In this document: positions 1-64,000 of the stretch, one piece after another | Layout: the number at the start of each line of letters is the position of its first letter | How positions within the stretch are numbered: position 1 is the stretch's first letter | From: Ianthella basta | Lineage: Eukaryota; Porifera; Demospongiae; Verongiida; Ianthellidae | Assembly: GCA_964019415.1 (NCBI GenBank) | Contig: OZ025888.1 | Coordinates: 121,001 to 185,000, forward strand | Length of the DNA: 64,000 nt | Direction of reading: 5' to 3' | Translations under genes and position numbers: made by a program | Notes under the pieces: generated by a model | Databases searched by the model: none | What the model saw: only the letters and a program-made list of their open reading frames with translations | What the model was told of the DNA's origin: nothing

Positions 1-93
1 TATACAGAGTTGCTATGATTTGTCAATCCATTGCTTAGCTATATGGGCGTCTTTAACATGTCACATTTCCGGGCCCTTCACTCATTGCTGCAG

Positions 94-138
94 ATTCAGC
101 ATAGCAACAGGCCAACTGTAGAGATAGGGTGGTAAGTG
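94..138 (+). promoter_or_regulatory. Splice acceptor and short 5' leader of array gene 1
   Basis: A pyrimidine-containing acceptor ending CTGCAG at 88-93 precedes the start codon of gene 1. The same motif (ATTGCAG followed by ATC) sits at the same place before genes 2, 3 and 4 (exon starts near 8750, 17943, 29028). An in-frame TAA at 133-135 directly precedes the ATG at 139, so translation cannot come from further upstream in this exon. The upstream non-coding exon of gene 1 lies outside the window. Confidence 0.6.
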
Positions 139-3100
139 ATGGGACTGCATTTGGCTTGCATGCGAGGTAAAGCAGCAGAAGTGAGACGACTCATTCGAAA
201 TGGCCACAATGTGAATGCGTACGACATGTTTGGGTGGACGCCACTGCATAGGGCAGCTGCCATGGGCCAGGTGAAAGCTGTTAAAGAGCTGATCAGGGCT
301 AAAGCTGATGTTCAGCTTAAGGTCAAGATGCCTAGTAGAACTCCGCTGCGCATTTTTAATCGTGGCTGTCTCCTGTTCCTGAAGTTCATGTACCTGATAA
401 TCTTCAAGATCATCTTGGACATTGACATTGGATTAGATGAGCATGATACTGCTATGGAGGGCAGGACAGCTCTGATGTTGGCTGTTGTGAATAGGCGTAG
501 TGCTGTTGTAGCTGAACTGGTGAAGGCAGGAGCAGACGTTAGCCTCAAGGACAAGAAGGGGATGACTGCTGTTCTACTTGCAAAGAGCTATGACATGGTT
601 GGCCAACTGGTTAGGGATGTAAATGACCTATCGAGGGAGGATCGCAGTCGCATTCTCTGGCATGCATGTGATGTAGGTAGGCTGCGCATGGTGCAGTCTG
701 CCATTGAAGCAGGATGTGATGTGGACCACATTCACAAGGGTCAGACCCCAGTGATGATGGCAACACTGAGAGGCCATGACAGCATAGTCAAGGAACTGAT
801 CTTAGCCAACTGTGATGTGAACTTGTACAGCAAAAGGTACTTTAGCACCTTGGCGAGTTACCCTGAAAGGGCACTAATCCTTTTGTCGACAGCTGTTGTA
901 TGGATGGCAGTAGTGGTTGCAGGGATAGGGCCTTTAATGACATTAATGCCAGATACATTAGTACCACTGTGGATAGATCAACTGACAGGCTCACTGGCAC
1001 TGCTTGCAGCACCACTATGTGCCATTGTGGGGGTCTTGTGCCTGCCACTGACATGTCCTGTGGCAACATTGGTATCACTGTTGGTTGGCAGGGCTGTGGC
1101 GATGATGGCAGTAGTTGCAGCAGTGGCAGGCCCAGAGGTCTGGGTATTGGCTGTAGTAATGGCTATAGTGTTGCCGTGGTGGATGTGGGGACCAAAGGCA
1201 ACCATGGCAGTGTTGGTCAGTGTCTTTGTGGCCATTGGTTGGGCTTTAGTGATTAAAATAATTGCACAGTTGTTGGTTGCTGCTTGTCAGATGGCAGGCC
1301 AGGATGCTTTGGTGACAGGAATATTGGTGATGGCAGGGATATTGGTGATAGCAGCAGTCGTGGTTTTAGTGGCAAGAGGTACGTTCAAAATAAAGTGTAA
1401 TTGGCGAGTGGTCGTTCTAGTGGGATGGGTTAGTTTTCGAGCAGTTTTCACAGACGGACCAACATGGCCTTGGATAAAGAAAGATGCTGTTGCAAATTAC
1501 TTCATTGATACGATGATGCTATGGCTGTTACTGTGCAAGGCCCCCAGAGTTACAGCCCTGCACTATGCTGCTAGTTACAACCATATCAAATGCGGATTCC
1601 TTCTTGTGGAGGCTGGAGCAAACATGAGAACCAAGAAACGATGCCTCCAGACTCCCTATGAAATTTTATCAAAGAGGCTAGTAGATGAGGTCAAACAGAC
1701 ACTCTCTTTTACTGCAAAGAGGATCGTTGCAGTGATTGGTCACACTGAATGTGGCAAGAGCACACTAATAGCAGCCCTAAAAGCTGAGAACAAGAGATGG
1801 TGGATGAAAGTTATTAACCGTTTCCGAAAGATACACATCAGGCAACGAACAACAGGCATTGAAGTGATCCACTTTTCCAGTCAGAGTTACAGTGAAACAA
1901 TGTTTTATGATTTTGCAGGTCAGTCTCAGTACCACGGTCCACACCAGTCCTTCCTGGAGGCCATGCTGAGCAAACCAGAAGTCTCAGTGACCCTGCTGCT
2001 TCTAGTGAAGGCCACTGAAGAAGAAGATATCATCACAGAGCAACTCTACCGCTGGCTGCAACCCCTAACTCAGGTGTCTTCTTCATACACTCCACAATTG
2101 ATTGTTGTTGGCAGTTTCTCAGACCAAGTCAAATTGGGATCATCTGATAAAAAGGAGGATTTTGCTAAACTGCTACGATGCACCAAGTCAGTGCAGGATG
2201 AGTTGTCTTTGACCATTCAAGCCTGCTATCTTCTCAATTGTCGACAGCCTGAATCTAGAGGCATCAATCAAATCCGCACTATCTTTGAAGAAGTCCAGAT
2301 CTTCCAGTTGAACTCCAAGTCTCTCTCATACAATCTGCACTGGGTTTTGGTGCAAGTGCGAAAGGCATTCTCAGTTCCAGCTGTACGACTCGATGAGTTT
2401 CAGACATGGCTGCAGGACAATGCTAAAAAACTCCCCAGGAACCTCCCCACACCAGAGGAGGTGTGTCAGGACCTCTCAGCGGCTGGTCACACACTCTTTC
2501 TCCTGAACAAGCTGGACTTCTCCCAAAGTTGGCTGATCTTAGACGTCCCTGCCCTTCTCCATGATGTGTACGGCACCTTGTTCAGTGGGTCCCAGAGCAA
2601 AGTTAATGAGTTTGGTCTCCTCCACTGCAGTCAGCTGAATGAGCTGTTTCCTGACATGGATTCAAAGATAATCCAAGGAGTCCTCATTAGCCTTGAGTTT
2701 TGCACCCAGATTGATCCAATATTGCTGAGGGGTGAAGTATTGCAGTGTACCAGTGATAAAGGACGAGAAGGATGGCTGTACTTCCCTGCTCTAGTATCGA
2801 CCCTACCGCCTGAGGCGTTTCCAGAGGATCCAGACCCGGAACAGTTCCAGTGGCTGTGCTGGCAACTGAGGACGGCTAAGAAGCACTTCATCTCTGCTCA
2901 TCTTCTCCAAACCATCATCCTCCGTCTTGCAGCTAATCATGTGTTTGCTTGCAAATTGTTTCCCATTGTCACAGAGCACGGCTGCAGTGTGTGGATGAAT
3001 GGCCTTTCGTGGAGGTCCACCAAAGATGTGGACATAGCTGTCCAGATAAGCGACAGTAGTGTGGTCCAGGTTGTTGGACGCAGCAAGGCTGGATCTGAGA

Positions 3101-4479
3101 GACTGCACAGATACACATCGACTGTTGTACAAGATATCGCCAAGACAATTGCCCAGCTGTCTCCGAAGCTGGAGGCCACACCCTACTTTGTCCACCCGTA
3201 CACACCCACTTTGTGGAAGGACCCAAAAGCTGCTCCGCCTGACTTACTCTATCCCATGTCAAGTATTTTTCAATGTATGAAAGATGGTAGTAACCGTCTT
3301 CTACCCCTACCACTAAGCACCAGCTCTGTACCTCCTAGTCAGTTTTCTGGAGGAGAGTCGACGACTTCACCTGTACAAGACTTGAATTATCCAAAGGTAG
3401 CTCAAAGTGGTGAGTTGGGAATGGGAAGGGTGACTGTGCTGTAGGATTGATTGGTAGGGGGCAAGAAGGAGCCATGAGGTAGGGTAGGGACGAGAAGGAG
3501 CCGTTATGCTTACTAGGACATGATAACATAGATATTCATAAATGTGTGCATCATGATACTATAGGATAGCTTAATGACCTTTAATTGCAGCATAGACGTC
3601 AGTGGAGTTACATTTAGAATGTTTCAATCTGTAGATCTATTGCAGCTATAGGTGATATAGGCGATAAGTGTGACTTGTTTTATATGAGTGGATGTGTCAG
3701 TGGGCGTATGAGGCTGGATGGAAATTGCAAAGTGTAAAGTGATGTAATGGAAATGTATAAATAAGGAGATGACATTGGGATGTGTTCCTCCCTCTACCCC
3801 TTGATTGGTATACCTGACCACCTCAACAGTACCCTCTTTATTCCCAGCCATCTCTCCGTAATCTTAATCCTTACAGCTTCTTCTTATTTACATAGACACT
3901 TCTGCAGCATCATGCAATTTCCTCATGGTGTGCTTATCACCTACATCAGTAACAGCTGCAGAGATTGCTGGATTGAAATGTGTAAATTACTCTGCCATCA
4001 TGTAGCACACAGCATTGTATTATTTAATTTCTTCAGTTCATGTGTGCTGTTAGTATCACAGCAAACAATGTACGTATTATATCACTTTATATATGGCATG
4101 TGTTGTGTATGTTATGCCATAGCTTTTCCTTCTCTTCTCAGGCTCCTCCGAGGCTCCCCTCAATCCCCTCCTCTCCACCCCCAAGCGTAACAAGCTCAAC
4201 CAGCTAGTGGTATGGCGAATGGCTGCGCAGTGGTATGCACTGGGGTTGTCCCTGGGGGTGGAGCCAGCAGTTCTGGACGCCATTCAACCCGAACCCCCCC
4301 ACAATGTTAGGCAAGCATGCCTCGACATGTTCCATGAGTGGCTGTCCCGAGGTCCAGGCACTGGGGAGCAGCCTCGTGTGTGGCAGTCTGTCCTGGAGGC
4401 TGTCAAGGAGATAATTGGGGAGAAGGTTGCTGGAGAGGTTGAGCGAGAGATGATCCTTCAAGCCAGCTCACCACTGTAA
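139..4479 (+). CDS. Array gene 1: ankyrin / multi-pass membrane / Roc-COR GTPase / death-domain protein
   Basis: Two coding exons: 139-3409 and 4142-4479 (about 1202 residues). The donor is GTGAGT at 3410, phase 1; the acceptor is CTTCTCAG at 4141. Residues about 1-240 are ankyrin repeats (NAYDMFGWTPLHRAA, GRTALMLAV, GQTPVMMATLRGH), interrupted by a hydrophobic stretch (CLLFLKFMYLIIF). Residues about 245-470 are a cluster of hydrophobic, probably membrane-spanning segments. Another ankyrin motif (TALHYAA) follows, then a P-loop GHTECGKST near residue 534, a Roc-like TTGIE switch I and DFAGQ switch II near 590. The usual NKxD motif is not evident; GSFSDQVK is in its place. A COR-like region follows. 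Exon 2 encodes a death domain (LNQLVVWRMAAQWYALGLSL to about residue 1190). The order matches DAPK1 without its kinase. A signalling role at a membrane is inference. Confidence 0.85.
3410..4141 (+). other. Intron of array gene 1
   Basis: A phase-1 GT-AG intron between the giant exon and the death-domain exon. I see no embedded gene. Small open frames here do not resemble proteins and are not shared with the other copies. Confidence 0.75.
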
Positions 4480-4517
4480 GTGAACAAGTGTGAATGGTGA
4501 GTGAAGGTGTTCGTACA

Positions 4518-4716
4518 CACATGCACACACAAACACACATGCACACACACACACACATACACTGACACACACACACACACACACACAGACACACACGCAC
4601 ACACTCACACACACAGAACACATACGCACACACAGACACACACGCACACACTCACACATACAACACACAGGCACACACAGATGCACATGCACACATGCAC
4701 ACACACACACACACAT

Positions 4717-4799
<83 letters not shown>

Positions 4800-4810
4800 T
4801 ACACACGCAC
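4518..4810. repeat. CA microsatellite downstream of gene 1
   Basis: Interrupted then nearly pure (CA)n. A comparable CA or GT tract follows the death-domain exon in every unit of the array, so it belongs to the ancestral duplicated segment. The long histidine-threonine or cysteine-valine frames across it are simple-repeat artefacts. Confidence 0.95.
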
Positions 4811-5195
4811 ACCACAGTGCCATCACAGTAATGTATGCCATTGTCTTCCTTCCTCCTCCATCAGTTTCTGCACCTTCAAGCAGACTCCACACACTCTACA
4901 CTGACTCATCACACACATCACTACATGGAACAGTTAGTATTATATGGAATGCAGTTACATAACATATACCATGTAACTACAGTATATTATTATACTTGCA
5001 ACACTATACAATACTATACACTGCAGCTGTGTAATTAATAATAGTTGTACATGCAGCCTTTTGTATTAATTATGGTATGCCAACCATTGGAGAGCATGCA
5101 GGTGTGCATGTGGGATATCATGCATCCATAAAGTCCACACACATAATTATAAGACATACATTTTCCAACAGGTAATCAATGTGAGATTGATTGTT

Positions 5196-5306
5196 CTGTT
5201 TAACAGCCGCCTTTGTGAGACTGTGAACTTTGACCTTTCCTGTTTTTGTCATCAGAGCAGCTCCTCTGTAGGCCACTTCTAGCTGGTGGGTAGTTTGGAG
5301 GTCAGG
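5196..5306 (-). pseudogene. Fossil copy of YARS terminal exon (unit 1)
   Basis: On the minus strand this encodes the C-terminal tail of the EMAPII-like domain of tyrosyl-tRNA synthetase (motifs AYRGAALMTKTGKVKVHSL and LTKAAVK), homologous to the true last exon at 35039-35149. The reading frame and acceptor are intact, but the stop codon has changed to a glutamine codon. It sits about 30 kb beyond the end of the intact gene, in the same orientation, so it is a duplicated orphan exon unless used as a distal alternative exon. Confidence 0.85.
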
Positions 5307-5307
5307 C

Positions 5308-5400
5308 TGAGGGGGGGAGGGGAGGGGTGGGGGAGGGGAGGGGAGGGGAGGGGAGGAGGGAGGGAGGGAGGGGAGGGGAGGGGAGAGGGGATGGGAGATG
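5308..5400. repeat. GGGGA-rich purine tract beside fossil YARS exon (unit 1)
   Basis: GGGGAGGGGAGG-type repeat immediately upstream (minus-strand sense) of the orphan terminal exon. It corresponds to the last-intron repeat of YARS, and equivalents occur at 15482-15620, 26524-26640 and 35150-35370. Confidence 0.85.
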
Positions 5401-5452
5401 AGGGAGGACAAGAAGAAAAGGGTACATTGCTACATGTGCACTATCACGTGAC

Positions 5453-5612
5453 TATCATGATCTTTTTCTTATAACAGAATCAGGGTCTGTAGAAGGGAGC
5501 TAAGTGGAGGTCATGTGACACCCATGTGACACCCATGTGACACAAGTGACGTACACCCTCTACCTATATGCATGCGATCACTGTGTCTGACCCACCTCCC
5601 ATTGTGTCATAG
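5453..5612 (-). pseudogene. Degraded YARS exon 16 and start of exon 15 (unit 1)
   Basis: Traces of YARS exon 16 (around 5453-5487, its 3' part deleted), then the intervening intron with GTGACACCCATG repeats. Near 5595-5612 lie the first bases of exon 15 (CACCTCCCATTGTGTCATAG), matching 35568-35588. Homology to YARS stops abruptly there, which places the duplication breakpoint inside exon 15. Confidence 0.75.
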
Positions 5613-5667
5613 AAACATGCACGCAACCCAAATACATGCACTGTGCCCTTTCCACCCCTTTCATCAG

Positions 5668-5974
5668 ATGCCAATGTACTCCTTGACATTGCCTCCAAGC
5701 CCTCACTACGAGAGCTGGATGAGCTTGCCCACATGGAAGACAAACTCCCCCTCCACCTCGGTGTGGAGCCTTGTGTGATAGCAGCAGCGATAAAGAACAA
5801 CCCCAACAACTGTGAGAGGCACTTCGCGGGGTCCTTGACAGATGGCTGAAGGGTGCTCGTAGCACCGGAGGGGAAGACAGAACTTGGGGCTCTGTCTTGA
5901 GAGCTTTGGAGAAGAGCAGGAAGGGAGAGCTAGCAGAGCAACTCAGGACAGAGTGGTTCGCAGTGTATATCTAA
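5668..5974 (+). pseudogene. Broken second death-domain exon (unit 1/2 junction)
   Basis: After an acceptor (CACCCCTTTCATCAG) the plus strand reads DIASKPSLRELDEL and HLGVEPCVIAAAIKN, a death-domain-like helix pattern diverged from the array's main death domain. The frame stops at 5849. A one-base shift near 5820 restores continuity through WLKGARSTGGEDRTWGSVL to a TAA at 5972. Related copies are at 15895-16230 (minus) and 26881-27215 (plus), each disabled differently. Probably the last exon of an ancestral upstream paralogue, carried along by the duplication. Confidence 0.7.
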
Positions 5975-6057
5975 ACTGTACGTAGATCGAATTTGTATTG
6001 GGTCCATCCTGCATATGGAGGAGTGTTCTATAATGCTGCTAATACCAGCAGTAGCTG

Positions 6058-6211
6058 TGACGTCATCTATATATCACATGACCAACTGATTGGAAAATGG
6101 CTACTTTGCATCTTCAGCATACAATCGGGGCTTGAAGGACTTTGAGTTGCAGTCAGTGTCTGAACGTTAGTGCGCGCATTGACTACTGAACTGCACATTC
6201 AGCTACAGCTG
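6058..6211 (+). promoter_or_regulatory. Putative promoter and non-coding 5' exon of array gene 2
   Basis: A perfect CRE palindrome TGACGTCA lies at 6058-6065 and a CCAAT-type ATTGG follows near 6090. A block ending CAGCTACAGCTG and then a donor GTGAGTG at 6212 is homologous to blocks ending at 16568 and 27453 upstream of genes 3 and 4. Splicing to the acceptor at 8749 would give a short leader before the ATG at 8800. The transcription start is inferred only. Confidence 0.5.
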
Positions 6212-7564
6212 GTGAGTGAAGGCCTTGGGTATACCCCGCATGGACACTGCGTAGAGCGCATGTATCTACTTGTGTTGTCAGTGACCAACGACACCGTAAT
6301 CGCTGATCCTGTACGCCTGTTTTCTGCAGCTGCGCCCCCCCCCGGGTCCCCTTGATTCTCCTTTTAAGTTTGGGTTGCCTCCGGTTTGGCAATCACGCGC
6401 TAAGCCGTCGTTAACTCACTTTCGCCATTCAACGCCTTCAGTTTCTTTCCTCTGATGAGTAAGGACTTGCATTGTGACTGTATATCAAGGTACGTACTGC
6501 AGTGCCTACAGTGGGATGCCATTGTTATTACCATAATATCCTTGGCCCTCAGACTACCTCATAGCTAGTGCAAGAACTAGTGGGAATTTCTGGTAGAAGA
6601 GTGTTTTTGAGGATAGATTTAGTATGGTTCATGAAGATACTCTCTGTGAACTACCCCATGCTTCGTCATTGGGCGGCAATCTTAGACAAAATGATGGCAT
6701 AGATGACCATTAACTGTGACACTGCAACAGACTAGCTGAGCATGCTCAGAAGGCATAGTGCCTTGATTTGATTTGATTTGATTTGATCTTATTATAATAA
6801 ATGTAGCACACAATTTCGTTGTTCGGGATATACTCCTTCAGTTCTGGATGAAACGTCATGAAGCTTGGTAGGATTACAAAGAGTCGTACTGTGAGTAACT
6901 TTGCCGAGCCAAAATTTGGTTTAAGGTTGTTCCGTCAGAGTTCTTGCCACTTTTACGGTTGCCACCATATCTAAGAGATAGGGAAAACATCGTGTTTGGT
7001 TGTCCAGAAACTCCTCCTTCATTTTTTAAGCCAATCTTAGCCAAACTTGAAAGAGTATATCACGGCAATACAGGGGGGGGGGGGGGGTGACCTAAGGTGG
7101 TTAGCGCCTTCGCCACTGGACTCTTTTAGACGAAATGGATTAACATAAGTAAATTCTGTGCCCACGGTGTTTACGGAGCGAGTCCACGGAATGCTCCCAA
7201 TTAAATGGATGGTTTTGATTGGTTAAACGCTCAAATTACGAACTGTAGACTTGGAACCCACCCGAAGGGTGGGCATTCAGCTAGTTATAAGAATGGGACC
7301 ACTTAACCAATGCAGGCCAATTTACAGGGTTGCCATAAGAAAGGAAAAAAAGGTTAACATTCAACATGTAGTAGCTACTCATATACAAAAGAAGACAGAC
7401 AAATTAGTCAAAACTCATAGTATAAAATACCATGCTTGCATGAATTTTAGTAACAAAATTAGGTAAATGAAATTTAGACATCCTGAATGATATGGCAGAT
7501 TTGCCAAAATTAGAGCAAAAGTTGTTCATGTACAGACAATTACAGTTAGCGATAGGATTCATCA

Positions 7565-8314
7565 TAGTCTGGCGCACTAGCCCCTACTTCCGGCCCCTGA
7601 TTTGTGCGTGGGCAGGGAAGGTAGGGTCTAGCAACTATTGTCAATTACACACCTTGTGCAATCGTTGCCGAGGGCGTTTACTGGAGACGTCGTACAAACA
7701 GGTGTGAAGGGATCACTGGTGTGCTTAAACGACATCGATGAAGGGAAGGAATATGAATGGCGCGGGAATTAGACTCCAGTCACTTTCCAACAACATGCTA
7801 CGTCTGTGCTGATGTCCAAGTGCCGCGAAGGTCCCTTAAGGCGCTTGAGTTCACCGCTCTCAAACAGAAGCTGGACGAAATAAGCCAGATTTCGTTGAAA
7901 CTGCCAGGCAACGCTATTATCATTGTTTGCAAGCGGTGCAGTGACATGGTTGCGAAAGTGGAGAGGCTGGAGGCAGCCTCTGCCGCGGACCAGTTCTATG
8001 ATGGCGCGGCACTGCTCCAGTTTTAGGTTTGCGAAGCCCAGTGTCCGCGCTGCCGTGCTCGTGCACTCGTCCAGGACTGCGGGTTCCGTGGATTGCAGCA
8101 AGGACTGAAGTGAGCGTTCTGTAGACATCTTCGCACGTTCACCTACAATAGACGCCCGCGGAGCAGCAAGCAGGGATAATTGGCGGTGTGATTTCGGTTG
8201 CCAGCAATTTCATTGGTCGAACCGTGGTGTGAAATTGACAATAGTTGCTAGACCCTACCTTCCCTGCCCACACACAATTGGGGGCCGAAAGTAGGGGCTA
8301 GCGTGCCAGACTAG
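7565..8314. mobile_element. Non-autonomous TIR transposon (about 750 bp) with 8-bp target duplication
   Basis: The left end (TAGTCTGGCGCACTAGCCCC) and right end are inverted repeats extending about 80 bp, with the shared core AGGGAAGGTAGGGTCTAGCA. Direct repeats ATTCATCA flank it at 7557-7564 and 8315-8322. An 8-bp duplication is typical of hAT-like insertions, but family assignment is inference. No full transposase is present. One internal small ORF is annotated separately. Confidence 0.8.
7757..8026 (+). CDS. Small C2-C2 zinc-binding ORF inside the TIR element
   Basis: An 89-codon ORF with an ATG start. CYVC near residue 14 and CKRC near residue 60 are separated by a leucine-rich predicted helix (LKALEFTALKQKLDEI). 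This spacing resembles the ZAD (zf-AD) type of treble-clef finger. The frame fills much of the element between its inverted repeats. It may be a transposase fragment, a captured host exon or chance; there is no second copy in the window to test conservation. Confidence 0.4.
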   Translation: MARELDSSHFPTTCYVCADVQVPRRSLKALEFTALKQKLDEISQISLKLPGNAIIIVCKRCSDMVAKVERLEAASAADQFYDGAALLQF

Positions 8315-8799
8315 ATTCATCAGGGCACAGATGTAGGGTGTGGCACTTCCATTCCTTGTGCTTGTGGTCTCATGTGTGGATTACTTGTTTGCATAAGATA
8401 GCTATGGTTGAATACTTTAGCAGGGAATTTATTCGGCAGATTGGCAGTTTTAGGTGCCATCTGCCAATACGTCTTAGCTTGTCCTTTCGGGATCTGCCAT
8501 TTTCCTATGAATATCATTAAATTTATGGATGCTTGCCCAACTGCCAAAGTAAATTTTCCAAAAGCCATTATTTCAGTAAACTGCCAAAATAGAATTTCAG
8601 CCCATACAGTATGCTATTAATACATACAAATGCAAATTGCCTCATTTTATGGCCTGGCAAAATCTCTTGAACTGCATGAGAATTCATGCACTGCTTGTAT
8701 ATTTCTAGGCTTTTCATGTCAGGTCCCTTCCACTCTATCATCATTGCAGATCACATTAATGTGTTACAGCTGATCAGCTGTGGAGGCAGGTGGTAAGAT

Positions 8800-11700
8800 A
8801 TGGCACTGCACAGAGCTTGCATTTTGGGTAAAGCGGGAAAGGTGCGACAGCTCATACAAACTGGCCATGATGTGAATGCGTATGACGAATTGGGATGGAC
8901 ACCACTGCTGGGGGCAGCGTACGGTGGTCGCATGGAGGTTGCTAGAGAGCTGATTAGAGCCAAAGCTGATGTACACCTTAAGGTCAGGGAGTCTGGCAGG
9001 AGTGCACTGCACATTGCTGCCTACTACGGTCACCAGTCACTGGTGAAACTCTTCTTGGAGACCGAGGTCAACATCAATGAGCAGGATGATGAGGGCAGGA
9101 CAGCCCTGATGTTGGCTGTGGAGAGAGGGCATAGTGCTGTTGTAGCTGAACTGGTGAAGGAAGGAGCAGACGTTAGCCTCAAGGACAAGAAGGGGATGAC
9201 TGCTGTTCTATTTGCAGATAGATATGACGTGGTGCGTCCACTGGTGAATGACTGGTGTGACCTTTCCAACGAAGAGCAAAATCGTGTATTTTGGTATGCC
9301 TGCGAGGGTGGTGATTTAAGAATGGTGCAGTCAGTTCTAGAATTTGGTTGTGATGTGGACCACATTCACAAGGGCCAGACCCCATTGATGATGGCAACAC
9401 TGAGAGGCCATGACAGCATTGTCAAGGAGTTGATCTTGGCAGGAAGCAATGTGAACATGCAAAGCCACATTTACTACACTGATGTGAAAAGTTCTGTGAA
9501 AATGGCAGTGGTATTCTGGCCACGGGTAGCAACATGGCTAGCATTCCTTGTTGCATTAATATCACCTGTCTCTGTTGGACTTGCAGTGGAGCCAAAATTT
9601 GGTTCAGTGCCTGGGTCAGGGGCAGCTGCAATGGCATTGGTTGTGGCCTTGGTTGGGTCACTTATTGTGCCGGGCTCAGGAGCTGGCTCACTGTTAGGGG
9701 CAGGTGTGATTGGCATACCAGTGGCATTGTTAGTGGTGGTGGCAGCAGTTTCAGGTCCAGGAGCATGGACTATGTCTATAGTGATGGCCATAGTAGCTAA
9801 TTTCATAGTGCAGGGACGCTCAGTTGCTGTTTGGATAGTTGTTAGGGGTTTTGTTTTTCTTTTATGTATGAGTTTTATAGTAAAGGTAAGAGAAGAAATA
9901 ATTGCAAGAACAGGATCCTATTACTTGCCTGCATTGGCATTGGGGTGTTTTGTTATTCCTGCAATCCTGTATGTGGCAAAGGATGTCGCTGTGTCAATGG
10001 CCAAGAAAGGAATAATGGCAGCAGCACTTGAAACAACAGTGACAATTGTTGAGTTAATTGCAGTGGTAGTATTGGCAGTTGCAGCAGTGTCTATGTCAGT
10101 GCAGTGGGTAGGATTCGCAGGGATAGCTGGACTACAGCCTATGTTTATGTGTGGTTATATTGTATTAACAATGACTTCAGCCAAAGCTGGCAATGCTACA
10201 GCTCTGCACTATGCTGCTGGACACAACCGTATTAAGTGTGGAGTCCTCCTTGTGGAGGCAGGAGAAGACTTGACAGCCAAGAATAAACGTTTGTGCACAG
10301 CATGGGATAATGCATTGGAAAGATTTGTAAATCGTATTAATCAAACTTGGTTCTTCTCAACACGAAAGATCATAGTAGTGATTGGCAATGAGGAACTTGG
10401 CAAGAGTACGCTCATAGCAGCTCTGGAAGCTGAGAGCAATTATCTTTGCAAGAGGTTGATAGATTATTACTTCAGAAAAGTGCGTGACATCAGGCAGCGG
10501 ACAGCTGGCATTGAAGCAATCAAATTCTCCAGTAAGAAATATGGAGAGGCACTGTTTTATGACTTTGCAGGTCAGTCTCAGTACCACGGTCCACACCAGT
10601 CCTTCCTGGAGGCCATTCTGAGCAAGCCAGGAGCATCAGTGACCCTACTGCTTCTAGTGAAGGCCACTGAAGAAGAAGACATCATCACACAGCAACTCTA
10701 TCGCTGGCTGCAACCTCTAGCTCTGATGTCCATTCCAATCACGCCTCAAGTGGTTGTTGTTGGCAGTTTCTTGGACCAAGTCAAATCAAAGAAGGAAGCA
10801 TCTGAAAAGCTGCTGCGATGCAGTCAGTTAGTGAAGACTGAATTAGCCTTGGACATTCAAGGTCCCTGTCTCCTTGACTGCCGTAGGCCCGTATGCAAGG
10901 GTATCAATCAGTTGTGCATTTTGCTGAAGCAGATAAGGCCCTACCAATTGAGTACAGGCACCCTTCCATACAACCTGCATTGGGTTATGGTACAAACAAG
11001 GAAAGCTTTCTCAATTCCAGCACTACAACTCCACGAGTTTCAGACATGGCTGCAGGACAATGTTGCAAACCTCCCCAGGAACCTTCCCTCACCAGAGGAG
11101 TTGTGTCAAGACCTCACCGCAGCTGGTCACACCCTCTTCCTCCACAATAAGCAGGTCATATCCCAAAGTTGGCTCATCTTAGACCTCCCGTCCATTCTCC
11201 ACAATGTCTACGGCACCTTGTTCAGTGGGCAGGGAAAGGTCAACCAGTTTGGTCTCCTTCATTCTAGTCAGCTGACTCGGCTGTTTCCTGATTTGGACAA
11301 AATGATGATTCAAGAAGTCCTCAGCAGCTTGGAGTTCTGCATTGAGATTGACCCATTGCTGCTGAAGGAGGAACTATCACAATTGACAGTGGATAGAGGA
11401 GGAGAAGGATGGCTGTACTTCCCTGCTCTTGTATCGGCCCAATCTCCAGAAGTAATCCCAGAGGATCCAGACCCAGAACAGTGTTCGTGGCTGTGCTGGC
11501 AACTGAGGACAGCTGAGAAGCACTTCATCTCTGCCCGTCTACTCCAAACCATCATCCTTCGTCTTGCTGCCAATCATGTGTTCACCCACGAGTTAGCTCC
11601 CAGGGTCAGAAAGCACTGCTGCAGTGTTTGGGTGAATGGCATTTCGTGGAGTTCTACTAAAGGAGTGGACATAGCAATCCAGATTAGCGACAATAGTGTG

Positions 11701-13485
11701 GTTCAGGTTGTGGGACGCAGCATGGCTGAACCTCAGGGATTGCAGGCATATGCAGCTGCCATCATACAAGACGTCACCGCAACCATTACTCAGCTGTCTC
11801 CAAAGCTTGAGGCCATACCCTACATCCTTCATCCATTCATGCATGAGAGCCTGAGATCCCCTCACCACAATACCATGTATCCTGTATCAAGCATCGTTCG
11901 CTGCATTAGCAATGGGGATAAATATATTCCATCATTGTCATCGAGCACCGTCCCTATTGATCAGCTGTTTGGAGGAGAGCTACCTTCATTGACAGCTGTA
12001 CAAGGCTTGAGCTATCCAAGGGTAGCACCGATTGGTGAGTTGACTGTTACAAAAAGGATGCATGAAGATGTGGAGGAAGTGATGGTATGGTGTGCAGTTA
12101 GTGTGAGGGACGGACATGCTTACTTCATGCTGTCCCTTCCTGGAGCTTGTAGTTATAACCACTAGCTGTTCCTTGCAATGCTATATATATGCCACTGCCT
12201 ATCTGTAGGACAATTTGGCTAATAGCGTGACAGTCGCTCTGTCAGGATATTATACGACATTATTGACGCTGACCAAATCACTATGAAATATTGCTGTTTT
12301 TTATCAGCAGAAATGAAAGTAGCACAGAAACTAACATTGTCATTAATTTTGCTGTAGTGCTGAAAATGCACTCAAATCACTGATTGTCTGTTTACCTTCC
12401 TTCTGAGCACTGGCTGTCATTACTAAAATACGTGTGACCACTCACACTAATTTGAGCTAGACTAATTTGCGATGCTCAGTCTAAGGCGCTTCCTCCTGAT
12501 AGTTTCCTCAGCAGACAGTCATATTCCTCCTTGGAGAGTTCTTCGCAACCTTGAAATTGAGTATTAACGGTTCTTTCCACAATGTTGCATTTCAAAACTC
12601 ACCATAATAGACTAGCTGTACATACGTGGGCAGACATTACGTATAAGTGCTAAAATTGGTCATACTCTCTACTTTCTGCCGGGTCTTCTCTGTAGTCTGC
12701 TGACATTCTCTGAATGTGCCGACCATCTTACACTCGTGCGTGTCTATCACAAGATGATGTACATTCATTAGTTTAGTTGAGCTAGGATGTGATTGGGATT
12801 CATTGACAATACGTACAGAAACATGAAGTGGCAGCTGTGATTGTACCAAAGCATTCAAGCAAGAATCTAGAGTCTGTTCATTACAATTCACATCACTACT
12901 GACAAAGTACTGTATGAACAGAGTTTCACTGAAGCATCTACATATATACCTTTGTTGCCTCCAGTCCTTCACCTGCACACATATTGGGGACCTTATGTGT
13001 TATGTGCATGGATCACAGCAAACGCTGTATTGGGTTGTTTCTATGGTGTGTTGTGTGTCTGCCCACTGGTGAGGGTGTGTGACTTATTACGTATATACAC
13101 ACCTGGCTATCACATTCTTGTATCCTAGTGATTTGCCTTCTCCTGTCCAGGTTCTTCTGAGACTACCTTCAACCTCTCCTCCACCCCCTCACTTAACGAA
13201 CTGAACCAGCTGGTAGTGTGCCGCGTTGCTGCCCAGTGGAACCCACTGGGGCTGTCCCTGGGGGTGGAGCCAGGAGCTCTGGCCATCATCAATGCAAATC
13301 ACCCTCGTGATGTTGAAGGAGCATGTAGGGACCTTTTCCTTCGATGGCTTTCCCGAGGTCCAGGCACTGGGGAGCAGCCTCGTGTGTGGAGATCTGTCCT
13401 TAGGGCTGTAAAAGACACATTGGGGGAGATTGTTTCTGGGATGATTGAGAAAGAGGCAGTCAATCAAGCTAGCTCACCCCTGTAG
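8800..13485 (+). CDS. Array gene 2: ankyrin / membrane / Roc-COR / death-domain protein
   Basis: Exons 8800-12034 and 13151-13485 (about 1189 residues), with donor GTGAGT at 12035, phase 1, and acceptor TGTCCAG. An in-frame TAA at 8794 fixes the start. This copy keeps a fully canonical ankyrin run near residues 60-110 (SALHIAAYYGHQSLVKLFLE) where the other copies have a hydrophobic helix. The hydrophobic block spans about residues 230-440. The P-loop GNEELGKST is near 528, TAGIE and DFAGQ follow, then the COR-like region. The death domain begins at LNELNQLVVCRVAAQW. Of the four copies this looks the least altered in its ankyrin array. Function is as for gene 1 and is inferred from architecture. 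Confidence 0.87.
12035..13150 (+). other. Intron of array gene 2
   Basis: Phase-1 GT-AG intron. Nothing recognisable inside; it is not obviously similar to the corresponding introns of genes 1, 3 and 4. Confidence 0.7.
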
Positions 13486-14559
13486 CAGAACCAGGATACG
13501 TGTGAATGGTGAGTGAGGGCTACTGCAGCGACTTACAAGGAGAGTGTTGCAATCTGACTGTTGTAAACAACTTCCTTCAAACCTATGCTGTTTGTATTGT
13601 ATCTGCTGTAAAAGAGCATCATTGCACTTTACGTTGTGAAGAAGAATCTGTTTGTGTATTCTAGTCATGTTGAATTTCCTGCCTCTATAATTTCCGTCAC
13701 TATGCTCTAATACTTGTCTCAGTAGTAAGTGTTCTAAATATACATCACAGAGTGTAGCTGCCAGTAGACTGTGTGACTGTGAGACAAGAGCACATCCACA
13801 AGACTTCTTTATTGCCGCTTGTTATCCTTGTGATGCAAGTTACAAATATCGTATGAATCATGTACAGATCTTGTCAATTTGGTTAAATTGTCACTGGGAC
13901 AGTAGATATAGTACGTATGTATGTGCTCAGACTGGAAATCGGACCATAAATTTCACTATTGACTAGTTGAAGTAGAAAGTGCTCCAAGAAGGAGGATATG
14001 GGCATGTGGTTTTCAAGCATGCCAGTCCTTTCCAAGTTTCCAAAACAGTATACAGCATACCCGTCTTCTTCACTGTCAGGCTCTTGCTGACAACGATGTG
14101 TTTGTACATGCACATGCATGTGCCCTGTCTATACAAATGTGCCTGTTTCATAAGGCTCCTTACGCACAGCACTCTAATCTTTCGGCTTTATTCTAATGAT
14201 GCATCCGAAAGCTCTAAGCATTCGTCACCTTCAATGGCCTTCTATATTCCAGCTCTATGTAAGTGCCTGAAATGGTGAATTTTTGCTGCATGAGAAGTGA
14301 CACTGTTTTTGAGCAGATACAGTGTTTAGCATCCTCTGTAGTCACCTGGTATGCTTAGAGTGATGAGACCACTTCAGTCACACTTTCTTGGGATGAAGTG
14401 TACTTATATCATATAGTTTTGGTGAGCACTAGAGAGCTTGCAGGAGGTGGCTATTAGCAGAGTGCTCACTTGAGGAGGGTCTGATTACTTGACTTTTGTA
14501 CCCTTTACTTTGGACTGTGGACACTCTAGTCCACAGCGTATGCTACATTCACACATGAA

Positions 14560-14560
<1 letters not shown>
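13486..14560. other. Spacer after gene 2
   Basis: No gene recognised on either strand. Open frames are short, without conserved motifs, and are not shared with other units. Confidence 0.5.
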
Positions 14561-14964
<404 letters not shown>

Positions 14965-15369
14965 ACCATGCCATTCATGTATGCCATTGTCTCCCTTCCT
15001 CTCTCCCGGTTATAGCTCATTCAGCCAAATCTCCACACACTCGATCTTGTCTGCTCTGTACACTGACTTGTCACACACATCATGGTGTGCATGGAACATG
15101 CAGTTTTGTATGACTAAATGTTTAACATAATTTTACATTATTAGTATAGCACATATTTATACAGTATGCATGCATGCTTATACATAAGTATATTATATGT
15201 ACAAGTGTTATTTCACTATTTCCAAGATCACAGTCATGTATATTATAATATAGTGGTACAATAATATTATAATATAGTGGTACAATAATATTATAATAGT
15301 GGTACAATAATATTGTTATATTCTCTAATAATTTAGCCATTGATAATACAATAGTTTATCAATTTTGTT

Positions 15370-15480
15370 CTATTTAATGGCCGCCTTTGTGAGACTGTGA
15401 ACTTTGACCTTTCCAGTTCTTGTCATCAGAGCAGTTCCTCTGTAGGCCACTTCTAGCTGGTGGGTAGTTTGGAGGTCAGG
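15370..15480 (-). pseudogene. Fossil copy of YARS terminal exon (unit 2)
   Basis: 111 bp on the minus strand aligning over its full length with YARS exon 17 (35039-35149). The stop codon TAG and the CAG acceptor are retained. Substitutions change a few codons. The G-rich tract at 15482-15620 is the matching intron sequence. Confidence 0.85.
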
Positions 15481-15706
15481 CTGAGGGGGAGGGGAGGGGA
15501 GGGGATCCAGAGGGGCCAGAGGAGAGGGAGGGGAGGGAAGGGGAGGGGATGGAGAGGGGAGGAGGGAGGGGAGGGGAGGGGAGGGGAGAAGAGGGGTTGG
15601 GTGGGGAGGGGAAGGGAGGAAATAATAAGAGGTAGAACATTAATTATAAGAAATGGATGCATTGCTGTCATGTAACATTGCTGTAATGTGACTGTCATGT
15701 GACTAC

Positions 15707-15761
15707 CTGAATCTTTTCAAAGATGTTTTTCTTTGGGTTTAAACATGTACAGGATCAGGGT
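15707..15761 (-). pseudogene. Fossil copy of YARS exon 16 (unit 2)
   Basis: Matches YARS exon 16 (35453-35502) in minus sense. The exon-intron boundary GACTAC/CTGAAT is kept, but there is an extra ATGT-like insertion, and the acceptor dinucleotide is mutated (CT to TT on the plus strand). Confidence 0.75.
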
Positions 15762-15794
15762 TTGTAGAAGGAGGCTAAGTGGATGTCATGTGAC

Positions 15795-16345
15795 TGGTCA
15801 TGCCATGACGTTAGTGAGATGCTTAATGACGTCAATACCATGTCATGTACTGTACCCCATACGCAGGATCGACCCCCGCCCAAAACGTTTATAACTATAT
15901 AGATGCACTCTGGATCACTCTGTCACAAAGGTTGCATGCTCTGCTAGCTCTCCCTTCCTGCTCTTCTCCAAAGCTCAAGACAGAGCCCCAAGTTCTGTCT
16001 TCTCCTCCAGTGCTACGACCACCCTTCAGCCATCTGTCAAGGACCTCGTGAAGTGCCCTCTCACAGTCGTTCGGGTGGTTCTTTATCGCTGTTGCTATCA
16101 CACAAGGCTTCACACCGAGGTGGAGGGGGAGTTTGTCTTCCATGTGAGCAACCTCTCCAATGACAAGCTCATCCAGCTCTCGTAGTGAGGGCTTGGAGGC
16201 AATGTCAAAAAAGGAGCTAGAGCAAAGCATCTGATGAAAGAGGTGGACAGTCCGCAGTGCATGTATTTGGGTTGCATGCATGTTTCTATGACACAATGGG
16301 AGGTGAGTCAGACAGTGGTCGCATATATATGGGTAGAGGGTGTCA
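15795..16345 (-). other. Inverted segment at the unit 2/3 junction
   Basis: This stretch is the reverse complement of the equivalent segments at units 1/2 (about 5545-6065) and 3/4 (about 26755-27300). It contains the death-domain exon copy and the promoter-proximal CRE TGACGTCA (15827-15834), both now facing the other way. The outer flanks keep normal orientation, so a local inversion of about 550 bp is the simplest reading. Confidence 0.7.
15895..16230 (-). pseudogene. Broken second death-domain exon (inverted copy, unit 2/3)
   Basis: On the minus strand it reads DIASKPSLRELDELVIGEV, HLGVKPCVIATAIKN, and then WLKGGRSTGGEDRTWGSVL. A 2-bp loss follows (SVLSFGEEQ in place of SVLRALEKS), and the phase at its 5' end differs from the unit 1 copy. 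It lies antisense to the array genes and cannot be spliced to them. Confidence 0.7.
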
Positions 16346-16370
16346 CTTGTGTGAAATGGTTACGCGCCAA

Positions 16371-16416
16371 CCACTTCCGCTAACAAAATGGCGGACCATT
16401 TTGTTAGCGGAAGTGG
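16371..16416. repeat. 46-bp hairpin with perfect 21-bp arms
   Basis: CCACTTCCGCTAACAAAATG G and its exact reverse complement are separated by four bases (CGGA). It lies within about 25 bp of the right end of the inverted segment, and the sister unit near 27320 lacks it. The right flank GGAACGAGACTAACC resembles ends of other small elements here (27880, 28735). Probably a MITE core. Confidence 0.75.
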
Positions 16417-16439
16417 TGGGCTGGAACGAGACTAACCTG

Positions 16440-16568
16440 GGGTGTGGCTTCGACTCTGCAGTTACTAACTGGCGTGTACAACTAGCTCATTGAAGGACGG
16501 ACCGGAGCTGTAAATCTGAAGTGCATTCGTATACGTAACACTGTCCACGCCGACCACTGAACTAGCTG
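16440..16568 (+). promoter_or_regulatory. Non-coding 5' exon region of array gene 3
   Basis: Strong homology to 27335-27453 upstream of gene 4 (TCGACTCTGCAGTTACTA, CGGACCGGAGCTGTAAATCT), ending ACTAGCTG before the donor GTGAGTGAG at 16569. The acceptor would be at 17942. Because of the neighbouring inversion, the CRE that precedes this block in unit 3/4 is now about 600 bp away and reversed. Confidence 0.5.
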
Positions 16569-16944
16569 GTGAGTGAGAGGTTATTACCCTACAACTATCG
16601 TAGCTGGCTACCTGGCCGCCGGTAGATAGGGTGCAATGCACGTAGCTGCGTAAGTAAGTGTTCTCTAACCGGTTGAGGTAGTTACATTATACAGAGCGGC
16701 TCAGTCCTTAACGTACTCCTGTGCCTATTTGGTTGCCCTGTTCTTTACCTAACCCTTTTTCTTGCCGTGGACCCCGCCGAGTACACTGTAGCAACTTGCC
16801 TCTCCCTCACATTCGCTTAAACATACTTGTTATGGCCGCATATGTACGCCCTTCCACTAGCTACTGTATTGTGAACGGACACATCGACCCAGGTCGACCC
16901 GGGGGCAAACTGGGGTCGTGGTGCCCCGTGTGAAAAGGGGGGGC

Positions 16945-17150
16945 GAAGTTAGCCTGGCGTAGCCCGCCCCCCTTACCTGCCTCCATTTTGTCCGACACGT
17001 ACGTACATATGTTACTTTCATGCCATTCTTATTTTATTTTCTCTATATTTGTGTGTGTTATTGATAATCAATATCTTCCTATGCAAAAAAAAATGTCCAA
17101 CATCGAGAGGCAGGAAGGGAGGGCGGGCTAGGCCAGTCTAATGTGATGTT
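16945..17150. mobile_element. Inverted-repeat element in first intron of gene 3
   Basis: The left arm TAGCCTGGCGTAGCCCGCCC and the right arm (GGGAGGGCGGGCTAGGCCAG) are imperfect inverted repeats around an AT-rich centre. A shorter relative with the same arms occupies the orthologous place in unit 4 (28021-28127). The insertion therefore predates the unit 3/4 split and later changed in length. Confidence 0.55.
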
Positions 17151-17942
17151 TACTCCATCATATGTCACACCTGGGTCACACATCGTGCTGTACTGGCTGC
17201 CTTACCCTCACTGCATGTCCACTGTTCCTGGGACCAATGTCTGCTATGCCGATACGGCAGGTGTAGCTACGCATAGTCCCACATAGCCTAAAACGCTCCT
17301 CCCTTCTGCTTCTAGTTCTGATATTATCAGTTGAGGAGAAGAGTCTGATCAGCAGCCTATGCAGTTTTGTTCTGAGTATCATTAAACAAGATGTGATAAA
17401 AAAAATTGTGATGTGCATGCAAATGAAGTGCAAAGTTGGTGTAAAGTGACTGTGTGAAGAGGTTGTGAAGTCCTGTAGCAGTTATGCTTATGGCTACGTG
17501 GAATGGCAGCACTTGCATAGGATCTCTCTAACACTTTCCTCCTTACGTGCAATGCACCTTATCATGAATATCTTTATTTCCATGGCTACTGAATATTAAT
17601 GAGCCCCAACTTCCACAGGGGCTGACCAAAAACGATAATATTTGTAGTTGACCAGACCATGTCATCTGTTTATTGTTCAAAATGCCGATGGTGGTAATGG
17701 AGGAAAGGGACTGGGCTACGTGAAACTACAGTGTACAGTAGCCAAATTATCAGGTTCAAGATGATCCAATGTTAACTGTGTGGCACTGTTGAGTGCTCCC
17801 CTTGCAGTGTTGTGTAACATACATTAGTTCATGCCCATCCTATGCTTACAGTTAATGCGATAATGTCTTTCTTTAAGTGAGCAATGCTAGCATTGTTGCA
17901 ACCCTGCCATGTCATAGTCTTCTCCACTTTTCATCATTGCAG
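17150..17942 (+). other. Remainder of first intron of gene 3
   Basis: Closely similar to the intron upstream of gene 4 (28128-29027), ending in the conserved acceptor TTTTCATCATTGCAG. No gene inside. Confidence 0.6.
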
Positions 17943-17987
17943 ATCAAACATAGCAGCGGATCACTTTAGAGACAGGTGGTAAGTGAT

Positions 17988-20900
17988 ATGGCATTGTACA
18001 GAGCTTGCGTTTGGGGAAGAAAAGATGACGTGAGGCAGCTCATTCGAGGAGGCCACGATGTGAATGCATATGATGAATCAGGGTGGACACCACTGCTGGT
18101 TGCAGCCTATAATGGCCATGTGGAGGTAGCTAGAGAGCTGATCAGAGCTAACGCTGATGTAAACCTCAAGGTCAGGGAGTCTGACAGGAGTGTGCTGTAC
18201 ACTGCTGCCTACTACATTTGCCAGGCATGGGTGAAGTTTTACCTGTTGGTGATGTTCATCTTAAGAGTGGATGAGCAGGCTGCTGGAGAAGTGGTCGGAG
18301 CCAACTCTGATGTACTCCTTAAGGTCAGGGGATCTAGCAGGAGTGTGCTGTACACTGCTGTCTACTATGTTTGCCAAGCATTTGTGAAGCTAAGTTTACT
18401 TATAATGAATCTCATGATGAATGTTAGCTACGAAATAGATGAGCAGGAGTTTAGTTTTGAGGGCAGGACAGCCCTGATGTTGGCTATCCAGAGAAGGCAT
18501 AGTGATGTTGTAGCTGAACTGGTGAAGGCAGGAGCAGACATCAGCCTCAAGGACAAGAAGGGGATGACTGCTGTTCTACTGGCAAAGAGCTATGACATAG
18601 TTGTCCAACTGGTTAGGGATGTAGATCATAAACGCCTGTCAAGGGAGGATCGCAGCCGCATTCTCTGGCATGCATGTGATGTTGGTGACCTGAGCATGGT
18701 GAAGTCTGTCATTGAAGCAGGTTGTGATGAGGACCACATCCACAAGGGTCAGACCCCAGTGATGATGGCAACACTGAGAGGCCATGACAGCATTGTCAAG
18801 GAGCTGATCTTAGCCAATTGTGATGTAAACCTGCACAGCAAAGGGTACTTTAGTGACTTGGCGAGTTCCTTGAGTATGGCAAAAGTGATTTGGCCAACAC
18901 TTGTGGTGTGGATTGGGTTTGTGGTTGCATTCTTTGGATCTGTGCTATCATCACTTGACAACAGAGTAGTCCCATCATGGGTCAATCCAGTGACAGGCTC
19001 AGTGGCAGTGCTTGTGTCACCTGTATGTGCCACTGCAGGAGTTATGTTCCCATTTTCTTGGCCCATGGCATTATTAATGTCATCATTGTTTGTTAGTTCT
19101 GCGGTGACAACACTGGCAGTAGTGGCAATGGTGGCTGGCCCAGAGTGCAGGGCACTGGCACTTGTTATGGCCTTGGTAGTACCATTGCTGATGTGTGGAC
19201 CAAGGGCAATTATGTCAACAACAGTTATGGCATTTAAATTTATTTTAAGATTTGCTTTGTTTATTTTAGTCTTATTATTATTAATTTTTGTAGTAGTGCT
19301 GGCAGGTCTGGCAGACTGGTGGCCATATTTATTGACAGTAGGGTTTGCAGTAATTGTAGTGAATAGTATTGGTCAGTCAAAAGGTAACTGGTACAGTGAT
19401 ATGCAAGCTACGCTTTCAATGTTATGGTTTGTCTTTGTATTCTTTCTATGTCAAATATTGGTTCTGGCCCGGTCATGGACGAAACATCATGCTCAGTCTG
19501 TTATGATATATATACTGATGATGGCATGGCTGAATGTGTACAAGGCCTCCAGGTCTACAGCCCTACACTATGCTGCTGGACACAACCGTATCAAGTGTGG
19601 AGCCCTCCTTGTGGAGGCAGGAGCAGATGTGAGGGCCGAGAATATATGCAATTTTAGTCCATTGGAAATTGGCTCCAAGACATTTGTAGATGAAGTGCAA
19701 AAAGTTGCATCTTTCACCACCAAACGTGTCATTGCAGTGATTGGGAACTCTGAACATGGCAAGAGTACACTGGTGGCTGCATTGGAATGTACGAGTGGCA
19801 TTCTTTGGAAGAAGGCAGTCAATCGCTTCAAAAAGGTACGTGACATCAGGCAGCGAACAGCTGGCATTGAAGCAGTTCAGGTTTCCAATCAGAAATATGG
19901 AGAGGCACTGTTTTATGACTTTGCAGGTCAGTCTCAGTACCACGGTCCACACCAGTCCTTCCTGGAGGCCATGCTGAGCAAACCAGAAGCCTCAGTGACC
20001 CTGCTGCTTCTAGTGAAGGCCACTGATGAAGAAGACATCATCACACAGCAACTCTATCGCTGGCTGCAACCTCTAGCTCTGATGTCCATTCCAATCACAC
20101 CTAAAATAGTTGTCGTTGGCAGTTTCTTGGACCAAGTCAAATCAGAGAAGGAGGAATCTGAAAAATTGCTGCGATGCACTCAGTCAGTGAATACTGAGTT
20201 AGCCTTGGACATTCAAGGTCCCTGTCTCCTTGACTGCCGTCAACCTGAGTCAAAAGGCATCAATCAAATTTGCGCCTTACTTCAAGAGGCCCATCCAGTG
20301 AACACTAAAGCTCTCTCATACAATCTGCACTGGGTCTTGGTGCAAGTGCGGAAAGCATGCCCTTTTCCAGCACTGCCACTACATGAGTTTAGAGACAAGG
20401 TTGTGAACCTCCCTAAGAAACTTCCCTCACTCAAAAAGGTGTGTCAGGACCTCTCAGCAGCTGGCCACACACTCTACCTTCCCAGCAAGCAAGTCCGCTT
20501 CAAAAATTGGCTCATCTTGGATCTACCTGGCCTTCTCCACACTGTGTATGGCACCCTGTTCAGTGGCTCCCAGAATAACAAGTTTGGTCTCCTCCACTGC
20601 AGCAAACTGGCTGAGCTGTTTCCCCAGTGGGATCAAGAGATGGTCCAAGAGGTCCTGATCAGCCTTGAGTTCTGCATTGAGTGTGATCCTACACTACTGA
20701 GAGAAGAAATGGCAAGACTGACCGTGGATGCAGGCTGTCTGTACTTCCCTGCTCTGGTATCAGCCCAACCTTCCAAAGTCTTCCCAGACGATCCAGACCC
20801 AGAACAGTTCAAGTGGCTGTGCTGGCAGCTGAGGACAGCTGAGAAGCATTTTATCTCTGCCCGTCTTCTCCAAACAATCATCCTCCGTCTTGCAGCCAAT

Positions 20901-22498
20901 CACGTGTTCACCCATGAGTTGTCTTCCAGTGAGAGAGAGCCCTGTTGCTGTGTTTGGGTTAATGGCCTTTCCTGGAGGTCCACTAAAGGAGTGGACGTTG
21001 CAGTCCAGATAAGTGACAGTAGTGTGGTCCAGGTTGTGGGACGCAGCAAGGAAGGACGTAAAGAACTGTTCAAATACGTGTCAACTGTTGTCGGGGACAT
21101 CACCAAGACCATTTCCCAGCTGTCATCAAAGCTGGAGGCCACACCCTACATTGTCCACCCGTATGCACCCACTTTGTGGAAGGACCCAAAAGCCATTCAG
21201 ACTGACTCACTGTATCCTGTGTCAAGTATCAATCGCTGCATCAGCAATGGTGATCGATACGTTCTCTCCCTGTTGAACAAGGATGATGATCATCCTCAGC
21301 AGATGAGCCTGTCTGAGGTGTTCGGATGGTTGCCTTCACTGCCAGTTGTCCAAGACATGGACTTTGCAGACCCATCATCCAGTAGTGCTGGTGAGTGGAA
21401 TGCAGCAATTGTTTTACCTTTTCAGTTACAATCTGTACCGTCATATGCAGGTAGGCAAATTCAAGCCTGTATTGTGCTATATATAGTACCTGGAAGCTAT
21501 AGGAGTGTTTGGTTGAAATACCTTTAAAGGGACTCTTCAGTTGGTCTTTTGTAGCCAGCCCATTTTCTGCCATTTGCATGTACACATTTTGCTCACTTTG
21601 CCTGTTTTCAGGCAGTTCTGCCATTTGTGCATGTTTCATGTACTCCACCTGCTTTCAGGTGAAGCGAGCAAAACACGCACAAACGATGGAAACAGGCTGG
21701 CTACACGAGACTACTCTTCAGCAGTCTTTAACAAGTATTTCGAGTTAAAAAACTCGTGGGGCGCCAGGGCGCCCCTGAACCTCGAACTACTTGCTAGCAA
21801 TTTTCCCATGTACGTTCAGTAAATCAGATAGTTGGGGGTACAGTATTGTTGTTGGTCTGAAAGATACATCAAGACACACTAGACCGTTGGGTTTGAAAGA
21901 GTTTCAAGTCTCCAGAGCAGCCAGTCATATCCAGTGAAAGCATCCCTACCAAACTGTCAAATGTTTGCCTACTGCTTTTTGATCTATATGACATTCTAAA
22001 TGAGCAATTGTTACTTTGTGCCTGGAGGAGGAGTGTGCTGGCTAAAAGGCTACCCATGATGACTATATGAGCGAATCATGGCTATATTCTGTGTCATGAC
22101 TCGCTTCCATTATTGGCCTTCGGGTCACAAGACTTCTGTTGTATTTAGGGCTGTACCTCGCAGAAAAACAGTTAAGTAAGCTTCCTACCACAATAATATT
22201 ACTTAAACATGTTCTAGAAACACTTTGCGTTCTTTGGATACACGGTGAAATCTAAAGAGAATGGTTTTGAGCCTAGCAAACAGAAAGCGTCGAGCGCGCG
22301 GCCATTTTACAATGTCCGTCAGTAATAATTGGAGCTGTATCTCGCAGAAGAGACGTTCCTTAGGCTTTTTATTAGTATCACTCTATTAACACATGTTTAT
22401 GACCACATTTCGTTCGATTCAAACACGGCGAAACGTCATTAGAGAGGATTTAAAGCTTTGTAAAGAACGACGTGAGCGCCGCCATTTGCAAAATGACA

Positions 22499-22533
<35 letters not shown>

Positions 22534-24447
22534 ATACATATAGTACGGTAGGGAGGTCTATAGCCGATATATAGGACCGAGGCGCTTACATATTTACCGA
22601 GGCGCGAAGCGCCGAGGTAAATATGAGCGCCGAGGTCCTATATAGAGGCTATAGACCGACCTACCGTACTATATGTCTTATATAGTATGGTGAGTGCGCA
22701 ACAGGAACGAACCTTCTGCAGCAATATCGAGCCTAGACCTCTCGGGCGACGACGCCATTTGCATTCCATAAGCGCCTGCATTACGTCACTGAACCTTCTG
22801 GAACGGGCTACGGCACCATTGCATTCAGTAGACGCCACCGTGACGTCACAACAAGCTTCAGGACTGACCAATGAGAATACTGCGCGCCTATTGGCAGTAC
22901 GCTGACCAATGAGATTACCGAATTCAAAATAATGCACAGTCAGCAGTTTAGGTTGTGGCCGTGACAGGGTGCTGCACGGAGAGTCCTGAAAACGCTTCTT
23001 TTCTGGCAGAACACCTACTTCGATGCGGACTCAGAACTAGAGGGGACAATTTTAACCACATTTGAGAGCTTTCGACGATATCCGGCTGGACTTTGTGTTC
23101 GTCATCTGAAGAAGTCGCTCAACGGACCGTGTCTGCGCGTATTCCACGCCATAGTTTCGCGCAACAGAGCCGGACTCAGTGCTCGTGTCCTAGAATACGT
23201 TCCTTTACGCATGTATCTTGTCCAACTGACTTTCCTTCGTGCGACGATTTTTAGCGGTCGCGTTCTTTCTTGGAGCGTCAAGATCCTCCGCAGCACTGAT
23301 TGTCACGGCCACAGTGAAATGGTAAGACTGCTTCGCCTGACAGTACACACATTTGGCTCTGGTTTCATTACATCCCTTCTTGATATCAGACCTGTTGCGC
23401 AATCAGAGCTTTGATATCGTGATATCAGACCTCTTTTCAGGTCTATATCACATATATAGGACCACCTGTCAATGCTTAAATCCCTATAGTTGCGCAATCA
23501 CCATACTATATATATATATATATATATACGAACATGAAGCCATACGAAGACCTAAATCTGAAAACAATATAGGGGCGCCTTCGGCGCCCCAAAAATTCCT
23601 CTGTTTGTAAACTGTATAAAGCATCAAACACTTATGCCGTTTACAAAATGTTAGCTACATTTTGAGTCATTTGTCAATGTTGATCGGCAATTGAGCTAGT
23701 GGCATCATTCAGCAGCCAATATTCTCATTCAAGTAGCAGCAGTTGAAACAAGAAAGAATGGCACAAGCATGTTTAGACCATCTGAGACTGAGAATGGCCT
23801 GGTGCACAACGGTATTTCTGTACCAATAGGAGACGCCTCTGCAATAAGTGAACAGAGAGTGCACAAGCTGTATCTCTTCTGGGTACTTTAAAGATGGCCA
23901 TTTAGGTGGTAAATCAATCGATGTTTTATCTTATTCAAATAAAATGTATTTTGTACCAGAATTAAGTGGACATTAATATTGTGTGTACTGAAGTCGGCAA
24001 GGTCACACAACATGGACACTAGTGTACAGCCACACAAGTCACAGTAGTGTTTACTGATTGTATGTTCTGATTTGTTCCTTTCTTCTCCTGTTAGTGCCGT
24101 CCGAGGCTCCCCTCAACCCCCTCCGCTCCACCCCCACACTTGACGAACTCAACCAGCTAGTGGTGTGGCGAGTTGCTGCCCAGTGGTATGAAGTGGGAGT
24201 GTTCCTTGAGGTAGGAGCAGCAGTTCTGGACACCATTCGCACAGACAACCTCCACAATGTAAGACAGGCATGTCGTGACATGTTCCGTGAGTGGCTGTCC
24301 CGAGGTCCAGGCACTGGGGAGCAGCCTCGTGTGTGGCAGTCTGTCCTGGAGGCTGTCAGGGAGACAGTGGGGGAGACAGTTGCTAGAGAGATTGAGAGAG
24401 AGTCATTTCCTCAAGCCACCTCACCTCTGGAGGTGAACCATGATTAG
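17988..24447 (+). CDS. Array gene 3: ankyrin / membrane / Roc-COR / death-domain protein
   Basis: Exons 17988-21390 and 24095-24447 (about 1251 residues), donor GTGAGT at 21391, phase 1, acceptor CTCCTGTTAG. An in-frame TAG at 17967 supports the ATG. The ankyrin part contains a duplicated segment of about 50 residues: two versions of RSVLYTAxYYxCQAxVK, each followed by a hydrophobic helix. This makes it the longest copy. The P-loop GNSEHGKST is near residue 585, then TAGIE and DFAGQ. The COR-like region lacks about four residues present in the others (EFRDKVVNL in place of EFQTWLQDNxxxL). Death domain: LDELNQLVVWRVAAQWYEVG. The intron carries about 2.2 kb of extra DNA relative to gene 4. Confidence 0.87.
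22537..22675. repeat. Long palindrome (about 139 bp)
   Basis: Arms of about 68 nt run from CATATAGTACGGTAGG to a centre GGCGCGAAGCGCC and back to CCTACCGTACTATATG, with few mismatches. It is preceded by an (AT)n tract. Would form a cruciform or hairpin RNA. Confidence 0.85.
22681..23510. mobile_element. 830-bp TIR element in gene 3 intron
   Basis: Ends TATAGTATGGTGAGTGCGCA and its near-exact inverted copy at 23489-23510 (one mismatch in 22) sit in TA-rich flanks, as expected for insertion at TA. Internal frames are short; one minus-strand frame has CVYCQAK but no transposase core was recognised. Absent from the gene 4 intron. Confidence 0.7.
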
Positions 24448-25456
24448 TGTGAATGGTGAGTGGGTGTGTCTGGCACACACAAAGAGGTTGCTTCACACTA
24501 CCATAGCTGACTGTTGAAAATGGCCTCCTGCCTGTGCCGTTTGTACATGCCACTCATGCACTGTCACTCACCTCGCATGCTTGTAGTGAAGAACCCCCTC
24601 TATAGTCGTACTTGCTGGTTGGATAACGTGTTCTTAACAAAATTAATTATTAACTGTTTATTACTTGATAGCTTACAGGAAGCAGTAGTTATCAGAGCCC
24701 AAGTCTTAGCTTGGGTTTCGCCAGAGAAGGTTCTGATAGCAGTACCTTCTCTAGTATAGGATAGGTACTGTGGAGTGTAAACACTCTAGTCCACATGTAG
24801 TGTCAGACACGAACAGGTTTGTTCTTGAGCAGCAAAAGCAAGGTGAATTAGGGAGTCATGTCAACCACGAGGGTCTCAGCAGTTGCTAAAATTTACGCAA
24901 ACTATTTTTGCTTGATAAGACCCTTGTGGTCAAAACGACTTGACCAATCCCATTTCAGTCTGTATGATCAAGTGCCTTTAGCCTTTACCACATCAGATGT
25001 AGTGTATGTTGCACACATGTACCAATGCACGCACACACACCCCACAGTGCTATTGCTGTCTATGCCGTTAACTGTTCCTTAGATGTCCCTTCTTCTCTTC
25101 CATCATTTGCAGCTCATTTGATGCTCCCAATCTCTAGCTGCAGGCACTGCCACATGTACATGACTCATATCACACTTGCACACACATCACTGCATATGGA
25201 ACATTTTGTCAACATTTTGTGTAACATTGCATTTATTGTAACAATATTTTGCAATTGCGCATTGTAATTGCACATGCATGCATATACACAGTAATTGTTA
25301 TTAATTATTATTATATCAATCATTTTCACCAGTAATCATTAAAATTTTATTATATAATTATAATTCATGATCAATAGTGAATTTATAAAGGCAATCATCC
25401 TATGCATTTAACGGCATTCATACTATCTACCTTCAAATTTGATCATGAGACATGCA

Positions 25457-25511
25457 TGTGAACTTTGACCTTTCCTGTTTCTGTCGTCAAAGCAGCTCCT
25501 CTGTAGGCCAT
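25457..25511 (-). pseudogene. Partial second fossil of YARS terminal exon (unit 3)
   Basis: Minus strand AYRGAAL..ETGKVKVH, truncated at both ends, matches the middle of YARS exon 17. An identical partial fossil is at 33989-34042 in unit 4. It implies an older internal duplication of the unit's 3' end before units 3 and 4 separated. Confidence 0.7.
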
Positions 25512-25574
25512 ATAGTCACGATCAAGAGGTACATCAAGATGAAGGCCAGGGGCTGGTTCTCAAGGAAGCTAGCT

Positions 25575-25670
25575 TTATGTGCATGTGTGTGTGTGTGTAC
25601 GTGCGTGTGTGTGTGTGTGTGTGTGTACGTGCATGTGCGTGTGTGTGTGTGTGTGTGTACGTGCATGTGC

Positions 25671-25740
<70 letters not shown>
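25575..25740. repeat. GT microsatellite (unit 3)
   Basis: (GT)n with ACGTGCATGTGC interruptions. The same tract with the same interruptions, expanded, is at 34108-34363. Confidence 0.95.
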
Positions 25741-25742
<2 letters not shown>

Positions 25743-26412
25743 TATTGTATAATTAAGGCATTCCAATTAAGGTTTCACATTGTGTGCTAAAAGCGAACTT
25801 GTGAAAACAATTTGGCATAATTATAATAACCATCCCATGGCTAGTTGCATAATACATGTAATTGCATTGTTACTCATCACCTCAAACGCTAACATGTAAC
25901 TAAGCCATCAGGTCACACTGACTGTGAGACTGATGAAGATGAAGATGCTGGAAAGCATTTAAGAGGAAGTTCAGAATTTAAGACGCACACACATGCACTG
26001 TATAGCTAGGCACACAACCGTACATGCATGCATATGCAACAACACACGCGCACTCACATACATCACAGTGCCATTACAGTAATGTATATTATCATCTCTC
26101 TTCTTGTCATCATCAGTTTCAGCTCATTCAACCAAATCTCCATGCATGGCCGGACTCTACACTGACTCATCACATGCATCACTACATGGAATAGGTATAT
26201 ATGGTGCAGCATGTTCACAGCTAGCTAGCAGTACTTATGAGACATTAATTCATACTATTATTGTCAACATTGTACACATGTATAGTGCACCCAATTATAT
26301 AATATGCAATAGATGATCACAATATTAATCATGTATAAATCTGTAGTTATATAATATTAAATTATTCGCTAGTTTGTCATTGATAATATAATTTATAGAA
26401 TAGTTGATTGTT

Positions 26413-26523
26413 CTATTTAACGGCCGCCTTTGTGAGACTGTGAACTTTGACCTTTCCTGTTTTTGTCATCAGAGCAGCTCCTCTGTAGGCCACTTCTAGC
26501 TGGTTGGTAGTTTGGAGGTCAGG
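26413..26523 (-). pseudogene. Fossil copy of YARS terminal exon (unit 3)
   Basis: Full-length 111-bp match to YARS exon 17 with frame, stop codon and acceptor all intact; the closest of the three full fossils to the functional exon. G-rich intron repeat follows at 26524-26640. Confidence 0.88.
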
Positions 26524-26684
26524 CTGAGGGGGGAGGAGAGAGGGGAGCAGAGGGGAGGGGAGGGGAGGGGAGAGGGGAGCGGAGGGAGAGGAGAGGGGAG
26601 CGGAGTGGAGGGGGGGGGAGGGAGGACAAGAAGAAAGAGGTGCATTGCTACGTGTGCACTATCATGTGACTGTCATGTGACTAC

Positions 26685-26826
26685 CTGAATCTTTTCAAAG
26701 ATCTTTTTCTTCAGATTTAAACAGGATAAGGGGTGACGTGCACCCATGTGACACCCATGTGACACCCTCTACCCATATGCATGCGACCACTATGTGACTC
26801 ACCTCGATCCCATTGTGTCATAGAAA
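26685..26826 (-). pseudogene. Fossil YARS exon 16 and start of exon 15 (unit 3)
   Basis: Exon 16 homology at 26685-26734 with a lost acceptor. The intervening intron with CCCATGTGACA repeats follows, then CATTGTGTCATAG ending at about 26822, where similarity to YARS exon 15 stops, as in unit 1. Confidence 0.75.
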
Positions 26827-26880
26827 CATTAACATGCAACCCAAATACATACACTGCAGCCTTTCTACCCCTTTCATCAG

Positions 26881-27215
26881 ATGCATGCCATTGCTCTAGC
26901 TCCTTGACATTGCCTCCAAGCCCATAGCTACTACGAGAGCTGAATGAGCTTGTCATTGGAGAGGTTGCTCACATGGAAGACAAACTCACCCGCCACCTCG
27001 GTGTGGAGCCTTGTGTGATAGCAGCAGTGATAAAGAACCACCCCAATGACTGTGAGAGGGCTCTTTGAGAGGTCCTTGACAGATGGCTGAAAGGTGCTCG
27101 TAGCACTGGTGGGGAAGACAGAACTTGGGGCTCTGTCTTGAGAGCTTTGGAGAAGAGCAGGAAGAGAGAGCTAGCAGAGCATGGCAATCTTTGTGACAGA
27201 GTGATATAATTATAG
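26881..27215 (+). pseudogene. Broken second death-domain exon (unit 3/4 junction)
   Basis: After the acceptor CTTTCATCAG the homologous frame encodes HLGVEPCVIAAVIKN, but an in-frame TGA interrupts (GCTCTTTGAGAG) and the 5' part is shifted. Downstream codons for WLKGARSTGGEDRTWGSVL are preserved. Same family as 5668-5974. Confidence 0.7.
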
Positions 27216-27286
27216 ACCTAGGGCTTTTGGGCGGGGTCGATCCTGCGTATGAGGGGTACAGTACATCTATGGTTGACAGATCATCG

Positions 27287-27453
27287 TGACGTCATGGCAT
27301 GACTAGCGAAAATGGCTACGCGTGTCTGGGTGTGCTCGACTCTGCAGTTACTAGCTGGTGTGTACAGCTAGCTCATTGAAGGACGGACCGGAGCTGTAAA
27401 TCTGAAGTGCATTCGTATACATAACACTGTCCTGCCGACCACTGAACTAGCTG
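27287..27453 (+). promoter_or_regulatory. Putative promoter and non-coding 5' exon of array gene 4
   Basis: CRE palindrome TGACGTCA at 27287-27294, followed by the block shared with unit 2/3 and ending ACTAGCTG before the donor GTGAGTGAG at 27454. Predicted to splice to the acceptor ending at 29027. Confidence 0.5.
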
Positions 27454-27528
27454 GTGAGTGAGAGGTTATTACCCTACTAACTATCGTAGCTGGCTACCTG
27501 GCTGCGGCTAGATAGGGTGCAAAGCACG

Positions 27529-27600
27529 TAGCCTCGCTAAGCTAGGCCTATTTTATATTTTATTTTGTCCATATAAAATAGGCCTGGCTTAGCGAGGCTA
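27529..27600. mobile_element. 72-bp MITE with 9-bp target duplication
   Basis: TAGCCTCGCTAAGCTAGGCC and its inverted partner form arms of about 30 bp with one mismatch, around a short T-rich loop. CAAAGCACG is directly repeated at 27520-27528 and 27601-27609. The orthologous position in unit 2/3 (about 16633) has a single GCAATGCACGTAG, an empty site. Confidence 0.85.
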
Positions 27601-27775
27601 CAAAGCACGTAGCTACGTACGTAAGTGTTCTCTAACCGGTTGAGGTAGTTACATTATACAGAGCGGCTCAGTCCTTAACGTACTCCTGTGCCTCTTTGGT
27701 GGCCCTGTTCTTTACCTAACCCCTTTTTCTTGCCGTGGACCCCGCCGGGTACACTGTAGCAACTTGCCTCTCCCT

Positions 27776-27886
27776 AATCACTAGTCTCGTACCCAGACCC
27801 TTTAGTCTGGAGACCAGACCCTTCCGCAGGCCGCCATTTTATTCGGCGAATGGCGGCCGGCGGAAGGGTCTGGGTACGTGACTAGT
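27776..27886. mobile_element. 111-bp MITE with 9-bp target duplication
   Basis: Inverted ends (ACTAGTCTCGTACCCAGACC at left; GGGTCTGGGTACGTGACTAG at right). Target duplication CCTCTCCCT at 27767-27775 and 27887-27895. Unit 2/3 has one CCTCTCCCT at about 16800, an empty site, so the insertion followed the duplication. Confidence 0.88.
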
Positions 27887-27967
27887 CCTCTCCCTCACAT
27901 TCGCTTAAACAGACTTGTTATGTTATGTTGTTATGTACTCCCTTCCAGTAGCTACTGTATTGTAAAT

Positions 27968-28003
27968 GGACACCGACCCGGGTTCGAACCCGGGTCGGTG
28001 TCC
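27968..28003. repeat. 36-bp perfect palindrome
   Basis: GGACACCGACCCGGGTTC followed by its exact reverse complement. The centre GGTTCGAACC matches the tRNA B-box consensus. The unit 2/3 equivalent near 16875 is degenerate. No tRNA fold or A box was recognised, so it is not called a tRNA. Confidence 0.85.
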
Positions 28004-28020
28004 CGTGTGAAAAGGGGGGT

Positions 28021-28127
28021 GAAGTTAGTCTGGCATAGCCCGCCCCCCCTTACCTGCCTCCATTTTGTCTATGACATCATCGCAAGGCAGGAAGGGGGGC
28101 TGGGTTACGCCAGTGTAATGTGAAGTT
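28021..28127. mobile_element. Short inverted-repeat element, orthologue of 16945-17150
   Basis: Arms TAGTCTGGCATAGCCCGCCC and GGCTGGGTTACGCCAGTGTA are inverted and flanked by GAAGTT repeats. The internal part is about half the length of the copy in unit 2/3. Confidence 0.55.
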
Positions 28128-29073
28128 TACTCTATCAGTCTATCATATCATGCCATATTGGTTACCTTACCCTCACTGTCCACTGTTCCTGAGACCAATG
28201 TCTACTATGCCTATACGCATAGTTCCACATAGCCCAGAACGCTCCTCCCTTCTGCTTCTAGTTCTGCATATTATCAGTTGGGGAGAAGAGTCTGGTCAAC
28301 AGCTTATGCAGCTTTGTTCTGAGTCTCCTGCAACAAGATGTGATAAACAATGATAAACATTATTGTGATGTACATGCAAATGAAGTGCGGTGTAAAGTGG
28401 CTGTGTGAATGAGTTGTAAAGTCCTGTAGCAGTTGTGCTGATGGCTACGTGGAATGGCAGCACTTGCATAGGATCTTTCTGACACTTTCCTCGTTACATG
28501 CAATACACCTTTTCATGAATATCATTATTTCCATGGCTACTGAATATTAATGAGCCCCAACTTCCATTCGGGCAGACCAAAAGCGATTATGTAGTTGACC
28601 AGATCATGTCATCTGTTTATTGTTCAAATGCCAATAGTGGCAATGAAAGAAAGGGTCTAGGCTACGTGCCTGTCCGCGCATGACATCACGATTAAATGGC
28701 GGGCGGATGGATGGGGTCATGGTACGAGACTAATCAGTTCATGCTCATCCTATGCATATAGTTAATGTGGTATGGTAGTAATGGAGGAAAGGGACTGGGC
28801 TACGTGAAACTACAGTGTACAGTAGCCAAATTATCAGGTTCAAGATGATCCAATGTTAACTGTGTGGCACTGTTGAGTGCTCCCCTTGCAGTGTTGTGTA
28901 ACATACATTAGTTCATGCCCATCCTATGCTTACAGTTAATGCGATAATGTCTTTCTTTAAGTGAGCAATGCTAGCATTGTTTGCAATCCTGCCTTGGTAT
29001 AGTCTTCTCCACTTTTCATCATTGCAGATCAAACATAGCAGCGGATCACTTTTCACGACAGGTGGTAAGTGAT

Positions 29074-32000
29074 ATGGCATTGTACAGAGCTTGTGTTTGG
29101 GGTAGAAAAGACGACGTGAGGCAACTCATTCGAGGAGGCCACGATGTGAATGCATATGATGAATCAGGGTGGACACCACTGCTGGTTGCAGCCTATAATG
29201 GCCATGAGGAGGTTGCTAGAGAGCTGATCAGAGCTAACTCTGATGTAAACCTCAAGGTCAAGGGGTCTGGCAGGAGTGTACTGTACACTGCTGAATACTA
29301 TGTTTGCCAAGTGTTTGTGAAGCTAAGTATACTTATAACGAATCTCATCCTGAATGTTTGCTACGAAATAGATGAACAGGAGTTTAATTTTGAGGGCAGG
29401 ACAGCCCTGATGTTGGCTGTGGAGAGAGGGCATAGTGCTGTTGTAGCTGAACTGGTGAAGGCAGGAGCAGACATCAGCCTCAAGGACAAGAAGGGGATGA
29501 CTGCTGTTCTACTGGCAAAGAGCTATGACATGGTTGGCCAACTGGTTAAGAATATAGATCGCAATCGCCTGTCAAGAGAGGACTGCAGTCGCATTCTCTG
29601 GCATGCATGTGATGTTGGTGACCTGAGCATGGTGCAGTCTGTCATTGAAGCAGGTTGTGATGTGGACCACATTCACAAGGGTCAGACCCCAGTGATGATG
29701 GCAACACTGAGAGGCCATGACAGCATTGTCAAGGAGCTGATCTTGGCCAATTGTGATGTAAACCTGCACACCAAAGTGTACTACAGTGACTTGGCAAGTT
29801 CCTTGAATTTGGCAAGACTAATTTGGTCAACAATTGTGGTATGCTTGTCGCTTTTGATTGTATTCTTTGGATCTTTATTGTCAGAAAGTCATGTGGCAAA
29901 GGTCCCATCATGGGTCAATCCAGTGACAGGCTCAGTGGCAGTGCTTGTGTCACCTGTATGTGCCACTGCAGGAGTTTTGTTGCCATTTTCATGGCCCATG
30001 GCATTATTAATGTCATCATTGTTTGTTAGTTCTGCGGTGACAACACTGGCAGTAGTGGCAATGGTGGCTGGCCCAGAGTGCAGGGCACTGGAACTTGTTA
30101 TGGCCTTGGTAGTACCATTGGTGATGTGTGGACCAAGGGCAATTATGTCAGCAACAGTCATGGCATTTGGGTTAATTATAAGAGTAGCTTTGTTTATTTT
30201 AGTCTTATTATTATTAGATTTTGTAGTAGTGCTGGCAGGTCTGGCAGACTGGTGGCCATATTTATTGACAGTAGGGTTTGTGGTAATTGTAGTGAATAGT
30301 ATTGGTCAGTCCAAAGGTAACTGGTACAGTGATATGCAAGCTACACTTCCAATGTTATGGTTTGTCTTTGTATTCTTTTTATGTTACATTTTTGGGCTGG
30401 CCCGGTCATGGACGAGGCTTCTTGCTCAGAATATTACGATATTTATAGTGTTGATGATGGCATGGCTGAATGTGTACAAGGCCTCCAAGTCTACAGCCCT
30501 ACACTATGCTGCTGGACACAACCGTATCAAGTGTGGAGTCCTCCTTGTGGAGGCAGGAGGAGACGTGACGGCCAAGAATAAATGCAATTTTAGTCCATTG
30601 GAAATTGGCTCCAAGTTATTTGTAGATGAAGTGCAGAAGGTTGCATCATTCACCACCAAACGTATCATTGCAGTGATTGGGAACTCTGAATATGGCAAGA
30701 GTACACTAGTAGCAGCATTGAAACGTACGAGTGTCATTCTTTGGAAGAAAGCAGTTAATTACTTCATGAAGGTACATGACATCAGGCAGCGAACAACTGG
30801 CATTGAAGCAGTTCAGGTTTCCAATTCGAAATACGGAGAGGCACTGTTTTATGACTTTGCAGGTCAGTCTCAGTACCACGGTCCACACCAGTCCTTCCTG
30901 GAGGCCATGCTGAGCAAACCAGAAGTCTCAGTGAACCTGCTGCTTCTAGTGAAGGCCACTGAAGAAAAAGACATCATCACACAGCAACTCTATCGCTGGC
31001 TGCAACCTCTAGCTCTGATGTCCATTCCAATCACTCCTCAAGTGGTTGTTGTTGGCAGTTTCCTGGACCAAGTCAAATCAAAAAAGGAAGCATCTGAAAA
31101 GCTGCTGCGATGCACTCAGTCAGTGAAGACTGAGTTACCCTTGGACATTCAAGGTCCCTGTCTCCTTGACTGCCGCCAACCTGAGTCAAAAGGTATCAAT
31201 AAAATTTGCACCTTCCTTCAAGAGGCCCGTCCAGTGAACACTAACGCTCTCCCATACAATCTGCACTGGGTTTTGGTGCAAGTGCGAAAGGCATTCTCAG
31301 TTCCAGCTGTACGACTCGATGAGTTTCAGACATGGCTGCAAGACAATGCTAGCAACCTCCCCAGGAACCTCCCCACACCAGAGGAGGTGTGTCAGGACCT
31401 CTCAGCGGCTGGCCACACCCTTTTCCTTCTCAACAAGCAAGACCTTGCTCAAAGTTGGCTGATCTTGGACCTCCCAGGCCTTCTCCACAATGTGTATGGC
31501 ACCTTGTTCAGTGGTTCCCAGGACAGTGTCAATAAGTTTGGACTCCTCCACTGCAGTCGGCTGAATGAGCTGTTTCCTAGACTGTGTCCAGAGGTCATCC
31601 AGGGAGTCTTGAAGAGCTTGGAGTTCTGCATTGAGATTGATCCTACACTACTGGGAGAGGAGTTATTACAGCTTGCAATGGATAAAGGAGGAGAAGGATG
31701 GCTGTACTTCCCTGCTCTGGTATCAGCCAAACCTTCCAAAGATTTCCCAGAGGACTCAGACCAGAACCAGTTCAGGTGGCTGTGCTGGCAACTGAGGACA
31801 GCAACAAAGCACTTCATCTCTGCCCATCTCCTCCAAACAATCATCCTCCGTCTTGCAGTCAATCACGTGTTCACCCACAAGTTATCTTCCAGTGTGATAG
31901 AGCACTGTTGCTGTGTTTGGGTGAATGGCATCTCCTGGAGGTCCACTAAGGGAGTGGACATAGCTGTCCAGATAACTGACAGTAGTGTAGTCCAGGTTGT

Positions 32001-32967
32001 TGGACGCAGCAAGGAAGAAGCTAAAGAATTGTTCAAATATGCATCAATTGTTGTCAAGGACATCACCAAGACCATTACCCAGTTGTCATCAAAGCTGGAA
32101 GCCACACCCTACATCGTCCACCCGTACACACCCACTTTGTGGAAGGACCCAAAAGCCATTCAGACTAACTCACTGTATCCTGTGTCCAGTATCACTCGCT
32201 GCATCAGCAATGGTGATCGATACGTTCCATCCCTGTTGAGCAAGGATGGTGATCATCCTCAGCAGATGAGCCTGTCTGAGGTGTTTGGATGGTCTCCTTC
32301 ACTGCCAGTTGTCCAAGACATGGACTTTGCAGACCCATCATCCAGTAGTGCTGGTGAGTGGAATGCAACAAGTGTTTTACCTTTTCAATTATTGTTTAAT
32401 TTGTTGATCAATAATCAGCTAGTGGCATCATTCAACAGCCGATATTCTCATTCTGCGATGGCCTGTTGTGCATGGCTATTTCTGTACCAATAGGAGATGC
32501 CTCTGCAATCAGTGAACAGAGAGTGCACAAGCTGTATCTCTTCTGGGTACTTTAAAGATGGCCACTTAAGTAGCAAATAGATTCATGTTTTGTGCCCCTT
32601 CCTTCTCCTGTTAGGGCCATCCACAGCTCCTTTCAACCCCCTCCTCTCCGCCCCCACACTAGACGAACTCAACCAGCTAGTGGTGTGGCGAGTTGCTGCC
32701 CAGTGGTATGAAGTGGGAGTGTTCCTTGAGGTAGGAGCAGCAGTTCTGGACACCATTCGCACAGACAACCTCCACAATGTAAGACAGGCATGTCGTGACA
32801 TGTTCCGTGAGTGGCTGTCCAGAGGTCCAGGCACTGGGGAGCAGCCTCGTGTGTGGCAGTCTGTCCTGGAGGCTGTCAAGGAGACGGTGGGGGAGACGGT
32901 TGCTAGAGAGATTGAGAGAGAGACATTTCCTCGAGCTACCCCACCTCTGGAGGTGAACCATGATTAG
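29074..32967 (+). CDS. Array gene 4: ankyrin / membrane / Roc-COR / death-domain protein
   Basis: Exons 29074-32353 and 32615-32967 (about 1210 residues), donor GTGAGT at 32354, phase 1, acceptor CTCCTGTTAG. Closest relative is gene 3: the same MALYRACVWGRKDDVRQLIR start, one hydrophobic ankyrin-derived helix (FVKLSILITNLILNVCYEID), and hydrophobic block about residues 250-470. P-loop GNSEYGKST is near residue 536, then TTGIE and DFAGQSQYHGPHQ. Its COR segment EFQTWLQDNASNLPRNLP is nearer gene 1 than gene 3, suggesting gene conversion. The death-domain exon is nearly identical to that of gene 3. Its 3' end converges on the 3' end of YARS. The upstream frame is open to 28981, but by homology the ATG at 29074 is the start. 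Confidence 0.87.
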
Positions 32968-35037
<2,070 letters not shown>

Positions 35038-35038
35038 T

Positions 35039-41050
<6,012 letters not shown>

Positions 41051-41391
41051 CTTGTACTGGTGGAAGGGTCTACAGCTGGCCCACTCTCCCCAACCTCTCT
41101 GTACTCCTTCTCCTTCACTGCGTGCGGCTGCGGCAGCAGGGACCAGCAGTCTCAGCTTCAAGCAGGCCGCTCTTCGAGACAAAAGACGAGAGCTCAATGT
41201 CGACAAAAGGTGAGTCATGGACCGACACTGAGTTTGGTTCTGCCACATGGGAGTGGAGATGGGACAGCAGAGCTGGAAATGGCCGCACTAGTGGTGTGCA
41301 CTGCAGCTGCTCCAGTGGCGCAGTGACTCACTGGTGCCTGGCTGCTTCTAGCTTTTATTGTATAGCCTCTCTGTGTTTGTCCATCTCCATC

Positions 41392-42225
41392 TCCCCCCCA
41401 CCCCACCCCCACCCCCACCCCCACCCCCACCCCCACCCCCCCCCACCCCACCCCCCTCCCTCCACCCCTCCCTCCACCCCCACCCCCACCCCCCTCCCTC
41501 CACCCCCACCCCCCTCCCTCCACCCCCACCCCCCTCCCTCCACCCCCACCCCCCTCCCTCCACCCCCACCCCCACCCCCACCCCCACCCCCACCCCTCCC
41601 TCCACCCCTCCCTCCACCCCTCCCTCCACCCCTCCCTCCCCCCACCCCACCCCCACCCCTCCCTCCACCCCTCCCTCCACCCCTCCCTCCACCCCTCCCT
41701 CCCCCCACCCCACCCCCACCCCTCCCTCCACCCCCACCCCCACCCCTCCCTCCACCCCTCCCTCCACCCCTCCCTCCACCCCTCCCTCCCCCCACCCCAC
41801 CCCCACCCCTCCCTCCACCCCCACCCCCACCCCTCCCTCCACCCCCACCCCCACCCCTCCCTCCACCCCTCCCTCCACCCCTCCCTCCACCCCTCCCTCC
41901 ACCCCCACCCCCACCCCCACCCCTCCCTCCACCCCTCCCTCCACCCCTCCCTCCACCCCTCCCTCCACCCCTCCCCCCCACCCCTCCCTCCACCCCTCCC
42001 TCCACCCCTCCCTCCACCCCCACCCCCACCCCCCTCCCTCCACCCCCACCCCCCTCCCTCCACCCCCTCCCTCCACCCCTCCCTCCACCCCTCCCCCCAC
42101 CCCTCCCTCCACCCCACCCCCACCCCCACCCCCCTCCCTCCACCCCCACCCCACCCCCACCCCCACCTCCACCCCCCTCCCCCCACCCCTCCCCCCACCC
42201 CTCCCCCCACCCCACCCCCCTGCCT
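41392..42225. repeat. C-rich minisatellite (CCCTCCAC / CCCCCA)n upstream of YARS
   Basis: About 830 bp of CCCTCCACCCCTCC and CCCCCACCCCCA units starting about 340 bp upstream of the YARS start codon. The G-rich minus strand has dense runs of three or more G, so G-quadruplex formation is plausible. Proline- or glycine-rich frames are artefacts. Confidence 0.95.
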
Positions 42226-44220
42226 TCTCATACACTGAACAATAATTGGTTCCAACTGACAACAATTTACTAATAAAGTTAATACAGAAATAATTGCATG
42301 CACTCATTGACGTGTGTGTTATTAGACTGTGACTCATAACCCAACATACTAGTCATGATTTGAATGCACAGTGCATGTTTCATGTTCTGTTTTATACACA
42401 AGATACTACTGGTATATTAGGATATAAAACCAATGATCACATCAACTCTATAATATTAATTGATTGGGACCACCAAACACTGCCCTCCATCCCTGACCTA
42501 AGTAACCTGGCCTGGTGTCAAGTGCCAATGGTGTGGTCCTGTGTCTGTGTGTGGTGAGGTCTACAATAACCAAGACAGATTACTGGACTATGAATATCAT
42601 TACTGGGCTATGAATGTCATTATTCGATTATAACCCCTGTCACCTGAGGTGTGTATACACAGCCCACCACAGTCTATTGAGGTCACTTTTACAGTAACTG
42701 TTGTTCAGACATACGTAGGGTTCAGGGTCTGCATATGGTCAGTGAATGCAGGGTTGGAACATTGTATACTGCCATGTGTGATGATGTCGATGAATGATGG
42801 GAGGACATTACTGTTCCAATACGATATTGACTGAGTGCAAATGCCTAGAAACCCTCTACCAGCTGTGAAGTGGGCCAGTGAGGAAGGAGATGGATTGATA
42901 TACATTGTGATGTCGTGATGTCACATGACTCTGTAATTGGACACATCCAGTTTCTCTCTGGTGAGCACATGGTTGTCATGGTGATGTTTTGATGCCATTG
43001 GGAGGGAGGAGGGGTAAATAATAGAATGGCAATGAGGACACGGAAGTGAGGTTGGAGAGGGAAGCATGGGAAAAGGAAATGAGAGGACAATGAAATTGAA
43101 GGGTACTGGGAAACAATGATCATGAAGCAGAATTGCTCCACTTTCACAACTGGTGCTTGGTGGTCAGCCCCATCGGTGCTTCCTTCAGAGAGTACAGTGA
43201 CATGGCATTCAGAGCAAGTTAAAACGTTCACCTTGAGACAAATGGACCAATTAAACACCATTTCTGTCCAGTGTCAGTGAGGGAGGAGTATTGCATTCTC
43301 ATACTCAATCACACACCCAACCCTTTGTTCATATATAAAGGAGGCTAGAGAAGTGAGCATCACAATCAGCCTTTTTGCATGCACAAGCACAAAATTAATG
43401 TATGTTAATGTTTTGGGTGCTTTTACGTCATAAGGGTATGACTTACCATATTTGGTAGTGTCACCTGACCACTCCACCCTCCCCATAGCATACATACTGT
43501 ACTCCACTAACACCACCATCATGGTTCAATGAATTTGTTGCCATAGCAACTCTGTTTGTGATGACACACTATGCAGTCCTTGGTGCTGAAACTGCAGTGT
43601 GTGGGGTGAGAACACTTGTGACCTCAGCCAGCACTGCTAGAGAGGAGTGTTGGGGATCAGTCAGTGATGATCCCAAAATGCAGCAGGTGTACTACCCACA
43701 CCACATAGTACTCCTCTCTGTGTGTGTGTGTGCTGGTGGGGGCACCTGTCCTGTGTCACCTCTCCCTGGGCACTCACTCCTTCCACTTGGGACCTTGCTC
43801 TCCATGGCACTTCAAAGTGCCTGACCTATACAGTAGAGAGGTGTCACTCTTTGGTTCAGTGACGTCACACCTCACCAGCTGGTGGTGCATGTGATGGCAT
43901 GCCTGCCTTGCTCCGGTGGTCTCACTGCTCGCTGGAGAGTGGGTGGAAGGTGCATGCTCATTGGAAGTATGTACACTGCTTATTGACTCATCGTGTGTGC
44001 GTACACTCATTCACCAACTACTGCAAGATGTTTGCCAGGGAGTAATTTGTAGAGTGCTTTAAACCCACCCTAACCCTAGTATAAATTTGCACTAAGTGTA
44101 CTGAAGTATTGTGTAATATAGTGTATGATATGTATACTAAAGAGGTATCACTGTGTCTGCTTGTGTGCCCTCATAGCTCACTGCACTAGCTCCTTCATAC
44201 ACCAAGCCCTACTTGGGCAT
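42226..44220. other. Spacer with no recognised gene
   Basis: Ordinary-complexity DNA between the C-rich repeat and the next minisatellite. Open frames up to about 138 codons exist on the minus strand (42845-43261), but I see no conserved motif, splice pattern or homologue. Confidence 0.5.
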
Positions 44221-44234
44221 ACTCACACCCTCCC

Positions 44235-44412
44235 TCACCACCCCACCCCCTCCTACAGCACTCCAGCCCCTCCCACAGCACTCCAGCCCCTCCCACAGCA
44301 CTCCAGCCCCTCCCACAGCACCCCACCCCCTCCCACAGCACTCCAGCCCCTCCCACAGCACTCCAGCCCCTCCCACAGCACTCCAGCCCCTCCCACAGCA
44401 CTCCAGCCCACC
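44235..44412. repeat. 20-bp minisatellite
   Basis: Tandem CTCCAGCCCCTCCCACAGCA units, about nine copies, followed by related degenerate CCCACC sequence. Confidence 0.92.
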
Positions 44413-44714
44413 TCTCACCACCCCACCCATCCCACCTCCCTCACCCCTCCCACACCCTCCCTCACCCCTCCCACCTCTCCACTCCCTCCTTTAACTTCCC
44501 CAGACACAACACTTGACTTGCACTGCCTCATGCAATCAAGCTGTCTTCCTGGAACAGCTGACTCAGCCTCGCCCACATTCACCTGCCCCATTCACTTTTG
44601 TGTTGATGATTGATATTAGGAAGCCTCCACCAGTTAGTGACCAGGAGGCTAGAGACAGTTTTACAGTTCAGGGCTTCTAACTGCATTCCAGACCTTCTCT
44701 GTGCACCTTACAGC

Positions 44715-44989
<275 letters not shown>

Positions 44990-46509
44990 AGTGTTGAACT
45001 TGGAATCAGAGAAGTCATCAAGTTTTGAAGCTAAGGAAAGTGGTCGAACTTCAATGTCTTGTACAATCAATGCATGTTACAATCTTTCCTCAAACAGTTT
45101 ATCTCTCAAGCCATGCTGGAGTGAACAGCACACACATGCTTGTGGTCAATCACAAGTTAGAACCCTGCCAAGTTGGCCATGTTGTGGTGTGAGATGTTTA
45201 CACATCATGCAAAGCTAGTTTGTTCTATAATTAGCAACAAACACACTACAAAACACAACCAGGGCATTCCAAATGGTGCCCATCATGTCCTAATGTGCCC
45301 ACATGATGATAATATGGGATGAGCTCCCTCCCCTTTCGGTAGGGCTTCAGGTGAGGTCACTGTGGATTACCCCAGCTTCTCATCTCCTGAGGTGGGGCTT
45401 CAGAGATGAGCTCATGCACACACACACACAGAGGGCTCTCTGTGACAGTGCTGACCCATCACCTGAGCAGCCACACAAGTGTCAGGCCGAGGAGGCTGTC
45501 CCTTGTCAGCCCAGAGGAGTAAACAGGAGCCTTTTCTCAGGCTTCTCTTCATGCTCCACTCCACATGACATCACAATGTAATCACATGCCAGAGGGCAAG
45601 ACATCACTGAACCTCCTGAAGGTCACTTGACATCACAACATTGTCTCAACTCTTATAATTAATCCCATTAGCCAAGTTCCATAAACACACACTGAATATA
45701 TATTATGCCATGTCATAAGATGTCCTGCTGTAGTGTTTGGTGAATACATGCATGCACACACCATGTTAATTAGATAAGATAGCATATGCACCTTTAGGGC
45801 TTCACACAAATAGGCACAATACACACACACACACACACACACAACACAAAGCACGTACACACACACACACACACACACACAACACAAAGCACGTACACAC
45901 ACACACACACACACACATGCAGACACACCCACACACATCACGTGCAACAAGAAAAGTACACTTCATGCTTCAAATTCATTGTCCAATTAGTATGGAGCAG
46001 TGTTACCATGACAACAACAACAGCCTTACGCAAGATGATACAGCTGATAAAGTGTATACAAAAGTAATTGTGAGTGCTTACGTTGTAGTACACGAGAGAT
46101 ATAGCCACAAACAACAAACAAGAAACAAAATAAACACCTGCCATATAAGGAGTAAGGTGCGTTTGACACCTGACAAAGATGTACATGCAGAGAATGACGT
46201 AAGGATACAGAGAGAAGGTAAGTGACATTATGTCACCAAAAGTAGCTAATACTGGGTGAGGAGTGACAGAGAATGGTGTGACGTGTCATTAGCGTGACAT
46301 GTAATGTGTGACAAGAGGAAGTGACAGTGGTCTCCAAATTTGACGGGCCGGTCGGCAGAAATTGTACAAAAATAAAATTAAAAATGAATGAATAAGATGA
46401 CACAACCTTGAGAACTAGTGGTTTGTGTATGCTTGGCAAGTCAAAATAAAGAAACTGTTCGTATAAATACGCACAAAATGATATGTCTTTCCTAAGTGTG
46501 GTTTGTGGT
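44990..46509. other. Spacer and possible RUNX 3' region
   Basis: No gene recognised. It holds three short CA tracts with a repeated AACACAAAGCACGTA segment at 45842-45860 and 45881-45897. The RUNX 3' UTR may extend into it. Confidence 0.45.
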
Positions 46510-51046
<4,537 letters not shown>

Positions 51047-51179
51047 TCAGCTTCTTCAGGCGTGGCCCGACACCGCTTCCGCCTCCTGCCAAACTTCTCT
51101 TTGGATGTGACTGAGGACTTGCCCGGCAGGGATCGGGACAAAGAAGGCAAACGTGACAACGGGAAATAGAGGATTATAC

Positions 51180-52306
51180 GGTATCGCCACTGGCAGTGTT
51201 GGAGCACTTGAATGGCCTCTGCTGTTCGCTTGTAGGAGCCTTCCTTTGCGCACGCTACGCGGGATCGTGTTGCATTCACCTCTGGGAGCTTGGTTACTGG
51301 TCGGAGCAGTGTCTGGTAGCCTTGAAAGCTACAACTGAAGTCGTAGCGCGTCTTAGAAAGCTAACTTCAAAAAATATAATGTAAATGTTGTATTGTTACT
51401 ATGGCGGTGTCTAGTACACAGTTGAGTGTACACCGAACACGAGGTGCAGCAACCGCAGGAATGTTGTGACGTCATAACCCCACCCTCTTTAATTACCTGC
51501 TGAATCGGCGGGCAATTTCATTTTGTTGTTGACTGCTCGTAACACGCAGGCGTGTCCTTGTGTCAGCTCATCATAGAGAGAGACAAACTGTTATCGATAC
51601 TCGAGCATTGCTAGAAGGAAGGCGAGTCCATGCTAGTGAGCTCATTCCTTGTAGTGTTACAACAGGACACCCCACCCTACAGAGCACCAGTCACACTCGA
51701 GCATTCATGTGTGTCCAGAGCGTGCTGTCCAGAGCATGCTGTCCGGAGCATGCTGTCCGGAGCATGCTGTCCAGAGCACGCTGTCCGGAGCATGCTGTCC
51801 AGAGCACGCTGTCCGGAGCATGCTGTCCAGAGCATGCTGTCCAAAGCATGCTGTCCGGAGCATGCTTGCTTGCTAGTGTTCGAGTCGCTAATGGACAGAG
51901 CTGTTTTCACATTGCCTATGTCACAGACCCAGTCTCCATTCTGAACACTGACTGGCCAGGTGCCCCCTTGATCTCTAGCTTGATGTGTGGCAAAGTTATG
52001 ACAACAGAGCATGCAGTCATGTCATGTCATGTCATATGACATGTAACATGACAAGAGCCTGTGTCAGTGACATCACATAACACAGGAACTGTATGTCAGT
52101 AGCATGCACATTCACACATACTCAAATGCTGCATTGAATTCAAAGTGCAGTGAATACCAAATGTGTGTGCACACGCATCATGTACACATGTCTGTCCTCT
52201 CATACAATTGAAGTACATGCTACCACATTCCTGTACATAATGGAAACTATTGTGTGCAGAGGGTGTCGAGCACAAATCCACTTTATACAAAATGAGACAG
52301 GGCATT

Positions 52307-52347
<41 letters not shown>

Positions 52348-52378
52348 AACTGCGGTGATAAGGCTGGTGTCTCCGCAG
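51180..52378. other. Region between RUNX 5' end and the unidentified plus-strand exons
   Basis: Contains the 15-bp minisatellite and a short GT tract at 52309-52341. A frame at about 51886-51995 (VRVANGQSCFHIAYVTDPVS) has a coding-like composition and might be an upstream exon of the plus-strand gene, but its donor is not convincing. Confidence 0.35.
51716..51866. repeat. 15-bp minisatellite with GCATGC cores
   Basis: About ten units of GAGCATGCTGTCCAG or GAGCATGCTGTCCGG, some with CACGCT in place of CATGCT. It lies about 800 bp upstream of the RUNX start codon. Confidence 0.9.
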
Positions 52379-52731
52379 CCAACGGTGCCACCGGTCTTGT
52401 TGCCACCCGCTGGCTCACCCCTTTCATGGGGTCCACTTAGCCAAGTCTTGGCTGTGGTATTACAAGTACAAGTACAAGTGTGTGTGTGTGTGTGTGCACT
52501 CAGTCATTCAAAATGGCTGCTCCGTAGTATGTGCTAACGTGTTCATTCTTGTTACTGTGTGTATATAATGTCTTCTCCAGTGCCATTCAGTCAGTGAAGA
52601 GAGCTGAAGTACATAACCCACCACTACTGGTTGCCGGCCTCCAGAGCGCAAGTGTGCCTTCTCTAATTGAAGGTCAATTGCTTGTCAGTGATAACCCACT
52701 TGCTGGGGCCCTGCAGCAGTGGGAGGACTGA
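52379..52731 (+). CDS. Last two exons of an unidentified plus-strand gene
   Basis: Exon 52379-52479 follows acceptor GTCTCCGCAG and encodes PTVPPVLLPPAGSPLSWGPL. It ends in phase 2 at a GTGTGTGTG donor. Exon 52581-52731 follows acceptor TGTCTTCTCCAG and encodes AIQSVKRAEVHNPPLLVAGL, then DNPLAGALQQWED and a stop. The phases agree and the composition looks coding. I do not recognise the family. Upstream exons were not securely found; transcription would be divergent from RUNX. Confidence 0.5.
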
Positions 52732-54335
52732 CACACCAAACATTGCCACAGGACATTATTTCACTATGGCTGTCACAAAGTTGTATTCCACAAAAGTTGG
52801 TTGAAGAATTGTCACTTAAACATGAATAGAATGCATATTCAGCTCATGCGCCTTCAGGTAGCGAGTTACATATCAACCTTTCACACATACACATATAGTT
52901 GAAATATCCTTCTTGCATGCTCAGTGTTCTCTAGCTCTCCATAGCCTCTCCTCATGTGGTTCTATTACATGCATTGATCTCATCAATAGCCAATAATTAC
53001 GGAGTTACCATGCATGCATGCAACAACTTATTATACAATACCACTACCACTACAACTGTATTAAATAATAGGATTGATAAGGTGTAGGTCGTGTGGGTTG
53101 CACCTTCGGAGTGCCTGTTATCCTGTAGAGAACACTGCGCTCACTCGATCGAGCTGCTTGGGCAATAATACAGCATTGTCTGCTGTGTACACGAGGCCTG
53201 CAACAATGCTGGGAGGCCACGCTTGGTCGGGCAGTAGCATATACAAGTGCACAGGTCACGTTTCACATCAAATTGGATACTGTAACATGCAGCTACTAAT
53301 GACTGCGTGTGTTTGTGTGTAGTGGAGTCATTGTAAACATGTTCTTCTCATCAGTCCGTGGGTGAACGTGATCTTAGCCCACGACAGTATATACCGTCAA
53401 TAGCCATATGGCCTGAATGTGAGTACAATGTCAGGTGTGCATGTACAAAGGTGTATAGTGTAATGTTATAGTACAGTACTGCATGTGGTGAGTAGCACAG
53501 TGCAGTGGGCGCCATGCATCGCAAATGTGGAGCAGCACAGAGCAAGATTAACAAGTACAGTGTCTGTTGCGCAATGGCTAGACTAACACCCATAGATAGC
53601 TAGCAGAGCCAATAGCTGGTCACTTCAGTTAGAATTGCACTGTTGTCCTCACACTGTACTTGACACAAGGACCTGTATCAAGTGTTCATAGCTAACTGCA
53701 CCGACATGAACGCTAACATCCTCATCACTAAAGGAACCTGAACTAGGAATTCCAATCAAACGACAAAGTGTCTCGGATAAGAGGAGATTCCTATAGCCTA
53801 TGGCTACACATAACTGGTGGTGTTTACACATGCACATTCCATTGATGGGCCTCTAGCTGCCGTGATGTCATGAAGTGCTAGGTTTGAAGTGCACCAGACG
53901 CTTTAAAGGACTGGCAATTAAAACAGAAGCAGAGCATGACTGGCCAGATTGAGCTCACCAGAGGCAGTGCAAGGGTCATTGTGTGACATCATACGACATC
54001 ATACTGTTGTGTTGACTGTGTGAGTGACTGAACTGCCAGCTAGCACTTACTGGCTATTACTGTTATTGTGTACATTAACAACTATCACATTACCATAGCA
54101 ACAGCTCTCTGAATAGCACACGCTGTCACAGCTTGGTCATTGAAGACTGGCCCCTCAAAACAACCACTCCAATGAACTGCCCCAACAACTGTAGCTGCAG
54201 TGTACAGCGACCGAAGCACACACGTGTGCTCCTTCCCTTCCATCCTCCATTGACCGCCCACACATGTCCTGTTCGTGTTTTGTCTGTACACATCTACACA
54301 ATGCTTGTAGCTAACACTACACACTCTACCATTTA
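52732..54335. other. Spacer with no recognised gene
   Basis: Ordinary-complexity DNA; several short frames on both strands, none with a recognisable motif. Confidence 0.5.
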
Positions 54336-54342
54336 CACAGCA

Positions 54343-55442
54343 CCACGGGCACCTACACAGTACCACGGGCACCTACACAGCACCACGGGCACCTACACAG
54401 CACCACGGGCACCTACACAGCACCACGGGCACCTACACAGCACCACGGGCACCTACACAGCACCACGGGCACCTACACAGTACCACGGGCACCTACACAG
54501 CACCACGGGCACCTACACAGTACCACGGGCACCTACACAGTACCACGGGCACCTACACAGTACCACGGGTACCTACACAGTACCACGGGCACCTACACAG
54601 CACCACGGGCACCTACACAGTACCACGGGCACCTACACAGCACCACGGGCACCTACACAGTACCACGGGCACCTACACAGTACCACGGGTACCTACACAG
54701 TACCACGGGCACCTACACAGTACCACGGGCACCTACACAGCACCACGGGCACCTACACAGCACCACGGGCACCTACACAGTACCACGGGCACCTACACAG
54801 CACCACGGGTACCTACACAGTACCACGGGCACCTACACAGTACCACGGGCACCTACACAGTACCACGGGCACCTACACAGCACCACGGGCACCTACACAG
54901 TACCACGGGCACCTACACAGTACCACGGGTACCTACACAGTACCACGGGCACCTACACAGTACCACGGGCACCTACACAGTACCACGGGCACCTACACAG
55001 CACCACGGGCACCTACACAGTACCACGGGCACCTACACAGCACCACGGGCACCTACACAGTACCACGGGCACCTACACAGTACCACGGGCACCTACACAG
55101 TACCACGGGCACCTACACAGCACCATGGGCACCTACACAGCACCACGGGCACCTACACAGCACCACGGGCACCTACACAGCACCACGGGCACCTACACAG
55201 CACCACGGGCACCTACACAGTACCACGGGCACCTACACAGTACCACGGGCACCTACACAGTACCACGGGCACCTACACAGTACCACGGGCACCTACACAG
55301 TACCACGGGCACCTACACAGCACCACGGGCACCTACACAGTACCACGGGCACCTACACAGTACCACGGGCACCTACACAGTACCACGGGCACCTACACAG
55401 TACCACGGGCACCTACACAGCACCACGGGCACCTACACAGTA
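54343..55442. repeat. 20-bp minisatellite (55 copies)
   Basis: Unit CACCACGGGCACCTACACAG with a T variant at the first position and occasional GGGTACC variants. There are no spacers between units, so it is not a CRISPR array. The long plus-strand frames (Thr-Ala-Pro-Arg-rich) depend on the lack of stop codons in the unit and are not called coding. Confidence 0.97.
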
Positions 55443-55676
55443 TGCACGTATGCACACTTCAACACGTTGAGCTTCACTACAGGACGGTATTCACTGGTGA
55501 CATCACAGACACAGGCTAGACCCACTTAATATGCAATTCAGTCTAACAATGTATTAACTGTGTGTAATGTATTGACTACAAGCACCACATACTGTATGTG
55601 TAGTAAGTACATGTGATTGAATAGATGTAGACATAATATCAGGGCGGGTGCTGCGGTGGGCATTACAGCGTTCAAG

Positions 55677-58600
55677 TCAGAGATTTCTGATGTCCTTTGT
55701 CACGGGCACGTTTAGTCTAATGTTGTCAATGTCCGGGGATACCAGAATCTGACAGCCAAGGCGTGATCTGTGTGAGGAGAAGGCAATGACAGAGGGTAAC
55801 GGAATGAATTAATGTGTATGTAGTTAGAGAGGGATGGGGTGGGGTGGTATCAGAGAGGGAGGGGAGGGGTGGGGAGGGGTGGAGCGAGGGAGGGGAGGGG
55901 TGGGGCGAGAGAGGGGAGGGGTGGAGCGAGGGAGGGGAGGGGTGGAGCGAGGGAGGGGAGGGGTGGGGCGAGAGGGGAGGGGTGGGGTGAGAGAGGATAG
56001 TAGGGATGGAGAGAGGTGTGGACAAACATCAAAAGTTGTCTAACAATCCCACTCTAAACTGCAGCCCCTCCCCATTCTTGTGTGGTTCATATCTAGCATT
56101 TTGAGACATTTGAATTGGAATGAAATGATAGACAAATAATAACTAAAGACGAAACATTAGATTGAAGACGAAACTTAAGAACTTAAAGCACATTCCTTTG
56201 GTAACATTCTTGGTCGCCTCTCAGTTTGCCTGAAACCCATTCCTACTTCAACTGTTAAGCTGGTTTGGGTGTTGGACCAAAAGTTGGCAGAGTAACAAGG
56301 AGAGCAGGTGCGAAGAAGTGTTAGCGTCTTTGCTTTGACAAACCTTATACACTGCCATTTACATTGCGACAGCAGTTGATGTGTCGGCTTGCCCATTCTG
56401 GGCTGGTGTCTCAGGAACAAGCCTACCCTTTCACAGGGCAGGCATAAGGCTGAAAATAGTAAAAGGATCTCGAGAAGACTCATCACCACTGAAGGAGAAG
56501 GAACACTATCGAGTTGGCTTTACTGAAAAGAAACAAAACATTGACAGGAAGAACATGTGCAAGGAGTCTATGCCACCTTGGTCTTGAACTTGGACAGGCA
56601 GAAATTTTCTCCACTTAACAGGAAGAACCTGTGCAGTGAGTCCATGCCCCTTTGGTCTTATCTGACTCCAGCCCCAGCCTCTCAGCCTACAGCCACATTC
56701 CAGTGGGTAATTAGATAGCTTGATACAAGCGACAATGAAGTAGGGTGGGTGGCAGAATTAGAGAGCAGCAAACCATCACGAGGAAGTTATAGCAGTTATC
56801 AACATACTTTCGCACTGGGATGACATCATTAGGTTCCGGTCGATACACACAGTGCATGCATCCCATGTCTGAGAGTAGATCTGCATGTCCCCACTCCCAG
56901 TTTTCTGTTCTGAGTCCTACTTGGTGAAATACAACCCGGTATTATTACAGCTCGGTAGCACAAAGGCAGGTGAGGCTCCAGCTCCTTTGATGTCGCAATC
57001 CATCTTACCATATCATTGAAGAAGTAACTTCCAATATTCATGGCACGGCGTAATATTTGAGAATCATGGCATGAGGGCTTAGGATGCCACCACACAGATC
57101 TTGCTATGGCGTATGGAGAAGATCAGCTTGGAGGTCACCACTTGAATGGGAATCAACAGCTCAGATACTGTCCCCTTGTGTGCTGTGTACACCTCCCCCC
57201 CCCCCCCCCCCCGTGTGCTGTGTACACCTCTCCACCCCCCCCCCTGTGTGTTGTGTACACCTCTCCACCCCCCCCCCCCCCCCCTGTGTGCTGTGTACAC
57301 CTCTCCACCACCCCTTGTGTGCTGTGTACACCTCACCCCCCCCTTGTGTGCTGTGTACACCTCACCCCCCCCCCCGTGTGTGCTGTGTACACCTCACCCC
57401 CCCCCCTGTGTGCTGTGTACACCTCACCCCCCCCCCGTGTGTGCTGTGTACACCTCACCACCCACACCCCCTGTGTGCTGTGTACACCTCTCCACCCCCC
57501 CCCCCTGTGTGCTGTGTACACCTCACCCCCCCCCCCCCGTGTGTGCTGTGTACACCTCACCCCCCCCTTGTGTGCTGTGTACACCTCACCCCCCCCCCCC
57601 CCCCCCGTGTGTGCTGTGTACACCTCACCCCCCCCCCTGTGTGCTGTGTACACCTCCCCCCCCCCCCCCTGTGTGCTGTGTACACCTCTCCACTCACGTG
57701 TCTGTGGGACTATAAGCCAGGTCCAACATGTCCTGCTCTTCATCTGTCAGTGGGTCTGGTATCTTGCTGTACCACTCTGGGTCCACCACCAGATGGCAGG
57801 TGGAGCAGGCCAGGGTGCCCTCACACGCACCTGGGGAGGACGGGAGGGGAGGAGGATGGGAGCGAGAAGGAGCGGAGGATGGGAGCGAGAAGGGGAGGAG
57901 GATGGGAGCGAGAAGGGGAGGAGGATGGGAGTGAGAAGGGGAGGAGGATGGGAGTGAGAAGGGGAGGAGGATGGGAGTGAGAAGGGGAGGAGGATGGGAG
58001 CGAGTAGGGGAGGAGGATGGGAGCGAGAAGGGGAGGAGGATGGGAGCGAGAAGGGGAGGAGGATGGGAGTGAGAAGGGGAGGAGGATGGGAGTGAGAAGG
58101 GGAGGGGGTACTGGTTGTGTAAAGTATGGGCAGGAGTGGGAAGGCAGACAGGAGGAGATTACAGCATATGACAGTTTAGCAGTAGTGTGATAAGGTAAGT
58201 AGGTGGTAGTCTCCCTACAGTGACGTGACAGCCAAGGTACGGTCGATTTCATTGGTTGTACACGGCCAAACATGACAAAGTGGCTAGCTGACATTCCTAG
58301 CACACACTCAGGACACAGAGGGAAAGAAATGCTTTAGTGAATACAGTAATTAGATCACACCTTGTACTTCACGACCGCTAGAAGGTGCAAAGTAAAGGAA
58401 ATCTTTAAAGTTTGCATAAGTAGAGTCAAACAGATAGTGCAAACACAACTTCATGAATGGTTCTGTCATTGGTCTGGAATCTTTGCCATTAGAGAGGTGA
58501 AATCGCACTTAGGAAGGCAGGCAGCTTGCTGTACGACTTTACTGGAGAAGACCTGCCCTCAGAGGCAGAGTGAGGCCCAACACACGAGATGCTACAATCA

Positions 58601-59910
58601 GTTGAACACAGCAGGTACATAAGCGTGTATGTAGGATGGAGAACTCTCTACTGCTATGCTTGGCTCTATGCAGTCACAATCTATGAATACTATTAACGCA
58701 ATTGTGACCTCATTGGCCAATAGGTCAAATGCAAAAGGTGTGAACTAATTACTACGTCATTTAAATGGTCTCTTCCGCACAGTGCTCCCGACATCTGATA
58801 GTGAGGGTCTAGCTAGCCAGACACACATGACTTGAAGTTACGTACATGTGACAAAGTACATATATTTCACTAAATAGCAAATAAAACTCATCACCAGTCA
58901 CAGGACTGACGAGGTGAGGGTGAAGAGGTGAGGGTGAAGAGGTGAGGGTGAAGAAGAATGCAGGGGCAAAGATAAGATCAGCACTATCTAAGGCCAAAGA
59001 AGGAAAGTAGGAGATGTGTGGTATCGAAGAGTGTGGCAAAGACATGGACATTGACAGTTGGGGGGACAGGGGGGGCAAACAGGTGAGGGGGAGGGGTTGG
59101 GGGGACAGGGGGGGCAAACAGGTGAGGGGGAGGGGTTGGGGGGACAGGGGGGCAAGGGGACAGGTGAGGGGGACGGGTGGGGGACAGGGGGAAAGGTGGG
59201 GGGAAAGTAGGACAGGTGGGAAGACGGGTGGGGGGACAGGTGAGGGAGACAGGGGAACAAGTGAGGGGGACAGGTGGGGGGACAAGTGAGGGGACAGGTG
59301 GGGGGACAGGTGGGGGACAAGTGAGGGGGACAGGGGGACGGTGGGGGGACAGGTGGGGGGACAGGTGGGGGGACAAGTGAGAGGGACAGGTAGGGGACAG
59401 GGGGACAGGTGGGGGGACGGGGACAGGTGGGGGGGAAAGGTGGGGGGAAAGTAGACAGGTGGGGAGACGGGTGGGGGGACAGGTGAGGGAGACAGGGGAA
59501 CAAGTGAGGGGACAGGGGGACAGGTGGGGGGACAGGTGGGGGACAAGTTAGGGGGACAGGGGGGACAGGTGGGGGGACAGGTGGGGGGACAGGTGGGGAG
59601 ACAAGTGAGGGGGACAGGTGGGGGGACAGGGAGGATAGAGTGGGACAGGGAGGAAAGATGGGGGGAGAGGTGGGAGGGATGTGTGGGTAGGACAAGTTGT
59701 GGAAGAGGGGAACAGGTGTGGGGACAGCTGTGGGGGAGGTCAGTGCAGTGACACAGTCACACTGAGTGCTGATGAGAACCCTTCAGGCCTTAGCTCTGCT
59801 CACCTTCCACGTCAATGTCATACTGCTTGGCCACCTCCAGAAGAGTGTCCCCAACTTTGGCCTGAACACTGTGCTCCACTCCGTCCCGGTCCACAAACAC
59901 CACCGTCACA
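55677..59910 (-). CDS. FDX1: Mitochondrial adrenodoxin-type [2Fe-2S] ferredoxin (5' exon missing)
   Basis: Electron carrier between ferredoxin reductase and mitochondrial P450s or Fe-S assembly. Three exons: 59910-59804, 57830-57698 and 55767-55677, joined in phase (about 110 residues found). Exon A reads [20 protein letters not shown]. Exon B reads [13 protein letters not shown] with three of the four cluster cysteines (C-x5-C-x2-C) and [11 protein letters not shown], typical of the FDX1 group. Exon C reads SRLGCQI with the fourth cysteine and ends KDIRNL. Exon A starts in phase 2, so an upstream exon with the mitochondrial targeting sequence must exist; I could not locate it up to 64000. 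FDX1 rather than FDX2 is favoured by [11 protein letters not shown] and DMLDLAY. Confidence 0.9.
55830..55995. repeat. GGGAGGGGTGG minisatellite in last FDX1 intron
   Basis: Units of GAGGGAGGGGAGGGGTGGAGC, about seven copies; polypyrimidine in gene sense. Confidence 0.88.
57180..57690. repeat. About 29-bp minisatellite with variable C runs
   Basis: TGTGTGCTGTGTACACCTCA followed by 5-18 C; about 17 copies with the C run length changing from unit to unit. Lies in the FDX1 intron beside exon B. Confidence 0.93.
57832..58110. repeat. About 21-bp minisatellite (GGGAGGAGGATGGGAGCGAGA)
   Basis: About 13 units with GAGCGAG/GAGTGAG variants, directly upstream (gene sense) of FDX1 exon B. Confidence 0.9.
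58900..59740. repeat. G-rich minisatellite (GGGGGACAGGTG)n in FDX1 intron
   Basis: About 800 bp of GGGGACAGGTGGGGGGACAG-like units with a larger internal duplication (similar blocks near 59200 and 59440). High G-quadruplex potential on the plus strand. Confidence 0.92.
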
Positions 59911-60004
59911 CTGCACACACACACACACACATCACAGCAACACAATGGATATGCACACTCTACATGCAGTGTGGACACACTAATGAGCACAACACTTCCC
60001 ACTG

Positions 60005-60670
60005 ACCACGGTGCATGGATCTGTCATGGCGTAAAAGCTCCCCCCAAAATGGTTCCGCCGGGCCAAAAACAGCAGAAAATGGCTGCCGTAATGGTTCCAC
60101 CATAGTGACGAAGTCCCTTTCGTCTCCCTATATTCGTTGTTGAACAAAATCATCTTCTCATCGAATGAAATTGCCTATAATTGCCTCACCTATAAATCGA
60201 ACCAAAGTGCCCATCCAATGAACGAAATCGCCTTTTCATCGAACGAAACATGGTATCCTGGATTGAGAATGCGTCCCAACTTGGGAAGGATGTCAGAGTA
60301 CAAGTACAAGATGAATCTGACCGTCAGTTCGCGCTGGTGCTGGTGATTTAGCCGAGGGGGAACCATTTCAGTTACTGTTTCGATTCTGCGGGGGGTCTAA
60401 TTATGGGGGGGGGGGGGGCATATTTGGCATGACAGCTCTCTCTTAGTATCACGCACACACGCACACACACACACGCACGCGCACACACCCAACCTCTGTT
60501 GCTACACAAACAGCTATCACCAAAGTGAGCACCAGCACAGACAACACATTGCCCTGCTCACTGACACAAGCCACCAGCACCTGGTGATGGGTGAGCTACA
60601 CACACACACAGCGTGAGAGGGAACTGCTGAAGCACCGGCTCTTGTTGTTCCAAACCATCTCGAGTTGAAA
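60005..60670. other. Region upstream of FDX1 exon A
   Basis: Contains AAAATGGTTCC-type segments near 60045 and 60362 in opposite orientation and a G12 run near 60407, perhaps an old inverted-repeat element. The missing first exon of FDX1 was not recognised. Confidence 0.35.
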
Positions 60671-60675
60671 TTTGA

Positions 60676-61713
60676 AATTTGTGAGCAGATTTGAGAAAAG
60701 GTCCAATTTCGCACAATATGTAAACAATAGGTTGAACAAAGGCTAATCACTGGATATTACACCAACCAGCCTTCTACACCGAAGTGTCTCAGGAGGCTGG
60801 GGGGCCGGAGCCCTATTGATGGCAACCAGTGATCGCCCTCCCCCATTACTAGTCATCCTACAAAGATGGAAGAGCCACAGACAGCTGTTTCGCCCTGATT
60901 GGGGCTCATCAGTGTGGCGTACTGATGGAATGCAGGACGAGTAGACGATCCTGAAACACTGGTAGGCTGGTAGGCGTAATATCCAGTGATTAGCCTTTGT
61001 TCAACCTAGCCCGGCCTGGCCGTTGCAGTGGCTTACTGCAATGAACCGACCTCTCATGTAAACAATAGCTACGGGCAAAAACAGTCGCATGGGTGACATT
61101 TCAGCAAAATTTGGCTTTTGGCATCATTCATATCTATGGTACGGTCCCTACCTTCTGGCCAAGTTTGAAGCCTATAGTCTGTCTCTGAAGCTCAAACGAA
61201 GACTGCAAAGTTACACGGTTGACCGTCATGCGTGACGTATATGGATGATTCAAGTGAGCGTGAAAAGCTACGCACGTTATTCATGGCAACCAGGTCCTGC
61301 TGAAGTCAATATACGTATACTAATTTATCTTTTTTGATGAACTTGGAGTCCTTGTTGTGCTGAAGACGAGGCAGATATGCTTCCCACGACGACCACCCCA
61401 ACGCATCCGCCATTTTGGCTATAACCGAAAGTAAGTGTTTAAATGCTAAAATGTTAGTTCTCTAAACATGATCTGTATTGCTTCCTATTGGTTTGCATAC
61501 GTACTATTCAAAAAGCGTTTAAATGCCGTTTTCCCTATACCGTACTGAGCGTAATTTCGTACTTCAGAGAGCGTATCTCGGGAACAGGAGCAGATATCGA
61601 AGCGCAACAACGAGCAATAGACAGCTCAACCACTCCGCTTTAACAAGGTGTCACTCACTCAAAATCGACCAACTGCACGAAATTGGACCTTTTCTCAAAT
61701 CCACTCACATTTG
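60676..61713. mobile_element. Inverted-repeat-bounded element of about 1.04 kb
   Basis: The left arm (ATTTGAGAAAAGGTCCAATT at 60689-60708) and the right arm at 61678-61713 are inverted repeats of about 36 bp. A short ATG frame on the minus strand near 61415 (MADALGWSSWEAYLPRL) may be a remnant. A SINE-like element lies inside. Confidence 0.5.
60731..61055 (-). mobile_element. SINE-like insertion with 13-bp target duplication
   Basis: ATGTAAACAATAG is repeated at 60718-60730 and 61056-61068. The element carries perfect 29-bp inverted segments (GTTGAACAAAGGCTAATCAC...) at 60731 and 60979. Its core, read on the minus strand as CTGATGAGCCCC...GGGCGAAACAGCTGTC, resembles a conserved central domain that I recall from metazoan SINEs. 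The target duplication length fits LINE-mediated insertion. Family naming is inference. Confidence 0.55.
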
Positions 61714-61784
61714 AAAAATTATGTGGCAGACAGTTCATGCTAAAGGGCACAGGCTACGTAGCTTGAGGCCACAAATTACACCTA

Positions 61785-62985
61785 CACCGTGTGCTGCGGC
61801 CTACACCGTGTGCTGCGGCCTACAGCGTGTGCTGTGGCCTACACCGTGTGCTGCGGCCTACACCGTGTGCTGTGGCCTACACCGTGTGCTGTGGCCTACA
61901 CCGTGTGCTGTGGCCTACACCGTGTGCTGTGGCCTACACCGTGTGCTGCGGCCTACACCGTGTGCTGCGGCCTACACCGTGTGCTGTGGCCTACACCGTG
62001 TGCTGCGGCCTACACCGTGTGCTGCGGCCTACACCGTGTGCTGCGGCCTACACCGTGTGCTGGCCTACACCGTGTGCTGCGGCCTACAGCGTGTGCTGCG
62101 GCCTACACCGTGTGCTGCGGCCTACACCGTGTGCTGCAGCCTACACCATGTGCTGTGGCCTACTGCTGCGGCCTACACCATGTGCTGTGGCCTACACCGT
62201 GTGCTGTGGCCTACACCATGTGCTGTGGCCTACACCGTGTGCTGTGGCCTACACCGTGTGCTGTGGCCTACACCGTGTGCTGTGGCCTACACCGTGTGCT
62301 GTGACCTACACCGTGTGCTGGCCTACACCGTGTGCTGCGGCCTACACCGTGTGCTGCGGCCTACACCGTGTGCTGTGGCCTACACCGTGTGCTGCGGCCT
62401 ACACCGTGTGCTGTGGCCTACACCGTGTGCTGTGGCCTACACCGTGTGCTGTGGCCTACACCGTGTGCTGTGGCCTACACCGTGTGCTGCGGCCTACACC
62501 GTGTGCTGCGGCCTACACCGTGTGCTGTGGCCTACACCGTGTGCTGCGGCCTACACCGTGTGCTGCGGCCTACACCGTGTGCTGCGGCCTACACCGTGTG
62601 CTGTGGCCTACACCGTGTGCTGCGGCCTACACCGTGTGCTGCGGCCTACACCGTGTGCTGCAGCCTACACCATGTGCTGTGGCCTACTGCTGCGGCCTAC
62701 ACCATGTGCTGTGGCCTACACCGTGTGCTGTGGCCTACACCATGTGCTGTGGCCTACACCGTGTGCTGTGGCCTACACCGTGTGCTGTGGCCTACACCGT
62801 GTGCTGTGGCCTACACCGTGTGCTGTGACCTACACCGTGTGCTGGCCTACACCGTGTGCTGCGGCCTACACCGTGTGCTGCGGCCTACACCGTGTGCTGC
62901 GGCCTACACCATGTGCTGCGGCCTACACCGTGTGCTGTGGCCTACACCGTGTGCTGTGGCCTACACCATGTGCTGTGGCCTACAC
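61785..62985. repeat. 19-bp minisatellite (about 63 copies) with 524-bp higher-order repeat
   Basis: Unit GGCCTACACCGTGTGCTGC (C/T variant at the end). Rare variants (GCAGCC at 62136 and 62660; GTGACC at 62301 and 62825) recur exactly 524 bp apart, showing that a block of about 27 units was duplicated. Cys/Leu-rich frames are artefacts. Confidence 0.95.
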
Positions 62986-63224
62986 TTGACATTGTGTGTG
63001 TGCATGCAATGTGCAGACACTTCAGTGGTCACTACTCCAGCTGGCACCTCACGGGATGTACAGTGTGGGCTGCAGATTGGAGTGTACTGAACAAGAAGAC
63101 AGGACCACCTAACAGCAGTGTTTATTGTCAACATTCCCTGTTGTTAAGGCACATAGAAGGGCACCCAGGAACAACTGCTTCTTCACACTACAGAACAGTA
63201 TATACTCAATAGTACAGTAATACA

Positions 63225-63630
63225 ATATGCTACACTATACTACAGTACAGTACAGTACAGTACAGTACAGCACTATACAATATGCTACACTATACTACAG
63301 TACAGTACAGTACAGTACAGTACAGCACTATACAATATGCTACACTATACTACAGTACAGTACAGTACAGCACTATACAATATGCTACACTATACTACAG
63401 TACAGTACAGCACTATACAATATGCTACACTATACTACAGTACAGTACAGTACAGCACTATACAATATGCTACACTATACTACAGTACAGTACAGCACTA
63501 TACAATATGCTACACTATACTACAGTACAGTACAGCACTATACAATATGCTACACTATACTACAGTACAGTACTGCACTATACAATATGCTACACTATAC
63601 TACAGTACAGTACAGTACTATACCAAATGC
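63225..63630. repeat. Compound tandem repeat (TACAG)n plus CACTATACAATATGCTACAC
   Basis: Units of about 50-65 bp, each made of a variable number of TACAG pentamers and a constant 30-bp part; eight units. Confidence 0.93.
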
Positions 63631-63851
63631 ACACTTTAGGCACAGTCTAGATCAGTTGTGATATCACCTCACATGACTACCCCTCTCTCTCCATCTTCCA
63701 GTACAGTGAACATTACACCTCATTGTGGAGGACAGGTAGTAAGAAGTCCAGTCATGCACTGGAGGGCACTGTCTCCAGGCTTCCTCTATCTACAGCCCAT
63801 GACTACTAAGGTGACCTCGCCCTTCAGCCCTCACCCCCTCCCCACTATACA

Positions 63852-64000
63852 GGGGTTCAGTGTCTGTCCACATTACACAAACCATTTAATGAGTCGCCTG
63901 CCACACAAGGACAGATATCAGAGCACTTGATCACTGCATCACACACTGCGCACGGCGTGCTGGTCAGGGCAAGAATTCGTGAAACAGCCAAACAACTACA
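63852..64000 (+). CDS. Possible partial exon at the window edge
   Basis: After CCCCACTATACAG, a frame stays open to the end of the window and reads GQISEHLITASHTAHGVLVR with an amphipathic-helix look. It is only about 49 codons and lacks homology evidence, so it may be chance. Confidence 0.2.

Follow-up and report, generated by a model that had tools for sequence, protein, structure and literature searches.

A 64,000-nt stretch of the genome of the sponge Ianthella basta (Porifera, Demospongiae; GCA_964019415.1, contig OZ025888.1, positions 121,001-185,000, forward strand; hereafter the window) contains four genes whose products are most likely membrane-anchored, kinase-less Roco proteins that would cluster their death domains when GTP-loaded. 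Each gene consists of a giant exon and a separate phase-1 death-domain exon, all on the + strand, and each giant exon encodes, in this order, ankyrin repeats, a hydrophobic block, a last ankyrin repeat, a Roc domain and a COR-like region (Table 1). An earlier note on this DNA had described four paralogues with a shared two-exon layout, a P-loop GxxxxGKST, a DFAGQ switch II and a phase-1 death exon, and we found these features in all four genes. The observation as a whole was confirmed, and its interpretation as a lineage-specific expansion of membrane death-domain GTPases, perhaps with NLR-like sensing, was partly supported. In all four genes a donor-like GGTAAG lies immediately 5' of the first ATG, so that the 5' end may lie further upstream.

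Table 1. Positions of the four genes and their parts, numbered from the first base of the window.
Feature	Position	Strand	Basis or remark
Gene 1 giant open frame	136-3444	+	
Gene 1 exon 1 (Ank, hydrophobic block, last Ank, Roc, COR-like region, tail)	139..3409	+	
Gene 1 hydrophobic block, presumed multi-pass membrane, 219 residues	868..1524	+	hydropathy/charge
Gene 1 Roc-COR region	1654..3306	+	tblastn
Gene 1 exon 2, death domain	4142..4479	+	
Gene 2 giant open frame	8797-12165	+	
Gene 2 exon 1, layout as gene 1	8800..12034	+	the exon modelled
Gene 2 hydrophobic block, 223 residues	9502..10170	+	8 low-confidence helices in model
Gene 2 Roc-COR region	10324..11931	+	tblastn match
Gene 2 exon 2, death domain	13151..13485	+	no Pfam match alone; 56% identity with gene 4 exon
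Gene 3 giant open frame	17970-21527	+	
Gene 3 exon 1	17988..21390	+	
Gene 3 hydrophobic block, 218 residues	18876..19529	+	hydropathy/charge
Gene 3 Roc-COR region	19659..21263	+	tblastn
Gene 3 exon 2, death domain	24095..24447	+	
Gene 4 giant open frame	28975-32493	+	
Gene 4 exon 1	29074..32353	+	
Gene 4 hydrophobic block, 219 residues	29809..30465	+	hydropathy/charge
Gene 4 Roc-COR region	30595..32229	+	tblastn
Gene 4 exon 2, death domain	32615..32967	+	modelled, mean pLDDT 85.4

The Pfam comparison proposed in the earlier note bore out the ankyrin families, which scored far over their cut-off in all four window genes, but left Roc (18.8-21.5 bits in 4/4, cut-off 27) and Death under theirs and COR unmatched (4/4 genes at E 1, and two segments scanned at E 10). 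MMR_HSR1 was at or over its cut-off in three of the four, and Roc itself exceeded the cut-off in two relatives, P0059 (30.1) and P0007 (28.5). Across 90 aligned relatives, G534, K535 and T537 of the P-loop and D588, A590 and G591 of switch II were invariant, as was D659, which we read as the fourth GTPase motif. These scores and motifs identify the domain as a Roc GTPase, and the proteins are most likely Roco GTPases. A Roc profile search of the same genome did not return the window genes among the 150 scored of 446 candidates, and a Roc-COR profile had no match among PDB sequences. In the model of gene 2 exon 1, well-folded ankyrins were followed by GTPase-like and helical/beta-rich parts, the secondary structure 3' of Roc being helical and then beta-rich, with low confidence in parts of Roc. 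Foldseek with this model gave, among ankyrin matches, LRRK2 (8fo9_A, E 4.5e-14, 608 columns) and LRRK1 (8e05_A, E 3.4e-13, 643 columns); the Foldseek output carries no aligned ranges, and the part that matches is probably Roc-COR.

Death-domain exons of genes 1-4, taken singly, gave 15.4 bits, no match, 20.4 and 20.2 bits with Pfam Death (cut-off 22.6). A 38-row profile of such exons retrieved CRADD (8.9e-6) and PIDD (0.0056) among PDB sequences, and the gene 4 exon was modelled as six helices. In all four window genes the donor is phase 1 (G|GTGAGT) and the acceptor keeps the frame; the same donor phase was found in 8/8 neighbouring copies, with a compatible acceptor in 7/8. Genome-wide, 17 of the 22 death-exon motifs sit 1.8-4.4 kb 3' of a same-strand Roc motif, vs 3/22 on the 5' side and none of 22 on the other strand, and a death exon also lay behind both block-less loci looked at (L036, L037). 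Motif positions and predicted splice sites therefore pair exon 1 with the death exon, and the death domain is C-terminal. Pfam, the motifs and the death-exon profile together supported the kinase-less Ank-Roc-(COR)-death order, for COR less firmly.

The absence of a kinase, also claimed earlier, held throughout the scanned stretch: three forward frames 5' of the four genes gave no Pfam match at E <= 0.1, the scan for gene 1 being confined to the 1,391 bases before the window, with window bases 1-138 and distant exons outside it. An upstream kinase exon was thus looked for and rejected within this sequence. Within the window genes, LRR, kinase and WD40 had no Pfam match, and neither NACHT nor any LRR family appeared at E <= 1, so that the NACHT-LRR combination of NLRs was not found. 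In the relative P0007, NACHT passed its cut-off (28 bits), yet the best stretch comprised 20 residues at the P-loop.

The hydrophobic block of about 200 residues was present as claimed in all four genes (218-223 residues), but its position differed from the one first proposed: rather than lying between the ankyrin repeats and the GTPase, it sits within the ankyrin stack and is followed by a further repeat ahead of the GTPase, and in block-less relatives a short linker is all that occupies the insertion site. Whereas Roc-COR in the four proteins has a hydropathy of -0.03 to -0.14 and 19-21% charged residues, the block averages 1.36-1.48 and 6.0-8.2%, which is strongly consistent with multiple predicted membrane-spanning helices and upholds the earlier description of a multi-segment, strongly hydrophobic block. 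Membrane insertion is thereby suggested by hydropathy and by the low-confidence modelled helices of gene 2 (pLDDT ~37-66). A stricter insertion scale predicted 4-5 segments in the window genes (an odd number in gene 1) and averaged hydropathy about nine. The low segment count and low model confidence would also suit a buried or aggregating domain that does not span the membrane; we consider this very improbable, given more than 200 residues at a hydropathy of ~1.4 and 6-8% charge, far from the values of other parts, and the same strict scan finding no segment in the first 400 residues of 60/60 block-less relatives.

Two length forms of the block, A and B, were homologous (hhalign 99.7%), and hydropathy was 1.09-1.59 in all 44 blocks measured, namely those of the 57 A and B rows with both anchors. 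An unspliced intron was rejected as the origin of the hydrophobic stretch, since it is open and hydrophobic in all 44 relatives and its two forms are homologous. Descent from a free-standing protein was likewise rejected: a four-block profile found nothing at E <= 0.01 among 8,000 scored candidates (proteins of ~132-420 aa) and nothing up to E 10 among PDB sequences, and in Pfam one block of the four weakly matched CATSPERD (E 0.038), so that these searches gave no convincing relative. No relatives were confirmed in prokaryote genomes or viral contigs; a viral fold search returned mostly ankyrin proteins and was uninformative.

On a tree of 117 Roc-COR domains, block presence changed once, with a support of 100 (SH-aLRT), and the direction of this change was probably a gain; a large related group without the block exists in this genome. 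The A and B forms did not make clean clades, with five changes for the three groups together. The four genes of the tandem array described earlier were all present, but the array continues past the window on both sides (tblastn), and gene 1, gene 2 and genes 3/4 fall in three parts of the tree rather than forming one recent set. The proposed expansion in this genome is borne out by at least 18 array copies spanning ~356 kb, the window's four included and some broken, plus eight on contig C16. Of the eight copies in a 124-kb stretch, two have a disrupted reading frame, and damaged second death-domain exons also occur; these defects raise the prospect that the array consists of decaying duplicates, mostly pseudogenes or unexpressed copies. 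We regard this as improbable, because the four window giant exons are uninterrupted up to the donor over 1,078-1,134 codons, their splice sites are intact, and omega in their Ank, Roc and COR parts is 0.44-0.54.

In the sets compared, conservation was lowest in the block (mean identity 0.39 in A and 0.44 in B vs 0.58-0.76 in other parts), which also had the highest dN in five of the six window-gene pairs. Among the eight C16 paralogues, a counting method put its omega at 1.30 (bootstrap 1.02-1.68) and a likelihood method at 1.84 (p = 6.9e-7), vs 0.57-0.64 in Ank, Roc and COR. These values agree with a reading, in our judgement an unlikely one, in which recognition falls to the block itself, as a hypervariable sensor within the membrane, and Ank, Roc, COR and death are constant signalling machinery; its target might, tentatively, be a lipid, a partner receptor or a microbial product that acts on membranes. 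The proteins would then be Roco receptors with a death domain, their multi-pass block having entered an ankyrin loop once and become a hypervariable, positively selected recognition domain, a scenario to which we give limited credence and which, if true, would define an innate receptor type with its variable part within the membrane. Against it, block omega stayed under 1 in the four window genes (0.68) and was 0.71 in six C21 loci, and COR dN (0.123) slightly exceeded block dN (0.114) in the gene 3/4 pair. The C16 signal weakened without gap-near columns to 1.60 (p = 0.007, eight rows) and 1.43 (p = 0.045, five rows), the short last ankyrin repeat of C16 also reached 1.21 (bootstrap 0.66-2.18), and gene conversion or misalignment can raise omega artificially. 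Diversifying selection showed up only in the hydrophobic block of the C16 set, outside the main ankyrin stack, and block omega does not exceed 1 in the window genes; NLR-like sensing remains conjectural.

It is possible, though doubtful, that the block is a mere fast-drifting membrane tether whose hydrophobic residues are freely swapped while the ankyrins sense or scaffold. The hydropathy maintained despite low identity, the differences in block length among clades, and an omega that stays under 1 in the window genes and C21 loci all fit such a tether; free swapping, however, predicts omega near 1, which C16 exceeds, and the main ankyrin stack is conserved instead of variable.

We favour, with slightly better than even confidence, a large kinase-less Roco family of the order Ank(~5)-membrane block-Ank(1)-Roc-COR-death, anchored by the block, switched by GTP and acting by PIDDosome-like death-domain recruitment. 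In one clade, a multi-pass hydrophobic block would fill the loop between two ankyrin repeats and anchor the protein in the membrane. Its position in a loop would leave both the ankyrin stack and the GTPase on one side of the membrane, presumably the cytosolic side, and an even number of membrane crossings would therefore be needed. A trigger received by the ankyrins or by the block may be relayed to Roc-COR, which would dimerise or change state with GTP; the C-terminal death domains would thereby be brought together and recruit death-domain partners as in the PIDDosome, conceivably in an immune role. Should the block be the variable part, diversifying selection would become testable inside the membrane domain of a cell-death-type protein, and a natural comparison is at hand, as one animal carries block-bearing and block-less close relatives next to each other.

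Among known systems, the death-domain profile matched CRADD (RAIDD) and PIDD best among PDB sequences; these two proteins carry CARD, LRR and ZU5 parts, which were unmatched by Pfam in the window genes. LRRK1 and LRRK2 probably share the Roc-COR fold, as suggested by Foldseek matches of ~600 columns printed without ranges, and differ in that the window genes have no LRR, kinase or WD40 match and possess a death domain and a hydrophobic block. In DAPK1, ankyrin repeats precede Roc-COR, and the DAPK1 group has a calmodulin-regulated segment. The available sections of Wauters et al. 2019 (PMC6337361) describe this Roco group as having a C-terminal death domain without leucine-rich repeats, and the death-domain group as a kinase group; the window genes resemble it in both features and in the ankyrin repeats ahead of Roc-COR. 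They differ in that no kinase was found before Roc-COR in the scanned upstream sequence, and in having the block within the ankyrin stack, a coding region split over two exons and many copies. Brown-algal ROCO candidate immune receptors are likewise expanded and clustered, with one part under diversifying selection; according to the portions available (PMC11378527, PMC4104024) they show LRR exon shuffling, in place of the internal hydrophobic block and death domain seen here. Sea-anemone NG1 and NG3 also join invertebrate Roc/COR with immune-type domains, there LRR + TIR, or kinase + death + TIR, and the accessible part of that account (PMC5094078) describes no ankyrin-embedded hydrophobic block. 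No family with the order Ank-membrane block-Roc-COR-death was seen in open-licence PMC text, preprints being outside this scope. The Roco architecture itself is known; what is most likely new is a kinase-less Roco order with a membrane-like block inside the ankyrin stack, and an expanded, apparently membrane-embedded family with no kinase would widen what Roco proteins do.

The four paralogous genes lie on the + strand at window 139-32967, and each consists of a single giant exon, an intron of 261-2,704 bases (computed from donor and acceptor positions) and a small death-domain exon. From its first methionine, located at the first ankyrin repeat, the giant exon runs through some five ankyrin repeats into a hydrophobic block, and then encodes a further ankyrin repeat, a GTPase carrying the motifs GxxxxGKST and DFAGQ, and finally an extended C-terminal region. 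Pfam supported the ankyrin repeats in all four genes and MMR_HSR1 reached or exceeded its cut-off in three, while Roc stayed under its cut-off in all four; among the relatives scanned, Roc passed in proteins P0059 and P0007. A Roc search of their own genome scored 150 of 446 candidates, and the window genes were not listed among these. The GTPase motif residues did not vary across 90 aligned relatives. Ahead of the first ATG, all four genes also carry a GCAG followed some 40-60 bases later, at most 10 bases from the ATG, by a donor-like GGTAAG, a pattern that could indicate a short 5' exon or an alternative start.

The block spans 218-223 residues in the four genes, with a hydropathy of 1.36-1.48 and 6.0-8.2% charged residues, compared with -0.03 to -0.14 and 19-21% in the Roc-COR part of the same proteins. 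An AlphaFold2 model of the gene 2 exon (mean pLDDT 68.9) placed eight helices at 229-460, with ten-residue pLDDT means of 37-66. On a stricter scale the window genes have 4, 4, 4 and 5 segments, against about nine in an averaged profile, so that estimates of the number of crossings differ. In all 14 block-less relatives listed, a short VSS..WW..AAG-type linker joins two ankyrin repeats, and in block-bearing relatives the block sits in this place; both flanks are therefore predicted to lie on the same side of the membrane. In three copies on contig C16 (L038, L039 and L040), the later portion of the block is missing.

A protein search (7,998 candidates scored) gave 460 relatives at E <= 0.001; the 120 best of these include the four window genes, and 117 of the 120 entered a Roc-COR tree after two fragments and one odd protein were left out. 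These fell into 33 members with a short block (class A), 24 with a longer block (class B) and 60 without a block (class C). Block presence required one change on this tree (SH-aLRT 100), and the three classes taken together required five. On the unrooted tree, one gain and one loss of the block fit equally; a gain is the reading we would favour. By hhalign, the blocks of classes A and B are homologous (99.7%, both anchors being present in 27 of 33 A rows and 17 of 24 B rows). In the tree, genes 3 and 4 fall within the B forms, with genes 1 and 2 elsewhere. Genes 3 and 4 (window 18271-26625 and 29204-35247) are 88% identical in their coding exons and 96-97% in their 3' flanks, a sequence pattern consistent with recent segmental duplication and uneven conversion.

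The family extends well beyond the window, in copy numbers that are lower bounds (39 of 943 candidates scored). On contig C21, which holds the array, 17 Roc motifs are spread over 104-460 kb, and one further copy does not match the motif exactly; counting broken copies, the array numbers at least 18, and C16 carries at least eight. Class C genes are found on contig C4 (C4:651369-1572686), in very long single open frames of up to 3,346 residues. A separate Roc gene cluster lies at C20:4.19-4.36 Mb (L005-L008 and others); its only member read, L005, has by eye leucine-rich-repeat-like sequence ahead of Roc. At L041 (C3:4697001-4702000), an Ank-Roc stretch has a Pfam Death match (E 4.2e-7) about 600 residues upstream, in the same frame with stops read through. 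Window 36000-64000 is dense in minisatellites, of which the table gives examples.

Positions in the window of pre-ATG stretches, second-type death exons and minisatellites
Feature	Window position	Strand	Remark
GCAG/GGTAAG stretch	about 90-138		gene 1
GCAG/GGTAAG stretch	about 8740-8799		gene 2
GCAG/GGTAAG stretch	about 17930-17987		gene 3
GCAG/GGTAAG stretch	about 29010-29073		gene 4
Second-type death exon	5685-5940	+	frameshifted
Second-type death exon	15931-16206	-	open
Second-type death exon	26934-27181	+	in-frame stop
Minisatellite	39014-40225		27-bp x 45
Minisatellite	54334-55442		20-bp x 55
Minisatellite	61781-62985		19-bp x 64

In the 124-kb stretch around the window, a phase-1 G|GTGAGT donor closes the giant exon in all eight copies and a matching-phase acceptor precedes the death exon in seven; the eighth, outside the window and with a split giant exon, looks by eye to have been shortened by a small deletion, and a second frame-broken copy lies upstream of the window. 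Of the 22 death-exon motifs in the genome, 17 sit 1.8-4.4 kb to the 3' side of a same-strand Roc motif and two more follow giant exons without the exact motif, against three on the 5' side of a Roc motif and none paired with one on the opposite strand. Among 20 loci with 1.5-kb flanks, 13 had a main-type death exon, L016 (gene 3) has it beyond the flank, L023 had only a second-type exon, and the remaining five had no death exon within the flank. The single exons of genes 1-4 scored 15.4 bits, no match, 20.4 and 20.2 against Pfam Death (cut-off 22.6), and 29 of 38 aligned members matched at E <= 0.1. The 38-row profile matched CRADD (8.9e-6) and PIDD (0.0056) in PDB; its RIPK1 match was not significant (1.2). 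The structure predicted for the gene 4 exon comprises six helices, at a mean pLDDT of 85.4. Both class C loci examined, L036 (34% identity, E 2.9e-15) and L037 (32%, 1.1e-13), are also followed by a death exon, and the domain is thus not peculiar to the block-bearing clade. The second type of exon resembles a death domain and shares about 30-44% identity with the main type; additional copies occur beyond the window. In P0147, a death exon is followed by sequence resembling the exon 1 tail, a hint that the death exon is repeated in some relatives.

Likelihood estimates of omega in the window genes were all below 1 (block 0.68, Ank 0.54, Roc 0.47, COR 0.44); counting put the block at 0.43-0.86 across six gene pairs, in five of which it had the highest dN. 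Six C21 loci, one of them a 577-residue piece, gave 0.71 for the block. For eight C16 paralogues, counting yielded 1.30 in the block (bootstrap 1.02-1.68, dN <= dS in 4 of 300 replicates), 0.33-0.45 in Ank, Roc and COR, and 1.21 in the last ankyrin repeat, which is short and has a broad interval (0.66-2.18). By likelihood, the C16 block reached 1.84 versus 0.57-0.64 in Ank, Roc and COR, and omega = 1 was rejected at 6.9e-7; with columns near gaps removed, 118 of 253 codons remained and omega was 1.60 (p 0.007), and with the three deletion rows also dropped, 168 codons remained and omega was 1.43 (p 0.045). Because conversion between tandem copies and the alignment of hydrophobic sequence are hazards here, we regard an omega above 1 in the C16 block as suggestive, not settled.

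Starting from the invariant GTPase residues, the death-domain kinship and the block itself, the most likely arrangement is a protein anchored in the membrane by its block, whose ankyrin repeats and Roc-COR would face the cytosol and whose GTP-dependent Roc-COR dimerisation would cluster the death domains; the steps beyond these starting points are modelled on Roco proteins and death-domain platforms. The block may serve as an anchor or, alternatively, as the recognition part.

Foldseek listed LRRK2 and LRRK1 among the ankyrin matches, over about 600 columns, which we read as probably the Roc-COR part. According to a review (PMC6337361), Roco proteins split into three groups; those of the DAPK1 group carry a death domain, lack LRR and have their kinase ahead of Roc-COR. 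A kinase was looked for upstream of the window genes and not found, and we therefore do not file them as DAPK; the death domain and the lack of LRR are what they have in common with the DAPK1 group as described there.
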